A stretch of 64,000 nucleotides of DNA from Natrialba sp. SSL1. Lineage in GTDB: Archaea > Halobacteriota > Halobacteria > Halobacteriales > Natrialbaceae. The notes under the pieces are model-generated. The model worked only from the letters and a program-made list of their open reading frames with translations, did no database searches and was not told where the DNA came from. Shown here one piece after another: positions 1 to 64,000 of this stretch. The stretch lies in contig NZ_MASN01000035.1 of the NCBI RefSeq assembly GCF_001861355.1, positions 124,001 to 188,000 on the forward strand, read 5' to 3'. The position numbers were made by a program, and so were the translations under genes. Within the stretch, counting starts at the first letter, position 1, and each line of letters opens with the position of its first letter.

Positions 1-1259
1 GCGCCTGCGCTTGTGTCCGTGTTCGTCTCCGTCTCGCTACCTGCATCTGTACCGCCCTCACCGTTCTCGCCAGCCTCGGGAACGACGACCGTCTCGATCG
101 GCAGCTCGTGTGCCCGGGCGAACTCGTAATCGCGCTCGTTGTGTCCGGGGACACCCATCACCGCGCCCGTTCCGACATCCGCGAGGACGTACTCGGCGAC
201 GTAGACCGGAATCTCCTCGCCCGTGAGCGGATTCTGAGCTGTCGCGTCGGTTTCGATACCCGCGGTACTGAAGTCGTCGCGCGCGGCGTGGCCAGTGTCG
301 GGTGCACTCGTTCGCGCCTGGTCGACGAACGTTGCTACGTCCTCGTCCGCGCTCGCGAGTTCACTCGCCAGGTCGTGTTCGGGAGAGATGGCAACGAACG
401 TCGCACCGAAGGCGGTCTCGGGGCGGGTGCTGAAGACGTCGACAGCGGTCTCCGACTCGTCGGCTGCCGTCGACACGTCGAACGTGAGCCGTGCCCCCTC
501 CTGTCGGCCGATCCAGTTGCGCTGAATCTCGCGGACTCCTTCGGGCCACTGCTCGAGGTCGTCGAGTCCGTCGACCAGTTCGTCGGCGTAGTCGGTGATC
601 GTGAAGAACCACTGGTCGAGTTCGCGCTGTTCGACGGGGGTTGCACAGCGCCAGCAGACGCGGCCGTTGGTGTTCGTATGGTCGTGTACGTTGTCACCGT
701 CTTCATCGCCAGTCTCACCAGTCGCCGCTCGTGCACCCTCATCAACCGCAACCTGTGCGTCAGCAAGCACCGTCTCGCAGTCCGGACACCAGTTGACCGT
801 CGCGCCGGTGAACTCGACGAGACCGGCCTCGTGGAACCGCTTGAACAGCCACTGGTTCCAGCGGTAGTACGACGGTTCGCAGGTCGTAATCTCTCGCGAC
901 CAGTCGTAGCCGAAGCCGAGCGTCTCGAGTTCCTCGCGCATTCGGCGGATACACGCACGGGTCCAGGATTCGGGGTCGCTGGCCCGTTCGTAGGCGGCGT
1001 TCTCCGCGGGGAGTCCGAACGCGTCCCACCCCATCGGGTGGAGGACATCGTCGCCGCGGAGTCGCCGGTAGCGGGCGTAGGCGTCGGTGATCGCGTAATT
1101 TCGGACGTGACCCATGTGGAGCGTCCCGGAGGTGTAGGGGAACATTCCGAGGACGTAGGTTGGGTCGACGGCCCCGTCCGGGAGTTCGGCGACGCCGTCG
1201 CGTTCCCAGACGTACTGCCAGAACTCCTGTACTTGCGCGTGATCGTACTGGTTTGTCAT
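1..1259 (-). CDS. leuS: Leucyl-tRNA synthetase, N-terminal part (runs off window)
   Basis: Class I aminoacyl-tRNA synthetase charging tRNA-Leu in the cytoplasm. About 419 residues are visible from an ATG at 1259; the rest lies beyond base 1. The class I HIGH signature appears as HMGH (residues 48-51) within [17 protein letters not shown], followed by the Zn-finger-like cysteine pairs (WCPDC, CWRC) and the start of the CP1 editing domain (STRPET, then [18 protein letters not shown]). These are typical of archaeal LeuS. KMSKS would be in the missing part. It is a housekeeping gene at the edge of the surface-glycan locus. Its upstream region shows none of the TTA-10-TATA promoter pattern found in that locus. 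Confidence 0.97.
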
Positions 1260-1574
1260 GTGGCGTTGCTCGTTGCCCCCAACTCTGGGGGCCGCCCATA
1301 TCATTGTTCGGCCCGGATTCGGTCCGTGTGGTCCGGATTTGACCTGTGTTCAGGTCCAGCACCAGGCCGGCACCTCGACTAAGCCACGCCGCTTAGCACC
1401 CTGTTAAAGCCCGAAGACAGCCCACTGCTGCCGTCTGGCCCGTCCCAGCCAGTCCCTGTGCCCTGCTTTTTGTGCCACGTACCGTCCGCACACCGACCCG
1501 AAACAGTTCACGCCAGCACAATTAACGGCTCTATTAGAAAGTGTCCCCGAACGCGAGCGAGAAGTGATCACAGC
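1260..1574. other. Intergenic region, leuS / lipoprotein (divergent)
   Basis: Divergent gap of 315 bases. It holds the promoter of the lipoprotein at 1575 (site at 1522-1539). I see no gene or strong repeat in the rest. A TATA-like CATATC lies about 40 nt upstream of the leuS start but was not analysed further. Confidence 0.5.
1522..1539 (+). promoter_or_regulatory. TTA-10-TATA promoter site of the lipoprotein at 1575
   Basis: TTAACGGCTCTATTAGAA. TTA is followed by a TATA-like core (TATTAG) starting 10 nt after the first T. The core lies about 42 nt before the ATG at 1575. One of 15 sites of the same form. Confidence 0.55.
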
Positions 1575-3476
1575 ATGACGCGTGGACTCTCTCGGCGACA
1601 GTTGGTGGCGGCACTCGGCGTCACGTCGACAGCAACGGTTGCGGGCTGTCTCGATGTACTTTCCGGTGACGAGTCGCCGGAGGCGGACTCCAACGGTGGC
1701 TCCGATTCGAACGGCGACGGAGACGGTGGAAACGGCGACGAGAACGGCACCGATAGCTGGCCCGCAATCGACCACGGCGAACTCCTCTCGGACTTCGAAT
1801 CCGCCGACGAGTGGGTCGCCGTTACCGGCGAAACCGAGACAGTCTCCGACACACCGACGGGGTCGCAAGCGCTCGCTGTCGAGAGCGACGGCGACCAGGC
1901 CGCGATGCGGATCGAGTTCCCCCGCGGGATCGACCTCGACGGCTGGGACACCTCGATGGCGATCCGCGCAGATGCCGTCGACCAGGTCCACCTCGAGTTC
2001 ATGGCGCCGTCGCGGGGCGACCACCTGACCAGTATCCGCCATATCCCGGACGACTACGAGGGTTGGCTCCGCCTCGACTTCGGCTACATCCAGAAGCACG
2101 GCGAGCCGGACCTCTCGGACGTTCGCCGACTGAACGTCGTCGCCGTCGGCCCCGAGGACGGCACCCGACTCGTCGCGGACGACCTCCGCAAGACCGAAGC
2201 AGCCGACAACGGGAAGGCGATCCTCTCGTTCTACGACGGCCACACCTCTCACTACGAACACGCACTCGACCGGCTCGACGAGCGCGACTGGGCCGGCGCA
2301 GTCCCGGTCGACCCGGACCAGATCGGCTCCGGCGGACGGATGGACCTCGTCCAACTCGACGAGCTTCACGAACGCGGCTGGGACATCTGTGGCTACCCGA
2401 GCGTCAGCACGCCGCTGCCGGAGATGCCCGACGACCGCCAGCGACAGGTCGTCGCGAACGTTCGCGACACGCTCGCCGACCTCGGCTTCGAGGACGGCTC
2501 CCGACACTTCTACGCGCCGGCCGATCGGATGGACGCCTCGCTCCAGACCGTCCTCCGGGAGGAAGTCGAGTCCGCGGTCCTCGCCAGCGGCTCGCCGACC
2601 GGTGCGCCGCCGACGAACACCCACATGCTCTCCCAGATCTGGGGGCCAGATCTCCACGGCGGCGTCCGCCGGGCGATCAACCTCTGCGATCAGTACAATC
2701 AGCTTGTCATCCTCCGAATTCCACGCATCGTCGAACTCGAGGACGGTGAGGAAGCGAGCGGGAACAGCATGTCACTCGAGGACTTCGAGGAACTGGTCGA
2801 CCACATCGAGCACCGCGGCCTCGATGTTGTGACACCGTCCGATGTGGCTGACGGGACGATGGGTGGCGATGACGAATCGGACGAGGAGGCAGGCGACCAG
2901 CAGGGCGTCATCCTCGATGCTGGTGAGCACCACTCCTTCGGCGGCATCGACTCGAACACGACCGAGACGTTTGCACTCGAGGAGGGTATCCTCACGGCCG
3001 ACGTCTCGCACGACGGCGATACGGATTTGACCATCGAACTGGTGCCGGCCGGCGACACGAACGGCGACGACCGCGTTATTCCGACGACGAACACGGCGAC
3101 CCGTTCCGGCGAGTCGATCATCACGGTCGAGGACGGAACGTACCAACTCGAAGTCGACGCAGACGGCGCGTGGTCGCTCGACCTGGACCAACCTGAGGTC
3201 CACAGTGACGATCTGACGGCGTTGCCGGCCGACGTGTCGGGGTCGGGCTCCTCCTACGTCGGTCCGTTCGACACCGAGGGCAACGTCTCGCTCGACGTGA
3301 CCCACGACGGTGACGACCTGTTCATGGTCAGCGGCTACGGTGCCGACGGTCGCTCGGAGCAACTGATCCACCAGCACGGCGCGTTCGATAGCTCGCGATC
3401 CTACAGCGCGGGTGGTGCGGTCTGGCTCAACGTCGAGGCGGACGGCGACTGGACGATCGCACTCGGCGATAGCTGA
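1575..3476 (+). CDS. Tat lipoprotein, polysaccharide-deacetylase-like fold, metal site lost (paralog 1)
   Basis: Exported 633-residue lipoprotein. A twin-arginine signal (LSRRQLVAALG) ends in lipobox VAGC, so Cys25 would be lipidated. A Gly/Asp/Asn-rich linker follows (30-62), then a beta-rich domain (about 70-210), a NodB-like barrel (about 213-440), and two copies of a roughly 95-residue beta domain sharing a DGxW ending (about 455-633). In catalytic NodB proteins the first motif is DDG and the second is H-x3-H. Here the first reads FYDG (219-222) and the second is replaced by CGYPS (272-276). It is therefore probably a non-catalytic glycan-binding or scaffold protein. It is one of four related proteins in this window. 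Start chosen at the ATG giving a compact Tat signal; an in-frame ATG at 1458 would add 39 residues with no signal-like features. Confidence 0.85.
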   Translation: MTRGLSRRQLVAALGVTSTATVAGCLDVLSGDESPEADSNGGSDSNGDGDGGNGDENGTDSWPAIDHGELLSDFESADEWVAVTGETETVSDTPTGSQALAVESDGDQAAMRIEFPRGIDLDGWDTSMAIRADAVDQVHLEFMAPSRGDHLTSIRHIPDDYEGWLRLDFGYIQKHGEPDLSDVRRLNVVAVGPEDGTRLVADDLRKTEAADNGKAILSFYDGHTSHYEHALDRLDERDWAGAVPVDPDQIGSGGRMDLVQLDELHERGWDICGYPSVSTPLPEMPDDRQRQVVANVRDTLADLGFEDGSRHFYAPADRMDASLQTVLREEVESAVLASGSPTGAPPTNTHMLSQIWGPDLHGGVRRAINLCDQYNQLVILRIPRIVELEDGEEASGNSMSLEDFEELVDHIEHRGLDVVTPSDVADGTMGGDDESDEEAGDQQGVILDAGEHHSFGGIDSNTTETFALEEGILTADVSHDGDTDLTIELVPAGDTNGDDRVIPTTNTATRSGESIITVEDGTYQLEVDADGAWSLDLDQPEVHSDDLTALPADVSGSGSSYVGPFDTEGNVSLDVTHDGDDLFMVSGYGADGRSEQLIHQHGAFDSSRSYSAGGAVWLNVEADGDWTIALGDS

Positions 3477-3509
3477 CTCTCCGCGATCGCGAAAAACGAC
3501 GTATCCTGC

Positions 3510-5435
3510 CTATCGGTCGGTACCGAGATTCGAAAGGAGACGTGCCGTCACGGTATCGTCAGCAGTAGCCGGTGTCTCGTCGAACGGCCGATCGCCACTG
3601 GTTGTGTCTCGCTGTTGTCCACTGTCGTCCGCCCTCGAACGCTTACTCGACCGCGCCCCCTCCTGGTCGGTACGACTCGTCGTCGTCACATCGATCGTCT
3701 GTGTCTGACTGGTTGCTGGTGCATCCTTCTCGAGTACGTAGTCCTCGAGGACCAGCACGTCGAGGCCCATCCCGTAGAAGTCTTTGACCGCCTCGGTGGG
3801 GGTATTGACGATCGGTTCGCCGTGGTCGTTGAACGAGGTGTTGAGCAGAACCGGGACGTCGGTGATGGCTTCGAACTCGGAGAGTAGACGGTGATAGCGC
3901 GGGTGCTGGTCTTTGCGGACCGTCTGGGGGCGAGTGGTCTCGTCCGCTGGGTGGACCACGGCGGTCAGGTCGTCCGCTTTCTCCGGGTCGACGTCGAAGC
4001 TGTTGATCATGAACGGCGCGGACTGGCCGTCGACGAGGTACTCCGCAGCAGCCTCCTCACGCATCGAGGGGGCGAACGGCCGCCACTCCTCACGGTGCTT
4101 GACGAAGCGGTTGACGCGGTCGCGCGAGGCCGCAGTGCGCGGATCTGCGAGGATACTTCGCGCACCGAGTGCGCGCGGACCGAGTTCCATTCGACCCTGG
4201 AACCAGCCGACGAGCGCGCCGTCTGCCAGCCGTTCGGCGACGTAGCGTTCCAGATCGTCTGGTTCCGCGTACTCGATCTTGTTCGTCTGGAGCTCTGACT
4301 CAATCTCCGCTGCGTCGTACTCGGGGCCGTAGTAGACATCCGAGAGCGGTTCGACGGCCGACGGTCGCTGGCCAACCCAGCCTGCGCCGAGTGCGAGCCC
4401 CGCGTCGTGGGCGACGGGCTGGACGAACAGGTCGTCGACGACGGCGGTCTCCCGGACCGCCTTGTTGAGTTTGCAGTTGAGCGCGACCCCGCCCGCAAGC
4501 GCGACGTTCCCCGAACCGATGCCGGGCGCGTAGGTGCGGACGATGTCCGTGACGATTTCCTGGAGTATCTTCTGTGCCGTGTAGGCCAGGTCCTTCTCCC
4601 ACTGGGTGAACGACTCGGGATCCTCCTTCTGCGTCCGGCCGAACTCCTTCTCGAGGCGCTCGACACCGTAGCCGGTTCCCCAGCGCTTGGTCAGTTCGGT
4701 CACGTCGTACGCCGCACCGGTGTCGATCAGGTTCCGCAGGGTGCGTTCGATCTCGGGATTCTCCTCTCCGTAGGGTGCAAGGCCCATCACCTTCCCCTCG
4801 CCGTTGAACATCCGGTAGCCGAGGAACTCGGTGATGATCGCGAAGAACAGCCCGAGGCTGTTCGGGTGCTCGTAGGTTTTTACGCGCGTGAGCCCACCCT
4901 GGTGACCGCGCCAGATCACCGTCGAGTCGAACTCGCCTTTCGCGTCGATGGTCATAACCAGGGCATCGTCGAACCCCGACGGGTGGAACGCGCTCGCGGC
5001 GTGACAACGGTGGTGCGAAAGCGTCTCGATCGGCGGCACCGGCGTTCCGATCTCCGCCAACCGATTTTCGATCTTCCGCGTCGGCGCGACCTTGCTCTGG
5101 ACTTCCGAAACCAGGGTCTCCTCGAGTGCGGAGAGTTTTCGCGTCACGCCGGGTGCACGGAGGGCGTCACTGATGTAGTGCGAGCGGATTCGAGACCGAA
5201 GTTGCGGATCGTAGGGTAGATAGATCTCGTCGAGATCGGCGAGTTCGAGGTCGCGGTAGTCGAGACAGGCGGTGATCGCGTTCGTCGGAAACGTCTCTGG
5301 GGCGTGTTTCTGGCGCGTGAGCCGTTCTTCCTCGATTCCAAACACCGGCGTTCCGTCCTCGAAGAGCACGGCACTCGGATCGTGCTGGCCGTAGAGACCG
5401 ATCGCCGGTTTGAACGCGAGCGTGTAGTCTCCCAT
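3510..5435 (-). CDS. Carbamoyltransferase, NodU/CmcH family
   Basis: 641 residues from ATG 5435 (MGDYTLAF). Family members transfer carbamoyl from carbamoyl phosphate to a hydroxyl of a sugar or other small molecule in the cytoplasm. Visible are the N-terminal Kae1/YrdC-like half (GIEEERLTRQKH, HHRCHAASAF, metal-site region GEGKVMGLAPYGEE) and the C-terminal domain (GRMELGPRALGARSIL, WRPFAPS, LLNTSFNDHGEPIVNTP). All look intact. The last 70 residues or so are a low-complexity Thr/Ser/Asp tail ending after LEDYVLEKDAP, outside the family core. It converges on the lipoprotein gene (34 bases between stops). Its own promoter site lies 27-44 nt upstream. Its likely role is O-carbamoylation of a surface sugar, inferred from context. 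Confidence 0.93.
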   Translation of the reverse strand: MGDYTLAFKPAIGLYGQHDPSAVLFEDGTPVFGIEEERLTRQKHAPETFPTNAITACLDYRDLELADLDEIYLPYDPQLRSRIRSHYISDALRAPGVTRKLSALEETLVSEVQSKVAPTRKIENRLAEIGTPVPPIETLSHHRCHAASAFHPSGFDDALVMTIDAKGEFDSTVIWRGHQGGLTRVKTYEHPNSLGLFFAIITEFLGYRMFNGEGKVMGLAPYGEENPEIERTLRNLIDTGAAYDVTELTKRWGTGYGVERLEKEFGRTQKEDPESFTQWEKDLAYTAQKILQEIVTDIVRTYAPGIGSGNVALAGGVALNCKLNKAVRETAVVDDLFVQPVAHDAGLALGAGWVGQRPSAVEPLSDVYYGPEYDAAEIESELQTNKIEYAEPDDLERYVAERLADGALVGWFQGRMELGPRALGARSILADPRTAASRDRVNRFVKHREEWRPFAPSMREEAAAEYLVDGQSAPFMINSFDVDPEKADDLTAVVHPADETTRPQTVRKDQHPRYHRLLSEFEAITDVPVLLNTSFNDHGEPIVNTPTEAVKDFYGMGLDVLVLEDYVLEKDAPATSQTQTIDVTTTSRTDQEGARSSKRSRADDSGQQRDTTSGDRPFDETPATADDTVTARLLSNLGTDR

Positions 5436-5461
5436 ACCTCGGTCTTCGAACAGCGTACCCG

Positions 5462-5479
5462 ATACTATGGGGCTGTTAA
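5462..5479 (-). promoter_or_regulatory. TTA-10-TATA promoter site of the carbamoyltransferase
   Basis: On the minus strand TTAACAGCCCCATAGTAT. The core CATAGT ends about 30 nt before the ATG at 5435, so the transcript is probably leaderless or nearly so. Confidence 0.55.
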
Positions 5480-5805
5480 ACGACCGTTCGGTACGCTGCA
5501 TCCGACTCGAGACACGCCGCCAGCACGGTCAACTGGTGGCCTGCGACCCGGCAACGAGACGGCCGGACAGCGAGGTCACCTTCCTGTTGCAAAACGACGG
5601 GTGTACTCGAGTCGAGTTGGGAGTGGACGAGTCGTGGGTTTCACCACTGTCGGTGACTGTCTCCGGACCGAGACGGTCACCTTCGGACTGTTTGCTGCTG
5701 ATCCGCACGGATATCTGATGGAAGGTGCTTGGAGAGTGGTGAGAGAGGATATGTACGGGGACGGGTGGGGACCGGTTCACGCGAGTTTACGCCAACGAAC
5801 TGACC

Positions 5806-5823
5806 TTAGCACGTGTATAGTGA
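5806..5823 (+). promoter_or_regulatory. TTA-10-TATA site upstream of the gene at 6033
   Basis: TTAGCACGTGTATAGTGA. It has the same geometry as the other sites. The ATG at 6033 is about 210 nt downstream, implying a long leader or an unseen small gene. Confidence 0.45.
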
Positions 5824-6032
5824 ACCGCCGAAAGCGAGAACGGTTTTCGTAATGCAACGACTCCAGTATCGCCCGCGACGTCGTGATAGACCGCCTGGGC
5901 CGCAGCCAATGTGTCGGATGCGGCCATACCGCACTGTCGATCGGCTGAGTAACCACTTCGGGACGAGTTCCTCGGTGACCGTTGTGTCCCCAGTGACTCC
6001 AGCGAACACCCGTTCATCACACTGCTAGGACC

Positions 6033-6983
6033 ATGTCAAACAGTTCCCGCCGACAGCCCGCGGAGACGCGCTCGATCCAGACAGGTGTACAGGTCATGCT
6101 GACGGTTGCCGGCGTCGTGTTGCTGGTCGCCGGTCTCGCACTCGCCGCAAGCGGTGCCTCGATCAACGGGGCGCTCGGACCGTTCGGTGACGACGCCGAC
6201 GAGACAGAGCCCGAAGCGGATGATCCGGCTGCCAACGGTGGTGACGATGAGTCCGCAGCCGACGATGGGGATGGTGATGACGACGGCGATGCCGGTGATG
6301 ACGATGACGATGCCACAGACGACGATGGCGACCCGGACGATGGAACGGATAGCGACGAGTCAGACGACGGCACTGGCGACGACGAAGACGGCGACGAGGA
6401 CGGCGACGGAAACGGCAGCGAGGACGAGGACGACGACGCGGACGACGAGCACACCCTCACGGCCACCATCGAAGACGACGACGGCGACGAAATCGACGGC
6501 GCAACGGTCGAACTCACCAGCGGCTTCAGCTCCACGGAGCGAACCGCTGACGACGGAACCGTCGAGTTCACCGTCGACGACGGCGAGTACACGCTCACCG
6601 CCAGCGCGGACGGCTACGAGGACGCTGAAACCGACGTCGAAATCGACGGCGACGACGAGGACGAAACGCTGGTACTCGAGAGCGAGGACGACGAGGACGA
6701 AGACGAGGATGACGACGCAGACGAATACACCCTCACGACCCTCGTCGAAGACGACGACGGCGACGGCGACGAAATCGAGGACGCGACGATCGAGTTCTAC
6801 AGCGGCTCGCAGCTCTTCGGTCCGGACGCTGAGGCGACGACCGACGACGACGGAGAAGCCGAACTCGATGTCGAAGAAGGTGAGTACACGGTAGTCGTCT
6901 CGGCGGACGACTACGAGGACGCCGAGTTCGATCTCGAGGTCGACGACGACGACGAGATTACGGTCGAACTCGAGGAGGAGTGA
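6033..6983 (+). CDS. Membrane-anchored acidic protein with two PEGA-like beta repeats
   Basis: 316 residues, function unknown. One transmembrane segment (about 21-41, VMLTVAGVVLLVAGLALAAS) is followed by an extreme Asp/Glu/Gly linker (about 55-145). Two similar domains of roughly 75-85 residues follow, each with the order TLT-E(D)3G-D..EI..A(T)..-DDG-GEYTL/TVV-SADxYEDAE. They resemble carboxypeptidase-regulatory or PEGA-type beta-sandwich domains, with acidic residues separating them. The topology suggests an anchor in the membrane with repeats outside, perhaps binding a glycan or the S-layer. No catalytic motif is seen. It is a single-gene unit. Confidence 0.8.
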   Translation: MSNSSRRQPAETRSIQTGVQVMLTVAGVVLLVAGLALAASGASINGALGPFGDDADETEPEADDPAANGGDDESAADDGDGDDDGDAGDDDDDATDDDGDPDDGTDSDESDDGTGDDEDGDEDGDGNGSEDEDDDADDEHTLTATIEDDDGDEIDGATVELTSGFSSTERTADDGTVEFTVDDGEYTLTASADGYEDAETDVEIDGDDEDETLVLESEDDEDEDEDDDADEYTLTTLVEDDDGDGDEIEDATIEFYSGSQLFGPDAEATTDDDGEAELDVEEGEYTVVVSADDYEDAEFDLEVDDDDEITVELEEE

Positions 6984-7238
6984 TCGAGACGGACAACGAA
7001 TGGAGTCGTAATTCGGGTATTTCGTCGGCAACAGGCGGTTTCAGTCGTGTTTCTCTGGTTTTGCATATCTTGCTTCACTGCTTTCTACCGCTTTCTTCTT
7101 CGCCTTCTCAGGTTCCACTTTCTCGGCTTCGTGCTCACGTACGGTTTCACGTGGACCAGCAACGAGAAGAATGCTGTTTCCGCTGATACCCATACGGAAA
7201 GCAGCGAGAGAGCCTACGGTGTCGGTCGTGGGAGGCAG

Positions 7239-7664
7239 TCACTGGGAAACCAAGATGACTCCGATAATTGCGAACGCGATCCCGGCCAATCTCGTTATCG
7301 TGACTTCGTCTCCGAGGACGACCACACCGATGAGAGCCGCGACGACGAAGTACATCGCACTGAGAGTCGAGACGACAGTTGTTGACCCCCCGGAAAGGCC
7401 GATGTACATCGAAATCAGGCCGATCCCGGTGAACAATCCAGCCGTGGCAGCGAGCAGTCCGCCTCTCGCAGTAATAGCGAGCGACGCGTCCGAAGCGAGG
7501 ATGTATCCGAGTGCGAGGGGTGTCGCAACAAGATAGGAGATTGCGGCGGCCGTTCTCGGGTCGATAGACTCCGACGCAGCGTTACCCAAGACTACCCAGA
7601 CCCCCCAGGTTACCATTGTAATCACACCAAAGAACACAGCCGAATCGATCTCAGGAACACTCAT
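7239..7664 (-). CDS. Small EamA-type transporter (half-size DMT protein)
   Basis: 141 residues with about five hydrophobic helices and the EamA endings ISYLVATPLALG, MYFVVAALIGVVVLGDEVTITRLAGIAFAIIGVILVSQ. This is half the usual 10-helix drug/metabolite transporter. Such short forms work as homo- or heterodimers. Start at ATG 7664 (MSVPEIDS) because the 11 residues before it in the frame are polar. The substrate is unknown; sugar precursors or amino acids are possible. No TTA-10-TATA site was found upstream. Confidence 0.85.
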   Translation of the reverse strand: MSVPEIDSAVFFGVITMVTWGVWVVLGNAASESIDPRTAAAISYLVATPLALGYILASDASLAITARGGLLAATAGLFTGIGLISMYIGLSGGSTTVVSTLSAMYFVVAALIGVVVLGDEVTITRLAGIAFAIIGVILVSQ

Positions 7665-7790
7665 CAGGTGTGATTCTACCCTGCTACCGAAAAGCACCCA
7701 CCCTTAGTTGTGGTTCGTCACCGGCCTCTGTTTGAGAATGGTGTGCAATAGTAACAACTGAAACTAGTTACACACTGATCGCGCAGTCCA

Positions 7791-7904
7791 CTCACGGGTC
7801 ACGCTGTTCCCCGTTCGCTGTTCCGCGGTTCTCACTCACTTCGTTCACTCGCGGGTCACGCTGTTCCCCGCTCGTTATCCGCGGTTCTCACTCACTTCGT
7901 TCGC
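7791..7904. repeat. Two tandem copies of a 57-bp repeat
   Basis: Copies start at 7791 and 7848. Both contain CGGGTCACGCTGTTCCCCG and GCGGTTCTCACTCACTTCGT with only a few differences. The second copy runs directly into the 16-bp array. Confidence 0.8.
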
Positions 7905-7966
7905 TCCGAACCGCGCTCGCTCCGAACCGCGCTCGCTCCGAACCGCGCTCGCTCCGAACCGCGCGT
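7903..7966. repeat. Four tandem copies of a 16-bp repeat
   Basis: The unit is GCTCCGAACCGCGCTC. Copies start at 7903, 7919, 7935 and 7951, and the last diverges in its final bases. Copies 1-3 are identical, which suggests recent expansion by slippage. Confidence 0.9.
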
Positions 7967-8253
7967 TCATCGTGCGATCAGGCGTGCAGTGACTTGTAGT
8001 GGCTAACTATATCGACGAGACGCAGATACCCGACTGCAGCGGCTACGGGAACAGTTCAGATAGGTTCAGACAGATACAAACAGATACAGATAGCGGTAGC
8101 GGTGCACATTCGAACCAACACACGAAACGAGTCACCGCCCGGGTCACCCCGGACGCAACTCAAAACCAGACGACTGCACTGCAGTGGACCGCGCAGGTCG
8201 ACCCCCGATGCAGTTACACGCACCCGGTGGTCGACAGGCTGTACTCGTCAACC

Positions 8254-10062
8254 CTACTCGACGGTCACACTCTTTGCCAGATTCCGCGGCTTGTCGATCG
8301 GCCGGTCAAGCAGTTCCGCCGCGTGGTAGGAGACGAGCTGGAGCTGCACGTTCGCCAGCAGCCCCGCCCAGACCGGATGCGTTGCCGGCACCGAGAGGTG
8401 CTCGTCCGCCACGTCGACGAGCGCGTGCTCTTCCGGCCCGACCGCGACGATCGGCGCGCCGCGGGACTGCGCTTCGATCGCGTTCGTCTTCGTCTTCTCG
8501 TCGCCGTCACCCGTCACCACTGCAAAGATCGGTGACGCCTCGGTCACCAGCGCCAGCGGCCCGTGCTTGAGCTGTCCCGACGCGAATCCCTCCGCGTGCT
8601 CGTAGGTGATCTCCTTGAACTTCAGCGCGCCCTCGAGTGCCACCGAGTGGCCGAGGCCGTTCCCGATGAAGAAGTACGAGTCACTGTCGAGGGTCTCTTC
8701 GGCGAGGGTCTCCGCGCGGGTGGACTCGAGTACCTGCTCGACGTACTCGGGGAGGTGCTGCAGTTCGGCGAGCATCGCGTCGCGGTCCGCGGCGGGGGTG
8801 GTCTCGGGAACGTCGGCGGCGATGCGCTGGGTGAGCAGCGAGAGGGTGACCGCCTGCGAGGAGTAGGTCTTGGTCGCGGCGACGCCGACCTCGGGACCGG
8901 CGCGGATGTAAACCGCGTCGTCGGCCTCGCGAGAGATGGTCGAGCCGACGACGTTGGTAACGGCGAGCGAGCGTGCGCCGCGGTCGGTCGCGGTGCGGAC
9001 GGCGTCCAGCGTGTCTGCGGTTTCGCCGCTCTGGGTGACCGCGACGACGAGGGTGTTCTCGTCGACGGGGCCGGTCGTCGATTCGTACTCGCTCGCGCGA
9101 ATGACTTCGGTACGGAGGCCGGCCTCGCGAAGCAGCTGTGCGCCGTACATCGCGGCGTGGTAGGAGGTCCCGCAGGCGACGAACTGGACTGTTTCAATGT
9201 CTGCAAATGTGCCCGCTGGCAGGTCTTCGAACGCTACGTCGCCGTCTTCGACCCGCCCCTCGATGGTGTTCGAGAGCGCGGTCGGCTGGTTGTGGATCTC
9301 CTTCAGCATGTAGTGGTCGTACTCGCCCTTGCCGGCATCCTCCGGATCCCAGTCGACGGTGTCGACTTCGCGGTCGACCGGCTGGCCCTCGAGGTCCGTG
9401 ATCCAGTAGGCATTGGGCTCGAGCGTGACCAGGTCGCCGTCCTCGAGGTAGATGACCTCGTCCGTGTGGTCGAGAAACGCCGGCACGTCGCTCGCGAGGA
9501 ACCACTCCTCGTCGTCGAGGCCGAGGACGAGCGGCGAACCCTTTCGGGCCGCGTAGACGCGCTCCTCGCCGTCGACGATCGCGGCGATAGCGTAGCTCCC
9601 TTCGAGCGTGTCGACCGCCTGGCGGACCGCAGCCTCGGTGTCGTCGACGTCGTCGAGGTACTCGGTGATGAGGTGGGGGATGACCTCGGTGTCGGTGTCG
9701 CTCTCGAACTCGTGGCCCTTCGCCTGGAGGTCGGCCTTGAGCTCGTCGTAGTTGTCGATGACGCCGTTGTGGACGACGGCGACGTCGCCGACGGTGTCCG
9801 TGTGGGGGTGTGCGTTCTCGTCGGTTGGCGGCCCGTGGGTCGACCAGCGCGTGTGGCCGATGCCCAGGTTCCCGTGGGGCTGGCCGTCGAGCTGGGACTT
9901 GAGCTCCGAAACCTCGCCCGAGCACTTGTGGACCTTGACGCCGGAGCCGTTCTGGACGGCGATGCCGGCGGAGTCGTAGCCGCGATACTCCAGGTTTTCC
10001 AGGCCGGTGAGCAGGGTATCTGCGGCTTCGCCCTGCCCAATTCGAGCGATGATACCGCACAT
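8254..10062 (-). CDS. glmS: Glutamine-fructose-6-phosphate aminotransferase (isomerizing)
   Basis: 602 residues from ATG 10062, so the mature N terminus exposes the Cys2 nucleophile (MCGIIARIG). It makes glucosamine-6-phosphate from fructose-6-phosphate and glutamine in the cytoplasm, the entry to amino-sugar nucleotides. The Ntn glutaminase domain (GHTRWSTHGPPTDENAHPH, HNGVIDNYDELK) is followed by two SIS domains (TQSGETADT, ATKTYSSQ, SYFFIGNGLGHSVALEGALKFKE) and the conserved C terminus (RPIDKPRNLAKSVTVE). All active-site blocks are intact. Its start codon overlaps the stop (TAATG) of a doubtful upstream frame. It supplies the amino sugar for the dehydrogenase and glycosyltransferases downstream. 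Confidence 0.98.
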   Translation of the reverse strand: MCGIIARIGQGEAADTLLTGLENLEYRGYDSAGIAVQNGSGVKVHKCSGEVSELKSQLDGQPHGNLGIGHTRWSTHGPPTDENAHPHTDTVGDVAVVHNGVIDNYDELKADLQAKGHEFESDTDTEVIPHLITEYLDDVDDTEAAVRQAVDTLEGSYAIAAIVDGEERVYAARKGSPLVLGLDDEEWFLASDVPAFLDHTDEVIYLEDGDLVTLEPNAYWITDLEGQPVDREVDTVDWDPEDAGKGEYDHYMLKEIHNQPTALSNTIEGRVEDGDVAFEDLPAGTFADIETVQFVACGTSYHAAMYGAQLLREAGLRTEVIRASEYESTTGPVDENTLVVAVTQSGETADTLDAVRTATDRGARSLAVTNVVGSTISREADDAVYIRAGPEVGVAATKTYSSQAVTLSLLTQRIAADVPETTPAADRDAMLAELQHLPEYVEQVLESTRAETLAEETLDSDSYFFIGNGLGHSVALEGALKFKEITYEHAEGFASGQLKHGPLALVTEASPIFAVVTGDGDEKTKTNAIEAQSRGAPIVAVGPEEHALVDVADEHLSVPATHPVWAGLLANVQLQLVSYHAAELLDRPIDKPRNLAKSVTVE

Positions 10063-10417
10063 TAGCCGTTCACCTCCGTTACCGCTGCCTGTGGCGACCA
10101 GACGTGCAACCACGTCGATCCCACGTGCCCTCCTGTAGTGAATTGGGTTCGACGACGATGGCGATGACGCTGGCGTTGGCGTTGCTGGTGCCCGTGTTCG
10201 CCGATCGTAGCTGTGTCTTCGGACGCGACACTGCGTTCGGACTCGCCGGTAACCGCGACTCCGCCCGCAACGTTGGTCGTCGCATCCGTCGTAATTCGGC
10301 TCGAGACAGCTGCCCGTGGATCGGTGCTGTTCAGTGTCATGGTTTTGAGCTGCGTGTACCCGTTCCGCCTACACGGCGGATCCGAGCATCTACCCGAAGC
10401 GAATCGTCCTGCAGGCA

Positions 10418-10435
10418 TTACTATAGAGCGAATAA
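10418..10435 (-). promoter_or_regulatory. TTA-10-TATA site facing glmS
   Basis: On the minus strand TTATTCGCTCTATAGTAA. It lies about 355 nt before the glmS ATG, so either glmS has a long leader or a small unrecognised gene lies between. Confidence 0.45.
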
Positions 10436-10800
10436 GACGGTCGTCCTGAGAGACAGACGACGAAGACGTTCCCCAGAACCAGAACGACACGGTCTGAAGC
10501 GGACGATAGTACGCTTCTCGCGGTTCTGTTAGGTGCCCGTCACTCCGCGACGCTTACGTGTCGTCGCCCACTGACGGGTTCTTCGTCGACGGAGTCGTTC
10601 GCACTGTTTCACACAGTACATTCCTGTTTATCAGGCTGGTAAGAGGCTTCTCAGGCAGTTTGTGGAAATCCGTCACCGACCGTTCGGTCAGCGGTCGCTG
10701 CCTCGTAGGTAGTGGACCGAACAGCTCACAACACGGGAGAGAACCAGTGTGTCGCCGTGAACGCGACGAACGGTTTGGCTGGTAGTCCTCTCTATGAAAC

Positions 10801-10841
10801 GCGGAGACGACTGCATCTGGAATGCGGAGACGACTGCATCT
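10801..10841. repeat. 18-bp direct repeat, two copies
   Basis: GCGGAGACGACTGCATCT occurs exactly at 10801-10818 and 10824-10841, five bases apart. No associated gene is seen. Confidence 0.85.
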
Positions 10842-11013
10842 CCGAGAACGGAGAAACGTCGGCGAAACCGTACTGCCGCGCCTCTGACACGCACGACACT
10901 GCACAGCGGCGTCGTTTCGTCGTTCGCCGTTTGCTGTTCGTCGGTGGTCGATCGTCGCTCACCACTCACTACTCATCACTAGCTGCACCGTCAGAACAAG
11001 GCATCCCTTGCAA

Positions 11014-11829
11014 CTACGGCACTGGACTCGAGTTGTCGGTCGCCGTCGACGCGTCCTCACCAATCGGTCGGTCCGGGAGCGAGATCACGTTCTCTCGACC
11101 AACGGAGGTTTTCTCGATCGTGCCGTCGTCGTACATACTCGAGAGGATGCGGCTGACTTTCGACTTCGACCAGTCGGTTTCGTCGGCGATCTGGTGTTGT
11201 CGAATCTGGCCGCCGTGTTTCACGAGCAGCCGGACGACACGTCCTTCGTCGCTGAGTAGCTCTGGTGGTGTGTCAGCGGAGACGAGGTTCTCGTAGGAGC
11301 GTGCCTGGCCGGATTCGGACTCAGTACCGGTTGCTCCGGCGGCTCCGGCAGTGGGTCGTGTCTCTGTGGGTGCGTTCGCATTCGTCTTCGCGGATGCGCT
11401 CGCACGTGCAGCGTTTGCGCCAGCGGGATGCTGTGGGTCTGTTGAACCGGGAGTGGGCGCAGAGCCGGTTCCGGAGCCGGAGCCGGTGCCGGAATCAGCG
11501 CCACCGGTCCGAGTTCCGGTGCCAGTCTGTCGGACAAGCGCTCCGAAATCGTCGACGGAGAACGCTTGCACGACGCGGATACCGACCAGGAGGGCGATCA
11601 TCAGGAACAGAATCGCGATGAGTGACACCTCCCAGGTCGACGCATCACGGATCGTCGACAGCCAGTACGACGATCCTCCTGCCGTTTCGCCCAACCCTGA
11701 GAAGGGTATCGTCGCTTCGACCGTGTACGCGTCGACTGCAGCGGCCGGAACCGAGCCGGTGACGGATTCGGGGCTCCTCACCGATGCGTGCGGTCCGGCG
11801 CTAATCTGGATACTGGGTAGTGGTGCCAT
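11014..11829 (-). CDS. Membrane-anchored winged-helix regulator
   Basis: 271 residues. A short N-terminal part is followed by one transmembrane helix (about 66-88, VSLIAILFLMIALLVGIRVV), a Gly/Thr/Ala-rich linker (about 100-185) and a C-terminal MarR-like winged helix (about 190-255). Key wHTH pieces are LLSDEGRVVRLLVKHGG, QHQIADETDWSKSKVSRIL and DDGTIEKTSVGRENVI. This order is common in haloarchaeal membrane-bound regulators, with the DNA-binding domain inside. It is divergent from the UDP-sugar dehydrogenase operon, so it probably senses an envelope signal and controls that operon (inference). The start is uncertain; the N terminus could be truncated. Confidence 0.85.
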   Translation of the reverse strand: MAPLPSIQISAGPHASVRSPESVTGSVPAAAVDAYTVEATIPFSGLGETAGGSSYWLSTIRDASTWEVSLIAILFLMIALLVGIRVVQAFSVDDFGALVRQTGTGTRTGGADSGTGSGSGTGSAPTPGSTDPQHPAGANAARASASAKTNANAPTETRPTAGAAGATGTESESGQARSYENLVSADTPPELLSDEGRVVRLLVKHGGQIRQHQIADETDWSKSKVSRILSSMYDDGTIEKTSVGRENVISLPDRPIGEDASTATDNSSPVP

Positions 11830-12024
11830 GGTTTCGCGCTTCTGTCTCTGGATCGCTCGTTCTGTGTCTGTCGCGGCCTATCGGACCGAGACGTAGACGT
11901 GGTTGTATGCGTGCGTACCCGGTTGCCCGGCTGCGTCGGAGTTCCACTCCGAATCGCACGACGGTCACGACGACCGCATCGACACTGCACGGTGTGGCAC
12001 CTTCATTATGGGTCGATACAAGCA

Positions 12025-12045
12025 GGTTTAGCGGACTGCTAAGCC
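12025..12045. promoter_or_regulatory. Imperfect palindrome, possible operator
   Basis: GGTTTAGC and GCTAAGCC arms (one mismatch) are separated by 5 bases. It lies between the two divergent promoters and could be the binding site of the adjacent winged-helix protein. This is speculative. Confidence 0.3.
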
Positions 12046-12136
12046 GATCTGTCGCCGACATTCTGGCAGAGCGCCAAACCACCCTCGAGAGACGCTAGTA
12101 GCCCACATCTCGTTCCCGTCCGATCACTGCAACAGT

Positions 12137-12154
12137 TTATCAGCGCTATAGTAA
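12137..12154 (+). promoter_or_regulatory. TTA-10-TATA promoter site of the dehydrogenase operon
   Basis: TTATCAGCGCTATAGTAA. It lies about 205 nt before the ATG at 12357, implying a leader of roughly 180 nt. Confidence 0.5.
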
Positions 12155-12356
12155 ACCGCTCATCCCTGCTTGTCCGGATCGAGACCAGTCCCGCTTCGGT
12201 GGGACCGCGGATGAATCCGTGTCTCGGGCACGAACGACACGGACCTGACCGAAATCGAACGGAACCGACTCGCAATCGATCCAACTCGAATCCGAAACCG
12301 AACCCAACCGCCGGCACACACCGGGTGCGCCGGAGACGAACTCAGAGAGGACACCC

Positions 12357-13763
12357 ATGACACCGACAATCAGCGACACCGAGAACCGATCGGACGACCG
12401 ACTGCACGGCCACCAGGTACTCGAGCACCGCAGCTCGGAGACGACCACGCTCGAACACGTCGACGAAGACCACCACACCCGGGAAGCGACCATCTGCGTC
12501 GTCGGACTCGGCTACGTCGGCCTCCCACTCGCGGTCGGCTTCGCCCAGTCGGACTACCAGGTTATCGGCTACGATGTCGACAAATCCACCGTCGAACAGC
12601 TCAAAGACGGTGAAGACACGACCGGCGACCTCACGGACGAGGCCGTCCAGAACGACGACATCTCCTACACCACGAACGCGGGCGCGATCAGCGACGCCGA
12701 GTACGTCGTCATCGCCGTTCCGACGCCGATCCGGGACGACGATCGTCCCGACCTGAGCTACGTCGAAAGCGCCGGCCAGACCGTCGGCTCGAAGATGAGC
12801 GCCGGCACGACAGTCGTACTCGAGTCCACCGTCTATCCGGGCTCGACCCGCGAGGTACTCATCCCGGCACTCGAGGAGACCTCCGGGATGACTGCCGGCG
12901 AGGACTTCTTCGTCGGCTACTCGCCCGAGCGTGCGACGCCGGGCGACGAGGAACACGGCCTCTCAGATGTCGTCAAGGTCGTCAGCGGCCAGACTGAGGC
13001 AGTTCTCGACGACGTGGCAGAGCTCTACGGCTCCGTCGTCGACGCGGGCGTTCACCGCGCGCCATCGATCGAGGTCGCCGAGGCGTCGAAGGTCGTCGAG
13101 AACACCCAGCGGGATCTGAACATCGCGTTCGTCAACGAGCTCTCGGTTGCACTCGAGCACATGGATGTCGATACGCAGGACGTGCTCGATGCCGCCGGCA
13201 CGAAGTGGAACTTCCACGACTACCAGCCCGGCCTCGTCGGCGGGCACTGCATCCCGGTCGATCCGTACTTCCTCTCCTACCGCTCCGCACAGGAGGGCTT
13301 CGAGCCGGAACTGATGCAGATGGGGCGGAAGGTCAACGAGTCGATGCCGGGCCACGTCGCCGACCTGACGATCAAGGCGCTCAACAAGTGCCACAAGACG
13401 CTCCGGGACAGCCGCGTACTCGTCCTTGGACTCTCCTACAAGCCCGGCGTCGGCGACCTGCGCAGTTCGAAGGTTTCGAACGTCGTCGACACCCTGAACG
13501 AGTACGACATCCACCTCGAGGGCTTCGACCCGATCGCGAACCACGAGGCGGCCCGCGAGACGTTCGATCTCGAGGTCCAGGAACAACTCTCGTTCGAAGG
13601 CTTCGACGCAATCGTGCTCGCGACGCCCCACGAGGAGTTCACCGAGATGGACCTGGAGGCAGTTGCGAGCGAGCTCGACGACGATCCCGCGCTGGTCGAT
13701 GTCGCCGGTGCGATCGACGAGAACGAGGCCGTGGACGCCGGCTTCACCTACCGGAGAGTATGA
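12357..13763 (+). CDS. UDP-sugar dehydrogenase (UDP-GlcNAc/ManNAc-type, WecC/TviB-like)
   Basis: 468 residues. It oxidises the C6 hydroxyl of a UDP-sugar twice with NAD to give a uronic acid. A polar N-terminal extension of about 45 residues precedes the Rossmann motif GLGYVGLPLA. Other motifs are VIAVPTP, ESTVYPGSTREV, EASKVVENTQRDLNIAFVNEL, the catalytic GGHCIPVDPY (Cys298), and the C-terminal domain LGLSYKPGVGDLRSSK. The DPYFLSYRSAQ context resembles N-acetyl-hexosaminuronate dehydrogenases more than simple UDP-glucose dehydrogenase. The exact substrate cannot be told from sequence alone. It is first in an operon with tight downstream coupling (13763/13760 overlap). Confidence 0.93.
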   Translation: MTPTISDTENRSDDRLHGHQVLEHRSSETTTLEHVDEDHHTREATICVVGLGYVGLPLAVGFAQSDYQVIGYDVDKSTVEQLKDGEDTTGDLTDEAVQNDDISYTTNAGAISDAEYVVIAVPTPIRDDDRPDLSYVESAGQTVGSKMSAGTTVVLESTVYPGSTREVLIPALEETSGMTAGEDFFVGYSPERATPGDEEHGLSDVVKVVSGQTEAVLDDVAELYGSVVDAGVHRAPSIEVAEASKVVENTQRDLNIAFVNELSVALEHMDVDTQDVLDAAGTKWNFHDYQPGLVGGHCIPVDPYFLSYRSAQEGFEPELMQMGRKVNESMPGHVADLTIKALNKCHKTLRDSRVLVLGLSYKPGVGDLRSSKVSNVVDTLNEYDIHLEGFDPIANHEAARETFDLEVQEQLSFEGFDAIVLATPHEEFTEMDLEAVASELDDDPALVDVAGAIDENEAVDAGFTYRRV

Positions 13764-13951
13764 CGGGACGGGGGGACGCGATTGTGGTGATGATACTGGT
13801 GACTGAAACGGGGATGGCGGACGCTCGATCGGCAGCAGAGAGCGGCCGTGCCGCTGATTCACGGGCACAGCCAGCGCCAGCACCGACGACGACGCCACCC
13901 AACTCGGTGCCAGCCACAGGAACACACCCAGACAGCACGGAGGACACATAA
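13760..13951 (+). CDS. Possible small translationally coupled protein, 63 aa
   Basis: The ATG overlaps the dehydrogenase stop (ATGA), and its own stop overlaps the next ATG (TAATG). This spacing is typical of coupled archaeal genes. The peptide starts MTGRGDAIVVMILVTETG and then becomes Ala/Pro/Thr/Ser-rich with no recognisable domain. It may be a real small protein or just a translated bridge that keeps ribosomes moving to the DUF354 gene. Confidence 0.35.
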   Translation: MTGRGDAIVVMILVTETGMADARSAAESGRAADSRAQPAPAPTTTPPNSVPATGTHPDSTEDT

Positions 13952-15018
13952 TGCGCATCATCGTCACGATCCAGCACCCCGGCCACGTCCACTTCTTCCG
14001 GAACGCGATCGAGAAACTCGAGTGCCGCGGCCACGAGGTCCACGTCTTCGCCCGCGAGAGTAGCGTCGCGGTCGCCTTGCTCGAGGGCTACGACATCGAC
14101 CACGAGGTGCTGGCCGGCGACGCGGACTCGCTTGCGTCGCTCGCGGCGGTACAGGCAACGTACGAGGCGAAACTCCTCCGCCGAGCGCGGTCGATCGACC
14201 CCGACGTAATCACCGCGATCGGCGGCGTCGCCGCAGCACACGTCGCGACGGCGCTTCGCGCGAAAAGCGTCGTCTTCTACGACACCGAACACGCGACGCT
14301 CATCACGAAACTGGGCTACCCGTTCGCCGACGTGATCTGCACGCCGGCGTGCTATCGCGAGGAAATCGGTGCGAAGCAGGTCACCTACCCCGGCTACCAC
14401 GAACTGGCCTACCTCCATCCCGACCGATTCGAGCCAGATCCAAGCGTACTCGAGTTGGCCGGCGTCGAGCGCGACGAGACCATCGCCGTCGTCCGCCTCA
14501 GTAGCTGGGAGGCCTCCCACGACGTGGGCCACGGCGGCTTCGACGATCCGCGCGAGGTCGTCGACCAACTCGAGGACGCGGGCGCGACGGTCCTTCTGAC
14601 GGCAGAGGGCGAGCCACCTGACGACCTGGCCGAGTACCAACTCGAGACGCCGCCCGAACTGATGCACGACCTGCTCGCCTTCGCGGACGTCGTCGTCGGC
14701 GAAGGAGCGACGACTGCGGCCGAAGCCGCCGTGCTCGGCACGCCCTCGGTCTACGTAAACTCGCTCTCGCTCGGCTACACGGCCGAACTCGACTCGGAGT
14801 ACGGTCTCCTCTTCGAGTTCAACGACGAAGATCGGCACGTCCGGGCACTCGAGCAGGCAGTGTCGATCGTCGAGCGCGACGACGAGCCGTGGGCGGCGCG
14901 ACGCGAGCGCTTGCTCGCAGAGCGCGTCGACGTGACGAACGTAATCGTACAGGCACTCGAGACGACTGCACGCGGCGAGCGACCGGAGCAGCCGTCGCTT
15001 GCGACGAACCCCGGCTAG
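13951..15018 (+). CDS. DUF354 protein, GT-B-like putative glycosyltransferase
   Basis: 355 residues of the DUF354 family, which has a UDP-GlcNAc 2-epimerase/GT-B-like double Rossmann fold. Visible features are the start MRIIVTIQHPGHVHFFRNAI, FARESSV, AIGGVAAAHVATAL, a VFYDTEHA block, the centre VVRLSSWEASHDVG, and the nucleotide-sugar-binding end VVVGEGATTAAEAAVLGTPSVYV. Members are found in archaeal polysaccharide loci. The reaction has not been proven for the family, so transfer or epimerisation of an activated amino sugar is an inference. It lies between the dehydrogenase and a GT4 gene in the same operon. Its start is coupled to the previous frame. Confidence 0.88.
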   Translation: MRIIVTIQHPGHVHFFRNAIEKLECRGHEVHVFARESSVAVALLEGYDIDHEVLAGDADSLASLAAVQATYEAKLLRRARSIDPDVITAIGGVAAAHVATALRAKSVVFYDTEHATLITKLGYPFADVICTPACYREEIGAKQVTYPGYHELAYLHPDRFEPDPSVLELAGVERDETIAVVRLSSWEASHDVGHGGFDDPREVVDQLEDAGATVLLTAEGEPPDDLAEYQLETPPELMHDLLAFADVVVGEGATTAAEAAVLGTPSVYVNSLSLGYTAELDSEYGLLFEFNDEDRHVRALEQAVSIVERDDEPWAARRERLLAERVDVTNVIVQALETTARGERPEQPSLATNPG

Positions 15019-15031
15019 TGTGAGTGTGACA

Positions 15032-16009
15032 ATGAAGGTACTTCAGGTAGTGACCACGCCACGACCGTTTTTCGACCAGCAGGTGTCGGTACTCGAAGAG
15101 CGCGGCGTCGACTGTACGGTGGTCGGTGTGCCGGGCGAACACCACGGTGATTCGGGCCGGACGCCTGTCGACTACGCGCGCTTTTACCCGCGAATCCTCG
15201 CCGAACTCCGCTCGGACGAGTACGATCTGGTGCACGCGAACTACGGGCTCGTTGCCCCTTTCGTGCTCGCTCAGCCGACCCGACCGGTCGTCCTGACGCT
15301 GTGGGGAACGGACCTCATGGCCGACCAGGAGTGGCTCCGATCGCTCAGCCGGCACGGCGCACGTCGCGCGAGCGCAACCGTCGTTCCGAGTCCGGCGATG
15401 TCGCGCCAACTCGAGATCGACCACGAGCTGATCCCCTTCGGCGTCGACACGGAGCTGTTCCGTCCGATTCCGCAGACGGAGGCTCGCGAGCACCTCGGCT
15501 GGGACGCCGATCCCGACACCAACATCGCCCTCTTTCCATACGACCGCGAGCGCGCAGTCAAGGACTTCCCGCGGGCGAAGCGTCTCGTCGACCGTTCGGG
15601 CGTCGACGTCGAACTCCGGACCGTCAGCGGCGTCGACCACGCCGAGATTCCGTACTACATGAACGCGAGCGACGTGTTGCTCGTGACCTCGAAACGCGAG
15701 AGCGGCCCGATGGTCGTCAAGGAGGCTGCGGCCTGCAATCTCCCGGTCGTCTCCACCGATGTCGGCTTCGTCGCCGAGACCGTCGAGGGGCTTCCCAACT
15801 GCTTCGTCAGCGACGAGGACGACGAGCTGGCCGTCGGGCTCACGGTTGCACTCGAGAACGGCGGTTCCTCGCAGGGTCGTGAGCGAATCGACGGGCTGAG
15901 CCTCGATTCGATGGGCGACCGGCTGGTCGACCTCTACGAGCGCCTGCTCGATCCGGCGGCGCTGTCCGGTTCGGAGGCTGTACAGCGAGGTGTCTCCAGT
16001 GGTGTATAA
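15032..16009 (+). CDS. Glycosyltransferase family 4 (group 1)
   Basis: 325 residues from ATG 15032 (MKVLQVVTTPRPFFDQQV), 13 bases after the DUF354 stop. It has a GT-B fold, with the donor-binding C-terminal half showing IPFGVDTELFRP, the phosphate/donor loop KRESGPMVVKEAAACNLPVVSTDVG (the E-x7-E region) and a C-terminal helix. It transfers a sugar from a nucleotide donor at the inner membrane face. The substrate is not determinable. It overlaps the following membrane glycosyltransferase by 20 bases. Slightly shorter than typical (about 370), because the N-terminal half is compact. Confidence 0.92.
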   Translation: MKVLQVVTTPRPFFDQQVSVLEERGVDCTVVGVPGEHHGDSGRTPVDYARFYPRILAELRSDEYDLVHANYGLVAPFVLAQPTRPVVLTLWGTDLMADQEWLRSLSRHGARRASATVVPSPAMSRQLEIDHELIPFGVDTELFRPIPQTEAREHLGWDADPDTNIALFPYDRERAVKDFPRAKRLVDRSGVDVELRTVSGVDHAEIPYYMNASDVLLVTSKRESGPMVVKEAAACNLPVVSTDVGFVAETVEGLPNCFVSDEDDELAVGLTVALENGGSSQGRERIDGLSLDSMGDRLVDLYERLLDPAALSGSEAVQRGVSSGV

Positions 16010-17978
16010 CAAAATTTCGCAACTACGACCGCTGCGACTCGACACGGTTGCGGCGATCGTCGGGCTCCTGTTGGCACTCGTACTCCTGCCGCTTCGGCTG
16101 CTGGCGTCACAGATTTACCTCAACACGGTGCCGTTCGTGCTCGGGACGGCGTGTGCGCTGTACCTCCTCGCGCTGTATCAGCGGGATACGTCCACAGCGC
16201 TGCCGCGTCTGCCCCGCCCCGTTGCGATGACGCTCCCGAGTGTCGTGTTTGCCGGACTCGGCGCACTGGTCGTCCTGACGGTCCTGCAGGGAGCGCGAAC
16301 ACCGGTGTACTTTGCGGTTGCGAGCGTGCTGGCGACGCTCGTCGTCGTTCAGATCTTCTTTACGAGCGAGGAGGCGTTCAACCGGCGGCTGCTATTGCTT
16401 CAGGTCGTCCTCTTCGCGCTCGTCTTCCGATTTACCGCGCTGTACGCGACGCCGGGCTACATCGGGATCGACGTCTGGACGCACATGGAGTTCATCGAGG
16501 CGATCTACGCCGAGGAGTCTCTGAGTGCGATCTCACACGACAAACACTACGCCTCGCCGTTCTACCACCTGCTCGTCGTCGCGTCGTCGCTCTTACTCGA
16601 CGTACCGCTGCGGCTCGCGCTGTATCTCTCCGTCGGGATTCTGATGCCGCTGTCGGTGCTGCTCATCTACGCGACGACGAACCTGCTCGTCTCCGAGCGC
16701 TGGGCCGTACTGGCGACGGCGCTGTTCGCGCTCACCAGCCACGTTTCGATGTGGGGGCTGCACCTCATCCCGACGAGCCTCGGACTGGTGTTCTTCCTCG
16801 CGATCCTCTACGCGCTCATCCGCGTGATGCGCATCGAGTACACGATGCGTGACTTCTCGCTGTTGATCCTGCTGAGCGTCGCGGTCATCCTCACACACCA
16901 GGTGTCGACGTTCATCACGCTCGTCCTCCTGCTCGCCGCGTTCGTCGCGCAGGTCGTGTTCGTGGTTGGCCCCTTCGGGCTCACGCGCCTCGACACGAGC
17001 GTCTTCCGCGCGAAGAAGCCGGTCAACCTGATCGGGCTCGTCGTCTTCAACTTCGGGCTAACCATCTTCGTCTGGTCGCTGACGCCCTACCGCGAGCAGT
17101 CGTTCCTCGCAACGGTTCTCAGCTTCTTCACGCAGACTTTAGAGGAGAGTGCCGGCTTCCTCAACATCGCGAGCGGCAGCACCGGCGACGAGACAGCGGA
17201 GGCAAGCGCCGAGGCCGCGCCGACACTGCTCGAACAGGCGGTCCCCTACATCGACGCGCTCGGCTTCCTGTTCCTGCTCGGTGCGACGTTCGCCGGCTGT
17301 CTCTACGTCGTCCACCGCCGGCGCGCCGAGCAGTCGGTATTCACCCTCCTGCTCGCCGCTGCGATCATGCTGGTGTTCGTCCTCGTCCTGCCGATGTTCG
17401 GCATCCGGAACTTCATCCCAACGCGCTGGTTCGCGTTCCTCTACGCGCCGATGGCCATCCTCGGCGCAATCGGTCTTCGAACGCTCGTTCGCAGCCTGTC
17501 GCCGGGCGTCGTCGTCGCCGTCCTCGTACTGTTCGCGCTCATCTATCCGGGCGCGATGCTCTTCGCAGTCGAGAGCAACGCCGAGAACCCGGTGTTCTCT
17601 GACCAGCACGAACGGCTCGCTTACACCGACGCCGAGCTCGCAGCCGTCTCGAGTATCGGTGAACTCACCGGTGGTCCAGACGGCCAGGAGATCCGTCCCG
17701 ATCAGCAGTTGCACACGGACCACCCCTATCAAACGGTGATCAGTCGAACCGGGGCCTATCCATCGACGACGACAGCGACGGTGCCCGATGACGGGACTGC
17801 AGACCACGAGTACGTCGTTCACCGGACGACGCAGTCGACCGATGCGACGTACTTCAACGACGAGAACGGCGAGGGCCGGATCGAGCAGGTTTCTCAGGAC
17901 CGGCTCTGTCAGCCACACCACGCGACGGTGTACACGAACGGTGAGGTAACGATGTGTACGCCGTCGCCGACGACGTAG
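15990..17978 (+). CDS. Polytopic membrane glycosyltransferase, GT-C-like
   Basis: 662 residues with about 12-13 hydrophobic helices up to residue 535, then a soluble extracytoplasmic tail (about 540-662). After the helices near 20-140, the first large loop has GYIGIDVWTHMEFIEAI (about 155-170) with the acidic/His residues placed as in GT-C transferases that use lipid-linked sugars. GIRNFIPTRWFAFLYAPMAI near 470 is another conserved-looking block. It is not AlgB/OST itself; no WWDxG is seen. The likely role is adding a sugar outside the membrane or polymerising. GTG start at 15990 overlaps the GT4 gene; GTG at 15999 or 16002 are alternatives. Last gene of the 12357 operon. Confidence 0.8.
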   Translation: MSPVVYNKISQLRPLRLDTVAAIVGLLLALVLLPLRLLASQIYLNTVPFVLGTACALYLLALYQRDTSTALPRLPRPVAMTLPSVVFAGLGALVVLTVLQGARTPVYFAVASVLATLVVVQIFFTSEEAFNRRLLLLQVVLFALVFRFTALYATPGYIGIDVWTHMEFIEAIYAEESLSAISHDKHYASPFYHLLVVASSLLLDVPLRLALYLSVGILMPLSVLLIYATTNLLVSERWAVLATALFALTSHVSMWGLHLIPTSLGLVFFLAILYALIRVMRIEYTMRDFSLLILLSVAVILTHQVSTFITLVLLLAAFVAQVVFVVGPFGLTRLDTSVFRAKKPVNLIGLVVFNFGLTIFVWSLTPYREQSFLATVLSFFTQTLEESAGFLNIASGSTGDETAEASAEAAPTLLEQAVPYIDALGFLFLLGATFAGCLYVVHRRRAEQSVFTLLLAAAIMLVFVLVLPMFGIRNFIPTRWFAFLYAPMAILGAIGLRTLVRSLSPGVVVAVLVLFALIYPGAMLFAVESNAENPVFSDQHERLAYTDAELAAVSSIGELTGGPDGQEIRPDQQLHTDHPYQTVISRTGAYPSTTTATVPDDGTADHEYVVHRTTQSTDATYFNDENGEGRIEQVSQDRLCQPHHATVYTNGEVTMCTPSPTT

Positions 17979-18256
17979 GGTTTCAGGCTGCTCTTCGGTG
18001 ACGGTTGTTTGTCTCCCACTTCGACTGCTCTCTGACTTCCGTTGACTGCGCTCTCACCATCCTCGCTGCGCTGCTACGACTCAAAATCACTGTCCAGTAG
18101 TTGGCAATACGGTTTCTTTATTCAGCGTCGGGTGTGAAACTCGCGGCAAGTACAGGCGTTACAGATAGCGGTATTTTCGCTCGAAATGGCGTGGGATCAT
18201 CTCTCGTTCGGTCGATTCAGCACCGCTCTTAACCCCGTCAGGGGCGAACCAGTAGT

Positions 18257-18919
18257 ATGAGTATCGTTGCAGAGTTTTCCGTGAAATCCGATGACTTTGC
18301 GCTGTATCACTCCCTCACCGAGGCTCCGCATATGGTTGTCGAGATCGAGCAGGTCGTGGCGACGATGGAGGATAGGGTGATGCCATACTTCTGGGTGAGC
18401 GGCGGAGATCATGCAGAGTTCGAAGCAGCGTTCGAACAGGATGAATCGGTGACGGACACTACTCCCATCGACGAAGTAGATGGAGCCGTCTTGTACCGTG
18501 CCGAGTGGACGCAGAACGTCGAGACGATCGTCTACGCATACATCGAACTCGGGTCGTCAATCCTGCAAGCGATCGGCAGGGATACGAACTGGGAGCTCCG
18601 GATGCGGTTCGACGACCAGGAAACCCTTTCCCAATTCCAAACGTATTGCAAGGAGAACGACATCTCGTACGAACTCAATCGAATACAGAATCAGGAACAA
18701 CCGATGGCGAGCGCCCAGTACGATCTCACGACAAAGCAACGAAAGACGCTGGTCTCTGCGCTCAAAGAAGGATACTACGAGGTTCCACAGGAGATCTCGA
18801 TGAGCGAACTAGCCGACCAGATGGACGTTTCACAGCAGGCCCTCTCAAAGCGGTTTCACGCTGCACATAAGAACCTCATCACGAGCACTTTGACGTTTAC
18901 CCACCCGGACGATGAATGA
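18257..18919 (+). CDS. HTH_10 (Bat-like) transcriptional regulator
   Basis: 220 residues in the usual haloarchaeal layout. An N-terminal sensor-like region (1-155) contains MSIVAEFSVKSDDFALYHSL and the middle block LQAIGRDTNWELRMRFDDQETLSQF, and is followed by a C-terminal HTH_10 domain (about 165-215, LTTKQRKTLVSALKEGYYEVPQEISMSELADQMDVSQQALSKRF). It binds DNA in the cytoplasm; the ligand is unknown. Monocistronic, with GC-matched codon use. A second member of the same family is at 38748. They are similar in layout but not close copies. Confidence 0.92.
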   Translation: MSIVAEFSVKSDDFALYHSLTEAPHMVVEIEQVVATMEDRVMPYFWVSGGDHAEFEAAFEQDESVTDTTPIDEVDGAVLYRAEWTQNVETIVYAYIELGSSILQAIGRDTNWELRMRFDDQETLSQFQTYCKENDISYELNRIQNQEQPMASAQYDLTTKQRKTLVSALKEGYYEVPQEISMSELADQMDVSQQALSKRFHAAHKNLITSTLTFTHPDDE

Positions 18920-19052
18920 GTCGGGTACCCACGACTAAAGTGAAGGCTTCTGCCTCGAATCTGCGTGAGTGTCCGAGAATTTTCGCGGTCCTGCTCTCGG
19001 GGTAGTCTATACAACCTAGTTCCCCTTCCGCAAGGATGCTGTTTAACCGTAC

Positions 19053-19277
19053 ATGGCGTGGAACCAGCAAGCGCACAAGACCGGCGATAAGACGACGGAC
19101 GACCGGCAGAACGAATCCGGGAGGTCGACTAACGAACGGCAGAAGGTAGCTGGTAAGTGTTGTGAGTGCGGCGCAGTCTACTCTGCGTGGATCCTTCCCG
19201 ACGACACTGTCCAGCCGATTGGGAAGAAAGGCGGCTGTCGATGTGGCGCATCAGAGTTTGAGACCATCTCGAAATAA
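19053..19277 (+). CDS. Small zinc-ribbon-like protein
   Basis: 74 residues. A polar, charged N terminus (1-33) is followed by a knuckle with C36/C37/C39 (KCCECGAVYSAW) and a second with C62/C64 (GGCRCGASEFETI). The pair would bind one metal ion. Such small zinc proteins are widespread in haloarchaea and mostly of unknown function. No partner gene is adjacent. Confidence 0.7.
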   Translation: MAWNQQAHKTGDKTTDDRQNESGRSTNERQKVAGKCCECGAVYSAWILPDDTVQPIGKKGGCRCGASEFETISK

Positions 19278-19565
19278 CGCTCTTTCAGGCCTCATCTCTG
19301 CAGTAGGTCGCTCAGTTCGCACGTATAGTTGCCGAATCGCCTGTGTCACTTTCAGGTGTGAGGTTGAATAAAGAAACCGTACTATTATCTACTACTGTCC
19401 GTATGGCATTCGAGTACACACTGTCCGCTACGGCACCACGTCACCACCGTCAGTACTACACTCTTCCATTCGGGCCAGGTAGGGGGACACTCGACACGAG
19501 TACAGTGGCGCTCGATAGCCAGCGTGATGTCTCGGGGGAGAAGTGCGTAGCCGCGAGCGGTTGCG

Positions 19566-19871
19566 TTACCGATCAGTGTCGTTTTCCGCATCGGCCGTCG
19601 CGTCACGGCTGGCATCGTCTCCGTTCGCCCCCTCGGTAGGAGTCGACCCAGCAGCCGATGCAGACGCGCTCTGATCGCCCGTGGAGGTGAGATACTGCTC
19701 GTGATTCGGCTGCATGACACTCGGCGTCAGCCGGTGGCTGATGGTCATCGGCTCGTTCGATTCCCCAGTCGTCTGTCGGTGGAACTGACTGAGCGCGAGC
19801 ATCGTGCCGAGGTACGCCGCAAAGACCAGCACTGCGAACTGGAGGGCGAACCCGACGAGGTCGTAAATCAT
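19566..19871 (-). CDS. Small single-pass membrane protein
   Basis: 101 residues from ATG 19871. One N-terminal helix (MIYDLVGFALQFAVLVFAAYLGTMLALSQ, about 1-27) is followed by a polar tail rich in Ala/Ser/Thr/Asp (ending DATADAENDTDR). No known domain. It lies 73 bases downstream of the DUF1616 gene in the same direction, so the two are probably cotranscribed. It may be an accessory subunit of that membrane protein. Confidence 0.65.
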   Translation of the reverse strand: MIYDLVGFALQFAVLVFAAYLGTMLALSQFHRQTTGESNEPMTISHRLTPSVMQPNHEQYLTSTGDQSASASAAGSTPTEGANGDDASRDATADAENDTDR

Positions 19872-19944
19872 ACATTCACAGAACTGACAGGCCGTGAAAA
19901 TACTGTCTGTCTCTCTACAGCAGTACCGAACGCAACCGTCCCGC

Positions 19945-20928
19945 TCACTCGACGACAACCGGCAACTCGATCACTCGATACGCCGACTCCGCATCCGGCT
20001 CTGCCGGCGCATCACCCTGGTAGAGCAACAGCGTCACCTGCAGATCGTCACCCTGCATCGACGGGGTGAACTCGAGTGTCGGTTCTGCCGTGTCGCCGTC
20101 GGCGATCGTGGTCGATGTGCTCGCGAGTTGTTCTGCCTCGCCAGTGGGTTCGCCCGACTCGTCGACACGTTCGAGCATCGCGACGGTCGTGTACGACTGC
20201 TCGCTGTGTTCCTGGTTCGTAATCGAGACGGAGAGCGATGTCGCTTCGCCGGCAGTGTACTCTGCATCGTACATCGTTTCGATGTCGCCGTCGACCTCGG
20301 TCGTCTCGACTGCGAACTCGGTGTAGCCCTCGTGCTGTGGCGGATTGGCGACGGCAAACCCCGCGCTCAGAAGGAGGACGCCGAGCGCGAGGACGATGGC
20401 GATGTTGTACGGTCGCGGATTCGTCTCGGAGTAGGTGTTCGGCCGGAACCGTGGGAAAAATACTGAGAGTTCTGTCCGAGTCGGAGCGAATCGCTGTTCG
20501 GGTGGGCATCGATACCGAGTACCAATTGCGAGCAGCGAGAGACTAATTGTTGTCAGAGCGACACCGAGGAGCACCGGATCGAGCGTCACACCCCTGGGGG
20601 TTGCGCTCGCGAAAAGGGTGATCGCCGGAACGATGGCTACGCTAAACACAACTGACAGGATACCGCGCTCGATCGGCTCGAGTCCCCGGGTCAACAGCAG
20701 GGGATTTCCGAGGCCGGTTTTCTCCTCGTCGAAGTCCTGGTACGTCTCGTCTGCTTTGTCGGGAAACAGAGCGGAGACCAGTGCATACCCCGGCAGAAAC
20801 AAGACGAGTGGGAGGGCGAGTGCGATGCGGAGAGGGCCCGAAATCGCGGTGAAGAGGCCGATCGAAAGTGCCCCCGTCGTTGCGATGACGACCGCCAGAT
20901 CGAGAAACCACCAATCGGTGTCGCTCAT
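19945..20928 (-). CDS. DUF1616 membrane protein
   Basis: 327 residues from ATG 20928 (MSDTDWWFLDLAVV). Four hydrophobic helices (about 9-30, 31-55, 85-107, 115-135) plus one near 180-200 are followed by an extracytoplasmic beta-rich C-terminal domain. The signature LPLVLFLPGYALVSALFPDK and RGLEPIERGILSVVFSVAIVP matches DUF1616, a family common in haloarchaeal S-layer and N-glycosylation gene surroundings. Function unknown. The promoter core lies about 30 nt upstream, so it is probably leaderless. Confidence 0.9.
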   Translation of the reverse strand: MSDTDWWFLDLAVVIATTGALSIGLFTAISGPLRIALALPLVLFLPGYALVSALFPDKADETYQDFDEEKTGLGNPLLLTRGLEPIERGILSVVFSVAIVPAITLFASATPRGVTLDPVLLGVALTTISLSLLAIGTRYRCPPEQRFAPTRTELSVFFPRFRPNTYSETNPRPYNIAIVLALGVLLLSAGFAVANPPQHEGYTEFAVETTEVDGDIETMYDAEYTAGEATSLSVSITNQEHSEQSYTTVAMLERVDESGEPTGEAEQLASTSTTIADGDTAEPTLEFTPSMQGDDLQVTLLLYQGDAPAEPDAESAYRVIELPVVVE

Positions 20929-21314
20929 ACCGACAACGTGGCTCTCAGAGGGGTTTATTATCACCCTGGTAAGCCCGAATCAGCGGGAAATTCACCCCAC
21001 TCGATGCCCCCGATATACCACAATCTCGACACTGTTATCGGGGAGGGGGAGATCGCTCACACGTGATACTCCTATCCAGCAGAACTATCGAAAATTCGGG
21101 TTTAATTTCTGGAATTATCTCTCCAATATGGCGTGTAATAAAATCCATAGGGATATATTGAATGTCTCGATATCGTGCTTCTGGAGTAGTAATGAGCGAA
21201 TATAAAATGTCATGAAACAGCAATCCGGCTGATGAAACGTCGTGAAACCGAATCAATTGAACTGGTCGGTTTCTACACTTTATTACCCACTCCTGATTAG
21301 GGAAGACTGGCTCG
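20929..21314. other. AT-richer divergent intergenic region
   Basis: 386 bases between the DUF1616 gene and a winged-helix gene. Bases 21060-21300 are markedly richer in A/T than the surroundings, with several TTTAAT/ATATAT-like runs. No conserved protein is encoded. It may be a remnant of acquired DNA or just a large regulatory region. Confidence 0.45.
20955..20972 (-). promoter_or_regulatory. TTA-10-TATA promoter site of the DUF1616 gene
   Basis: On the minus strand TTACCAGGGTGATAATAA. The core is about 30 nt before ATG 20928. Confidence 0.6.
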
Positions 21315-21965
21315 ATGAAAGCGAAACATATCAGCTCGGACGCACAGGAATTGGAGGTACAGTCCGCAGACGAGGCTGAGGAACGTGAGAGCGGTGAGGA
21401 ACCAGCGGATGACGACGAGACGTTCACCGAAGACGAAATATTCCACCTGCTGCAAAACGAACGCAGACGGCTTGTACTCCGCTATCTCCGCGGAACTAAC
21501 GAACCCGTCCGCATGCGTGATGTCGCAGAGCAGGTCGCAGCCTGGGAACACGACACCACCGTCGCCGAACTGACCTCGACACAGCGCCAGCGCGTCTACA
21601 TCCCGCTGTACCAGTCACACCTCTCGAAGCTCGACGAAGCCGGCGTCATCGACTACCAGCAAAACCGCGGCATCGTCGAGCGCAAGCCACTCGCAGATGA
21701 AGTCGACCAGTACCTGCAGGTCACCGAGCAGAACGGGCACATGAACACGCACACGAACGGAAACGCAGAGACCACCACGGACGAGAACGACTCCGCGATC
21801 TCGATCGGTGACGACTACTACATCGGTGCTACCGCAGTCTGTTACGTCGCGCTGCTGGGTGCCGTCTTCGAACTCCCAGTGCTCTCGATTCTCTCGGGAA
21901 TCGGACTGAGCGCCCTAATTCTGTTCCTGTTCACGCTGGTCACCGCCAGCCGATTCATCAATTGA
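21315..21965 (+). CDS. Membrane-anchored DUF7344-type winged-helix regulator
   Basis: 216 residues. An acidic N terminus (to about 38) precedes a winged helix (about 40-130) with DEIFHLLQNERRRLVLRYLRG, MRDVAEQVAAWE and the wing region YIPLYQSHLSKLDEAGVIDYQQNRGIVE, typical of haloarchaeal DUF7344 regulators. A polar linker and two C-terminal helices follow (about 168-190, 191-213). DNA binding would be at the membrane. It converges on a related membrane wHTH gene (21994), 28 bases apart. Confidence 0.9.
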   Translation: MKAKHISSDAQELEVQSADEAEERESGEEPADDDETFTEDEIFHLLQNERRRLVLRYLRGTNEPVRMRDVAEQVAAWEHDTTVAELTSTQRQRVYIPLYQSHLSKLDEAGVIDYQQNRGIVERKPLADEVDQYLQVTEQNGHMNTHTNGNAETTTDENDSAISIGDDYYIGATAVCYVALLGAVFELPVLSILSGIGLSALILFLFTLVTASRFIN

Positions 21966-21993
21966 CCCGACTCACTACTCCCCGAAAACGGGC

Positions 21994-22638
21994 TTATATA
22001 ACGCCGTAGGCCGGAAGAAACCAGACCGCAAACGTCGTCGCCGCAACTGTCACTGTTACTGCCGTCACCATCGACGCCGTCACCAGCACGGCCAGTACAA
22101 AGAGGAGTCCGATCGAAACCATCCCGGCAACCGCAGGAGAGCGAAGCAGCCAACTCACTACCTCGGATCCGCCACGGTCGACAGTACCACACGTCGGTTC
22201 GAACTCGAGTGCCCCCTCCTCGTCGAGGCGGGGAAGTCGGTGCTGATGGAGTTGTTCGTGGATCGTAGCCCAGGTTTCGACGGGGACTGTGGTGTCGTCG
22301 GTTACGGGAGGTGGTGTCGACGACGCTGTATCCGATGCTGTCCCCACTGACTCCGGGGGGTCTGCCCTCGAAATCAACGCGTCGACCAGTTCATCGACAG
22401 TCACGGGTGTCGACAGATCATCGAGCACCGCACACAGCGTCGCGTCCGAATCGGGCAGAAATGCGTCGGCAGATCGATCGTCACGGATGGCATTTGTTCC
22501 ACTCTCAGGCCTTCCTGGCGACTGTGTTCCGTCCGCCGAATGGTAGATCGGGACGTCGAGTGAGGCGTCGCCATCTACTGATTGCTCTTCTGAGGTAGCG
22601 GCCGACGAAGAGCGAATCCAAGACGGCGTCAGACGCAT
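21994..22638 (-). CDS. Membrane protein with degenerate DUF7344-type domain
   Basis: 214 residues from ATG 22638 (MRLTPSW). The regulator core is recognisable from TLCAVLDDLSTPVTVDELVDAL to ETWATIHEQLHQHRLPRLDEEGALEFEPTCGTV, but it has a long Ser/Thr/Pro insertion between helices (SVGTASDTASSTPPPVTDD). Two C-terminal helices occupy about 155-200. This could be a functional regulator or a sensor that lost DNA binding. It converges on the DUF7344 gene at 21315, suggesting a pair. Confidence 0.8.
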   Translation of the reverse strand: MRLTPSWIRSSSAATSEEQSVDGDASLDVPIYHSADGTQSPGRPESGTNAIRDDRSADAFLPDSDATLCAVLDDLSTPVTVDELVDALISRADPPESVGTASDTASSTPPPVTDDTTVPVETWATIHEQLHQHRLPRLDEEGALEFEPTCGTVDRGGSEVVSWLLRSPAVAGMVSIGLLFVLAVLVTASMVTAVTVTVAATTFAVWFLPAYGVI

Positions 22639-22777
22639 ATTCCAGCCTAACTCGTCGTGGTATATAAGTATTCTCACGATTCAAATACGATAAACGGTCT
22701 ATCTGGTCGTTAGCGGCGGGTTCCGGAAATATTGGCCGCAGTATGGCTCGGCGAACAGTCGCGAACGCCGTGCTATA

Positions 22778-24502
22778 CTAGGACATAATCCGTGGCGGTT
22801 GCTGCAACCATGGCAGTCCCGTCTCACTGCCCGCGCTCCAGGAGTCGAGCCACGTCCGCAGATCGTTCACTCGAAGTTTGTGTCGCGGTGGCAGCGAATG
22901 TAGATGCGGCGTCGACTCGAGAAGTCGCTGATCCAGTTCGTAGCGGTCGAACAGTTCTCGACGGTCCGGCCACGGTGGCTCGAACGACGTGAGCAGCGGC
23001 GTCTTGCGCCGGACGAACCCTTCGACTTCGTTCAGGAGCATTGCCCCGTGTGGCCGATCCGGCGGCCGGTGACGAAGGATTTCGTCGTCGAGTCGTTCAC
23101 ACGCCCGCAGGAACGTCTCCGTCGTGCGATGTTCCGGCGGCGTCCGCAGGTGCCACTCGAGGAGTTCGATATCCGTCGCGAGAAACGGGGTGAAAAACTG
23201 GTCGGCGAGGTGGTTGTGGAACGGGACGGAGGGCTGGTTGGCGATGCCACAGCAGGTGAGTGCGTTCTGGATCGAGTTCGCTCGTGAGCGGTTGGTGGCG
23301 AACTCGGCGGCGATAGCTTCCCTGACGAACGCTTCGGGGTCGTGGTCGAGGTCGATCCGCTCGGCGAGGTCGACGCTTGCGTCGCGTCTGTAGCCGTACT
23401 TTCCGAGGAGCGACTCGACGGGGTCGGGGTCCGGGTCGAGGCGGTTGAATGGGACGCGCGCGCCGAGGACATCGACGCCGTCCTGGGCGGTAAAGTGCCC
23501 GCGGAAGAAGGTGTCACAGAGGAGGCCGTGATACATCGTTTCGATCTCGCCTGCGAGTTCGTCGGTGTAGCCGGCGTGGTGGATGTGCAAGGACTCCTTG
23601 ATCCCGTTTGTGTACTGCACTTTGGACTCGTCGGCGTACAGATACCGATCGTCCGGTGTGAACGCGGTGTGAGTCGCGTCGTACTGGGTTGCGACCTGTT
23701 TCGCGCCCTGGACTTCCTGTGCGGTGGGGGAGCCAACGGTGTAACAGTGATCGATTCCCTCGACCTGCGAGAGAACGATTCGCGAGTCGTAGCCCGCAGA
23801 GAGTAAGAGCCCCTTCGGGCCCGGATTCGACGACCGGCGGCGTATCGCCCGGTCGAGTCGCGAAGCGAGTTCGTCGATGTAGTTGAACTCGTCGAGATCC
23901 GCCGGTCGATAAATGAACCGCGACAGCGCGTCGACACCGTCGAGCGTGAGCCGACTATCGAGTGGGAGTCGCGACACTTCGTCGACCCAGGTCTTCTCGC
24001 CGAGCGACAGCCCCGTATGGAGGAACTCGAGTATCCCGTCGGTGTCAACGGTTGGATCTGAAACAGTCCGACCGACGGCGGCCGCGTCGGTTCCAAATAC
24101 CCAGCCGTCACAGTCTCCACGAGCGTCGTGTGCTGCAGTATAGAAACACTCGCGCGACCGAACGGGATCCGCTGCGACGAACGGTTCCTCGCCGCGGACG
24201 TCGAGAACGGCGAGATACGAGCCGTTCAGCGAGTGGAGTGCATCGAGCCCCTCGGCGTCGTAGCGTTCGAGGAGCCAGCGTGCGGCGTTTTGCTCGTCGC
24301 CGGGCACGTACGCTTCGCCCCAGATCACGCAGCAGCCGGTGTCGTCGGTGTGCGTCGCGCTCCAGCCGTCGTACTCGAGACCGGGGTCTCTGATACCGAC
24401 CGTGAGCGACGAGCCGCGGAGGAACTCGTCGAACTCGTCGGGTGATCGAAACCGCTCGAACGTCTCACTATCGCCGGATACACCGAACAGTTCCTTGTTC
24501 AT
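22778..24502 (-). CDS. Asparagine-synthase-like protein lacking the glutaminase cysteine
   Basis: 574 residues. An N-terminal domain with the shape of class II glutamine amidotransferases (about 1-190) lacks Cys2: the protein starts MNKELFG, and no MC start is available. A C-terminal ATP-pyrophosphatase synthase domain follows, with the PP-loop as LLSAGYDSRIVLSQ (about 228-241; usual SGGxDS). It would adenylate a carboxylate and use ammonia or another amine, not glutamine. In polysaccharide loci such proteins amidate uronic acids or amino sugars, which fits the UDP-sugar dehydrogenase in this region (inference). Monocistronic, with a promoter site about 120 nt upstream. Confidence 0.88.
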   Translation of the reverse strand: MNKELFGVSGDSETFERFRSPDEFDEFLRGSSLTVGIRDPGLEYDGWSATHTDDTGCCVIWGEAYVPGDEQNAARWLLERYDAEGLDALHSLNGSYLAVLDVRGEEPFVAADPVRSRECFYTAAHDARGDCDGWVFGTDAAAVGRTVSDPTVDTDGILEFLHTGLSLGEKTWVDEVSRLPLDSRLTLDGVDALSRFIYRPADLDEFNYIDELASRLDRAIRRRSSNPGPKGLLLSAGYDSRIVLSQVEGIDHCYTVGSPTAQEVQGAKQVATQYDATHTAFTPDDRYLYADESKVQYTNGIKESLHIHHAGYTDELAGEIETMYHGLLCDTFFRGHFTAQDGVDVLGARVPFNRLDPDPDPVESLLGKYGYRRDASVDLAERIDLDHDPEAFVREAIAAEFATNRSRANSIQNALTCCGIANQPSVPFHNHLADQFFTPFLATDIELLEWHLRTPPEHRTTETFLRACERLDDEILRHRPPDRPHGAMLLNEVEGFVRRKTPLLTSFEPPWPDRRELFDRYELDQRLLESTPHLHSLPPRHKLRVNDLRTWLDSWSAGSETGLPWLQQPPRIMS

Positions 24503-24624
24503 CGTTGGTAATCGTCGCGAAGACGCGGGCTGGCACTGACTCGAGGAACAGGCGTGCGACTCGGCTCTTGGCTACTCGAGTGCCTCCCGCAGGTGTTGTC
24601 TCACGTCTGCGGCCGTGTGGCCAT

Positions 24625-24642
24625 TAACTATGCCGTTGTTAA
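24625..24642 (-). promoter_or_regulatory. TTA-10-TATA site upstream of the asparagine-synthase-like gene
   Basis: On the minus strand TTAACAACGGCATAGTTA. It is about 123-140 nt before ATG 24502, leaving a leader of about 100 nt. Confidence 0.5.
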
Positions 24643-24701
24643 GTCTCGAGACGGCGGTATTCGACGGATTCAGGGAGACGACGAGACCCACTCGTGAGCG
24701 G

Positions 24702-24719
24702 CTATCGGATCCATAATAA
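24702..24719 (+). promoter_or_regulatory. CTA-10-TATA promoter site of the deacetylase lipoprotein at 24750
   Basis: CTATCGGATCCATAATAA. The core lies about 35 nt before the ATG at 24750. C replaces the first T of the pattern. Confidence 0.5.
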
Positions 24720-24749
24720 TGGGCTCACTGGCGGTACGGTCGAGGTACC

Positions 24750-26084
24750 ATGGCAGACAACCGAATGACACGACGACGGCTGCTCGCCGGCTCGAGCGTT
24801 GCTGCGGCCGCTGGACTCGCGGGTTGTACCGACCGTCTGGACGACCTGCGCGGCGATGACGGCAATGGTGAGACGCCGGGGAACGAGTCGACGGGGACTG
24901 ACGAGACGGACGTGTCCGCGCTGGCGGATGGTGTTCCAGAACTCGAAACCGCGTACAACAGCCGCGAAGAGTACGGTCAGCCGGGAGAGTCGCTGTACGA
25001 CTTCGAAGACAGCGACGCCTGGGAGGTCACGCAGGGCGAGGGCGAGGTCGACGAGGACGTCGTCTTCGACGGCTCGCAGAGTCTGCGTCTGACCGGTGAG
25101 GAGGACGAAACGATCGTCGCGGAGATCGACGTTCCGGACGAGGACCTCACCGACAAGGACTTCTCGTTCGCGATTCGGACGACGACGCCGCAGAACATCA
25201 CGGTCAACCTGCGCGTCGTCGACAACTTCGGCAGCGATCGATACTACTCGCTGCGAGAAATTACCTATCGTGAGCCTGACGTTGGCTGGTTCCGCTCGAG
25301 TCCGGGCGTCTTCGAGGAGAGCGAGATCGAACCGGCGATGGACGAGATCGACCGACTCGAGTTCCAGGTGTTGCACTCGATGGACGAAGCGGAGGTCTGG
25401 ATCGACGACATCCGAACCCACGACCGGCCCGAGCAGGGGTACGTCATGCTGGTCTGGGACGACGGCTTCCGCGATTATTACGAGACGGCCTCGCCGATGC
25501 ACGACGAGTTCGGGTTTACGACGATTCAGGCCCCTGTTCCGCAGTGGACCGAGGAAGCCCGTGACGGGATCATGACGGTCTCGGAACTCCAGGAGCGTCA
25601 GGAGGAAGGCGATCAGATCGTCGTCCACGGAACGCACGACCCGATCCACGAGTATGACGACGAAGATGAGATCGAAACGCGCGTCCGCGGCGACAAACAC
25701 TGGTTCATCCAGAACGGCTTCGAGGGCGCGAACTACATCGTCTACCCGCACAACAGCTACGATAAGACCAGCCTCGAGTACTTCACGGACTACCACTACT
25801 GCGGTGGCTTCAACCAGTCCGGCAACGTCAACCTGACCAACGTTTACGGGTTCGACCCGCTGGCGCTGCCCCGCACCATCGGCCACGACCTCGACATCTC
25901 GAAGCGCTGTGTCGACCTCGCCGAAGCACACAACCAGTGTACCATCCTGAACTTCCACGCGTTCGACCAGGATAACACGATGGACGAGGACGACTACGAG
26001 GAGCTACTCGAGCACATCGATCAAGCTGACGTCGAGGTTATCGACTTCGACGACCTGTGGGAGCTTCGAACGGATCCGTTCTAG
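24750..26084 (+). CDS. Tat lipoprotein, polysaccharide deacetylase-like (paralog 2, metal site kept)
   Basis: 444 residues. A Tat signal (MTRRRLLAGSS) with lipobox LAGC gives Cys26 as the lipid anchor. A Gly/Asp/Thr-rich linker is followed by a beta-rich domain (about 75-225), then the NodB-like barrel. Motif 1 is VWDDGF (Asp237, Asp238). Motif 2 is VVHGTHDPIH with His293 and either His296 or His300, replacing the usual H-x3-H spacing. The substrate would be an N-acetylated surface glycan outside the membrane. Same architecture as the proteins at 1575 and 30313, but those lack these residues. Confidence 0.87.
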   Translation: MADNRMTRRRLLAGSSVAAAAGLAGCTDRLDDLRGDDGNGETPGNESTGTDETDVSALADGVPELETAYNSREEYGQPGESLYDFEDSDAWEVTQGEGEVDEDVVFDGSQSLRLTGEEDETIVAEIDVPDEDLTDKDFSFAIRTTTPQNITVNLRVVDNFGSDRYYSLREITYREPDVGWFRSSPGVFEESEIEPAMDEIDRLEFQVLHSMDEAEVWIDDIRTHDRPEQGYVMLVWDDGFRDYYETASPMHDEFGFTTIQAPVPQWTEEARDGIMTVSELQERQEEGDQIVVHGTHDPIHEYDDEDEIETRVRGDKHWFIQNGFEGANYIVYPHNSYDKTSLEYFTDYHYCGGFNQSGNVNLTNVYGFDPLALPRTIGHDLDISKRCVDLAEAHNQCTILNFHAFDQDNTMDEDDYEELLEHIDQADVEVIDFDDLWELRTDPF

Positions 26085-26249
26085 CGTACTGATTTCGGTC
26101 TCGTTTCTTGCGGTGACCGTTGCTTCATTGGGTAGTCTCGTGGTTGTGAGAGAGCAACGATACGCTCGTGAACTTCCTGAGAACAGTGATGAACAACCCA
26201 GAGGTTGGCGAGCTACGGAGAGGTTGTGCAGCTGACACCGCCTCGTAGC

Positions 26250-27512
26250 TCAGGCTGCTGTCAGCGTCACTTCCGTCGTTTCGCTCGCACCGGTATCGTC
26301 AGTCACCCGCAGCAACACGCGGTGGTCGCCGCTCGCGCTGACGGTTACGTCGACCGTCTTCCCGGACTCGTTGAACGTGCCGTCGTTCTTGATGCCCCAC
26401 TCGTAGCTGACGAGTTCGCCGTCCGGTGCCTCCGAACAGGTCGCATCGAGAGTGATCGTCTGCTCCGGCTCGAGTGTCGCCTCGACCGCGTTGCTCGGGT
26501 CGGAGCGAATCTCGGCGACCGGTTCGGTGTGGTCGTCCGGAATTTCGTCGTCTGTCTCGCCATCCTCATCCTCACCATCACCATCTCCGTCATCGTCTTC
26601 GTCTTCGTCTTCGTCTGCAGGCGGTTCCGCCGGTTCGTCGGGCTCTTCTTCGATCGGTTCTTCCGGCTCGTGGCCGTTGTTCGGCTCTTCCTCGGGGAAC
26701 AGTTCGTCCTCGACCAGTCGCTCGACGACCGCCGAGTGCCAGGTGACCCGCTTCTCGAGTTCGTTCTCGGTCGAGAGCGTCTCGACGAGGAAGGCTTCGG
26801 AACCGAGTTCCCGCGCAGCTTTGTGGACGAGCAGCCCTGTTGGCTCCGAGTCAGGGCCGGAGAAGTAGCCGGTCTGGAAGGCGCGTTCGGAGACGTCGAT
26901 GTAGTTGTCGTTGGCGTACTCGACTGCGCTGTCCGCGGCCGTTCGGTCTTCGTCGCGATTGGCGTGGAAGATCGCCTGCCCGACGCCGTCGACGGGATTG
27001 CCGGCGTAGATCCCGCGTGACTCGTGGAGGTCGACGACGACGGCCGGATCGAGGTCGACCACGAGGTCCCAGATCGCCTGTGCAAGGTCGGTCTGGGGCT
27101 CACTGCCCTCGGGGAACTGCCGGTTGAGGTCGATGCCGTCGTCGTCGACCCGTGTTCCGCGGTCGATAGCGACGACGTCCGCTCGCGGCAGCGTGACGAG
27201 CGTCCCGGCGTCAATCGTCCACTCGGCGATCTCCTCGGCGGCGACGTAGCCGGCCGTCTCGTTCCCGTGAACGCCGCCGATGACGAACACTGTCGGTCCG
27301 TCGGCTTCAGCGTCGGTCACGTAGACTGTCGTTTCCTTCTCTGTCCCGTCCATGATCTGGAACGACTCGCGTGTCACGCTCGCGTCGTCTGCCGCCCCTT
27401 GGGCGGATTGTGAACCGCGATTCAGCTGTGCACCGGTCGCGACACCTGCACTCGCCAGCGAGAGGCCGGCAAGAGACAGTACTGATCGTCGTGAGAGTGA
27501 ATCCCGCTGCAT
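26250..27512 (-). CDS. Secreted AspA/AstE-type (M14-like) zinc hydrolase with PKD domain
   Basis: 420 residues from ATG 27512. A Tat signal (SRRSVLSLAGLSLASAGVATGA) without lipobox indicates secretion or loose attachment. The hydrolase domain (about 45-250) shows the zinc motif GGVHGNETAG and the third ligand in VVDLHESRG, with LVETLS near its end. An acidic Glu/Asp/Pro linker (about 265-325) leads to a C-terminal PKD-like domain (about 330-420, DATCSEAPDGELVSYEWGI...HRVLLRVTDDTG). Family members hydrolyse amide bonds to acyl or amino groups. The target here may be an N-acyl glycan or a peptide (inference). Convergent with the lipoprotein at 24750. Confidence 0.87.
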   Translation of the reverse strand: MQRDSLSRRSVLSLAGLSLASAGVATGAQLNRGSQSAQGAADDASVTRESFQIMDGTEKETTVYVTDAEADGPTVFVIGGVHGNETAGYVAAEEIAEWTIDAGTLVTLPRADVVAIDRGTRVDDDGIDLNRQFPEGSEPQTDLAQAIWDLVVDLDPAVVVDLHESRGIYAGNPVDGVGQAIFHANRDEDRTAADSAVEYANDNYIDVSERAFQTGYFSGPDSEPTGLLVHKAARELGSEAFLVETLSTENELEKRVTWHSAVVERLVEDELFPEEEPNNGHEPEEPIEEEPDEPAEPPADEDEDEDDDGDGDGEDEDGETDDEIPDDHTEPVAEIRSDPSNAVEATLEPEQTITLDATCSEAPDGELVSYEWGIKNDGTFNESGKTVDVTVSASGDHRVLLRVTDDTGASETTEVTLTAA

Positions 27513-27541
27513 TCCAGTTTCCACTCTCTGCCCGGATTTGT

Positions 27542-27559
27542 TTACTATAGCGCGCGTAA
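27542..27559 (-). promoter_or_regulatory. TTA-10-TATA promoter site of the zinc hydrolase
   Basis: On the minus strand TTACGCGCGCTATAGTAA. The core is about 33 nt before ATG 27512. Confidence 0.6.
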
Positions 27560-27737
27560 GACCGTTACAGCGGCGGTTTTGTACTCGAAAACGGTTCGGC
27601 GAAATCACCGGCCGGAAGCGGTCCGTGCCGTTGCAAGACGGCAACGGTTGTGGCTCTAACCGTTCTACCCATTCTCGGTGATACGAATGGCCCGTACAAA
27701 CGGGCAACTCCACTGATACCAGAGCAACTGACTCTCC

Positions 27738-28940
27738 CTAACAGACGCCGTGGCGCTCGTAGAACCGTCGCACCCTGTCGTCCGCCAGCAGCGGTCCGTG
27801 CACCTGAATCGACTTCAGGCCCGGATAGCTATTCGCCTCGATCACCGAGAACGAGCCGTCCTCGTCCGTGACGATCACGTCCCAGCCGATGTACGGCAGG
27901 AACGACGCAGAGGAAGCCATCTCGAGTACCCGCGAGCGAATCGTCTCCCAGTTTGGAATATGTTCGCCCTCTATCTGTGCGCCGGTGTCGGGGTGTGTCG
28001 TGTGCCAGGAGACGGCGTCTTGCCCGGAGACGGAGTCGGAATCAGATTCGGAACCGGCATTTGGCGGCCGTGCACCGGGTCCCAACTCCCCGGTATCGAG
28101 GTCGATTTCGGCGGAGAGCCCACCCTGCGTGAAGTTGTCGAGCGGCTCCGAATCGGTCGTTCCGATCCGGTGGATCCCCGCGGCGATGAACGGCTCGTGG
28201 GTCTCCTCGTCGTACATCGTGATGAGTCGAAGCGTGTTTGGCGTCTTCGGATACAGATCCGCGGGGAACGAGCCCTGTTCGACGTGCTCGCAGACGAGGT
28301 ATTCGGACAGGTTCGAGACCAGCGAGCGAAACTCGGCATCCGCATAGTGTTCGCCATTGACCCGATAGCCGTCCTCGGTCCGCGAACAGAGGTAGACGTT
28401 GTTTCCGCCGCCCCCGCGAACCCACTTGAGGACCAGTTTCCCGTCGTCGTCGCACTCGAGTTGCTCGACGACGCGTTGGGCAGCGTTGTTGGTGTGTGCG
28501 TTGGCCGTGTGCGGTGTGTCCGTCTGCGCGTTGTTCGTGTGCCGGGAGTCTACCGAACTGGGTGACTGAACACCGCCGTCGGTACTGAACCGAGCGCCGT
28601 CGGTGTCGACGGTGTGGAACGAGCCGTCGTTTACCATCCCGTACACGGTCATGCGCTCGTCGTCGAACGGCTGCATCACGCGGTGAAAGAGGAGTTTGTT
28701 CGACAGGGCGACGGACCAGGTGCCGTTGATTCGCTTCGTCCGCACGTAGCGCTGATAGTCGGTGATGAAGTCCTGGACGCGATGGCCGTCGATGTCGTAG
28801 ATTGCATCCGACCGGCTCAGGAACCCGCGTCGCCAAAGCCACAGGCGGCGACGAAGCGACGGGCTGACGTCGCTGTCGTACTCGGTTCCGGCAAGTCCCT
28901 GTATTCCTCTGGCCGTGTGGTACAGCCTGCGGACGTTCAT
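27738..28940 (-). CDS. Sugar-transfer-associated ATP-grasp protein
   Basis: 400 residues of the ATP-grasp family found beside sugar-transfer genes (pfam ATPgrasp_ST type). Visible are KLVLKWVRGGGGNNVYLC (ATP-binding Lys/Gly loop), DLYPKTPNTLRLITMYDE, the central FTQGGLSAEIDLDTGELG, and the Mg-binding end YIGWDVIVTDEDGSFSVIEANSYPG. Between about 125 and 155 there is a low-complexity insertion made of repeated HTNNA/PHTANA-type units. The likely role is ATP-dependent ligation of an amino acid or similar group to a surface glycan precursor (inference). It follows the zinc hydrolase in direction, but the promoter is not obvious. Confidence 0.87.
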   Translation of the reverse strand: MNVRRLYHTARGIQGLAGTEYDSDVSPSLRRRLWLWRRGFLSRSDAIYDIDGHRVQDFITDYQRYVRTKRINGTWSVALSNKLLFHRVMQPFDDERMTVYGMVNDGSFHTVDTDGARFSTDGGVQSPSSVDSRHTNNAQTDTPHTANAHTNNAAQRVVEQLECDDDGKLVLKWVRGGGGNNVYLCSRTEDGYRVNGEHYADAEFRSLVSNLSEYLVCEHVEQGSFPADLYPKTPNTLRLITMYDEETHEPFIAAGIHRIGTTDSEPLDNFTQGGLSAEIDLDTGELGPGARPPNAGSESDSDSVSGQDAVSWHTTHPDTGAQIEGEHIPNWETIRSRVLEMASSASFLPYIGWDVIVTDEDGSFSVIEANSYPGLKSIQVHGPLLADDRVRRFYERHGVC

Positions 28941-29046
28941 GTCCAGCGCTGTCAGGCCGACCGTATTAGTTACCGAATCGGAAAGACCGTTTCACCGACC
29001 GACACTCAGTTGCACAGAGTGGAACTCCGTCGTACCGACCGGGAAT

Positions 29047-30150
29047 TCACTCCGCCGGCGACTCTTCGGGCTCGTCCTCGGGATCGATCGTGACCGGCGT
29101 GTCCGCCGCCGAGAGGTCGTCAATATCGGGCCTGATCTGGTCCGCCACCGAGATGCGCGCGAGCGCCGCAATCATCGTGATTGCAACCAGCGCGACAACG
29201 GCGGTGCCCGCGAGAACGGTCTTCGGGCGGCGTCGCACACCCGCACCGGCAGCCCAGCAGAGGCCAGGACAGCGCCGCAGCGACGTCGCCGCCCCACGGA
29301 GGTGCCACGCACCACGCAGGAAGCGTCCCTCTGCGAGGTAGCGCTTTGCGAGCACGAGTTCGTGACTCGCGCGGATGTCGTATCCTGCCGCCTCGAAGCG
29401 CTCGACCTCGTCCTCGTACCGCGAGAGGTACTGCTCGTCCGCCTTCCGGATCACGTCGGCCGGCGGGTGGCCCGTCTCCTCGCGGACGACGAGTTCCTCG
29501 TCGACGTACGCCAGTTTCCCCTCGCCGAGCACGCGCAGACAGAATTCCGGATCCTGAAACCGGTCTAGCTCCTCGTCGAAGCCGTCGACCGCCCGTGCGA
29601 CCGCGGTCTCGACGACCAGCGTCGAGCCCGCGCCGGGCTGGACGTTGTCCGCGAGAATTTCGCCGATCAGTTCGTCGTCGCCCTCGCGCACCGGCTCCGA
29701 ATCCGAGCGAGCGAGCAGCGACGCCACGAGCCCGCGCGCCCGGTCGCTCGTCTCGGGTAACTCGAGTGCAGTATCACAGTAGACGCCGACCCAGTCGTCG
29801 TCGCGCTCGGCGAGTGTCTCGAGTTGGCGCGCGAGTTTGTCGGGGTGCCACTCGTCGTCGGAGTCGAGGAAGGCGACGTACTCGCCGCGGGCGTGGTCGA
29901 TGCCGGTGTTGCGGGCGACGTTCGCGCCCTGGTTGGTCGCGTGGATAACGGGACGAACACGGGAGTCGTCGTAGCTCGCGAGCACTTCGGCAGTGTCGTC
30001 GGTGGAACCGTCGTCGACAACGATGACTTCGAGTTCGGACCCTGAAGACGAGTCAGAAATAGTCTGGTCGAGGGCGCTGTCGATGGCTCGCGGCAGGCTC
30101 TCGGCTCTGTTGTACGTCGGAATAATGACGCTGACGCGCGGCTGTGACAT
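29047..30150 (-). CDS. Glycosyltransferase family 2 with C-terminal membrane helix
   Basis: 367 residues. The GT-A core shows VSVIIPTYNRAESLPRAIDSAL, VVDDGSTDDT, AFLDSDDEWHPDKL (DxD-type metal motif) and the end TGHPPADVIRKADEQYLSRYED. It has a C-terminal helix (about 315-338, AVVALVAITMIAALARISVA) and an acidic tail (DEPEESPAE). The catalytic side is cytoplasmic, and it extends a lipid-linked glycan. The promoter core is about 30 nt upstream. It is divergent from the lipoprotein at 30313, which has its own site. Confidence 0.9.
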   Translation of the reverse strand: MSQPRVSVIIPTYNRAESLPRAIDSALDQTISDSSSGSELEVIVVDDGSTDDTAEVLASYDDSRVRPVIHATNQGANVARNTGIDHARGEYVAFLDSDDEWHPDKLARQLETLAERDDDWVGVYCDTALELPETSDRARGLVASLLARSDSEPVREGDDELIGEILADNVQPGAGSTLVVETAVARAVDGFDEELDRFQDPEFCLRVLGEGKLAYVDEELVVREETGHPPADVIRKADEQYLSRYEDEVERFEAAGYDIRASHELVLAKRYLAEGRFLRGAWHLRGAATSLRRCPGLCWAAGAGVRRRPKTVLAGTAVVALVAITMIAALARISVADQIRPDIDDLSAADTPVTIDPEDEPEESPAE

Positions 30151-30177
30151 TGTTTGGGTTTCGCCAGCCGTGGGCCA

Positions 30178-30195
30178 TTATTATCGAGCTACTAA
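30178..30195 (-). promoter_or_regulatory. TTA-10-TATA promoter site of the GT2 gene
   Basis: On the minus strand TTAGTAGCTCGATAATAA, core about 30 nt before ATG 30150. Together with 30268-30285 it forms a divergent promoter pair within 110 bases. Confidence 0.6.
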
Positions 30196-30267
30196 CCGCC
30201 GCGTACGGCCCGGTTCGCGACGGTGTGGCTGTTGGTCTGAACCGAACTGCTGTCGGCGCGACGGCCA

Positions 30268-30285
30268 CTAAGAGGTGTATAAGAA
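30268..30285 (+). promoter_or_regulatory. CTA-10-TATA promoter site of the lipoprotein at 30313
   Basis: CTAAGAGGTGTATAAGAA. TATAAG lies about 33 nt before the ATG at 30313. Confidence 0.55.
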
Positions 30286-30312
30286 AGACCCGAACGCTCC
30301 TGCCTCGAACCA

Positions 30313-31605
30313 ATGACGGACAGCAACCGACGATCGTTCGTGGCGGCGACCGCAGCCGTCGGCACGCTCGGCGTCGCTGGCTGTCTCTCCACCATCGACG
30401 GCTGGGGCGACGGCGGTGACGGTGAGGGTACCGGTGACCACGACGACAACGACTCCGAGAGTGAGCCGGACGACACACGCGAGTTCCACTACCACAGCGC
30501 CGACGAGCTACCGGGCGAGACGCTCGTCTCCTTCGACGACCTCGACGGCTGGGTGACGATGCTCGATGCCGGCGACCTCGACGCCGACGAGGACGACCCC
30601 TACAGCGGGCCACAGTCCGCATCCCTCACGGCAGCGGAGGGCACCGAGTACGCAGGCATCTACACGACGCGTTCCGGCGGCGAGGATCTGTCCGATTCCA
30701 CGCTCTCGCTGGCAGTTCGCTTTGCCGACCAGGAACAGCTCGTGCTCACCCTCGAACTGTTCGCACCGAACTCGAGTCGTTCGGTCACGCTACGCCGAAC
30801 CCTGATCGGGCCGACGGATCGCTGGACGCGCGTCGACTTCGGAACCGCGGGGATCGACGGCGAGCCGGATCTCTCGAACGTCCGCGAGATCCGACTCACG
30901 GCTCGCCGGCGCGGCGCGACTGAGGGTCCGATCGACTGTGCGATCGACGACCTCCGTGTCGCATCCCGCCCAGACAGGGGGAAGGTCATGTTGCTGTTCG
31001 ACGGCACACTCGAGAGCCACCACGAGATCGCACTCGAAGCACTCTCCGAGTACGACTTTGCGGGCGTCGAAGCGGTGATTCCCGAGACGGTCGGCAACGA
31101 CGGCCGACTTTCGCTCACCCAGCTCGACGACCTCGTCGAGGCCGGTTGGGACGTGGCCGCTCGCCCGCGAACGGGTGCGCAGAACATCACCGACTACTCC
31201 GACACCGAGCAGGAGGGGCTGATCCGGCAGACCAACGCCTGGCTCGAGAACCGCGGCTTCGAGGATGGGACAGCGAGCTTTCTCACTCCGCGAAACGTCA
31301 TGGGGCCGACGACCCGAGACCTCGTCGAGGAGTATCACGACCGCGCGTTCCGCTACGGCGGCGGGACGAACGGACTGCCGATCTCTGATCCGTACAACCT
31401 CGGGTTCTTCTCCGGGAACGCCGGCGAGGACACCAAAACCTACATCGACTACGCCGCGGCCCACGGCGAACTCGCCGTGCTTCACTTCGAGGAAATTGGC
31501 CCGAACAGCATGAGCGAACTCGCGTTCGAGAACCTGCTGTCGTACATCGACGACGCCGATGTCGACGTCGTGACGACGGCTGATCTCGACGAGTACGAGC
31601 CGTGA
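30313..31605 (+). CDS. Tat lipoprotein, polysaccharide-deacetylase-like fold, metal site lost (paralog 3)
   Basis: 430 residues. Its Tat signal (SNRRSFVAATAAVG) ends in lipobox VAGC (Cys24). The N-terminal beta domain (about 60-222) shares GEPDLSNVREIRLTA and IDDLRV with paralog 1. The NodB-like barrel has motif 1 as LLFDGT (no DDG; F229-D230-G231) and no H-x3-H where it is expected (DVAARPRTGAQ, about 280-290). Most likely catalytically dead, perhaps glycan-binding. The GT2 gene at 31692 follows 86 bases downstream and could be cotranscribed. Confidence 0.85.
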   Translation: MTDSNRRSFVAATAAVGTLGVAGCLSTIDGWGDGGDGEGTGDHDDNDSESEPDDTREFHYHSADELPGETLVSFDDLDGWVTMLDAGDLDADEDDPYSGPQSASLTAAEGTEYAGIYTTRSGGEDLSDSTLSLAVRFADQEQLVLTLELFAPNSSRSVTLRRTLIGPTDRWTRVDFGTAGIDGEPDLSNVREIRLTARRRGATEGPIDCAIDDLRVASRPDRGKVMLLFDGTLESHHEIALEALSEYDFAGVEAVIPETVGNDGRLSLTQLDDLVEAGWDVAARPRTGAQNITDYSDTEQEGLIRQTNAWLENRGFEDGTASFLTPRNVMGPTTRDLVEEYHDRAFRYGGGTNGLPISDPYNLGFFSGNAGEDTKTYIDYAAAHGELAVLHFEEIGPNSMSELAFENLLSYIDDADVDVVTTADLDEYEP

Positions 31606-31691
31606 TTCCGGATCGCAGCTGATCGCGCACACGCATACGCACACGATGAACGACCACACCGCCACGAACTGACGACAACACAGATCACAGT

Positions 31692-32789
31692 ATGTACCGA
31701 GATTGTAGCGTCGGCGTCGTAATCCCGGCGTACAACGAGGAAGGATTCGTCGGCGATGTCATCGCCGAGATGCCGGCGTACGTCGACCGCCTGTACGTCA
31801 TCGACGATCAGTCGACCGACGACACCTGGAACGAGATTTGCGAGGCCGCAACGGCGGACCGAGACGCACGAACGGACACCGCTGGCTACGAGCGAACCGC
31901 CGGCCAGCGCTACGCCAGCGGCGAGGAGGGCTACGCCGGCGTCGCGACTGACGGTGGCACCTCGGCGCTGGCGAGTCGCGCACAGGTCCACGACCCAATT
32001 GGCCGCGTCGTACCGATCCAGCACCGCGAGAACCTCGGTGCCGGCGGCGCGATCAAAACCGGCTATCTCGCCGCCCGCGAGGACGGTGTCGACGCGACCG
32101 TCACCGTCGACGCGGACGGCCAGATGGATCTCTCACAGATGCCGCGGCTCCTCGACCCCATCGTCGAGGGACAGGCCGACTACACCAAGGGGAATCGCCT
32201 CCTCTCGGCCGAGTACCGCGAGGCAATGCCGCGCTTTCGGTTCGTCGGCAACACCATTCTGACGTTCCTGACCAAGGTCGCCTCGGGCTACTGGAAGACA
32301 ATGGACCCCCAGAACGGCTACACCGCCATCTCGAAGGAGGCACTCGAGTCGGTCGCACTCGAGGAACTCTACGAGTACTACGGCTACTGTAACGATCTGC
32401 TGGTGAAGCTCAACGTCGAGGATATGGCGGTCGCGGACGTGGCGATGCCGGCGGTCTACGGTGACGAGGAATCGAGTATCACCTATTCGGAGTACATTCC
32501 GAAGGTGTCGACGATGCTCCTGCGAAACTTCTTCTGGCGGCTCAAGACGAAGTATCTCGCGCTCGACTTCCACCCGCTCGCGTTCTTCTACCTCTTTGGA
32601 GCGGCGACTGCTGGGGTCGGCGTCTTCGCCGGACTCTGGACGCTGATCATTGCGCTCTCGCAGCTGTCAGTGCCGTTCCTGGAGAGTGTCGCGAGCGTGC
32701 TGGTCTTCGCGCTCGGCGTGTCGCTCTTGCTGTTCGCGATGGTGTTCGATATGGCTCAGAGCGAGCATCTCGAGGCGCAGGTGTACTAA
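31692..32789 (+). CDS. Glycosyltransferase family 2, polyprenyl-phosphate sugar type
   Basis: 365 residues. The GT2 catalytic half has VGVVIPAYNEEGFVGDVI, YVIDDQSTDDTW, HRENLGAGGAIKTGY, TVDADGQMD (DxD) and NTILTFLTKVASGYWKTMDPQNGYTAI. Two C-terminal helices lie at about 298-322 and 330-356. The pattern resembles dolichyl-phosphate-glucose/mannose synthases and related archaeal transferases that load a sugar on a lipid carrier. A low-complexity loop at about 58-100 (DARTDTAGYERTAGQRYASG...) separates the early motifs and is longer than usual. Confidence 0.9.
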   Translation: MYRDCSVGVVIPAYNEEGFVGDVIAEMPAYVDRLYVIDDQSTDDTWNEICEAATADRDARTDTAGYERTAGQRYASGEEGYAGVATDGGTSALASRAQVHDPIGRVVPIQHRENLGAGGAIKTGYLAAREDGVDATVTVDADGQMDLSQMPRLLDPIVEGQADYTKGNRLLSAEYREAMPRFRFVGNTILTFLTKVASGYWKTMDPQNGYTAISKEALESVALEELYEYYGYCNDLLVKLNVEDMAVADVAMPAVYGDEESSITYSEYIPKVSTMLLRNFFWRLKTKYLALDFHPLAFFYLFGAATAGVGVFAGLWTLIIALSQLSVPFLESVASVLVFALGVSLLLFAMVFDMAQSEHLEAQVY

Positions 32790-32966
32790 TCGCACACGGG
32801 TTGCGTCTCGTCTACTGTCGTTAGTAGCGGTAGTATCGGAAAGCAGATAACACTGCTTGTTACGATAGCGAGGATCCCACATACACCGCCCGAAACTACT
32901 CATTGGGCTTGTTTCTCCACCCGAGACAAGTGATAATTATGCCGATATTCATATGCCGTCCAAGGT

Positions 32967-33431
32967 ATGTATTCTCAGCCATACGTGAACGAAGCCGTCG
33001 ATACCGGCCTCCTCGAAGCCGGAGTCGATGCACTCCCGTTTGGCGTTGTTGTACTCGATCACACCGGCGTAATCGTCTACACGAACGAGACGTCTCTGCC
33101 CGCAATACAGGAAGATATCGGGATCGAGACGAGTAGTTTGATCGGTGAGAACTACCTCACTCACTGTCGGCACGCAAACGAACCACACGCCACAGCGATC
33201 GTTTCTGGCCTCGAGGACATCCTCACTAGAGACCGCGAACAGTTCCGACACGAATGTCAGTGTTCGCCGTTTCGCCGGGCTGACGACCGGTTGATCCGTC
33301 TTGACGCGACACCTATCGAATGCGAGAACGACCAGTATGCGGCCGTCTCCCATACGGAATCACGGGTCTCGAGTTCCGTTCGGAGCAAATGGGTTCTGGT
33401 GTCGGTCACAACTGATATGATTCTGCTTTAG
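32967..33431 (+). CDS. PAS-domain fragment
   Basis: 154 residues. A recognisable PAS fold (about 15-125; ALPFGVVVLDHTGVIVYTNET, IGENYLTHC, RRADDRLIRLDATPIECENDQYAAV) has no output domain. The last 25 residues look random and the stop overlaps the end of the opposite flippase gene by four bases. It could be a stand-alone sensor or, more likely, a decayed piece of a larger histidine kinase. Low GC at the start (about 32930-32970) supports a junction. Confidence 0.6.
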   Translation: MYSQPYVNEAVDTGLLEAGVDALPFGVVVLDHTGVIVYTNETSLPAIQEDIGIETSSLIGENYLTHCRHANEPHATAIVSGLEDILTRDREQFRHECQCSPFRRADDRLIRLDATPIECENDQYAAVSHTESRVSSSVRSKWVLVSVTTDMILL

Positions 33432-35068
33432 AGCAGCGCGTTGACCGTCGGGCCGAGGAAGCTCAGTGCGAGCCCAGAGGCGAGCAGTGAGAGGCCGACG
33501 ACGAACAGCAGGCGCTGCAGCCAGCCCCTGGACGAGTCGTTGTCACCGATAGCCGACCGCTCGAGTCGATCGTGAACGGCAGTTGCTTTCGAACCGACCG
33601 GGTCGGGGAAGAGGCCGAGGATTTCGAACGGCTCCGTCGGGTCGAGTGCGCCGACGAGGATCGCGAAGCCGACGAATAGCAGGAAGCCGACCGGCGGGAC
33701 GAGTACGAGGGCGAGAATCGGGTGCGTGATCGCCGCCGAGAGCGCGAAGATCGGTCCACCGGAGAGCACCGCGGCGAGAAGTCCGCGTCCGAGTCGGGCG
33801 TCCGCGAGCGGGTCGAAACCGATCTGACGGGCGCTCACGCAGTGGAAGACGAACATCGAGCCGTAGCCGACGCTCGTCGCGACCGCCGCGCCGTGCATTC
33901 CATAGCGCGGGATCAACAGCGCGTTGAGGATTACGTTGATGAGCGCCGCGACACCGGTTGCGGCGACGGGGTACCTGAGCGTGCCGTTACCCTGCGAGAT
34001 GGCGAGCACCGGTCGCGCGAGCGCGAAGCCGAGCGCGCCGGGAAGCAAGAGCAAGAGCGGCTCGACCGCGGGCACTGCCTCCTCGCCGAAGTAGATCGGG
34101 ACGGCGACATCCGCGAGCGCGGCGAGACCGACTGCCATGATCACCGTCAATAACAGCGTGTAGCGGGTCGTCCGCGAGGCGAGTTCGGTGATCTTCCGGT
34201 GACGGTTCTGCGACCAGAGTTCGGACGTCGAGTGGACGTACACCGTCTGGAGGGCGAGCGGGACGAACCAGAGGAACTCCGCGAGCGTGAGCGCGGCACG
34301 ATAATTCCCGACATCGGCGCTCTCGCGGAATTGCTGGAGCATCACGATGTCGATGTGATAGAGCGACATCAGCAGGAAGACGAGGGCAATGCTCATCGAG
34401 TTGAACGTGAGCATCTTCTTTCGCGGGAAGTCAGAACTGGGCGTGCTGAACACGCAGGAGAGCGAGATCCGACGGTGGACGATGAGCAGTCCGACCGTCG
34501 CAACTAGCAGGCTCGCAAAGAGGTGGCCGGCGAGCGCACCGAGGACGCCAGCGCCGGCGTAGACGAGCGGAATCGCGACGACGACGAAGCCGACCTTGTC
34601 GAGGACCTTCAGCGGCTCGGAGTAGCGCTCGAGTCCGAACCCCATGAGCGTCTTGCGCGCGTAGTCGCGAAACTGCGCGGTGATGACGAGCAGGGCGAGC
34701 GTGTAGAAGTAGATCGCCAGTTCGTCGCCGAACGCGTAACTGACGAGTCCGAACTGGGCGCTTACGAGCAACAGTACTGCGCCCGCAATAGCGAGGATCA
34801 CCGCGAGCCGGAAGTAGTAGCCGACGACGTGTTCGCTCCAGTTGGCCGCGCTTCGATCCTCCGCGAGGAACTTTCGAACCCCGTCCGTGATGCCGGAGCT
34901 CACGAAGATCATGTAGATGGCGAACACCGACATCAGGAAGGAGTAGTCGCCGAATCCCGACGCACCGAGGAACCGGTACAGCAGCGGCGTCGAGAGCGCC
35001 GTGACGATAAGCACGATCACCTTCGTGCTGACGACCGAGAAAATACCACTTGCAATGCTTCTATTCAT
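33428..35068 (-). CDS. Flippase, Wzx/MATE-like polysaccharide export family
   Basis: 546 residues from ATG 35068 (MNRSIASGIFS). About 14 hydrophobic helices spread evenly, as in Wzx/MurJ/MATE-fold lipid-linked oligosaccharide flippases. Visible blocks are GASGFGDYSFLMSVFAIY, RDYARKTLMGFG, DIVMLQQFRESADVGNYRAALTL and ALNVILNALLIPRYGMHGAAVATS. It moves the assembled lipid-linked glycan outward. The N terminus was chosen at the shorter start because the ten residues before it are not membrane-like. Convergent with the PAS fragment; the leader is about 100 nt below its promoter site. Confidence 0.93.
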   Translation of the reverse strand: MNRSIASGIFSVVSTKVIVLIVTALSTPLLYRFLGASGFGDYSFLMSVFAIYMIFVSSGITDGVRKFLAEDRSAANWSEHVVGYYFRLAVILAIAGAVLLLVSAQFGLVSYAFGDELAIYFYTLALLVITAQFRDYARKTLMGFGLERYSEPLKVLDKVGFVVVAIPLVYAGAGVLGALAGHLFASLLVATVGLLIVHRRISLSCVFSTPSSDFPRKKMLTFNSMSIALVFLLMSLYHIDIVMLQQFRESADVGNYRAALTLAEFLWFVPLALQTVYVHSTSELWSQNRHRKITELASRTTRYTLLLTVIMAVGLAALADVAVPIYFGEEAVPAVEPLLLLLPGALGFALARPVLAISQGNGTLRYPVAATGVAALINVILNALLIPRYGMHGAAVATSVGYGSMFVFHCVSARQIGFDPLADARLGRGLLAAVLSGGPIFALSAAITHPILALVLVPPVGFLLFVGFAILVGALDPTEPFEILGLFPDPVGSKATAVHDRLERSAIGDNDSSRGWLQRLLFVVGLSLLASGLALSFLGPTVNALL

Positions 35069-35186
35069 AGAGTAGCCTCCAACATCGCCGATCGCCACTG
35101 CCGATCGCTCCGCTGTCCATCCATCCCATTCGTCGATCGCGCACGATCGGGAGCCACAGTGATCGATCGGTGACGCCGACGGGGCC

Positions 35187-35204
35187 TTATTATACCCAGG
35201 TTAA
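35187..35204 (-). promoter_or_regulatory. TTA-10-TATA promoter site of the flippase gene
   Basis: On the minus strand TTAACCTGGGTATAATAA. It is about 119-136 nt before ATG 35068. Confidence 0.55.
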
Positions 35205-35371
35205 ACGGCGTGAGCGAGCGCTGGCGGCCACAGTCGACCCCACTGCTATGTGTGGTACTCGCACAGTTTCTGTCCAGCAAGTACCAGACCGCCAGCAAGA
35301 CGACTGACAGCGACCGAATTCCGCACGATCGTTCGATGACAGCAGACGGTTGTCCGGCGTCGACCAGCCGG

Positions 35372-35389
35372 TTAACTGACTTATAAGTA
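35372..35389 (+). promoter_or_regulatory. TTA-10-TATA promoter site of the lipoprotein at 35423
   Basis: TTAACTGACTTATAAGTA. The core is about 40 nt before the ATG at 35423. Confidence 0.6.
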
Positions 35390-35422
35390 TGAACGGGCGA
35401 CGGCAAGCGAGCGACAACACCA

Positions 35423-36556
35423 ATGGGTACCGAACCGACAGGACGCCGCCTGAGTCGTCGCCGCCTTCTCGGCACCGCCGGCCTCGGCCTCGCAGGCCTG
35501 ACCGCCGGCTGTACCGACCTCCGTTCCTCGGACGATGAGAGTCCAGGATCGAACAACTCGAGTACGGATGGCGCTGACAACGGTAGCGGCGACGCGTCCG
35601 GTGATGGTGGCGAGACTGATGGCGGCGATGGTGAAGGAGATGGCAACGGAGACGACGAGACAGTTGACGACGTCCCCGAAATCGACGGCGGCGCCGTCGC
35701 CTTCGTCTACGACGACGGCCCGATCGAAGACTACGAACAGGCGTTCCCCGTCCACCAGGAGTTCGACGCGCCCGCGAGTGCGGGCATCGTCTCCGAGTGG
35801 ATCGGCCGCGAGGACTTCAACGGAACCGACTGGATGACCGTCGAACAGATCGCCGAACTCGAGGACGCCGGCTGGGAGATCATGTCCCACACGACCGCCC
35901 ACACCGCCCTCGGCGCGTTCGACCTCGTCGAAGACGCCGATCCGGACGATACTCGCGTCTACCCCGAACAGCGAAACCACGGCTTTCACCACGGCCACGA
36001 CGTCGAGATTACCGACGGCGAGACGAGCGTCCGCCGAACCGTCGTCGACTCGGATACCGACGATACCGGCGGCTATCTCGAGTTCGACGAACCGCTCGGC
36101 GAATCGTTCGCCGCAGGTGAGGCCGTCGAGCGCTATCCCGAGGACGTGATGGACGACTTCCTCGGACGCTCCAAACGGGAACTCGAGGACCACGGCTTCG
36201 AGATCGACACGCTGCTCGCCCCGTATGATATCGTCGACGACTGGGCAATCGATCATTCCCGCGAGTACTACGACGGCATCGCGAACGTCAATCCGGGCTC
36301 GATGCACAACGATCCGGACACGTTCGATCCGTTCGACACGAACCGCGACTACTTCATCGAGTTCACGACGCCCGAACAGGTGCAGTCTGAACTCGACCAG
36401 CTCGCCGCTGAGGAGGGCCTCGGGATCATCGGCGCCCACACGTTCAAAGAAGAGGTGACTGCGGATCGAATTCGCGAGACACTCGAGTGGATCGAAGAGC
36501 GCGACCTCGAGGTCGTGACGTTACGGGACTTGATTCGAGCGACAGCGGCCCGGTAG
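35423..36556 (+). CDS. Tat lipoprotein polysaccharide deacetylase (paralog 4, canonical site)
   Basis: 377 residues. A strong Tat signal (LSRRRLLGTAGLGLAGL) has lipobox TAGC with Cys30. A Ser/Gly/Asp/Asn linker (to about 85) leads straight to the NodB barrel without the beta domain seen in paralogs 1-3. The motifs are canonical: VYDDGP with Asp97/Asp98, and SHTTAH with His156 and His160. A long acidic insertion at about 185-240 (HGHDVEITDGE...DTGGYLEFDE) separates motif blocks. Probably an active extracytoplasmic de-N-acetylase of the glycan. The stop is 21 bases from the stop of the beta-helix gene on the other strand. Confidence 0.9.
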   Translation: MGTEPTGRRLSRRRLLGTAGLGLAGLTAGCTDLRSSDDESPGSNNSSTDGADNGSGDASGDGGETDGGDGEGDGNGDDETVDDVPEIDGGAVAFVYDDGPIEDYEQAFPVHQEFDAPASAGIVSEWIGREDFNGTDWMTVEQIAELEDAGWEIMSHTTAHTALGAFDLVEDADPDDTRVYPEQRNHGFHHGHDVEITDGETSVRRTVVDSDTDDTGGYLEFDEPLGESFAAGEAVERYPEDVMDDFLGRSKRELEDHGFEIDTLLAPYDIVDDWAIDHSREYYDGIANVNPGSMHNDPDTFDPFDTNRDYFIEFTTPEQVQSELDQLAAEEGLGIIGAHTFKEEVTADRIRETLEWIEERDLEVVTLRDLIRATAAR

Positions 36557-36576
36557 TCAGGTTGTGATTCTCAGCC

Positions 36577-38274
36577 TTAGACGATCGTGTTTCGCCAGGT
36601 GACGACGTTACTCGCGCCGAGGTCGTCGATACCGTTTGCAATCTCATTCACTCTGAGCGCGGGGCTGTCGATGCCCGGGTAGAGGCGGACGCCTTCGAGG
36701 TTCGGGTTGTGAGACTCGGCCGTCGAGTTCCGGAGGTGGTTGCCGTTCCCGTTGTCGATGTAGGGGTACTGGCTGGCCTGGAAGGAACAGCGATAGAGAG
36801 TGGTGTCGTCGCCGGCGAGGTAGATCCCGTTTCGGTCGACACCGTTGCGACCGGGCTGGTCGACGGAAACGTTGCTGAACCGACAGCCGTTCCGCCCACA
36901 GCGGATGCCGTCGCGGAAGCCGGCACCGGTGACGCCGGCCTCGCCCGAAATGTCGAGCAGTTCGACGAGCACCTGGTCGTCCTTGTCGCTGTCACGGATC
37001 CAGAACGGGTAGCCGCCGGCCGCTTCGTGGACGATGTCGCCGCCGTAGACGTGCGTGTAGCCCGCGTCCGGCGAGACGACGATACCGTGGTTCACCTGGT
37101 CGCCGCTGATCTCGATCGAGGTGTTCTCGATGCGCGAGGAGTGGCAGGTGTTCATCACCGAAACGGCGTGGCTGGTTGGCTGTGGCGATGTAATCGAGAT
37201 ATCCACGTTGTCGACGTGGAGTTCGTCACCGTTCTCGAGGCGAACCGCGCGCTGGCTGTTGTCGTACGAGCGCGTTCGATCGATCTCGACGGTTGCGTCG
37301 CGGACGACGCTGCCCTGGCCGCCGACGCGAACGTTCGCGCCGTTGCTGTTGCGGAACTCGCCGCCGTTGACGTAGACGGAGCCCTCCTCGTTGATCGCGT
37401 ACAGGCCGTTGTCCGGGAAGCCGCCGAGTTCGCAGTCTTTGAACTCGATGTGGCCGATGTTGGTGTTGGCCTCGATACCGATCGGGCCGCGCCAGATGTT
37501 GCCCGCGTTCGGAGTCTGATCCGCGTGAAGCCCGCCGTCGGGTGCCCGGAACCGTTCGACGATTCCCTCACCGTTCGGGTCCGCCATAGCGAACATACCT
37601 GGTCCCCACGTGCCGCTGTCGTGCTCGCCGTGGACCGTCACGTCGCGCACTTCGAGCTGATCTGCGATCGTCGCCTCGATGACTCGGATCCCCGTGTCGG
37701 GTGCCGTCTGATCGACGTCGATTCCCTCGAAGAGAAGGTGGCCACCCGGGTTGTACGAGACGCCGAGCCGAAACAGGCGAAACTGCGGCCCGTCGAAGTC
37801 GTGATAGTTCGCCGGGACGAGCGTGGCACCGTCCCCGACGATGCCGAACTTCTCGAACCCGGTGAACCGGAACTGTTCGTCGATGTAGTACTCCCCTTCC
37901 GGGAAGAGCAACATGGTGTTGTCAGCACGGACGCTCTCGAGTACCGGCGTGATCGACTCCTGACCGGTCGGGTCCGCGCCGGCGTCGACCATGTTGACGA
38001 CGTTGTCGAAGTCCTCGCCGTTTTCGTGGACGGCCGTCGCGGGGCCCGTTGCGGCGGCCCCGAGGCCGAGTGCTGCAATACCGGCGATCGATGCGCCCTG
38101 GAGGAACGTTCGTCGCGATCGGGTCGGTGACGTCTCACTCCTGACTTCGGTCCCGTTTAGGTCCCCATCCCCAGCAGCCGAGCCAGTTGTAGACTCCGTG
38201 TCAGCGTCCGGTGTGCCCGCTTCGTCGCATCTGTCCCCATGTACCGCGTTCCGCATACCACTTCGTTCCGACAT
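36577..38274 (-). CDS. Tat-exported right-handed beta-helix protein
   Basis: 565 residues. A polar N-terminal stretch of about 52 residues precedes the Tat signal SRRTFLQGASIAGIAALGLGA, with no lipobox. The rest is a pectate-lyase-like parallel beta-helix, with repeated short strands and Asn/Gly turns (VNMVDAGADPTGQESITPVL, GIDVDQTAPDTGIRV, CELGGFPDNGLYAI, RNGVDRNGIYLAGDDTTLYRC). Such folds act as polysaccharide lyases, epimerases or surface binders; no family active site is identifiable. It probably works on the exported glycan. An 11-nt-spaced variant of the promoter pattern lies at 38312-38330. Confidence 0.87.
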   Translation of the reverse strand: MSERSGMRNAVHGDRCDEAGTPDADTESTTGSAAGDGDLNGTEVRSETSPTRSRRTFLQGASIAGIAALGLGAAATGPATAVHENGEDFDNVVNMVDAGADPTGQESITPVLESVRADNTMLLFPEGEYYIDEQFRFTGFEKFGIVGDGATLVPANYHDFDGPQFRLFRLGVSYNPGGHLLFEGIDVDQTAPDTGIRVIEATIADQLEVRDVTVHGEHDSGTWGPGMFAMADPNGEGIVERFRAPDGGLHADQTPNAGNIWRGPIGIEANTNIGHIEFKDCELGGFPDNGLYAINEEGSVYVNGGEFRNSNGANVRVGGQGSVVRDATVEIDRTRSYDNSQRAVRLENGDELHVDNVDISITSPQPTSHAVSVMNTCHSSRIENTSIEISGDQVNHGIVVSPDAGYTHVYGGDIVHEAAGGYPFWIRDSDKDDQVLVELLDISGEAGVTGAGFRDGIRCGRNGCRFSNVSVDQPGRNGVDRNGIYLAGDDTTLYRCSFQASQYPYIDNGNGNHLRNSTAESHNPNLEGVRLYPGIDSPALRVNEIANGIDDLGASNVVTWRNTIV

Positions 38275-38747
38275 TGATAGTCACTTTACTTTGAGTGATC
38301 TCTGGGTCCAGTATCTATGGATTCGGATAGCAAGCCTTTAAGTTCGATACGACAGTCTGCTGAGATCATATCTCCCCTTGCTGTACGAACTGCAACGATT
38401 GCATACGGTGAAACATGCATGAGAACACCACACACGAAGGAGGTGGCCCCGGTTTGCGAATGCTGTTTAACAGGCAATTAAGGCAGAGTCCAGAACGGTA
38501 TCTCGGGAGTCGCCTGACTAGTACGGAATCCGAACGAACGAAAGCGGGTACTCGAGTAGGGGACTCCGGCGTACTGTCGCGAGCGACGGGTGCAGGATAG
38601 CGAGCGGGGGTCGGCGAGCGGTGAGCGGTGATCGAAGTTCCAAGTACAAAGTACGAGGTGCGAAGCGAGACTGTGCAGGCCGGAGACGGTAGATTACGGA
38701 TATTCGTCGGATTACCGGCACTCGTCGGACTATCGGTACTCGTCGGA
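38275..38747. other. Intergenic region between beta-helix gene and HTH_10 gene
   Basis: 473 bases. It holds a near-match of the shared promoter (38312-38330, minus strand, 11-nt spacing) and the duplicated stop-containing repeat (38694-38765). I see no further gene. Confidence 0.5.
38312..38330 (-). promoter_or_regulatory. Near-match of the shared promoter, 11-nt spacing
   Basis: On the minus strand CTATCCGAATCCATAGATA, close to the site at 24702 with one extra base. It lies about 38-56 nt before ATG 38274. Confidence 0.35.
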
Positions 38748-38765
38748 CTACCGATACTCGTCGGG
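38694..38765. repeat. Four tandem 18-bp copies of the gene 3' end
   Basis: Read on the minus strand, each 18-base unit encodes (S/P)-D-E-(Y/C)-(R/P) and then a stop codon. The first copy is the real C terminus of the HTH_10 protein; three more follow after its stop. Stops are at 38748, 38730, 38712 and 38694. Confidence 0.85.
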
Positions 38766-39410
38766 CGTCCGCTCGTCGTCGAGCGTGGCTCCGATTAGCT
38801 CTCCAACCGCACGGCGAAGCCGCTGTGAGACCGCAGAGTCGGTAATATCGAGCTGTTCGGCGAGGTCGTCCTGTGTGACGCCGCGGGGAATGTCGTAGTA
38901 GCCCGCATAGTACGCCATCGAGAGAATCTCGTGTTGTTGCTCGGTCAGAAAGTACGTGCCGTCATCGGAGGCCGAGGACTCGTAGAGTTGGTTCACGCGG
39001 AACGTCATCCCCTGTTCGCGACAGTACTCGCGAAACGCGGCCAGCGTCTCACGGTTCGGGAAGTGAACGCGGGCGTCCCAGCCGCCGTCGCCGCTCGTGA
39101 TCGTAAAGACGAACAGTCCCCGTTCGGCACAGCGCTCGGGAACCAGGTGCCGGTCCGTCTCGACGCGAACGCGGTAGATCGCTCGGTTCTCGAACGTCGC
39201 GATACAGGCGGGATCCGAGACCGTTGGATCCGCTTCCATCGTTGCCTCGAGATGGTCGTACTCGTCAGTAAAGACCGAGACGAAGTACGTCATCGTCTCC
39301 GCAGTTTCAACCTCGTACTCGTACCTGATCGTCACGTCCGGATGATGATCGATCGTTGGCGCGAGCACGAGTTCGTCGTGAGCGACGTAGATCTCTGCGA
39401 TGAACCCCAT
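38748..39410 (-). CDS. HTH_10 (Bat-like) transcriptional regulator
   Basis: 220 residues. An N-terminal region (MGFIAEIYVAHDELVLAPTI, MTYFVSVFTDEYDHLEATM, the middle block ITSGDGGWDARVHFPNRETLAAFREYC) precedes a C-terminal HTH_10 domain (about 158-210, LTEQQHEILSMAYYAGYYDIPRGVTQDDLAEQLDITDSAVSQRLRRA). It binds DNA; the effector is unknown. The gene ends with the repeated SDEYR-stop module. Its own promoter site matches the pattern of the glycan genes, so it may be a co-regulated or autoregulating controller of the locus (inference). Confidence 0.93.
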   Translation of the reverse strand: MGFIAEIYVAHDELVLAPTIDHHPDVTIRYEYEVETAETMTYFVSVFTDEYDHLEATMEADPTVSDPACIATFENRAIYRVRVETDRHLVPERCAERGLFVFTITSGDGGWDARVHFPNRETLAAFREYCREQGMTFRVNQLYESSASDDGTYFLTEQQHEILSMAYYAGYYDIPRGVTQDDLAEQLDITDSAVSQRLRRAVGELIGATLDDERTPDEYR

Positions 39411-39450
39411 GGCGGTCTCTGTTCGAACGACTGTCGGTTTCGCGACCCCA

Positions 39451-39468
39451 TACTTATCGTGTGTCTAA
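39451..39468 (-). promoter_or_regulatory. TTA-10-TATA promoter site of the HTH_10 gene
   Basis: On the minus strand TTAGACACACGATAAGTA. The core is about 45 nt before ATG 39410. Confidence 0.5.
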
Positions 39469-39506
39469 GTCGATTGTAGCGGCTGGAACTGTCTGATTCG
39501 ACTGTC

Positions 39507-41327
39507 TCAGTTCATGTACCCCAGGTCCGCGAGTCGTTCCGTGACGTCGTCGTCGGCCTCGGGGCGGTCGCGTTCGGTTTCGGTTCTGTCTTCGGCAGTT
39601 CGTTCTCGATCTCCTGTCTCGTCCGCCCCGTCTCGCTCTCGCTCTCGGTTTCGGCCTCGGTCTACGGCACCGACGCCACTGTAGGGAGGATACTCGATCG
39701 CCTCGGTTGGGTCGACGGCTGGCACGACCTCGCCGTCCATCCGCTCGCTGGTGGGAACGCCCATCGCGGCCAGCACGGTCGGGGCAACGTCGAAGAGGTG
39801 CGCGCGGTCGATCGCAGCCGTCTCGTCGATCCCCTCTCCCGCGGCGACGAAGATTCCGTCGAGCTTGTGATTCCACGGCTCGACCGGACCGAAGTAGCCG
39901 TCTGCATCCTCTCGGAACTGCTCTGAAAGCGCGTGTTCGAAATCGGCCGGAATCGTCACGATGTCGACCGTTTCCTCGACGTTTTCGCCGTGGAAGTACT
40001 CCTCGCGAGGCGCGACCGTCTCGAAGAACGGTTCGCCGTCCGGTGTCTCGACACCGCGCAACGTCTCCATGAGTTCCTCTCGGAGGTCCTCGTACTCCGC
40101 GGGCGGAACGACGCCCATCGGTTCGCGTCCCTCGAGGTTGATCCGAACGCCAAGTTCCGTCCGGGCGCGAACGTAGGCCTTCGATTCCCCGAAGTCCACC
40201 TGCTCGTTCGCCGTCCGAGAGACGCCGCTCGGTGCGTACTTGATTGCCAGCTCCGCGAGGCCGACGCGCTCGAGTATCGTCCGAATCCGGCTGGCGGTAA
40301 TGCCGAACTGCGCGGCGACGGAGGCCACGCGGGCGACCGTTCCCGGCTCCCAGGTGTCGTACTCCTCGCCCTCGCGGAGTCGCCGCCGCATCGGCGTCCA
40401 GGAGGGCATCCCTTTTCCGCCCGTAGTCGTCTCGAGGAACCCCTCGTCGCGCAGGAACTCGTTGAGCCGGAACTCGTAGCCCTCGTAGGGACCCATACCG
40501 TGGTCACTCACGAGGAAGACGCGGTCTGGGTCGCAGTCCTCGAGCACCTGCGCGATCGCCTCGTCGGTCGCCTCGTAGACGGCGTTCACCTTGTCCTCAG
40601 CGCCCGCAAACTCGTGGAACACCGTGTCCGTCTTCTGGAACTGCAGAAATCCAAAGTCGGGGTCGTACTCGTCCGCGAGATAACGAAACGCGTCGCCGCG
40701 CATTCGGACCAGCCGCTGGTACTCGTCGATCTTCGCCGACTCTGACACCGAGTCGTCATCACGGGTGTAGTTCGGATACACCCGATACTCGCCGATTTCG
40801 TCGCGCACGTCGTCGAGCAGCCCCGCTGGGTGACACGGCGGATCCTCCGGCCCGAGGAAGCCGGGAATCACCGCGCCGTCGAACTCGTCCGGCGGGTGTG
40901 TGACCGGCGCGTTGACGACGACACTCGAGTGCCCCTGCTGGTCGAGCAGGGTCCACAGTGGGTGTGCGTCGACGTCGTCGTTGCTGGTGACGTGCCAGTC
41001 GTAGCCGTCGTAGCCGACGAAGCCGATCGCGCCGTGTTTGCCGGGGTTCTGGCCGGTGTAGACCGACGGCCAGGCGCTCGGCGTCCACGGCGGAATCTGG
41101 GACTCGAGTGGTGCGGTGAGCCCGTCGGTACAGAGACGTTCGATCGTCGGGATACGGCCCTCCTCGAATAGGCGCTCGAAGACCGGCAGACAGCCTGCGT
41201 CGATACCGATGACGAGGGTGTCGAGCGAACTCGTCGATGCTGACGTCGAGTCCGGTTCGCCGTCGATCTTCGGAGGTGATTCCTGTGCGTTCGATGCTGT
41301 CTCGTCGCTGCGGGACGTCCGACTCAT
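39507..41327 (-). CDS. Alkaline-phosphatase-superfamily phosphodiesterase
   Basis: 606 residues. The fold is that of type I phosphodiesterase/nucleotide pyrophosphatases. Visible are the first metal site VIGIDAGC, the nucleophile region PPWTPSAWPSVYTGQNPGKHGAIGF (Thr/Ser), DHGMGPYEGYEFRLNEFL and FDVAPTVLAAMGVP. The Ser/Thr-rich N terminus (1-35) and Arg/Glu/Asp-rich C-terminal tail (about 550-590) are low complexity. No signal peptide is present, so it is cytoplasmic. It may remove or exchange phosphate-linked groups on a glycan or lipid (inference). It ends the glycan locus. Confidence 0.9.
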   Translation of the reverse strand: MSRTSRSDETASNAQESPPKIDGEPDSTSASTSSLDTLVIGIDAGCLPVFERLFEEGRIPTIERLCTDGLTAPLESQIPPWTPSAWPSVYTGQNPGKHGAIGFVGYDGYDWHVTSNDDVDAHPLWTLLDQQGHSSVVVNAPVTHPPDEFDGAVIPGFLGPEDPPCHPAGLLDDVRDEIGEYRVYPNYTRDDDSVSESAKIDEYQRLVRMRGDAFRYLADEYDPDFGFLQFQKTDTVFHEFAGAEDKVNAVYEATDEAIAQVLEDCDPDRVFLVSDHGMGPYEGYEFRLNEFLRDEGFLETTTGGKGMPSWTPMRRRLREGEEYDTWEPGTVARVASVAAQFGITASRIRTILERVGLAELAIKYAPSGVSRTANEQVDFGESKAYVRARTELGVRINLEGREPMGVVPPAEYEDLREELMETLRGVETPDGEPFFETVAPREEYFHGENVEETVDIVTIPADFEHALSEQFREDADGYFGPVEPWNHKLDGIFVAAGEGIDETAAIDRAHLFDVAPTVLAAMGVPTSERMDGEVVPAVDPTEAIEYPPYSGVGAVDRGRNRERERDGADETGDRERTAEDRTETERDRPEADDDVTERLADLGYMN

Positions 41328-41466
41328 CGTATCATTCGTAGGGTTCTGAGAGAGTGGTTCGGCGACGACAGCGGCCGGCCACGCTGGCCGACTGCAGTTG
41401 CAGCCGCTGTCGCTGTCCGAGCTGTCCGTGCACGTGTCTTGGTCAGCGAGAAGCAGACGAGACTCT

Positions 41467-41484
41467 TCATTATCGGTTTGTTAA
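41467..41484 (-). promoter_or_regulatory. TTA-10-TATA promoter site of the phosphodiesterase gene
   Basis: On the minus strand TTAACAAACCGATAATGA. It is about 140-157 nt before ATG 41327. Confidence 0.5.
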
Positions 41485-41620
41485 ACCGTCAGTGGCTCGT
41501 CAGGGCGACGATAGCAAACACTGCGTCGACTGCCGATTGGCACTCACTCAGCCCGATCCGTCGTCATTGATCTCCGGTCGATCGTACTCGAACGACTCGC
41601 TCTCGGTGTACCGAGCAGCT

Positions 41621-42331
41621 TCACTCGGACGATTCGTCCTCGGTATCGTTCCCCTGCTCGTCTGCGTCGTCGGTCCCGTCCTCGCCGGCGGTGGACTCGA
41701 GTACCGCTCGGCGTTCGGCGCGCTGGTCTCGAGTCGTGTCCTCGCTCTCCTCACCCGTCGGCGTCGCTGTGCTGTCGTCCGGGCTAGCTGTCCCAGCGTT
41801 CGACGCTGCGTCTGCATTTGTGTCCGGCCCCGCAACACGGTCTGCGAGGAGTTCCGACATTGGGTCGAGCGAAACGTAGACGCGCGCTGCGAGGATCGCG
41901 AGCGGTGGGAGGGCGATCGCAAAGAACACGACATCGTACACCCAGGTCGCACCCTCTAGCAGCGGGGTGATCGCCGGAGCCATGCCGCTGTGGGCGACCA
42001 GCACGGCGACGAGGACGACGAACAGGTGAACCACCGAGGCGATATCGTCGACGACCTGCTGCGGGCCGTCGAGCGTCGAACGGACGAGTTCGGCGAGTCC
42101 GGGTGCGAGTACGAGCAACAGCCCAACCACTGCAATCGTCGCGACGAAGCTCACGATCGCCATCACCGTGATCGGGGTTCCCGGAATGACGCGATCGACG
42201 CCAGGGAGTACCGAGACGAGGCCGACGAACGCGAGCAACGCGATGGTCCCCAGCAGGAGCTTGCTGATCGACTGGACCGTCTCGTAGCGGACCGACTGCG
42301 ACGTGGCGTGCGTGGATTGATCTGTGGACAT
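41621..42331 (-). CDS. Four-helix membrane protein with acidic tail
   Basis: 236 residues from ATG 42331. Four hydrophobic helices (about 25-45, 53-75, 95-115, 125-150) are joined by short loops, with VRYETVQSISKLLLGTIALLAF at the start and a long acidic Asp/Glu/Ser tail (about 165-236). Unknown function; no residues suggest a transporter or enzyme family. It lies close to a similar four-helix protein at 42505. Confidence 0.75.
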   Translation of the reverse strand: MSTDQSTHATSQSVRYETVQSISKLLLGTIALLAFVGLVSVLPGVDRVIPGTPITVMAIVSFVATIAVVGLLLVLAPGLAELVRSTLDGPQQVVDDIASVVHLFVVLVAVLVAHSGMAPAITPLLEGATWVYDVVFFAIALPPLAILAARVYVSLDPMSELLADRVAGPDTNADAASNAGTASPDDSTATPTGEESEDTTRDQRAERRAVLESTAGEDGTDDADEQGNDTEDESSE

Positions 42332-42504
42332 TGCTGTACTCGAGGCTCCATTGGTACAGTACAAATAAACGACTGGTCGTCCGCACTGTTTTTAGTCGTT
42401 TATCGACATTTCACGCTCGTTTATGAAGTGCTAAAGCGCTGCATAGCAACACTGCCAGCGTGGCCAGAACGGCTTGACTGGCCCGAAGCGAAACAAGATG
42501 GACG

Positions 42505-43023
42505 TCACTGCTCGCGACCGCGCCAACTCCACAGTCCAAGTACAATCAACACGAGCGCGAGGACCCCCAGGACCAGCCAGGCTGCCCACTCACCGATGGC
42601 CGTCTCGGGACCCTGCACGACCGCGGTCTCCTCGAGGAGGAACAGCACGAGCAGGAGCAAGCCGAACATCGAGGCGATCGCCACGCCGATTCCCTCGCGG
42701 ACGAGCCATCTGAACTCCTCGGCATCCACCTGTGCAGCGTCGGTTTGATGTTCCGGTGTGCTCTCACTAGCGTCGGGTGTCCCGGATGCTGCGCCAGACC
42801 CACGGCCGGTACCGGTACCAGTACCAGTACTGGCCGTCGTCCTGACTCGAGGGGCTCTGAACGACCCGACGACGTACGAGAGCGCGAGCACGGCCAGCAT
42901 GATCGACACGAACGAGAACACCGCCGCGAGCGCAGATGGTGGGGTGAAGATGATCGTCACTACGGCAGCGGCGACCGCGGCGCTGCCGGCCATCACAGTG
43001 AAGCGTTTGTATGTCTGTTCCAT
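42505..43023 (-). CDS. Four-helix membrane protein
   Basis: 172 residues from ATG 43023 (MEQTYKRFTVMAG). Two N-terminal helices (about 10-52) are followed by a Gly/Thr/Ser/Glu-rich linker (about 60-100) and two C-terminal helices (about 112-137, 145-165) ending WSWRGREQ. Unknown function. Upstream, a TATAGC box has CTG in place of TTA 10 nt before it, so it is a near-miss of the glycan-locus promoter. Confidence 0.75.
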   Translation of the reverse strand: MEQTYKRFTVMAGSAAVAAAVVTIIFTPPSALAAVFSFVSIMLAVLALSYVVGSFRAPRVRTTASTGTGTGTGRGSGAASGTPDASESTPEHQTDAAQVDAEEFRWLVREGIGVAIASMFGLLLLVLFLLEETAVVQGPETAIGEWAAWLVLGVLALVLIVLGLWSWRGREQ

Positions 43024-43218
43024 ACCATCTCTAGTCGCCACAGCGCTATAGTTCTATCAGGCCCGAACACCGCAGAGATGATTTCAGGCGGCATTTCTGA
43101 CTCTCTGCTACCCCGTCCGTTCTCGCGTCTTTCGTTGGTCGTTGGGAAGCGTGTACTCGAGTACAGGAGCAGGTTTCAGAGACACTGCCGACGAGACCAA
43201 CGCCGCGAAGGAATGGGA

Positions 43219-45411
43219 CTACTCGGTAGATGTCGAGTCGATGGCCGAGCGAACGAGGTCTGCCGAGAGAGACGACAAGGGTACACGTTCACCATCGGCA
43301 GTATCGGCGACAAGAGCCGAGAGGCCAGCCCGAGATTCGTCGCCGGCATCGACGACGATGAGTTCCGTACCGGTGCGTGCAAGCTGTCGAGCCTCGTTTC
43401 GCGTCGCGTCAGTCGGACTTCCGTCGGCCACGTTCGCTCTGCCGTCGGTAACGAGGACGACGATGGCAGTTTCGGTGTCCGATTGCTCGACGACCAACCG
43501 GGCGGTTTCGAGACCGGCTGGAAGCGGCGTTCGGTCGCCAGACGGCAGCTCCTTGAGGTGACGCGCGGCGAGGGAGACGCTGTTCGTCGGTGGGAGCAAC
43601 ACGTCAGCTTCCTCGCCCGCGAACGCGACGAACGCGACGTCGTCTTTCTGCTGGTAGCTGTCTCGCAAAAGCTCGAGGACGACACCTTTCGCGGTCCGCA
43701 TCGCGGGCCGCATCGACGCGCTCGCGTCGACCGCGAAGACGATCGTCGTTGACGTTTCGCCAGTTCGAACGGACTGGCGGAGATCGCCCGCCTCAACGTT
43801 CGATGCGCCGCGAGCCGCAGCGGATCGGACCGACGCCGCCGCATCTATCGGGCCCGTGTCCGACGCGGCTTCCGTTCTGATTCGGGCACCCCGGTTATCG
43901 GCGTCGGGTGTGACGCTCGTGCGAGAGCCGCTCGCACCCGCGGAGCGTTCGGCAGTGGCCTCCGGCGTCTCCAGTTCCGGCGCGCTCGCGTCACCAACCT
44001 CGGCCCGTCGTTGACCGGGAACGAGCGGATGGGCGGTCTCGTCACTGCTCTCGTCAGACTCCGTCTCCGCTTCGGATGTCTCGGCAGAGTCGTCGCGATC
44101 GCTGTGCTCTGCGTGCTCGTTCTCGGCTGAAGCCGATCCCCTGTCCCCGTTTGGCCGCCGTCCGTGGCCCGCGGTTTCGGATTCTGCGTCGTCAGTATCT
44201 GAACTGCACGAGTCGCCGTTGTGGTCGTCGTCTCCCTCACCGGACTCGTCGCGTTCGCGACCGTCGCCGTCGTCGGTGCCGCGCTCGCCGCCGTCCGCGG
44301 GTGCGGGCTCCCGCTCACTGTCATCGTCGGTCTCGTCGGTCCCGGCGGTCTCGTCGTCACCTTTCTCCTCCCCCCGCGATTCCTCGTCGAACCGATCCTC
44401 GAGCAGGTCGTCGAGCTCCGGTTCGTCTTCGAACGGTGTACTCCGGAGGCGGTGTGGCAGCGTGTAGGTGGCCGCCTCGCGAACGTCTGACTCGATCACG
44501 GTCGTTCGGTTCTCGAGTGCGGCCAGCGTCGCGGCGGTTCTCGCCGTGGCGATGTCGCCGCGGTGGCCCTCGACGCCGGCATCGAGGCACAGCTCGGCGA
44601 TTTCGGCTTTAAACTCGTCGGGAACGCTGACGCGGGGCAGGCGGTCGCGCGCTTCGGTTACCGTCTCGCCGAGTCGCTCGACGTCATCGGCGTGCGCTTC
44701 GGTCGGATCCGGGCCGGTTCCGCGGTCGATCGCCCAGTCGATGATCTCGACGCGGTCCGCGACATCTCGACAGCCCTCGACGGTTGCCCGAAGGGCGAAC
44801 CGATCCCGGAGTTGCGGCCGGAGGTCGCCCTCTTCGGGGTTCATCGTCCCGATTAGCGTGAAGTTCGCCGGATGGGAGACGCTGACACCGTCACGCTCGA
44901 CGGTGTTGACGCCGCTCGCGGCCGCATCGAGAAGGACATCGACGAGGTGGTCGTCGAGCAGATTGACCTCGTCGACGTAGAGGACGCCGCGGTTTGCGCG
45001 AGCGAGTAGGCCGGGATCGAACTCGGCCTCGCCGGCCAGCGCGTCTTCGACCGAGAGCGTTCCGACGACCCGATCACGGGTCGCTCCGAGCGGGAGCGTG
45101 ATGAGGGGGACGGGACGGGTCTCGACGGAGAACTCGTCGGCATCGCGTTCTCGACAGTCCGGGCACTGGCGGCTCGGATCGTCGGGTGCACAACTGAATC
45201 GACACTCCGCAACGACGCGCTGTTCGGGCAACAGATCGACGAGCCCTCGAACAGCGGTCGATTTCGCGGTGCCTTTCTCGCCGACGATTAACGCGCCGTC
45301 GAGCGAATCGTTCACGGCGACCGTCAGCAACACACGCTTGAGTTCCGGTTGGCCGACGATCGCCGGAAAGGGGATCGACGACAGGTTTTTGCCCCCGGCG
45401 TTTACAACCAT
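43219..45411 (-). CDS. Fused ChlI/ChlD-type chelatase subunit (AAA+ plus VWA)
   Basis: 730 residues. An AAA+ domain resembling BchI/ChlI (about 14-340) has Walker A GEKGTAKSTAVR, Walker B-like GVLYVDEVNLLDD and sensor NPEEGDLRPQLRDRF. An insertion with CRFSCAPDDPSRQCPDC (four Cys) may bind a metal. An acidic linker (about 345-545) leads to a VWA domain (about 550-730) with MIDAS motif DASASM and the later TDGRANV. Together with CobN it would form an ATP-dependent metal chelatase. It is divergent from cobN, 34 bases apart, with a TATA-like TTTTTAAA at about 45431-45438 on the minus strand. Start at ATG 45411 (MVVNAGG), probably leaderless. Confidence 0.9.
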   Translation of the reverse strand: MVVNAGGKNLSSIPFPAIVGQPELKRVLLTVAVNDSLDGALIVGEKGTAKSTAVRGLVDLLPEQRVVAECRFSCAPDDPSRQCPDCRERDADEFSVETRPVPLITLPLGATRDRVVGTLSVEDALAGEAEFDPGLLARANRGVLYVDEVNLLDDHLVDVLLDAAASGVNTVERDGVSVSHPANFTLIGTMNPEEGDLRPQLRDRFALRATVEGCRDVADRVEIIDWAIDRGTGPDPTEAHADDVERLGETVTEARDRLPRVSVPDEFKAEIAELCLDAGVEGHRGDIATARTAATLAALENRTTVIESDVREAATYTLPHRLRSTPFEDEPELDDLLEDRFDEESRGEEKGDDETAGTDETDDDSEREPAPADGGERGTDDGDGRERDESGEGDDDHNGDSCSSDTDDAESETAGHGRRPNGDRGSASAENEHAEHSDRDDSAETSEAETESDESSDETAHPLVPGQRRAEVGDASAPELETPEATAERSAGASGSRTSVTPDADNRGARIRTEAASDTGPIDAAASVRSAAARGASNVEAGDLRQSVRTGETSTTIVFAVDASASMRPAMRTAKGVVLELLRDSYQQKDDVAFVAFAGEEADVLLPPTNSVSLAARHLKELPSGDRTPLPAGLETARLVVEQSDTETAIVVLVTDGRANVADGSPTDATRNEARQLARTGTELIVVDAGDESRAGLSALVADTADGERVPLSSLSADLVRSAIDSTSTE

Positions 45412-45445
45412 AGTTGCGCTAATACAATAGAGGTTTAAAAATTCG
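45412..45445. promoter_or_regulatory. Divergent 34-bp promoter between chelatase subunit and cobN
   Basis: The compact region contains TTGCGCTAA at 45414-45422 (also found before cbiT at 51379-51387), a TAATACAA element about 20-27 nt before the cobN ATG, and TTTTTAAA on the minus strand about 20-27 nt before the chelatase ATG. Both genes are probably leaderless. Confidence 0.55.
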
Positions 45446-48400
45446 ATGGCACGTATCGGGATCTACACCGCGACGGAGAACGAACTCGGATCGATCGGCC
45501 GTGCGGCCGAGCGCCTCGAGGACGTCGAACTGGTCGTTCGCTCAGAGAGCGACTTAGACGACGAGGCGGCGATCGACGAGTTCGTCGACGAACTGCACGA
45601 CGCCGGAGCAGCGATCTTCTGGCTGCACGGTGCCGAGGACAGCATGCCGGGCTACGATTACGCGACGGGGGCACTCGAGGAGGCGAACGTTCCGCTGATC
45701 GTCAAAGCGACGGGCGACGCCTTCGCGTTCGAGGACACAACGGTCGCCGACGACCATCGTGACCTCGCCTACGAGTATCTGGAGAAAGGCGGCACGATCA
45801 ACGTCGCCAACCTGTGTCGGTTCCTCGTCGCCGAGTACGAGGACCGAGTTCTCGAGTACGACGAGCCCCAGGAACTGCCGACGGAGGGGGTCTACCACCC
45901 TGACTATCCGGGGATCGGCTACGAAGAACTGCTCGAAACCCACGACTCCGGCCGGCCGACGATCGCGATCTGGTTCTACGAATCCCACTGGACCCACGAG
46001 AACACCCGGTACGTCGATCGGCAGGTCCGGGCACTCGAGGAACAGGGCGTCAACGCCCTCCCGATCTTCTGTAACCCGGCGACCGACACAGACGAGCAGG
46101 AGGACGCCGAGTGGGTCACCGACAACTGGCTGCTGGATGACGAGGGTGGACCCGTTGTCGACGCCGTCCTCTCGTCGTTTATGTTCTCGCTCTCGATGGA
46201 CGAGCGCGGCCGGTCGGCCACCGGGGAGGGATGGAATCCCTCTGGCAGCCGGACGCAGTCCGGCGACGACGAGGGCGACAGCGCGGAGGACATCTTCCTC
46301 GACCGACTGGGCGTGCCGGTCCTCCAGACGGTCACGACGATGCGCTCCCGTTCCCGGTACGAATCCAGCGACACGGGCGTGATGGGGTTCGAACTCGCCC
46401 TCTCGGTCGCCCTGCCGGAGTTCGACGGGAACGTGATCACGCACCCGATTTCCGGCAAAGAGCGCACCGACGACGAGGCCGGTATCGGCTCCGCACCGAA
46501 ACACCACTTCCCGATCGACGACCGGATCGACCACGCGACGCGGTTGGCGGTCAACTGGGCACGGCTGCGCCACACGCCCAACGAGAACAAACAGATCGCC
46601 GTCGTCCTCCACAATTACCCGCCGAGCGACGACGGGATCGGCACCGCCTTCGGGCTCGACTCGCCCGAGTCGACCGTCAATCTGCTCGAGGAACTCGAGG
46701 CCCGGAACTACGATCTCGACGGCGAGATGCCCGACGACGGCCAGACGCTCGTCGAGAAACTCACGTCGCAACTGACCCTCGAGGACCGCTGGGTCGCCCC
46801 CGAGGACGTCCGCGACCTCTCCGTCGACGTTGTCTCCCCCGACACCTACGCGGAGTGGTTCAGCGACGCCGACGAGGGGTTCCAGGAGAACGTCGTCGAG
46901 GAGTGGGGCGAGGCGCCCGACCGCCCGTTCGCGATTCCGGGCGTCGAGTTCGGCAACGTGCTCGTGACGGTGCAACCGCCCCGTGGATTCGGCATGGACC
47001 CCTCGAAGGTCTACCACGATTCGGACCTCCAGCCGCCACACGACTACTACGCGTTCTACGGCTGGCTGCGCAACGAGTTCGAGGTCGACGGGCTCGTCCA
47101 CCTGGGAACGCACGGGAGTCTCGAGTGGCTCCCCGGAAAGACCGTCGGCCTGAACGGCGAGAGCGCACCCGACCAGCTGATCGACGACCTCCCGAACGTC
47201 TATCCGTACATCGTCAACAACCCCGGCGAGGGGACCCAGGCGAAACGGCGCTCCTACGCCGCCATCGTCGACTACCTCACCCCGGTCATGCGGTCGGCGG
47301 GAACCTACGACGAACTCGCGGAACTCGAGGAACTCGCCAACCAGTATCGCGAGGCCGGGATGGAAGACGCCCGGGCAGACGACGGGGAGCATCTCGAGAC
47401 GCTGATCCGCGAGAAAGTCGACGAACTGGACCTCGCCGTCGAGTTGGGGGTCCAAGGGAGCATCGACGAGAAGGTCGACGTCCGCGGTCCGGACGAAGCC
47501 GGCTCGACACTTGCCGAGGGAGACGTGGACGGCGACGACGTCGAGATCGACGAACTCGTCGAGCGGATCCACGAGTACCTCACCGACGTCAAGACGACCC
47601 AGATTCGGCTCGGCCTCCACACGATGTCCGAGCCACCGGCCGACGAGCGGCTGGTCGAGTACCTCGTCGCGCTCACCCGACTCGAGAACCCCGGCGCGCC
47701 GAGCCTGCGCGAGAGCGTCGCCGGCGCGCTCGGCGTCGACTACGACAAGATGTTGAACGCGCCCGGCGAGTACGACGAGGATCTGGGGATGACCTACGCT
47801 GAAGCCGCCGACGTGGTTCACGAGACTAGCCTCGACCTCGTGGAGACGCTGGCGGCGCACGACTTCGATGTGCCGGAATCCGAGCGTGAAATGGGGTCCG
47901 ACGACGTCTCGTCCGAGCAGCGCGAGGACGAGGCTCGTCAGACGAAGTCTGACGTTGAGGTGAACATGAACCTGCTCGTGGTCGACCTCGAGACGATCGG
48001 CGACGCGCGAGCCAAATCGGGCGCTCACGACGACCTCCGGAAGGCGCTAGCGTACATCTGCGAGGAGGCCCAGCCCCGCGTACAGGGCGCCAAGGACGAG
48101 ATTCCCCGCACCGCGGACGCCCTCTCGGGCGAGTACGTGCCTCCCGGTGGCTCCGGTGCACCGACCCGCGGCGGTGTCGACCTGTTGCCCACGGCGCGGA
48201 ACTTCTACACGCTCGACCCGCGGAAGGTGCCGGCCAAGCCAGCCTGGCAAGTGGGTCGAGAGGTCGCCGAGGGTGTGCTCGAGCGCCATCACGACGAGAA
48301 CGACGAATATCCAGAGGAGATCGGCGTCGTCGCCTGGGGCACTCCGACCGTGCGAACGCGCGGAGAGACGATCGGCCAGGTGCTCGCCATGCTGGGCGTC

Positions 48401-49438
48401 GAACCGCAGTGGACTGACGCAGGCCGGATCGACGACGTCGAGCCGATTCCGCTCGAGGAACTCGATCGACCCCGTATCGACGTGACGACCCGCGTCTCGG
48501 GACTGTTCCGCGACGCCTTCCCGGCCGCGGCAGGGGTCATCCACGACGCCGTCGATGCGGTCGTCGACCTCGACGAACCCCACGACATGAATTACGTGAA
48601 GAAACACGTCGAGGAGGAGGTCGAGGAACTGCAAGACGAGGAGGGACTCGACGAGTCCGACGCCCGCAAGGCCGCGAAACACCGCGTGTTCACGACCAAG
48701 CCCGGCGGCTACGGCGCCGGGACGAACAAGGCCGTCGACGAGGGCAACTGGGACGACCGCTCAGATCTGGCCTCGGTCTACGTCCAGTGGGGCGGCTACG
48801 CGATGGGTTCGCGTGGCCGGGTTTCGGACGCCCACGACGCCTTCGAACGGCGGCTCTCGAGTGTCGATGCGACTGTGAAGATCGAGGACACGATGGAGCA
48901 AGACGAGTTCGACTCCTCGGACTGGTACGCGTTCCACGGCGGCTTTATTTCCGCCGTCTCGGAAATCGCGGGCGAGGAGCCGTCCTCCTACGTCGGCGAC
49001 TCCTCGGACCCGGATAACGTCGACGTCTACACGAACGAAGAGAAGGTTCGCAAGGCGATGCGCTCCCGTGTCCTGAACCCGGACTGGCTCGAGTCCATGG
49101 AGGAGCACGGCTACAAGGGCGCCGGCGACCTCTCGACGACCGTCGACGTGACGCTGGGCTGGGACGCGACGACCGGCGTCGTCAGCGACACGCTCTGGGA
49201 GGCGGTCGCCGAGAAGTTCGCCTTCGACGAGGAGCGCCAGGAGTGGATGCGCGATGTCAACCCGTGGGCACTCGAGTCCATCACGGACACGCTGCTCGAA
49301 GCGATCGAGCGCGACCTCTGGAACGCCGACGAGGAGACCGTCGACCGCCTGCGCGATCTGAATCTCGAGGTCGAGGGCGATCTCGAGGCGCGGACGACCA
49401 ACGAGGCCGTCGGCGCGGGGGTACCGACCGATGACTGA
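45446..49438 (+). CDS. cobN: Cobaltochelatase subunit CobN
   Basis: 1330 residues, the usual size for CobN/BchH. This large subunit holds the corrin ring and inserts cobalt together with the AAA+/VWA partner. Recognisable blocks are VYHPDYPGIGYEELLE, IAIWFYESHWTHENTRYVD, HPISGKERTDDEAG, the conserved VVLHNYPPSDDGIGTAFGLDSPES, VTVQPPRGFGMDPSKVYHDSDLQPPHDYYAFYGWLR, HLGTHGSLEWLPGKTVGLN, GTQAKRRSYAAIVDYLTP, and the C-terminal FTTKPGGYGAGTNKAVDEGNW and YVQWGGYAMGSRGRVS. An acidic inserted stretch is at about 810-835. The frame opposite is a large antisense shadow, not a gene. Confidence 0.95.
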   Translation: MARIGIYTATENELGSIGRAAERLEDVELVVRSESDLDDEAAIDEFVDELHDAGAAIFWLHGAEDSMPGYDYATGALEEANVPLIVKATGDAFAFEDTTVADDHRDLAYEYLEKGGTINVANLCRFLVAEYEDRVLEYDEPQELPTEGVYHPDYPGIGYEELLETHDSGRPTIAIWFYESHWTHENTRYVDRQVRALEEQGVNALPIFCNPATDTDEQEDAEWVTDNWLLDDEGGPVVDAVLSSFMFSLSMDERGRSATGEGWNPSGSRTQSGDDEGDSAEDIFLDRLGVPVLQTVTTMRSRSRYESSDTGVMGFELALSVALPEFDGNVITHPISGKERTDDEAGIGSAPKHHFPIDDRIDHATRLAVNWARLRHTPNENKQIAVVLHNYPPSDDGIGTAFGLDSPESTVNLLEELEARNYDLDGEMPDDGQTLVEKLTSQLTLEDRWVAPEDVRDLSVDVVSPDTYAEWFSDADEGFQENVVEEWGEAPDRPFAIPGVEFGNVLVTVQPPRGFGMDPSKVYHDSDLQPPHDYYAFYGWLRNEFEVDGLVHLGTHGSLEWLPGKTVGLNGESAPDQLIDDLPNVYPYIVNNPGEGTQAKRRSYAAIVDYLTPVMRSAGTYDELAELEELANQYREAGMEDARADDGEHLETLIREKVDELDLAVELGVQGSIDEKVDVRGPDEAGSTLAEGDVDGDDVEIDELVERIHEYLTDVKTTQIRLGLHTMSEPPADERLVEYLVALTRLENPGAPSLRESVAGALGVDYDKMLNAPGEYDEDLGMTYAEAADVVHETSLDLVETLAAHDFDVPESEREMGSDDVSSEQREDEARQTKSDVEVNMNLLVVDLETIGDARAKSGAHDDLRKALAYICEEAQPRVQGAKDEIPRTADALSGEYVPPGGSGAPTRGGVDLLPTARNFYTLDPRKVPAKPAWQVGREVAEGVLERHHDENDEYPEEIGVVAWGTPTVRTRGETIGQVLAMLGVEPQWTDAGRIDDVEPIPLEELDRPRIDVTTRVSGLFRDAFPAAAGVIHDAVDAVVDLDEPHDMNYVKKHVEEEVEELQDEEGLDESDARKAAKHRVFTTKPGGYGAGTNKAVDEGNWDDRSDLASVYVQWGGYAMGSRGRVSDAHDAFERRLSSVDATVKIEDTMEQDEFDSSDWYAFHGGFISAVSEIAGEEPSSYVGDSSDPDNVDVYTNEEKVRKAMRSRVLNPDWLESMEEHGYKGAGDLSTTVDVTLGWDATTGVVSDTLWEAVAEKFAFDEERQEWMRDVNPWALESITDTLLEAIERDLWNADEETVDRLRDLNLEVEGDLEARTTNEAVGAGVPTDD

Positions 49439-49489
49439 CGAACCTGTTCGGCAGACGATCGAGACGACAACCGACGAGAGTGAGACAGT

Positions 49490-50251
49490 ATGAGTAACAG
49501 TGATAGCCAGACGTTCGAGGAAGAGTACGCCGACCTCGGTGCGACGACCCAGAACGCGATGGACATCGCCGAGACGAGCATGGACATCGTCCGGCAGTTC
49601 GTCCCCGACGAGACGTTGGCCGACCGGCTGCGACAGAAGTCAGTCCACTCGATGGGCGACATCGAGTTCCAGCACCTGATCCGCTTTACCGGCAGCGACG
49701 ACCTCGGCGACGACGAGGATGCACCCGTTCGTGCAGGCGCGCGGGCAGTGCTCGAGGAGGCCGCCGTAATTACGGACATCACGATGGTCAAAGCCGGCAT
49801 CACGGGACGGGGCCACGACTGCGAGGTCTCCAAAGCCATCGGGCGCGGGAAGGAACTCGCAACGGAGACGGGGATGACCCGGACCGCCGCGGCGATGCTC
49901 AAACTCGACAAGGAGGACGCCTTCGAGGACGCAATCGTCACGATCGGCAATGCGCCGACGGCCGCACTCGCACTTGCAGACTGCATCGAACAGGGGACCC
50001 GGCCTGCGGTCGTGGTAGCCACCCCCGTCGGCTTCGTCAAGGCCGAGGAGAGTCGCCAGCGGATCCGCGAGGTCAGCGAGGCCTATGGCGTCCCGGCGAT
50101 CACCCATGTCGGCCGCCGCGGCGGCAGCGGCCTCGCCGCCGCGCTGACGAACGAACTGATCCACGTCGCCACGGATGTCCGCACCGACGAACTCGAGTTG
50201 GAGCGTACAGCGGGCGGGCGCGCGACCCGAGCCGCGAGCGAGGACAAATGA
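49490..50251 (+). CDS. cbiC: Precorrin-8X / cobalt-precorrin-8 methylmutase
   Basis: 253 residues. It moves a methyl group in ring C (C11 to C12) to give (hydrogeno)cobyrinate. Motifs are QKSVHSMGDIEFQHLIRF (His involved in catalysis), ARAVLEEAAVITDITMVKAGI and the conserved VATPVGFVKAEESRQ plus PAITHVGRRGGSGLAAAL. Second in the cobN operon. A 20-codon frame (49431-49493) bridges from cobN with stop/start overlap. Stop and cbiE start overlap (ATGA at 50248). Confidence 0.95.
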   Translation: MSNSDSQTFEEEYADLGATTQNAMDIAETSMDIVRQFVPDETLADRLRQKSVHSMGDIEFQHLIRFTGSDDLGDDEDAPVRAGARAVLEEAAVITDITMVKAGITGRGHDCEVSKAIGRGKELATETGMTRTAAAMLKLDKEDAFEDAIVTIGNAPTAALALADCIEQGTRPAVVVATPVGFVKAEESRQRIREVSEAYGVPAITHVGRRGGSGLAAALTNELIHVATDVRTDELELERTAGGRATRAASEDK

Positions 50252-51054
50252 GCGGCGAGTACGACCTCGATGCAGGGCCGGATCCGGCGACGTTTGCGGC
50301 TGCGGCGGCCGAGTCGGCGATCGACGAGGAGACGGACGATCCCGTCTACGCCGTCGGCGTCGGTCCGGGCAACCAGGAGTTCCTCACGCCGCGCGGCCGG
50401 CGGGCGATCGAGGAGGCCGACGTCGTCGTCGGCTTCACGACCGTCGTAGAGTTCGTCGAGGACCTGACCGACGCCGATCTGCTGACCTGCGGCTACAGGG
50501 ACGAGGCCGAGGCACTCGCGGAGTTCGCCGAGCGTGTCGCGGCCGGCGAGTCGGGCACTGCCGTCGCGATGGGCGACCCCAACCACTCGGGCTACCAGTT
50601 CGTTGGGAAGGTTCAGGACGCCGTGGGGCGGGAAGCGGACGCCCGAGACGTCGAGCCGCGGCCGGTCCGCGTCGTCCCCGGCATCTCCTCGTTGCAGGTG
50701 GCCGCGAGCCGCGCTCGGACCCCGATGGAGGACACCGAGTTCGTCACGCTCCACAAGAGCGGCGACCTTGGGGCCGACGTGGACCGACTCGCGGCGGCGG
50801 TTGTCGAGGACGACCGTCACCTGCTCGCGCTCCCGCGGCCGTTCGATCGAATGCCCGGGGATCTCGCCGAGTTGCTGCTCGAGCGCGGCGCCGATCCCGA
50901 CCTCGAAGCGCTGGTCTGCGAGAAACTGACCCACGAGGACGAGCGGATACACCGGTTCACGCTAGCCGAACTGTCGGAACACGCGGGCGGCAGTGGCCGG
51001 GAGGACACGCCGTTCTCGGATCTGGTTGTGCTCGTGGTCCGACAACCCGTGTAG
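50248..51054 (+). CDS. cbiE: Cobalt-precorrin-7 (C5)-methyltransferase
   Basis: 268 residues of the SAM-dependent tetrapyrrole methylase family. GVGPGNQEFLTPRGRRAIEEADVVVG is the N-terminal signature; SAM-binding MGDPNHSGYQ and VVPGISSLQVAASRARTPMED follow. A polar N terminus of about 30 residues is extra. Methylates C5 of the corrin macrocycle. It is last in the cobN-cbiC-cbiE operon, with the next gene 378 bases away under its own promoter. CbiT is encoded separately, not as a CbiE-CbiT fusion. Confidence 0.92.
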   Translation: MSGEYDLDAGPDPATFAAAAAESAIDEETDDPVYAVGVGPGNQEFLTPRGRRAIEEADVVVGFTTVVEFVEDLTDADLLTCGYRDEAEALAEFAERVAAGESGTAVAMGDPNHSGYQFVGKVQDAVGREADARDVEPRPVRVVPGISSLQVAASRARTPMEDTEFVTLHKSGDLGADVDRLAAAVVEDDRHLLALPRPFDRMPGDLAELLLERGADPDLEALVCEKLTHEDERIHRFTLAELSEHAGGSGREDTPFSDLVVLVVRQPV

Positions 51055-51432
51055 TCGCGACCGATTGCTTTCCCGTTGAAAACCGGCCGACGCTGAACGC
51101 ACAGCCGTCGTGAACCGCCTTGTTCACTTGTAGATACTCACCACAGACGTTCTCGAGGTCACCGATCGTTTCGTTCGTCTGGCCATCAATGGGACCGAGT
51201 CCCCCGACGGTGTCCCCTTTTCGGTCTCCCACTCGCCGATCGGACACGACGAACGCAGATCGGCGGTCCGGCTTCCGAGCCGCTTTGGCACTCGAATCTG
51301 GTTCGCCGCACTCGTCGACCAGGACGGCACTGAATAAACGATACTTTCACTGGTTCAACTCAGAATGAGCAATATAATTTGCGCTAACTCAACCAAAATT
51401 GTTTTAGTGAATGCGACAGTCATCCACGGGTG
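51055..51432. other. Intergenic region before cbiT
   Basis: 378 bases with no supported gene. Its right end (51361-51420) is AT-rich and contains the cbiT promoter (AATATAAT near 51371-51378) and the TTGCGCTAA element at 51379-51387. Confidence 0.55.
51371..51387 (+). promoter_or_regulatory. cbiT promoter with TTGCGCTAA element
   Basis: AATATAAT is directly followed by TTTGCGCTAA. The exact 9-mer TTGCGCTAA also occurs at the cobN/chelatase promoter. Its place just after the TATA box fits a repressor site. Confidence 0.5.
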
Positions 51433-52050
51433 ATGCCACCCATCGCGCTGCCACACGATGCGAAGGCCGGACCGACCAAATCAGAGGTCCGCGCCGTCGT
51501 CCGCTCGAAGCTTGCACTCGGCGCGGCCGACCACTTCGCGGAGGTCGGCTCCTGTACGGGGGCCGTCACGATCGAAGCCGCACAGCGGGCCGGGCGGGTG
51601 ACCGCCGTAGAGCGAACGGCCGACCGACTCGAGACGACCGAGAAGAACCTCGCGGCCAACGAGGAGTCGATCGTGGCCGACGTCGAGTTGCGCAACGCGG
51701 AAGCTCCGGCGGGGCTGCCCGACGACGCCGATGCGCTCTTTTTGGGAGGGAGTCGGAACTTCGAGGCCGTGCTCGATCACGCGGTCGAGACCGGCGTCGA
51801 CCGCATCGTCATGAACGTCTCGCGACTCGAGGTCGCCGGGCGGGCGACGGAGGCGTTCCGCGAGCGGGACCTACTGGAGGAAGTCGTCCAGTTCCAGGTG
51901 AGCCACGGCTACGAACTCGCCGGCGCGACGAGTTTTAACTCGGACAATCCGGTCTACATGCTGGTCGGGAGCGCGACACCGGATTCAGACGATGAGAGAG
52001 ACGAGGGCGAGAAAGTCGCTGCGGACGGAAACGGAGGTGCGACGCAGTGA
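51433..52050 (+). CDS. cbiT: Cobalt-precorrin-6B C15-methyltransferase / decarboxylase
   Basis: 205 residues of the Rossmann-type methyltransferase. The SAM motif is FAEVGSCTGAVTIEAAQ. Other family features are AKAGPTKSEVRAVVRSKLAL, NLAANEESIVADVELRNAEAP and DRIVMNVSRLEVAG. It methylates C15 and removes a carboxyl from ring C. ATG 51433 was preferred over the GTG at 51430. First gene of the second cobalamin operon; the stop overlaps the GTG of cbiL. Confidence 0.93.
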   Translation: MPPIALPHDAKAGPTKSEVRAVVRSKLALGAADHFAEVGSCTGAVTIEAAQRAGRVTAVERTADRLETTEKNLAANEESIVADVELRNAEAPAGLPDDADALFLGGSRNFEAVLDHAVETGVDRIVMNVSRLEVAGRATEAFRERDLLEEVVQFQVSHGYELAGATSFNSDNPVYMLVGSATPDSDDERDEGEKVAADGNGGATQ

Positions 52051-52877
52051 CACTCTACGGTGTCGGCCTCGGCCCCGGCGAAGCCGACCTCGTCACCGTC
52101 CGCGGGAAGGAGGTACTCGAGGAGTGCGACGTGGTCTACTCGCCGGGGCGGCTCTCCCGCTCAGTCGCACTCGAACACGTCGACGAGTCGAAGATCGGGG
52201 ATCTGGACTTCCCGATGACGAAAGACGAGGAGAAGCTGCGAGCGGCGTGGAAGGAGGCCGCCGCGGAGGTCGCCCCCAAGGCCCGCGAGGGCGATGTCGC
52301 CTTCGTCACGCTGGGCGATCCGAACGTCTACTCGACGTTCGGCCACCTGCGGCGGACGATCGACGCGTTCCACCCCGACGTCGAACTGGAGATCGTCCCC
52401 GGCGTCAGCGCCGTCACGGCGTTCGCGACCGCGATGGGGGTCGAGATCGAGGCCGGTGCGGGGCTCTCCCTGCGCGAGGCCGCCAACGGGGCGAGCCCGA
52501 CGGGGCCGGATCGGATGATTCTGTTCAAGGTCACCGACGCGCCGGCGACCCACGAGGGGCTCGTCGCGGCCGGCTACGAGGTGACCTACGGCCGGCGCCT
52601 GTTCATGGAGCAAGGCGAGACGCTCGTCACCGACGACCCGACCGAGATCGACGAGCGTGACTATTACACGCTCGCCTACGCCGAGAAGGCGGATCTCGAG
52701 ATCGAGCAGGCGACGGCGGCGTTTCTGGATGACGGCGAGGGATCGACGGCCGCCTCGGACGAGAGCGACGCGAACGACGACGAGTCGAGCGGCGGCGAAC
52801 CCGTCGCGGACGGCGGAACAGTAGTCAGCGAAGAGATCGCCGAGGGCTGTGCACACGGCGACTGCGGAGGCCACTGA
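52047..52877 (+). CDS. cbiL: Cobalt-precorrin-2 C20-methyltransferase
   Basis: 276 residues, GTG start overlapping the cbiT stop. Tetrapyrrole-methylase signature GVGLGPGEADLVTVRGKEVLEE, then DVAFVTLGDPNVYSTFGHLRR (SAM-binding, motif GDPxxY) and IVPGVSAVTAFATAM. The C-terminal tail from about 230 is a disordered acidic stretch followed by CAHGDCGGH, a small Cys/His cluster that could bind metal; it is not part of the family core. Confidence 0.93.
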   Translation: MTLYGVGLGPGEADLVTVRGKEVLEECDVVYSPGRLSRSVALEHVDESKIGDLDFPMTKDEEKLRAAWKEAAAEVAPKAREGDVAFVTLGDPNVYSTFGHLRRTIDAFHPDVELEIVPGVSAVTAFATAMGVEIEAGAGLSLREAANGASPTGPDRMILFKVTDAPATHEGLVAAGYEVTYGRRLFMEQGETLVTDDPTEIDERDYYTLAYAEKADLEIEQATAAFLDDGEGSTAASDESDANDDESSGGEPVADGGTVVSEEIAEGCAHGDCGGH

Positions 52878-52878
52878 T

Positions 52879-53769
52879 ATGACGGACGAGACTACCGGCG
52901 ACGACCCTCAGGACGCGATCGATTCCCAGGGCGAGCGCCGCCACGAGGAGCTAGACGATCGGATTTTCGAACACAGCGCCGGCGACGAGCAGGCGGGGAT
53001 TCCCTTCGTCGGCGCCGGCCCCGGCAACCCGCGGTTGCTGACCGTCGCCGGGAAGGAGCTACTCGAGACGGCCGACCTCGTGGTCCACGCGGGGTCGCTG
53101 GTCAACAGCGAACTACTCGAGGAGTACTGTGACCACGCCGAACTTGTGAACTCGGTCGGGAAGGATCTCGAGGAGCTGATCCCGTTAATGCGGGACGCCT
53201 ACGAGGAGGGCCGCAACGTCGTCCGGCTCCACAGCGGCGATCCCGCGATCTACGGGGCCGCCCTGGAGCAGATGGACGCGCTGGAGCACGAGGGCGTTCC
53301 GACCTACTTCGTGCCGGGGGTCACCTCGGCGTTCGCGGCCAGCGCGACGCTGCGGACGCAACTGACGCTCAACGAGGTTTCGAATCACGTCGCGTTCACC
53401 CGGCCGCAAGGCAAGACACTCGAGCCGGGGGAGGACCACATCTCCGAGTTCGTGGCAATGGGCGACGTGACGACCTGCATCTACCTCGGGACCCACGCCG
53501 TTCGCGACACGATGGATCGACTGCTCGCGGACGGCCACGATCCCGAGACGCCGGTCGCGGTGATCTACCACGCCTCGTGGCCGGACGAGGACGTGATCGT
53601 CGGCTCGGTCGGCGATATCGCGGACAAGGTCGAGGAGGCGGGCTACCGCGCCTCGGCGCTGGTCGTCATCGGCGACGCCGTGACGGGCGCCGGTTACGAG
53701 CGCTCCTACCTCTACGGGGACTGGGCAAATCGCGGACCGAACGACACAGAAGAAGTCGAGAGTGACTGA
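52879..53769 (+). CDS. cbiF: Cobalt-precorrin-4 C11-methyltransferase
   Basis: 296 residues from ATG 52879. Motifs are FVGAGPGNPRLLTVAGKELLE, VVHAGSLVNSELLEEY, VVRLHSGDPAIYGAALEQMDAL, FVPGVTSAFAASATLRTQLT and the CbiF-specific VAFTRPQGKT. Methylates C11 of the macrocycle. An acidic extension of about 40 residues comes before the core. It starts two bases after the cbiL stop. Confidence 0.94.
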   Translation: MTDETTGDDPQDAIDSQGERRHEELDDRIFEHSAGDEQAGIPFVGAGPGNPRLLTVAGKELLETADLVVHAGSLVNSELLEEYCDHAELVNSVGKDLEELIPLMRDAYEEGRNVVRLHSGDPAIYGAALEQMDALEHEGVPTYFVPGVTSAFAASATLRTQLTLNEVSNHVAFTRPQGKTLEPGEDHISEFVAMGDVTTCIYLGTHAVRDTMDRLLADGHDPETPVAVIYHASWPDEDVIVGSVGDIADKVEEAGYRASALVVIGDAVTGAGYERSYLYGDWANRGPNDTEEVESD

Positions 53770-53772
53770 CTC

Positions 53773-54768
53773 ATGAGCACGGACGACGCTACCACATCGG
53801 ACACGACGGACGACGGATCGAACGACAGCGGTCACTGTTCCACGCCGGATTCGGACGGCGAGGTCGCCGAGGAGATCGCGGTCGTCTCCTTCGAGCGGAA
53901 GATGGAGACCGCCGAGGAGATTGAATCTGAACTCGCAGATCGGTACGAGACGATCGACATCATCGAGTACCACGGCGATGTCTTCGAGGAGCACTGGGGC
54001 GAGTACGACTGTTTCGTCGGCCTCATGGCCTCGGGGATCGCGATGCGGAAGACGGCCCACCTGTTAGACGACAAGTGGGACGACCCCGCGATCTGCGTCG
54101 TCGACGAGGAACTCACGTGGGCCATTCCGATCACGGGCGGCCACCACGGCGCGAATCAGGTCGCGCAGGACCTGGCGACGATGGGGGCCGTCCCGGCGAT
54201 GACGACCGCGAGCGAGGCCGCGGGCAAGCAGGGTGTCGAGTCCCGCGCGAAGGCGATGGACACCCACGTCGTCAACGGCGACTCGACGGTGAAGACGAAC
54301 CTCGCCGTGCTGGACGACGACCTCGGTCCTGTCGAGCGACTCGAGGGACCCAAGGCTGTCCTCGTCGGCGACGACGTTACCGTCCTCAAGCGCAACAAAG
54401 ACGACGGCGTCGTCCTCGGCACCGGCAGCGTCTCCGGCGCCGACAAGGAGGCCTTCCTCGCCGCGTGGGAGGAGGCCCTCGATCAGACCGAGTACGACGT
54501 CGAGGATGTCGAGTTCGTCGGGACAGCGACCCGGAAGGAAGACGAGGAGGGCCTCCTGGAGGCCGCACAGGAACTCGATCTCGGCGTCGTGGCCTTCGAG
54601 AAGGAGACGCTGCTCGAACACGAGGGGCCGACGCCCTCGAAGTCGAAGGAGCTGATCGGCTGGCCCGGCGTCTCCGAGGCCTCGGCGATCGCCGGCGGCC
54701 GCGAGCGGGAACTGGTACTCGAGAAGATCAGCTACGAGAACGAGGTCACGGTGGCGATCGGCCGATGA
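53773..54768 (+). CDS. cbiG: Cobalt-precorrin-5A hydrolase
   Basis: 331 residues. CbiG opens the lactone ring and releases a two-carbon fragment. The N-terminal domain has FVGLMASGIAMRKTAHLLDDKWDDPAICVVDEELTWAIPITGGHHGANQVAQDL and the middle/C-terminal CbiG_C-like block DVTVLKRNKDDGVVLGTGS and PTPSKSKELIGWPGVSEASAI. An N-terminal acidic extension contains SGHCSTPDSDG. Stop overlaps the cbiH start (ATGA at 54765). Confidence 0.93.
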   Translation: MSTDDATTSDTTDDGSNDSGHCSTPDSDGEVAEEIAVVSFERKMETAEEIESELADRYETIDIIEYHGDVFEEHWGEYDCFVGLMASGIAMRKTAHLLDDKWDDPAICVVDEELTWAIPITGGHHGANQVAQDLATMGAVPAMTTASEAAGKQGVESRAKAMDTHVVNGDSTVKTNLAVLDDDLGPVERLEGPKAVLVGDDVTVLKRNKDDGVVLGTGSVSGADKEAFLAAWEEALDQTEYDVEDVEFVGTATRKEDEEGLLEAAQELDLGVVAFEKETLLEHEGPTPSKSKELIGWPGVSEASAIAGGRERELVLEKISYENEVTVAIGR

Positions 54769-55637
54769 GCGTCGACGATGCGACCGCCGAGACTGGGGGC
54801 ACGCCCGACGACCACGGCACCCTCTCGGTCGTCGGTATCGGCCCCGGTCTGCCGGATCACATGACGGTGAAGGCCAAGCGGGTGATCGAGTCCGCCGACG
54901 TCGTCATCGCCTCGAGCCTTTACCAGGAGTTCCTGCGCGACGACGGGACCATCCCCTCCGAGGAGCGGACCAACGAGGAGGGCATCGCCACCCGCGAGGA
55001 CGGCTTCGAACAGGAGATCGTCCGCTCGACGATGGGTCGCCAGATCGAACTCGCCCGCGCGGCGTTCGACTACGTCCGCGAGGGGAAAGACGTCGCCCAC
55101 GTCTCGGGCGGTGATCCCTCCGTCTACGGCAAGTCCGACCTCATCTTCAAGATGGCCGACGAGGAGGACGCCACCGATGTCCCGATCGAGATCGTTCCCG
55201 GTCTCACCGCGGCCCTGGGCGGCGCGGCCAACGTCGGCGCGCCGCTGTGTAACGATTTCTGCACCGTCTCGCTGTCGGACAAGTGGCGCGGCTGGGACGA
55301 GATCGAGGAGAAGCTGCGGGCGGCCGCGATTTCGGACTTCGTGATCGTCCTCTACAACTGCTGGCGCAACTACGAGCAGGCCGTCGAGATCGTCCGCGAG
55401 GAGCGGACCGACGACGCCCTCGTGGCGATCGTCAACGACGCCGGCCGCGCGGACGCCGGCCGCAACGGCGAGAGCCAGCACATCACCACGCTGGGGGAGG
55501 CCGCCGACCACGACGACAAGGTCTCGGGAATGGGCACCTCGCTGATCATCGGCACCCACGAGACCGAGACCTGGCGCAACGACGACCGAACGTACCTCGT
55601 CACCCCGCGCGGCGGGCGTGATGTCGACGACTTCTGA
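54765..55637 (+). CDS. cbiH: Cobalt-precorrin-3B C17-methyltransferase (first copy)
   Basis: 290 residues. Core signature VVGIGPGLPDHMTVKAKRVIESADVVI, YVREGKDVAHVSGGDPSVYGKSDLI, IEIVPGLTAALGGAANVGAPLCNDF, FVIVLYNCWRNYEQAVEI. The N-terminal frame upstream of the ATG at 54765 is open far back into cbiG, but that reading is a shadow; the ATGA overlap sets the start. Likely C17 methylation and ring contraction. A second CbiH-like gene follows. Confidence 0.9.
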   Translation: MSVDDATAETGGTPDDHGTLSVVGIGPGLPDHMTVKAKRVIESADVVIASSLYQEFLRDDGTIPSEERTNEEGIATREDGFEQEIVRSTMGRQIELARAAFDYVREGKDVAHVSGGDPSVYGKSDLIFKMADEEDATDVPIEIVPGLTAALGGAANVGAPLCNDFCTVSLSDKWRGWDEIEEKLRAAAISDFVIVLYNCWRNYEQAVEIVREERTDDALVAIVNDAGRADAGRNGESQHITTLGEAADHDDKVSGMGTSLIIGTHETETWRNDDRTYLVTPRGGRDVDDF

Positions 55638-55656
55638 CGATATCCACGAACCAACC

Positions 55657-56622
55657 ATGAGCACGGACACCAACGCAGACGCTGACGACGAATCGGCATC
55701 GAAATGTGGCGCTTCGACGAGCGACACCGATACTGAGTCCTCGGGCTCGAAATGCGGTGCTCCCTCGAGTGAGACGAGCGACGACTCGAGTTCGGACGAC
55801 GACTCGAACGAGCAGGAGGTCGGCGCGACGATCGAGGACTTCGATGCTGAGCCCGGCCAACTGATCGCCGTCGGCCTCGGGCCCGGCCACCCGGAGGGGA
55901 TGACTAAGCGCGCGAAGGACGCGCTGCTCGAGGCCGACCACATCGTCGGCTACACGACCTACATCGAACTCATCCCCGACGAGATCACCGAGCAGGCCGA
56001 CGACATCTACGACACGCCGATGTGCGGCGAAGTCTCCCGCACGGAGGAGTCGATCGACCGCACGCTCGCGGGCAACGACGTCGCCATCGTCGGCAGCGGC
56101 GATCCCAACGTCTACGCGCTGGCCGGGCTGGCGCTGGAGATACTCGAGTCCAAGGGCGCGACGGCGTCGATGGTCGACTTCGAAGTGGTGCCGGGCGTTC
56201 CGGCGGCCCAGTCCTGCGCCGCCCGCCTGGGTGCGCCGCTGGTGAACGACACCGTCTCGGTCTCGCTGTCGGATCACCTCGTCCCGATGCCCGAAATCGA
56301 GTCGCGACTTCACTCCGTGGCTAGCGAGAACTTCACGATCACGATCTACAACCCGTGGAGCCGCAAGCGCCGCGATAATTTCGAGAAGTGCTGCGAAATT
56401 CTCCTCACGCACCGCGAGCCCGACACGCCGGTTGGCATCGTCCACGGCGCCGGCCGCGAGGACGAGCAGGTGATGATCACCGAGCTCGGCGAACTCGAGG
56501 AACTCGGCGAGAGCGAAATCATCGACATGACGACGACGATCGTCGTCGGCACCGAGGACACCTACGTCTGGGACGACCGGATGGTCACGCCCCGTGGATA
56601 CGAGACGAAGTACGACTACTGA
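55657..56622 (+). CDS. Second CbiH-like precorrin C17-methyltransferase
   Basis: 321 residues from ATG 55657 (an upstream ATG at 55621 would add 12 residues). Core signature AVGLGPGHPEGMTKRAKDALLEADHIVG, DVAIVGSGDPNVYALAGLALEIL, EVVPGVPAAQSCAARLGAPLVNDTVSVSLSDHLVPMPEIESRL, FTITIYNPWSRKRRDNFEKCC. The N-terminal acidic extension carries SKCGA twice (near 20 and 36, by eye), a possible metal-binding tail. Paralogous to the first CbiH but clearly divergent, as in other haloarchaea. It may act at a different step. Confidence 0.88.
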   Translation: MSTDTNADADDESASKCGASTSDTDTESSGSKCGAPSSETSDDSSSDDDSNEQEVGATIEDFDAEPGQLIAVGLGPGHPEGMTKRAKDALLEADHIVGYTTYIELIPDEITEQADDIYDTPMCGEVSRTEESIDRTLAGNDVAIVGSGDPNVYALAGLALEILESKGATASMVDFEVVPGVPAAQSCAARLGAPLVNDTVSVSLSDHLVPMPEIESRLHSVASENFTITIYNPWSRKRRDNFEKCCEILLTHREPDTPVGIVHGAGREDEQVMITELGELEELGESEIIDMTTTIVVGTEDTYVWDDRMVTPRGYETKYDY

Positions 56623-56642
56623 ACAGCGGTTTCACACCCACA

Positions 56643-56909
56643 ATGCCACGATACGAAGTCACCATCGAGAAAGACGCCTGCGACGGCATCTTCGCCTGCC
56701 TGACTCGCGATCCGCGATTCGTCGAGGGCGAGGACGGGCTGGCGACGATCGACCCCGGCGCGGATCCGGTCTACGACTGCGAGGGCGAGGTCACCGACAA
56801 CGAAGAACGGGTCGTCGCAACGTTCGACGACGACCGCATCGACGAGGCCAAACAGGCCGCCGCGGCCTGTCCGACCGACGCGATCGTCGTCGAGGAGGTG
56901 GTCGAATGA
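56643..56909 (+). CDS. Ferredoxin of the 3Fe-4S type
   Basis: 88 residues from ATG 56643. Cysteines are C13 and C19 (C-x5-C) and C76 followed by Pro77 (AACPTDA), the pattern of 3Fe-4S ferredoxins; C46 is an extra. It starts 20 bases after the cbiH2 stop and overlaps the next gene (ATGA at 56906). It probably supplies electrons to a corrin-pathway reductase or to the CbiX 2Fe-2S domain; the acceptor is not known. An ATG at 56388 in frame lies within cbiH2 and is ignored. Confidence 0.87.
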   Translation: MPRYEVTIEKDACDGIFACLTRDPRFVEGEDGLATIDPGADPVYDCEGEVTDNEERVVATFDDDRIDEAKQAAAACPTDAIVVEEVVE

Positions 56910-57643
56910 GCGACGCCGACGCCGCAAGCGAGGTTGCCGACGCTGCCGACGCCACCGGCTCACTGGCCGAGATCGAAGTCCCGGCCGACCCGCTCGCGGG
57001 CCACCCCGCGTCGGCGTACTTCTGGGGCCACGTCGCCGGCAGCGGCGATGTCTCGGACGGCGGCATCGAAGTCGTTGCCAACGACGAGGAATCCGCGCAG
57101 GTGCTCGCGGCGGTCGCCGGTGGCGACCTCGAGCACGACACCACGACCCGCGAGTACGCCCACGACACGTCGATCACTCGCACCGAGGACGAGTACACGC
57201 TCACGATCGACAGCGACAACGGTAACGAGTCAGGGCTGCTCGGCCGCAGCGGCGCGCTCGGCCTGCCCGTCGACGGTCGCGGCAACTACCGCTTTGGCGC
57301 GTTCAGCGAGTACGACCGGGAACTGCTCCGGGGCCTGCTCGAGGGCTGTGGCACGATCTGCTTCAAGTCCTCCAGCGGCACCGTCGGCATCTCGTTTGTC
57401 CACGACGACCGGGCGCTACTCGAGTGCGTTCAGGAACTGATCGACGACTGTCCGATCGAGACCCCCTACGACGAGCTCTCGGAGACGTCTTCGGGCGGCT
57501 ACTGGTTCGGCGTCGACGACGCCGTCGCACTCGAGTTCGGCACGTGGCTCTACGACGACTGCGAGGAGACCGGTCTCTTCGCGCCGAGCCGCCGCCGGAA
57601 ACTCGAACGCAGCCTCGAGCAGGCAGAAGCGTACGACGAGTAA
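56906..57643 (+). CDS. LAGLIDADG-fold protein, apparently catalytically dead
   Basis: 245 residues, coupled to the ferredoxin gene (ATGA). Two blocks line up with the LAGLIDADG helices of homing endonucleases: YFWGHVAGSGDV (38-49) and LLRGLLEGCGTI (140-151). Where a catalytic Asp/Glu is expected before the second Gly, there are Ser46 and Cys148. The C terminus WLYDDCEETGLFAPSRRRKLE also resembles the end of LAGLIDADG proteins. An N-terminal Ala/Asp-rich stretch of 25 residues is extra. It lies inside a corrin operon and has normal composition, so it is likely a retained protein of the pathway, not an intron remnant. Function unknown. Confidence 0.75.
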   Translation: MSDADAASEVADAADATGSLAEIEVPADPLAGHPASAYFWGHVAGSGDVSDGGIEVVANDEESAQVLAAVAGGDLEHDTTTREYAHDTSITRTEDEYTLTIDSDNGNESGLLGRSGALGLPVDGRGNYRFGAFSEYDRELLRGLLEGCGTICFKSSSGTVGISFVHDDRALLECVQELIDDCPIETPYDELSETSSGGYWFGVDDAVALEFGTWLYDDCEETGLFAPSRRRKLERSLEQAEAYDE

Positions 57644-57664
57644 CGACTGCGATACCATCCACCG

Positions 57665-58897
57665 ATGAACACACCCGACGAACCCACGTCCGTAACGACC
57701 GCCGGCTTCGACGACGAGGCCGTCCTGCTGGTCGGCCACGGCTCCCGTCGCGAGAAGTCCAACGAACAGGTGCGCGAGCTGGCGGCCGGTCTCGAGTCTC
57801 GGCTCGACGTTCCGGTCGACGCGGCGTTTCTCGAACTGGCGGAGCCGGCGATCGACGAGGCGTTCGCGACGTTCGAATCGGCCGTCTCGCGAGTGACGGT
57901 CGTCCACTGCTCGCTGTTCGCCGCGAGCCACGTCAAGAACGACGTGCCGCTGGCGATCGAGCAAGCCCGCGCGACCCGCGATCTCGAGATCGACAACGGC
58001 GCGCATCTGGGTATCCACCCGGCGATCATCGACCTGCTGGACGACCGGGCCGCCGAAGTGGAGGCCGAACTCGGGGTCGACCGTGGGGACGACGAGGTTG
58101 CCGTCGTTCTCTGTGGCCGGGGCTCGAGTGATCCGGACGCCAACGGCGACGTGCAAAAGCTCGCGCGACTGCTGTACGAGGGTCGCGACTTCGACCGCGT
58201 CGAGGCGACGTTCATCGGCGTCACGGAACCGACGCTCGAGGATACCCTCCACGGCCTCTCGAAGCACCGGCCGGACGCGGTCGTCGTGCTGCCCTACATG
58301 CTCGGCGACGGCGTGCTCACCCAGCGGGTCCGGGACTGGACGGCCGACTTTGACGACGACTACCCCTACGTCGACGCGCTGGCCGGCGATCCGCTTGGAA
58401 CCGACTCGCGGCTGCTCGATGTCTTCGCGGATCGCTGGCAGGAGGCGCGGTCGGGGAGCGTCGAGATGTCCTGTGACACGTGCAAGTACAAGGTCGATCT
58501 CGAGGGCTACGAGGAGGATGTCGGCGGGGCGCGAGCCATGCTTCGCGCGCTGGCCCACCGGGAGGCTCACGCTGATCGGGAGGATATCGACGACGAACCA
58601 CACAGCCACGACGCACCGGAAAAGCACGTCACGGTCTGTACAAATCGAACCTGCGCTGATGCGGGATCGACCGCGGTGCTCGAACGCATCCGGCAGGAGG
58701 CTCGCAACTCCGAGCGCTGTGACGTCCGCATCACCCGTTCGTCGTGTCTGGGTCGCTGCGGCGACGGACCGATGGTTGCGGTCTATCCCGACGGAATCTG
58801 GTACGGCGATGTCGCGGCCGAAGACGCCGACCGAATCGTTACCGATCACCTGGAGGGCGATCGCATCGTCAGTAATCTCGTCGATCAGATCCTCTAG
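57665..58897 (+). CDS. cbiX: Sirohydrochlorin cobaltochelatase CbiX fused to a 2Fe-2S ferredoxin domain
   Basis: 410 residues. Two CbiX-type halves (about 15-130, LLVGHGSRREKSNEQVREL and HCSLFAASHVKNDVPLAI; about 135-270, VVLCGRGSSDPDANGDVQKLARLL and VVVLPYMLGDGVLTQRV) form the large type of chelatase that inserts Co into sirohydrochlorin. Then SCDTCKYKVD (CxxC), a His/Glu/Asp-rich stretch (HREAHADREDIDDEPHSHDA), and a thioredoxin-like 2Fe-2S domain (about 325-400) with VCTNRTCADAG and RSSCLGRCGDGP. The fused iron-sulfur domain is common in archaeal CbiX. It is the early-step chelatase of the pathway. Confidence 0.9.
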   Translation: MNTPDEPTSVTTAGFDDEAVLLVGHGSRREKSNEQVRELAAGLESRLDVPVDAAFLELAEPAIDEAFATFESAVSRVTVVHCSLFAASHVKNDVPLAIEQARATRDLEIDNGAHLGIHPAIIDLLDDRAAEVEAELGVDRGDDEVAVVLCGRGSSDPDANGDVQKLARLLYEGRDFDRVEATFIGVTEPTLEDTLHGLSKHRPDAVVVLPYMLGDGVLTQRVRDWTADFDDDYPYVDALAGDPLGTDSRLLDVFADRWQEARSGSVEMSCDTCKYKVDLEGYEEDVGGARAMLRALAHREAHADREDIDDEPHSHDAPEKHVTVCTNRTCADAGSTAVLERIRQEARNSERCDVRITRSSCLGRCGDGPMVAVYPDGIWYGDVAAEDADRIVTDHLEGDRIVSNLVDQIL

Positions 58898-58971
58898 AAC
58901 GGTTTCAGAAGCAGTACTGCATCGCGCTCGAAACAGACAGCGAAGACGAACCAACACGACACGACACACGT

Positions 58972-59343
58972 ATGAGCTGCTACGAAATTGAAGCACTTCG
59001 ACTCGGACTGATGAACGTCCTCGGCGTCGAGGATCAACACGCCCGCGACCACGCGGAGAAAGAACTCGAAGGACACCTCGAAGGCCCTATCGAGGGGCTC
59101 TCGGAGGCCGAGAGCCTGGCGGAGATCGAACGCCATCTCGACGCCGCGCTCGTCGACCTCGAAGAGACCGTCGCCGCGATGGATGCCGACGATCCGGAGT
59201 ACGATTACACTCGGGGTCGATTGCTGGCCGTTCGCGATGCCGAGCGCGCCGTTCATCGGCTGCGGGCACAGGGCAAAAGCATTACCGACGGTCTCGGAGA
59301 GGCACACGATCTGCTCCACGAGACCTTTCCCGTCGAGGAGTGA
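58972..59343 (+). CDS. DUF3209 family protein
   Basis: 123 residues, mostly helical, starting MSCYEIEALRLGLMNVLG. The blocks HARDHAEKELEGHLEGPIEGL and DYTRGRLLAVRDAERAVHRLRAQGKS are typical of DUF3209, found in haloarchaeal cobalamin loci. Function unknown. 74 bases after cbiX and six bases before the propeller gene, in the same direction. It could be a partner or a regulator of the corrin enzymes. Confidence 0.8.
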   Translation: MSCYEIEALRLGLMNVLGVEDQHARDHAEKELEGHLEGPIEGLSEAESLAEIERHLDAALVDLEETVAAMDADDPEYDYTRGRLLAVRDAERAVHRLRAQGKSITDGLGEAHDLLHETFPVEE

Positions 59344-59349
59344 GGGCGA

Positions 59350-60588
59350 ATGGCAGAACGCACGCACCGGTTCGACCGACACCCGCTCGGCGAGATCGAC
59401 AGTGCAGGGAGCCGGCAGATGTGGACGCGCTCGAGCGTCGAGTTCGCCGACAACGTTGCCATTGCTGGACAGTGGAACGGGACAGTCACCGCCTTCGACA
59501 CCGAGTCGCTCGATCCTCGGTGGGAGGTCGACCATCCGGAGAGCGCCGTCTCGCTAGCGGTCGCCGGTGAGACGCTCATCGTCGGGGGGCGCGGCGAGGA
59601 CGGAGTCATCGCGGGGTACGCTCTCGAGTCGGGAGAGCGACGCTGGACTGTCGACGCCGCAGCACACGTCGGGACGCCCACGAGCGACCGACTGTTCTCC
59701 ATGCCGTACGTTCTCGCGATCGAGGCCGATGACGACGGGGAGACCCTGTATGCGGCCGCTCGGCGGTACGAGCGCGACGGCGACGAACGCCGCTGGCAGA
59801 GCGCCATCTACGGGATCGAGCCAGACGGCGCGGTTCGGTGGCGGTACGAGACCGATGCCTCACCCATCGCGCTCTCACTCGACAGTGACCGGGATCGCCT
59901 GGCTGTCGGTTACAACCGCTGTACGGGAACGCACGATTGCGGTGTCAGTGTCCTCGATTCGGAGACAGGTAACTCTGAATGGATGTGGGACCCTGAAACG
60001 GATGGCGACCGCCGTGTCGGCGACGTTTCGTTTACCGGCGAGCACCTAGCCGTTGCAAGCCACGGCGACAAGCGCGGCTACCTACTCGAGGAGGGCGGTA
60101 CCGAACGGTGGACGGTTGATCTCGCGGTCGAGACCGACGTCGACGGCGAAACGCTGTATGCGTACCCGAATCATACCTACGCAAACGACGGATACGTGGC
60201 GTTCGTCACCGGGAATACGTACGCTGTTGACAGCAGAGAAACGTCGTCTCGGCACCCGAACGAACACCGTATCGCCGCCTTCGATATCGATGGCGAACCG
60301 CTGTGGGATGCGTCCGTTCGGGGATTTGTCACCGAACTCGCTGCACGCGGTCGCACGGTCGTCGCTCCGTGCGCCCAGAACTTCCGCGTTCGTGATTCAG
60401 AAACCCACGCGCTCCGCTGGTTCGACCTCAAAAACGGAGCGCAGGGCAAACGGAACGCCACGGGTATCGCAACGGCTGCGGCCATCGATAGCGAACGGAT
60501 CGCCGTGATCGAAGAACCGGTTGAATATCACGACGAACAGCGAGTCCACGGCGAGTACGCCCTTGGTATCGGGTCGCATTTTGTGTAG
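59350..60588 (+). CDS. PQQ/WD40-like beta-propeller protein
   Basis: 412 residues. About seven repeated blades of the PQQ/PhoP-like kind, each with a DxESLD/ExGERRW-type edge (VTAFDTESLDPRWEV, AGYALESGERRWTV, YGIEPDGAVRWRYET, VSVLDSETGNSEWMWD, FDIDGEPLWDASV). No signal peptide or membrane helix, so cytoplasmic. Ends the cobalamin operon. It might serve as a scaffold for corrin enzymes or be unrelated. No catalytic residues recognised. Confidence 0.78.
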   Translation: MAERTHRFDRHPLGEIDSAGSRQMWTRSSVEFADNVAIAGQWNGTVTAFDTESLDPRWEVDHPESAVSLAVAGETLIVGGRGEDGVIAGYALESGERRWTVDAAAHVGTPTSDRLFSMPYVLAIEADDDGETLYAAARRYERDGDERRWQSAIYGIEPDGAVRWRYETDASPIALSLDSDRDRLAVGYNRCTGTHDCGVSVLDSETGNSEWMWDPETDGDRRVGDVSFTGEHLAVASHGDKRGYLLEEGGTERWTVDLAVETDVDGETLYAYPNHTYANDGYVAFVTGNTYAVDSRETSSRHPNEHRIAAFDIDGEPLWDASVRGFVTELAARGRTVVAPCAQNFRVRDSETHALRWFDLKNGAQGKRNATGIATAAAIDSERIAVIEEPVEYHDEQRVHGEYALGIGSHFV

Positions 60589-61057
60589 CTGAGCCGGTGT
60601 TCGTCGTGTTCGGGTATAGAAGGTCATAACTGACCATTCGAGGCACAATGCCACGGTTTCCGGTTACTGAACAGGTTCATATGATGGCATTGAGGGGAAC
60701 AGCGCAACGGAATCAGTGGTAACCGGGAGTGGCACTACTTCGTGATCTTGTGAGAGTCACCAACGCGGCTTGAGTCTATACTATCGGTTGGGAGACTCCC
60801 CTTCGATTCACGGTCCCAGACGGATTCGTCGCTCGCGGTTTTGCTCGCGACAGAAGTAGTCCCGGGCGGATTCGAACCACGGTCGTTCCGCTACGCTTCA
60901 CTCCCTGATTAGAATCCGTTGGGCTATTCGCTCCTCACGTCCGTTCGTCGCAGAATAGTCCCGGGCGGATTCGAACCGCGAGGACTCGAATCCTCTCGTC
61001 CTCTGGGCTCGAACCGCCGAGGATACTTGCGCCTCACGAGTTTGTTCGGCGCAAAAG
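60589..61057. other. Region between propeller gene and tRNA-Gln holding tRNA 3'-end copies
   Basis: 469 bases. No protein gene. Copies of the last 22 bases of tRNA-Gln occur at 60857-60878 and 60956-60977, each with a hairpin downstream on the minus strand (see repeat entry). Confidence 0.6.
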
Positions 61058-61079
61058 TAGTCCCGGGCGGATTCGAACC
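60855..61079 (-). repeat. Three units carrying the tRNA-Gln 3' end
   Basis: The 22-bp plus-strand sequence TAGTCCCGGGCGGATTCGAA+CC occurs at 61058, 60956 and 60857, spaced 102 and 99 bases apart. The first belongs to the intact tRNA. Downstream on the minus strand each is followed by an inverted repeat, the best TTGCGCC...GGCGCAA (about 61023-61055). Only the first unit has a whole tRNA. Confidence 0.8.
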
Positions 61080-61161
61080 GCCGTCATGGGCTGTCTTCCG
61101 TAAACGGCCGAAACCGATCACGTCCAAAGGCCCATATGATTGGCCACTACACCACGGGACT
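61058..61161 (-). tRNA. tRNA-Gln (UUG) with a 31-nt intron
   Basis: On the minus strand: acceptor AGTCCCG pairing with CGGGACT, discriminator A, perfect T arm GGCGG-TTCGAAT-CCGCC, and anticodon stem TGGGC/GCCCA with loop CTTTGG...A giving anticodon TTG. Between loop positions 37 and 38 lie 31 extra bases, the usual archaeal intron position. The exact splice points are inferred from the cloverleaf. An intron of this size in tRNA-Gln is known from other haloarchaea. No CCA is encoded. Confidence 0.93.
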
Positions 61162-61291
61162 CCGTCGTTCACTTGTCGTCCCGTGTACTTCGCAGTTTCT
61201 TCGAAACTGCTCACCACCACGGGACTTCTCACACCGTTCGAAGCCCCATGCGGATCGCGGTACCTTCGGAACCGCTCACCACCACGGGACT
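61149..61291 (-). repeat. Repeated tRNA-Gln 5' ends upstream of the tRNA
   Basis: The plus-strand sequence CACCACGGGACT, the complement of the tRNA 5' end, occurs at the tRNA itself and again at 61215-61226 and 61280-61291, about 65 bases apart. The extra copies have no tRNA body. Confidence 0.8.
61178..61225. other. Nested perfect hairpin with tRNA-like acceptor
   Basis: Outer arms GTCCCGTG (61178-61185) and CACGGGAC (61218-61225) are perfectly complementary. Inner arms GCAGTTTC (61192-61199) and GAAACTGC (61203-61210) also pair perfectly, loop of three. The outer arm equals the tRNA-Gln acceptor start. Possible structured RNA or recombination site. Confidence 0.6.
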
Positions 61292-61333
61292 CCTCACGTC
61301 ACTCGCTGGATAGCGCCCCGTTACACAATAGTG

Positions 61334-62083
61334 TTACTTTTCGTCTCGAGGACCTGCGGAGATCGTCCCTTCCTCTGCGTGTCTGTGGCATTGTCGACAG
61401 AGCGACACCACGTTCTCCAGTCGATGCGCTCCCGCAGGCTCGTCGAAGGATCGAACTGGCTCTAGATGATGCACGTCTGGATTCCGCCCGAGTTCGTCCG
61501 CGTCGACACCACAGTGTTGACACGTGTAGTCGTCCCGCTCGAGTGCACGCCGGCGAACCGCCCACCACTTCTGTCCGTACGTGATCGTTCCACCCTCCCA
61601 CTGGTGATGAGCCGGTCCGACGACGTTGTCAGAGAGCCACGTACCATAGCACTCGAGTGTACAGAAGAATCCACGTTCTTGTGACTCGCGTGCGGCGGGT
61701 CGAACTGAGAGAGGTGCATCACAGGCGCGACACGCAACCGTCACTCGGTCGACGGTTTCGGCGTAGTTCTCCGGGAGCAATCCGTCTGCGTCCGCGACGC
61801 AGTCAGGGCAGAACACGCCCTTCTTCGAGGAGGGGTAGTACGAAAAGTCCGCGTCACAGTGGGTGCACGTTGTCGTCTCTTTCGCGTCGCGCCAGTTGCC
61901 GTTGTTCGAGCCGGCGTTCGGGTTGCAGTCGTCGCAGTACGATCTGCGCGCCTTTGGATCGTAGAACTCGAGTGCACAGTCCTTGCACGTTCGGTTCGGG
62001 AGTGGCTCGCCGTGGACTTTGGTGTGGTGTTGGCGCATGCCCTGTTCGGTCGGGAGCTCTCGGTCGCAGGTCGGACACTGCAT
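61334..62083 (-). CDS. Zinc-finger HNH endonuclease-like protein
   Basis: 249 residues. N-terminal C2H2-like finger (CPTCDRELPTEQGMRQHHTKVHG), two more Cys-rich knuckles (CKDCALEFYDPKARRSYCDDC, CTHCDADF...CPDC), a fourth (CRACDAPL...CTLEC), then an HNH domain (about 175-245) with YTCQHCG, NPDVHHLEPV and NVVSLCRQCHRHAEEGTI. The HNH core residues (His-His pair, Asn, His) are present, so nuclease activity is possible. It sits next to the repeat-flanked tRNA-Gln. It may be a remnant of a mobile element or a stand-alone nuclease. Confidence 0.87.
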   Translation of the reverse strand: MQCPTCDRELPTEQGMRQHHTKVHGEPLPNRTCKDCALEFYDPKARRSYCDDCNPNAGSNNGNWRDAKETTTCTHCDADFSYYPSSKKGVFCPDCVADADGLLPENYAETVDRVTVACRACDAPLSVRPAARESQERGFFCTLECYGTWLSDNVVGPAHHQWEGGTITYGQKWWAVRRRALERDDYTCQHCGVDADELGRNPDVHHLEPVRSFDEPAGAHRLENVVSLCRQCHRHAEEGTISAGPRDEK

Positions 62084-62194
62084 CGGGATGTGTCGGTTTC
62101 CTGCGGCATTGGATATGAACTCCTGCCCGAGAACGGACGCCAGAATGTTGCAACAGCAGACGCGTATAGCACAACAATGGCTGCTAGCAGCGGT

Positions 62195-63337
62195 TTACAG
62201 GTAGCCTTCCTCAGCCAGCCGCTCGATACCCTCCTCGAGTCGCTCCTCGCTCGCGGCGTAGGAGATTCGCGCGTAGCCAGGCGTGCCAAAGGCGCTGCCG
62301 GGGACCGTTGCGACGTGGGCGTCTTCGATTGCACCCTCACACCAGGCCTGATCGTCGTCCGCAACAGGGAGCATCATGTAGAACGCTCCGTCCGGCACCG
62401 CGACGTCGACGCCGTGGTCGTCGAGCAGGTCGATGACGAGTTCGCGGCGCTCGCCGAAGGCTTCGACCATGTCAGCGACTGCGTCGTCGGTGTTCTCTAG
62501 CGCTTCCACACCGGCGTGCTGGACGAAGTTGACGGCCGAGGAGACCGAGTGGCTGTGGAGTTTGCCAGCCTGGTCGATCAGCTCTTCCGGACCGGCGAAG
62601 TAGCCGAGCCGCCAGCCGGTCATCGAGTAGGCCTTCGAGAAGCCGTTGACAGTGATCGTGCGCTCGGCCATGCCCTCGAGTGTCCCCAGGCTCGTCGGCT
62701 CGACGCCGTAGGTAATCTCCTTGTAGATCTCGTCGGAAATGACCGTGATGTCGTGTTCGACGGCGAGATCACGGACGCCCTCGAGTGCGGCGTCGGTGTA
62801 GACGGCACCGGTCGGGTTCGACGGCGAGTTGACGATCAGCAGTTCGGTCTCGTCGGAGACGGCGGCTTCGAGGTCGTCGAGTGCGGGCTCGAGCTGGAAC
62901 GCCGTCTCGGAGAGGTCGACGCGGGTGAGGTCGCCGCCGGCCATCTTGACCATCGCCTCGTAGGAGACCCACGCGGGGTCGAGCAGTGCGACCTCGTCGC
63001 CGTCCTGAATCAGGGCCTGGATGATCTCGTAGAGCGCCTGCTTTGCGCCGGGGGTGACGATGATCTCCTCTGGGCTGTGGTCGAGACCGTCTGCTGCGAG
63101 CTTCTCGGAGATGGCTTCGCGGAGTTCGAGGATGCCGGCGGAGGTGGTGTAGCCGGTGTGACCGGCGTCCATAGCCTCCTGGCCGGCGTCGATGATGTTC
63201 TGTGGCGTGGGGAAGTCGGGTTCGCCGACGGAGAGGTCGACGACATCTGCGCCCTCCTGCTCGAGTTCGGTTGCGAGCGCGGAGATGGCGAGGGTTGCTG
63301 ACGGTTCGACTCGGGTTACGCGGTCGGTGAATTCCAT
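62195..63337 (-). CDS. PLP-dependent aminotransferase, class I (aspartate/aromatic type)
   Basis: 380 residues. Fold type I signature motifs are VVDLSVGEPDFPTPQNI, GHTGYTTSAGILELREAI, SPSNPTGAVYTD (Asn and Pro contacts PLP), and the PLP lysine in FSKAYSMTGWRLGYF (about residue 232). The start can be ATG 63337 or 63343, two residues earlier. It transfers amino groups between aspartate or similar amino acids and 2-oxo acids in the cytoplasm. 77 bases after ribH in the same direction. Confidence 0.95.
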   Translation of the reverse strand: MEFTDRVTRVEPSATLAISALATELEQEGADVVDLSVGEPDFPTPQNIIDAGQEAMDAGHTGYTTSAGILELREAISEKLAADGLDHSPEEIIVTPGAKQALYEIIQALIQDGDEVALLDPAWVSYEAMVKMAGGDLTRVDLSETAFQLEPALDDLEAAVSDETELLIVNSPSNPTGAVYTDAALEGVRDLAVEHDITVISDEIYKEITYGVEPTSLGTLEGMAERTITVNGFSKAYSMTGWRLGYFAGPEELIDQAGKLHSHSVSSAVNFVQHAGVEALENTDDAVADMVEAFGERRELVIDLLDDHGVDVAVPDGAFYMMLPVADDDQAWCEGAIEDAHVATVPGSAFGTPGYARISYAASEERLEEGIERLAEEGYL

Positions 63338-63414
63338 GGTCATGGTTGGTGAGGTGGTGTCGGTGTGGGTGGCTGGTGGCTGGTGGCGAGTCGTGAGTTG
63401 TGTGGGTGAGCTTC

Positions 63415-63846
63415 CTAGTCGGCTGTCGCATTCGGGTCGGCAGCCGGCAGTTCGTCCACGAGGTCGAGCGCACCGTCGACGGCTTTGCCGGCGTTCTCGA
63501 TGCGCTCGCGGGCTTCGGCCGCGGACATACCGGGGCCGGTGACGCCGAGTGTAACCGGCGTATCACGCTCGAGACTGACGTCTGCGAGTTGCTGGGCGGT
63601 CGCATCGGTGATAACCTGGTCGTGGTTGGTATCGCCGGTGATGACGGTGCCGATGACAGCGACGGCGTCGACGTCCGACCGTCGGGCGAGTCGGTCCGCC
63701 GCGAGCGGGGCGTCGTAGACACCAGGGACGCTAACGGTGTCGTAGATCGTCGCACCCGCAGCCTGCGCTGTGGCTTTGGCCTCCTGCTCCATCTGCTCGG
63801 TGATCGGTCGGTTGAACTCCGCGACCACCAATCCGAGCGTGGTCAT
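63415..63846 (-). CDS. ribH: 6,7-dimethyl-8-ribityllumazine synthase
   Basis: 143 residues from ATG 63846. It makes the riboflavin precursor 6,7-dimethyl-8-ribityllumazine from ribityl-aminouracil and dihydroxybutanone phosphate. Motifs are GLVVAEFNRPITEQM, VSVPGVYDAPLAADRL, AVIGTVITGDTNHDQVI and PVTLGVTGPGMSAAEARER, in the family order. An ATTTT-like TATA (TTTTAG) lies just upstream on the minus strand. The in-frame start at 63966 is rejected because the 40 residues are basic and non-homologous. Confidence 0.95.
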   Translation of the reverse strand: MTTLGLVVAEFNRPITEQMEQEAKATAQAAGATIYDTVSVPGVYDAPLAADRLARRSDVDAVAVIGTVITGDTNHDQVITDATAQQLADVSLERDTPVTLGVTGPGMSAAEARERIENAGKAVDGALDLVDELPAADPNATAD

Positions 63847-64000
63847 ACGCGAGCCGAGGTGAGCGCGCCTAAAAGAGGTACCGTTCTTGGCGAATACACC
63901 GGACCAACGGAAGTGGTTCCGAGACGACCGGCACGCTCCACTCAAACCCATCACAGCAACCGACAATTTCGGATGCTGAACGGTTCAGCCGAGGGGGAAC

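Follow-up and report, generated by a model that had tools for sequence, protein, structure and literature searches.

An 18-nt sequence marks many transcription units of the glycan locus of Natrialba sp. SSL1 as a fixed-spacing promoter element. As the 18-mer recurs at identical spacing in many genera, the genes of the cluster are probably switched together. The evidence for co-regulation of the glycan units is good; which protein binds and whether it activates or represses we infer, and the switch is most likely operated by two membrane-anchored regulators encoded within the cluster.

The element and its transcription units in the window

The window, i.e. the whole 64-kb stretch of DNA that was analysed, had been described in an initial annotation as carrying 15 sites of the form YTA-N7-BATAD. 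Fourteen of them match this pattern where they had been placed, and the one at 1522 does not. The sites are listed below with the units behind them; minus-strand sites are numbered by the left end of the 18-mer, and fractions are orthologs with an upstream motif.

1522..1539, plus strand: TTAACGGCTCTATTAGAA; TATTA replaces BATA, so this site is not a member
5462..5479, minus strand: TTAACAGCCCCATAGTAT; carbamoyltransferase gene 3510-5435(-), core 34 nt before its ATG
5806..5823, plus strand: TTAGCACGTGTATAGTGA; equivalent positions in genomes G009 and G015 have sites that end in TATAGTGA
10418..10435, minus strand: TTATTCGCTCTATAGTAA; glmS unit, 41/43 glmS orthologs
12137..12154, plus strand: TTATCAGCGCTATAGTAA; UDP-glucose/GDP-mannose dehydrogenase operon, near-palindromic, 43/57
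20955..20972, minus strand: TTACCAGGGTGATAATAA; DUF1616 gene, core 34 nt before it, 34/42
24625..24642, minus strand: TTAACAACGGCATAGTTA; asparagine-synthase-like gene 22778-24502(-), 41/58
24702..24719, plus strand: CTATCGGATCCATAATAA; polysaccharide deacetylase-like gene, core 38 nt before it, 39/40
27542..27559, minus strand: TTACGCGCGCTATAGTAA; AstE/AspA-PKD gene, 9/23
30178..30195, minus strand: TTAGTAGCTCGATAATAA; family-2 glycosyltransferase (GT2a), core 35 nt before it, 51/54
30268..30285, plus strand: CTAAGAGGTGTATAAGAA; gene 30313-31605 (no Pfam match; N-terminus lipoprotein-like by eye), core 35 nt before it, 28/32
35187..35204, minus strand: TTAACCTGGGTATAATAA; polysaccharide flippase gene 33428-35098(-), 20/35
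35372..35389, plus strand: TTAACTGACTTATAAGTA; second polysaccharide deacetylase gene, core 41 nt before it, only 1/9 scored orthologs (G018)
39451..39468, minus strand: TTAGACACACGATAAGTA; HTH_10/BAT gene 38748-39410(-), core 48 nt before it, similar sites in G009, G015 and G018
41467..41484, minus strand: TTAACAAACCGATAATGA; phosphodiesterase-like gene 39507-41327(-), 6/8

The window holds 18 matches to YTA-N7-BATAD in all. Every one is intergenic and lies within 1-42400, the glycan region, with none in 42400-64000; gene starts and intergenic status were taken from our own gene calls, made with a simple codon-usage gene caller. The four matches beyond the earlier list are 10625(-), 12134(-), 22696(-) and 24699(-), of which 12134(-) and 24699(-) are simply 12137 and 24702, both near-palindromic, read on the opposite strand. 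By chance, 0.98 +/- 0.94 matches were expected, with a maximum of 5 (300 first-order Markov runs over the same 8401 intergenic bp). The annotation would have fallen had the pattern been equally common elsewhere, and in the sampled genome outside the locus (796 kb) its intergenic rate was ten times lower, at 0.20 per kb against 2.14 per kb in the locus. Cores had also been said to lie shortly before an ATG, and 10 of the 14 matching sites do have an ATG 33-48 nt past the start of the core, although the one found in this range at 10418(-) is not the glmS start. No Rfam match was found at gathering scores in positions 1-43000 of the window.

A tighter pattern, YTAN7BATARKWR, occurs 36 times genome-wide, 11 of these in the glycan locus (binomial p about 1e-14); it was fitted to the window sites, so the independent evidence comes from other genomes. 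Read backwards, the same pattern gave 110 matches, a control that was not used because the motif contains stop codons, so that coding sequence depletes the motif and not its mirror. A spacer one base longer (N8) and the offset profile served as controls instead.

Unit-leading genes carry the motif and genes inside units do not. The motif was found upstream of 0/53 DUF354, 0/51 GT1 and 0/15 ATP-grasp genes, zeros that are weaker than they look because the sequence upstream of internal genes is coding, which depletes a stop-codon-bearing motif. Two regions were counted twice in the ortholog counts (G005 = L190, G007 = L146). That the element marks units of the glycan locus is supported, but it is not restricted to the locus, being present upstream of glmM (C35:415659), here about 0.25 Mb past the glycan locus, and of a few other genes.

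Spacing, dyad symmetry and promoter architecture

The fixed 10-nt spacing proposed from the window was borne out by the same exact offset in other families. In 39 loci of the window's family, TTA lay exactly 10 nt before BATARTAA in 166 of 225 cores, and no other offset between 3 and 30 occurred more than 4 times; in 38 loci of other families the figures were 85 of 117 cores and at most 2. Locus L190 was assigned to the family, and if it is not moved the counts become 162/221 and 89/121. All 77 loci were retrieved by DUF7344, a candidate regulator described below, so its presence in them holds by construction, and since the sampled species are related the counts are not independent. Across 125 family genomes there were 976 N7 matches compared with 249 for N8.

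The 246 distinct sites hold 167 different spacers, and their consensus looks like a loose dyad, TTAYY-N8-RRTAA, with the TATA-like box as its right arm. The dyad is imperfect, with flanks -2/-1 and 18/19 not complementary. It had been proposed that an activator site lies next to the TATA box; the fixed-spacing promoter element stands, but rather than a separate site it looks like a dyad with its right arm fused to the TATA-like box.

The canonical haloarchaeal promoter, as outlined in PMC4983044, has a BRE (CGAAA), a TATA element (TTWT) and a -10 element (WW). As a class, the motif promoters did not conform to the A-rich BRE: an AA within 7 nt upstream of the core was present at 18 of 246, compared with 57 of 120 other promoters in the genome sample (18/246 and 61/120 with 8 nt). 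Measured from the start of the core, the ATG is most often 35 nt away (47/246 sites); in the genome sample as a whole, AT content is highest from -30 to -26. For ORFs of 80 codons or more, the first ATG lay at 15-62 nt at 114 of the 246 sites (33-38 nt at 92 of those) and beyond 70 nt at 99; the other 33 sites had none.

Two candidate regulators and their distribution

The cluster encodes two proteins that look like membrane-anchored winged-helix regulators, judging from their models and domain matches.

21315..21965, plus strand: DUF7344 protein, 216 aa, leading candidate regulator (Pfam PF24035, E 5.7e-30)
11014..11829, minus strand: DUF7343 protein, 271 aa, candidate partner regulator (Pfam PF24034, E 4.2e-29)

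The AlphaFold model of DUF7344 has a well predicted winged helix at about residues 38-134, followed by two C-terminal helices of lower model confidence that are hydrophobic by eye. Fold comparison gave Z of about 9-10.5 to several families, HxlR/DUF24, ArsR and RosR among them, at 7-19% identity; Foldseek gave no match at E <= 0.001 (best E 0.07) and NCBIfam gave no name. In the DUF7343 protein of the window a single segment is hydrophobic by eye, and the C-terminal part is a MarR-like winged helix. The protein also matches MarR_2 and IclR, and has the predicted DNA-binding domain expected of a transmembrane transcription regulator (TTR). The alignment includes eight longer orthologs (414-502 aa) with DTDGDGL-type repeats, and the model of the L169 ortholog places a helix (332-354) between an outer domain and a linker, with the winged helix at 408-465. 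The winged-helix stretch WSKSKVSR is nearly invariant in 11 sequences.

Motif clusters and DUF7344 occur together. The 83 of 125 family genomes with a close DUF7344 average 10.39 strict motifs (minimum 6; N8 control 2.30) and the other 42 average 2.71 (N8 control 1.38, so that a small N7 excess persists there, Wilcoxon p 2e-4), with 'close' set at about 1e-41 after the lists had been seen and G005 the nearest case (8.9e-42). In a sample of 44 genomes of the class, chosen without regard to the regulator, clusters (at least 2 motifs within 20 kb, a rule set after the lists were seen) were found in 8, six of the family and two of one other genus. These two are the only ones among 34 sampled genomes outside the family, pointing to a patchy spread. 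The 8 are the same 8 genomes with a DUF7344 match at E <= 2.3e-74, located inside the cluster; the best match in the other 36 was 1.6e-56.

A DUF7343 gene lies in or beside the cluster in all 8 as well, and 22 of the 36 cluster-less genomes also have DUF7343 matches. DUF7343 is absent within 10 kb at 13 of 65 motif loci, all 13 genomes still carrying copies, and the DUF7344 and DUF7343 genes are adjacent in Haloferax, Halobellus, Halogranum and Haloprofundus loci. The DUF7344 gene itself has an upstream motif in only 1 of 46 cases. As the regulator genes sit in the cluster, co-occurrence cannot separate a binder from a passenger, nor DUF7344 from DUF7343. In genomes without a close DUF7344, single motifs persist before glmM (G011, G012) and other sites are present in G010 and G008; if functional, these must be read by another protein, perhaps a paralog.

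Proposed mechanism, alternatives and known systems

We propose, at close to even confidence, that the 18-mer is a promoter-embedded operator co-regulating one surface-polysaccharide regulon through a dimeric winged-helix reader, DUF7344 and/or DUF7343, that probably activates. The regulon would cover synthesis and export of an amino-sugar/uronic-acid surface polysaccharide, with glmS and the sugar-nucleotide dehydrogenase in the locus and glmM outside it. A dimeric winged-helix protein would read the dyad TTAYY-N8-RRTAA, whose right arm may double as the TATA-like box, and once bound could help to place TBP/TFB at these BRE-poor promoters, resulting in activation. Activation is suggested because the motif promoters mostly lack the usual BRE. 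That the reader is the membrane-anchored, cluster-encoded DUF7344 and/or DUF7343 is less certain than the reading of the dyad. DUF7343 often has an outer part, so the state of the envelope could set transcription directly from the membrane. The fuller version, in which the DUF7344/DUF7343 pair, DUF7343 with an outer beta-sandwich and a calcium-repeat-like domain, reads the BRE-less, TATA-fused dyad and couples envelope or divalent-ion state to expression of the whole pathway in many haloarchaeal genera, is possible but unlikely.

Somewhat less probable again is the same site and regulon working with the opposite sign, the bound protein covering the TATA-like box and silencing the units until it is released by a signal. 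Archaeal repressors typically have operators that overlap TATA/BRE; the right arm of the dyad coincides with the TATA-like box, and HxlR/DUF24- and ArsR-type repressors are among the best folds for DUF7344. However, the absence of a BRE at most motif promoters favours a need for activation rather than a strong promoter held in repression.

That the element marks promoters of a specialised basal factor (a paralog of TFB or TBP) instead of a classical regulator site is improbable. ATARTAA does depart from TTWT, the haloarchaeal form, and most of these promoters have no CGAAA BRE, but the TTA falls outside the normal BRE position, and a dimeric regulator better accounts for the dyad symmetry and the tie to one locus.

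Slightly less probable still is binding by a Bat-type HTH_10 regulator, 38748-39410 or another of its family.

38748..39410, minus strand: HTH_10/BAT regulator (Bat family), motif upstream
18257..18919, plus strand: second HTH_10/BAT regulator, unmatched among the relatives' cluster genes listed

The first gene is within the locus and has a motif of its own, 48 nt ahead of the gene start; in other genomes, an HTH_10 paralog lies near glmM sites. However, 11 of the 83 family cluster genomes have no close HTH_10 ortholog and still average 10.64 motifs, although three of the 11 (G001, G006, G099) have a more distant homolog within the cluster stretch, at 38-41% identity. G005, with its 9 motifs, lacks any genome match to HTH_10 better than 3.6e-21, and tblastn at E 1e-3 found no HTH_10 in the cluster stretches of G005 (55 kb), G086 and G120 (40 kb each). 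Genomes that keep motifs without a close ortholog weaken this protein as the binder, and it seems not to be required for motif clusters. A test of HTH_10 presence within +-10 kb was set aside because in the window the distance from HTH_10 to DUF7344 exceeds this flank.

Chance combined with selection by eye has a negligible probability: examples were seen before the pattern was defined, but the same spacing recurs in other families and in the sample chosen regardless of the regulator, and the offset profile refutes chance.

To our knowledge, little is known about the control of archaeal surface polysaccharides. What emerges here is a precisely defined cis element shared between genera, together with its target genes and two regulator candidates, so that a single promoter mutation and two gene deletions could put the question to the test. 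Promoters with an operator arm in place of the customary TATA/BRE layout would also inform archaeal initiation. Our literature search, with most subscription papers and all bioRxiv preprints outside its scope, gave no description of the 18-mer among the matches listed and no mention of DUF7343, DUF7344 or DUF7345.

Like the canonical haloarchaeal promoter outlined in PMC4983044, motif promoters may place a TATA-like box some 30 nt ahead of the start; unlike it, their box is ATARTAA, a BRE-like A-tract is mostly missing, and a TTAY is fixed one helical turn upstream. The CsmR regulon of Haloferax volcanii, as presented in PMC13286277, similarly has a semi-palindromic site fixed beside the core promoter and common to cell-surface genes. 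The published CsmR motif, TATCA-N4-TGATA, lies upstream of BRE/TATA and differs from our 246-site consensus, TTAYY-N8-RRTAA, which has one arm within the TATA-like box (PMC13286277). The DUF7344 domain resembles the winged helix of RosR of Halobacterium salinarum (6qfd; Z 10.0, rmsd 3.0 over 90 residues) at 9% identity, a common fold that says nothing about the site. ArnR/ArnR1 of Sulfolobus acidocaldarius are, as described in PMC6396743, membrane-bound one-component regulators acting on surface-structure genes, and the transmembrane transcription regulators surveyed in PMC10269533 are membrane-bound one-component proteins, as the candidates DUF7343 and DUF7344 may be. Compared with both (PMC6396743, PMC10269533), the phylum and targets differ, and here we have a putative regulator pair of winged-helix proteins, with TSP3-like repeats in DUF7343, that is linked to a glycan cluster.

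A promoter element with fixed spacing

Computation shows that a conserved promoter element with fixed spacing marks one pathway. The window covers G000:C35:124001-188000, and the features of its source, a genome of 4.58 Mb (G000), are as follows.

3510-42331: surface-polysaccharide locus
10062-10340 (-): small ORF between motif and glmS, 92 aa from its first ATG, its stop overlapping the glmS start
11014-11829 (-): DUF7343 gene, candidate winged-helix regulator
18257-18919 (+): second HTH_10/BAT regulator gene
21315-21965 (+): DUF7344 gene, candidate winged-helix regulator
38748-39410 (-): HTH_10/BAT gene, further candidate
G000:C35:405000-419000 (loci L051, L052): second glm island with glmS, glmU-like, glmM, HTH_10 paralog and phosphodiesterase-like genes; motif before glmM
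L124:8917-10031 (G000:C39): TrmB-like gene (named by eye); motif CTACTCGATGCATAATAA 40 nt upstream

The locus was assigned by its gene content, in which carbamoyltransferase, glmS (equivalog), UDP-glucose/GDP-mannose dehydrogenase and polysaccharide deacetylases are accompanied by DUF354 and other glycosyltransferases, DUF1616, a flippase and a phosphodiesterase-like protein. Fourteen of the 15 sites proposed in the initial annotation fit its pattern, YTA-N7-BATAD, and the one at 1522 does not. The window holds 18 matches (0.98 expected by chance from Markov sequences), all intergenic (between called genes) and within 1-42400; two sites match this loose pattern on both strands. Nine of the 18 intergenic BATARKWR cores in the locus are preceded by TTA starting 10 nt before the core (offset 10), and none by TTA at the other 21 offsets tested (range 3-24). 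Outside the locus, the 90 intergenic BATARKWR cores of the genome showed no offset preference (3 at offset 10, equal numbers at 17 and 22). The tighter YTAN7BATARKWR has 36 matches genome-wide, 11 of them in the locus.

For other genomes, a profile of DUF7344 proteins (A1) was used to collect 77 distinct named loci, which come from many genera of haloarchaea, and BATARTAA alone served as bait. The claimed 10-nt spacing recurred: TTA stood at offset 10 for 166 of 225 cores in Natrialbaceae (39 loci; at most 4 at any other offset) and for 85 of 117 in other families (38 loci; at most 2). L190, a Haloarchaeobius (G005), is counted here with the family. At least one strict motif was present in 65 of the 77 loci, including 27 of the 38 outside the family, and none in 12. 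The loci are related, so their motif counts cannot be treated as independent. In a count over the whole genomes of 125 family members, N7 matches numbered 976, against 249 for a control with a one-base-longer spacer (N8).

The 246 distinct sites contain 167 different spacers, so TTA and ATARTAA are kept while the spacer drifts. Upstream lie G at -2 (0.65) and C/T at -1 (0.82); the left arm is TTA followed by Y at 3 (0.72) and 4 (0.93), and after a weakly conserved stretch come B-ATA-R-TAA and W at 18. TTA, ATA and TAA are fixed by the search pattern, while the offset profile, Y positions and flanks are free of it. RRTAA mirrors TTAYY as an inverted repeat. At 92 of 246 sites, a long ORF has its first ATG 33-38 nt past the core start; at another 22 the distance falls within 15-62 nt, at 99 it exceeds 70 nt, and 33 have none. 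Long leaders are typical for glmS, the dehydrogenase and the asparagine-synthase-like gene.

Target genes within and beyond the locus

Orthologs in the fetched regions were scored for a motif within -330 to +40 using a slightly looser pattern, with two regions counted twice.

Table. Orthologs with the motif upstream
GT2a (glycosyltransferase): 51/54
glmS: 41/43
Deacetylase: 39/40
sec430 (gene without Pfam match, 30313-31605): 28/32
DUF1616: 34/42
Dehydrogenase: 43/57
Asparagine-synthase-like: 41/58
Flippase: 20/35
AstE-PKD: 9/23
glmM: 6/8
Second deacetylase: 1/9
DUF354 (internal gene): 0/53
GT1 (internal glycosyltransferase gene): 0/51
ATP-grasp (internal gene): 0/15
658-aa protein (internal gene): 1/46
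DUF7344 gene itself: 1/46

The small ORF ahead of glmS could possibly act as a leader peptide or in translational coupling. An ORF of at least 20 codons ending at most 25 nt from the glmS start occurs in 36 of 42 motif-bearing glmS leaders.

In the second glm island the motif lies 33 nt upstream of glmM (C35:415659). The glmM motif is also found in G011 and G012, both without a close DUF7344. Comparable glm islands with motif sites occur in G010-G012 and partly G008, all without a close DUF7344. Elsewhere in the window's genome, a motif lies 17 nt before an acyl-CoA-dehydrogenase-like gene (named by eye) and another before the TrmB-like gene listed above; the remaining matches outside the locus look incidental. 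G015:C6 and G017:C1 have versions of CTACTCGATGCATAATAA with another first base. Two motif-like matches, at L009 and L010, sit 95 nt upstream of copies of a single gene (MEYSHRYPAYPTQQV...), at a guess probably a mobile element, so these matches are likely incidental. In Haloferax and Halobellus (L185:13251-17584, L171:13016-17285), the motif precedes a block of a MoxR-like ATPase (named by eye) and then membrane proteins; blocks resembling it occur in G001, G005 and G006.

Candidate regulators

Among the 125 family genomes, the 83 with a close DUF7344 ortholog (E below 1e-41) carry 6-18 strict motifs (mean 10.39), and the 42 without carry 0-8 (mean 2.71; N8 control lower at 1.38, p 2e-4). The nearest named relatives of the window's DUF7344 gene are Natrialba species, N. 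hulunbeirensis first, and the source is accordingly assigned to the haloarchaeal family Natrialbaceae. Of the 44 genomes in a class sample, 10 belong to the family and 34 do not. Motif clusters, at least 2 motifs within 20 kb, occurred in eight of the 44, namely six family members and two genomes from a single other genus. DUF7344 at E <= 2.3e-74 inside a cluster is confined to exactly these eight; in G122 the cluster is in two parts, one carrying DUF7344 and the other DUF7343. The best DUF7344 match in the 36 non-cluster genomes (1.6e-56) is at the level of further paralogs in cluster genomes.

DUF7343 matches lie in or beside the cluster in all eight, and somewhere in the genome in 22 of the 36 non-cluster genomes as well. 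Among the 77 loci, DUF7343 is within the flank of 52 of 65 motif loci versus 1 of 12 motif-less ones. The 13 genomes behind the other motif loci all hold DUF7343-like copies, in four of them apparently at most 7 kb from the locus end, with contig identity inferred. In the 11 cluster genomes without a close HTH_10 ortholog, motif number is undiminished (mean 10.64). A distant HTH_10 homolog lies nearby in three of these (G001, G006, G099), and none was found in the stretches of G005, G086 and G120. The HTH_10/BAT gene at 18257-18919 has no counterpart in those of the relatives' clusters that were listed and seems to be a local addition.

The predicted structure of DUF7344 is a winged helix plus two helices at the C-terminus; it resembles structures of the HxlR/DUF24, ArsR-type and RosR proteins (7-19% identity, Z 9-10.5). 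The model of the L169 DUF7343 ortholog comprises, in order, a beta-sandwich, repeats, a helix (332-354), a disordered linker and a winged helix (408-465). The repeats resemble thrombospondin type 3 repeats (DTDGDGL pattern; NCBIfam matches far below cut-off) and may bind calcium.

Proposed mode of action and comparison with known systems

Over 796 kb of the window's genome, promoters follow the usual haloarchaeal profile: relative to the ATG, a T-rich box occupies -30 to -26, with A at -34/-33 and again at -11/-10. In the 7 nt preceding the core, AA was present in 18 of 246 motif promoters versus 57 of 120 others with a TATA-like box, assigned by our own rule in 120 of 463 upstream regions. 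The haloarchaeal BRE/TATA consensus (PMC4983044) and the CsmR site (PMC13286277) were used for comparison. Because the BRE is mostly missing, the regulator would activate motif promoters; a dimer would read the dyad, and linkage suggests DUF7344 and/or DUF7343 as candidate binders. A repressor site is a less likely reading, kept in view of the overlap of a dyad arm with the TATA-like box.

None of the literature matches listed describes the element, neither DUF7343 nor DUF7344 is named in the literature searched, and the word stem 'regulator' is absent from the main text of a Haloarcula exopolysaccharide paper (PMC9943897). Membrane-bound archaeal regulators are covered in PMC6396743 and PMC10269533. 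We rate the system as known in kind, being a regulon with a common operator; what is unusual is the fusion of the operator with the TATA-like box, and the regulators, which are probably membrane-anchored.

Follow-up and report, generated by a model that had tools for sequence, protein, structure and literature searches.

The question raised by this locus is what a protein with the predicted fold of LAGLIDADG endonucleases does in the middle of a cobalamin biosynthesis operon. The gene is located in a window of 64,000 nucleotides from the Natrialba sp. SSL1 genome (contig NZ_MASN01000035.1), and its product, the LAGLIDADG-fold protein of Table 1, is referred to here as LAG. In the initial annotation it was described as a domesticated, apparently dead LAGLIDADG protein with motif-like segments at residues 38-49 and 140-151, in which Ser46 and Cys148 occupy the catalytic positions, and these positions agree exactly with the translation of the ORF (residues 140-151 read LLRGLLEGCGTI). 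The reported overlap of its start with the ferredoxin stop and the close proximity of cbiX were likewise confirmed: the ferredoxin ORF and the start of LAG share four nucleotides (ATGA), and 21 nucleotides separate the LAG stop from the cbiX start. A GGAGGT-type site is found upstream of the ATG in most relatives. At one locus (L031) the LAG stop overlaps the cbiX start, an overlap on the cbiX side being found in two lineages, and of the in-frame stops reported for some LAG homologues, both that were checked proved to be real stop codons adjoining or overlapping cbiX. The closest named homologue belongs to Natrialba hulunbeirensis (95% identity); homologues are also annotated in Halorussus and others, the RefSeq name being 'cobalamin biosynthesis protein'. 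The dN/dS values of 0.15-0.28 against closer relatives indicate a working gene, which by this measure is under purifying selection.

Table 1. Features of the cobalamin locus, in positions of the window
Feature	Position	Strand	Basis
cbiT, cbiL, cbiF, cbiG, cbiH1, cbiH2, cobalt-early pathway	51430..56622	+	cbiH1, cbiH2 by homology to named records
Single-cluster ferredoxin (Fer4_15)	56643..56909	+	PF13459, E=9.9e-15
LAG, LAGLIDADG-fold protein, 245 aa, predicted nuclease-dead	56906..57643	+	ORF (ATG at 56906, stop ends at 57643), translation, fold, profile match, conservation
LAG motif 1, residues 38-49, YFWGHVAGSGDV, Ser46 at the catalytic position	57017..57052	+	
LAG motif 2, residues 140-152, LLRGLLEGCGTIC, Cys148 (catalytic position) and Cys152	57323..57361	+	
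CbiX cobaltochelatase, C-terminal thioredoxin-like [2Fe-2S] domain, no His-rich tail	57665..58897	+	PF01903, PF01257
DUF3209 protein, co-inherited module	58972..59343	+	PF11483, E=4.1e-51; distribution
PQQ-type beta-propeller protein, at the end of the module	59350..60588	+	PF13360; synteny

The Pfam model LAGLIDADG_3 (PF14528) matches the LAG of the window with E=0.055, under the cut-off, and matches 14 of 32 LAG homologues, with a best E value of 2.7e-5. An NCBIfam search gave no family for LAG, and no signal emerged when its first half was compared with its second. AlphaFold was applied to the window LAG (pLDDT 84.6) and to its most distant homologue, which is about one-third identical (pLDDT 84.7); both models are confident and consist of two alpha-beta repeats of the LAGLIDADG type, with the order alpha-beta-beta-alpha-beta-beta-alpha occurring twice per chain. 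In Foldseek searches of the PDB, the fold matches of LAG at E<=0.001 were LAGLIDADG proteins, with I-DmoI, the bI3 maturase and PI-SceI at the top for both models, and WhiA and PI-PfuI additionally matched by the model of the divergent homologue. The TM-scores are moderate (about 0.4-0.6, with rmsd of 5-8 A), suggesting that the fold is right, yet no single structure is close. When the LAG profile was aligned with that of 13 endonuclease domains from haloarchaeal inteins, 176 columns were covered, and both motifs and their LAGLIDADG helices were in register (score 44.6, probability 87%); among the controls, 100 column shuffles did not exceed 24.9, seven other families encoded in the operon did not exceed 17.4, and the reversed alignment scored 16.2. 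Since sequence searches of solved structures with LAG returned no LAGLIDADG match (one lectin, E=0.58), the assignment is based on structure comparison together with the profile-profile alignment, by which LAG has a two-motif LAGLIDADG fold, with a match beyond chance. Comparison of predicted structure and profiles with this family had been proposed as the check on the fold claim; LAGLIDADG proteins lead in it, neither an unrelated fold nor a lack of profile match was seen, and the claim is borne out by the fold search and the intein alignment.

Cleavage by LAGLIDADG enzymes requires a pair of acidic residues, one from each motif. The motif 2 acid, which is Glu or Asp in haloarchaeal inteins, is replaced by Cys148 in all 86 distinct LAG homologues, so no member possesses the cleavage pair. 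Position 46 in motif 1 is Ser in 65 of these sequences, Asp in 12, Gly in 6 and Ala in 2. The proposed loss of both acids is therefore to be corrected in one half: across the aligned homologues Cys148 is an invariant replacement, whereas Ser46 is a feature of a lineage. Other invariant residues include Cys152, Glu146, His86, Gly143, Gly149, Arg129, Arg229, Lys232, Phe201 and Tyr216. Cys148 and Cys152 presumably correspond to D20 and I24 of I-CreI, both central on the DNA face. LAG is free-standing at a conserved operon position, with no intein, intron or mobile gene, and a search for phage relatives found none. With the homing endonucleases of inteins and introns (I-DmoI, PI-SceI, PI-PfuI and the haloarchaeal inteins) it shares the two-repeat fold and the register of both motifs, but it differs from them in being a free-standing operon gene, in the invariant Cys in place of the motif 2 acid and in its acidic strand face. 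LAG is predicted to be nuclease-dead, and the view of it as a domesticated protein is supported, as are the fold, the lost acids and the conserved position in the operon.

The acidic face was seen in the four strand hairpins that carry the DNA contacts in the LAGLIDADG family. Their net charge per 100 residues is -16.6, -16.0, +3.8 and -17.1 in LAG, versus +1.8, -3.4, -2.3 and +7.6 in haloarchaeal intein endonucleases, so that three of the four LAG hairpins, that is, the former DNA face, are strongly acidic. Overall net charge per 100 residues is -9.8 for LAG, -9.6 for CbiX, -11.7 for CbiG and -3.9 for the inteins.

The order of the cluster is cobN-cbiC-cbiE-cbiT-cbiL-cbiF-cbiG-cbiH1-cbiH2-ferredoxin-LAG-cbiX-DUF3209-PQQ propeller. 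Conservation of the operon position across haloarchaea, which the initial annotation had suggested checking, holds in the 36 clusters examined, in all of which LAG adjoins cbiX; in most clusters LAG is flanked by Fe-S proteins, with the ferredoxin on one side and the [2Fe-2S] CbiX on the other. Among 391 genomes of the class, 202 carry both LAG and CbiG, two LAG alone and eight CbiG alone; about half of the class is without both, so joint loss has probably been repeated many times. In a draw of 295 genomes from the phylum, all 24 genomes with a match belong to the same taxonomic order. The clusters of G069, G071 and G096 are without all four of ferredoxin, LAG, DUF3209 and propeller, as are those of G296, G344, G345 and G383, the sole DUF3209 match in G296 being sub-threshold and outside the cluster. 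In the CbiG tree the LAG-bearing clusters are grouped together (support 99/98), and G019 falls within their group as a single loss; the other genomes with CbiG alone branch outside this group, on long branches and with an uncertain deep order. LAG is co-inherited as one module with the ferredoxin, the CbiX [2Fe-2S] domain, DUF3209 and the propeller.

Several other features were observed. At window positions 43219-49438, beside the cobalt-early cluster, lie cobN and a divergent ChlI/D-like gene, and such neighbours have likewise been noted in Haloferax (PMC8305020). Downstream of the cluster, an HNH endonuclease-like ORF on the minus strand (61334-62083; PF01844, E=2.3e-6) carries zinc-finger-like Cys pairs. 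Two CbiG genes each are present in G104 and G340; in G104 (L133, L134) LAG-cbiX-DUF3209 occurs in one cluster with no ferredoxin, which in the second cluster follows cbiG.

The distribution of LAG is related to the form of its neighbour CbiX. In all eight CbiG genomes without LAG, a CbiX has a His-rich tail following an MXCXXC motif, the final 70 residues containing 12-24 His (in G383 and G344 this cbiX is located away from cbiH2). At the 36 LAG loci no His-tailed CbiX lies beside LAG, the maximum being 6 His per 30 residues, and CbiX carries the thioredoxin-like [2Fe-2S] domain there, L053 departing from the cysteine pattern used. No His tail was found in the other CbiX-family places sampled in LAG genomes, and in eight haloarchaeal plasmid records with LAG the CbiX matches stop before the tail. 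The nested loss is the most direct case: G019 has lost LAG and kept the remaining module, and a second, His-tailed CbiX starts at the ATGA overlap with the ferredoxin stop, in the slot of LAG. LAG is therefore both linked to cbiX and exchanged with the His tail, as may be expected of a CbiX-associated factor, although the exchange is based on few independent events, the exceptions besides G019 lying outside the LAG clade.

As to CbiX itself, the haloarchaeal protein occurs in two forms, with a His-rich tail or with a [2Fe-2S] domain, and the form predicts the presence of LAG in every genome examined (CbiX genes: L110 10703-11644; L111, L112, L113, L131, L132, L172, L175). In Thermus thermophilus HB8 (pTT27; L136 9897-11363) a [2Fe-2S] CbiX is followed directly by DUF3209 in a cobalamin cluster. 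The pairing of [2Fe-2S] CbiX with DUF3209 either predates the haloarchaeal module or extends beyond it.

In G070 the module is scattered over three contigs, and the relocated LAG is flanked by two cation diffusion facilitator (cation-efflux) genes and accompanied by a rhodanese gene; these genes share one strand (L040 4545-7554).

That LAG is a cobalt-handling partner of CbiX is the reading favoured by its slot adjacent to the chelatase, its exchange with a metal-binding tail, its proximity to metal transporters and its invariant Cys and His residues, and a probability of roughly one half is given to it on these genomic comparisons. A two-repeat LAGLIDADG protein, a relative of intein homing endonucleases, entered the cobalamin operon of haloarchaea and, as sequence and fold show, lost its ability to cleave DNA. 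LAG would most likely bind Co(II), or pass it to CbiX at the cobalt-insertion step, and so perform the task ascribed to the His-rich tail of other CbiX proteins; the metal site would probably be formed around Cys148, which replaced the catalytic acid, and Cys152, perhaps with His86. Taken as a whole, a homing-endonuclease fold rebuilt into a cobalt-binding protein, with the catalytic acid turned into an invariant Cys near a second Cys, supplying CbiX and replacing its His tail, is put forward more tentatively, as somewhat less probable than its central part. His166 was dropped from the candidate site, since 6 of the 86 homologues have Ala or Thr instead.

Several points weigh against cobalt handling besides the small number of exchanges. 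The arrangement in G070 is a single case, with putative metal transporters, and in Thermus a [2Fe-2S] CbiX and DUF3209 occur in the absence of both LAG and the His tail. Metal storage and delivery were proposed for the His-rich region of Bacillus megaterium CbiX, the deletion of which left cobalt insertion unaffected (PMC7689651), so the task shared by LAG and the tail may be a minor one. If the exchange is causal, LAG and the His-rich tail of this CbiX-L would occupy the same functional niche, being unrelated in sequence and structure: the tail is disordered, LAG a folded partner. The CobW protein of the cobalt-late pathway is an analogy only, as a metal supplier encoded beside the cobaltochelatase (PMC7689651); it is a G3E-family GTPase, to which LAG shows no relation.

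Alternatively, LAG might bind a tetrapyrrole or corrin intermediate, serving as a scaffold or channel from the methyltransferases to CbiX with an aromatic saddle surface in place of the DNA groove and with no free cobalt involved. The strict co-inheritance of LAG with the pathway, its invariant or near-invariant aromatic residues (Tyr38, Trp40, Trp200, Phe201 and Tyr216) and its acidic, non-DNA surface would all fit such a role, but the same Cbi enzymes work without LAG when a His-tailed CbiX is present, suggesting metal rather than tetrapyrrole, and the two invariant Cys would be superfluous; this explanation is considered unlikely. Corrin-pathway scaffolding had been one of the functions suggested at the outset, and its direction towards the pathway stands, while the scaffold itself gives way to a narrower point, cobalt insertion by CbiX.

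The other function suggested at the outset, RNA or DNA binding for regulation of the cobalamin operon after a WhiA-like domestication, found no support and is rather less probable than a corrin scaffold. Nearly every known protein with this fold binds nucleic acid, several Arg and Lys residues of LAG are invariant, and WhiA provides a precedent which is also among the structural matches. To our knowledge, the domesticated LAGLIDADG proteins (WhiA, HO, maturases) have all kept a nucleic-acid function. The closest precedent, WhiA, acts on DNA by means of an added HTH domain (PMC3781837). WhiA/DUF199, a transcription factor of Gram-positive bacteria, and LAG are both degenerate LAGLIDADG proteins without the catalytic residues. 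Unlike WhiA, LAG has an acidic surface, belongs to a metabolic operon and was found in Halobacteria only in the searches made; it has no HTH or WhiA match in Pfam, and in the AlphaFold model its C terminus is the last LAGLIDADG helix (residues 227-244), with no HTH following. Three acidic hairpins and a net charge resembling that of the metabolic enzymes of the operon, and not that of intein endonucleases, also argue against a regulator, which moreover would leave the exchange with the CbiX His tail unexplained.

Still less probable is that LAG assembles or protects the Fe-S clusters of the ferredoxin and of the CbiX [2Fe-2S] domain. Its place between two Fe-S proteins in most clusters, the invariance of Cys148 and Cys152 and the rhodanese neighbour in G070 are consistent with this role, but G019 retains both Fe-S proteins, and Thermus the [2Fe-2S] CbiX, without LAG.

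That LAG is the missing cobalt-precorrin methyltransferase (the CbiD step) or reductase (the CbiJ step) is very improbable and was rejected, as G019, G069, G071 and G096 have the pathway cluster without LAG, CbiD or CbiJ, and we know of no SAM or NAD(P)H site in the LAGLIDADG fold. LAG is in the right operon (PMC8305020), and both enzymes are absent in all 100 relatives of G000 searched, including G069, G071 and G096. Because these three genomes are without all four of ferredoxin, LAG, DUF3209 and propeller as well, the four genes are not the general answer for CbiD and CbiJ, unless those genomes rely on a different solution, and the two gaps in the pathway must be filled by something else. 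The corresponding genes of Haloferax, HVO_B0052, HVO_B0053, HVO_B0055 and HVO_B0056, are unassigned members of the cluster considered as candidates for these steps (PMC8305020). From gene order only, they would be the propeller, DUF3209, LAG and the ferredoxin, respectively; HVO_B0055 of Haloferax volcanii, located between cbiX1 (HVO_B0054) and HVO_B0056, belongs by its operon position to the same family as LAG.

In the literature searched, nothing links LAGLIDADG proteins with cobalamin biosynthesis, HVO_B0055 is named in a single paper, and the fold, the dead site and the CbiX His-tail exchange of the HVO_B0055 family are not described. If cobalt handling is the true function, LAG would represent a LAGLIDADG fold that has moved into metabolism, with a role confined to it and independent of nucleic acids. 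HVO_B0055 would gain a testable role; it is no longer a general candidate for the two enzymes that the pathway lacks, and the natural swap of a folded partner for a His-rich tail would offer a direct route to the metal supply of class II chelatases in Haloferax volcanii.
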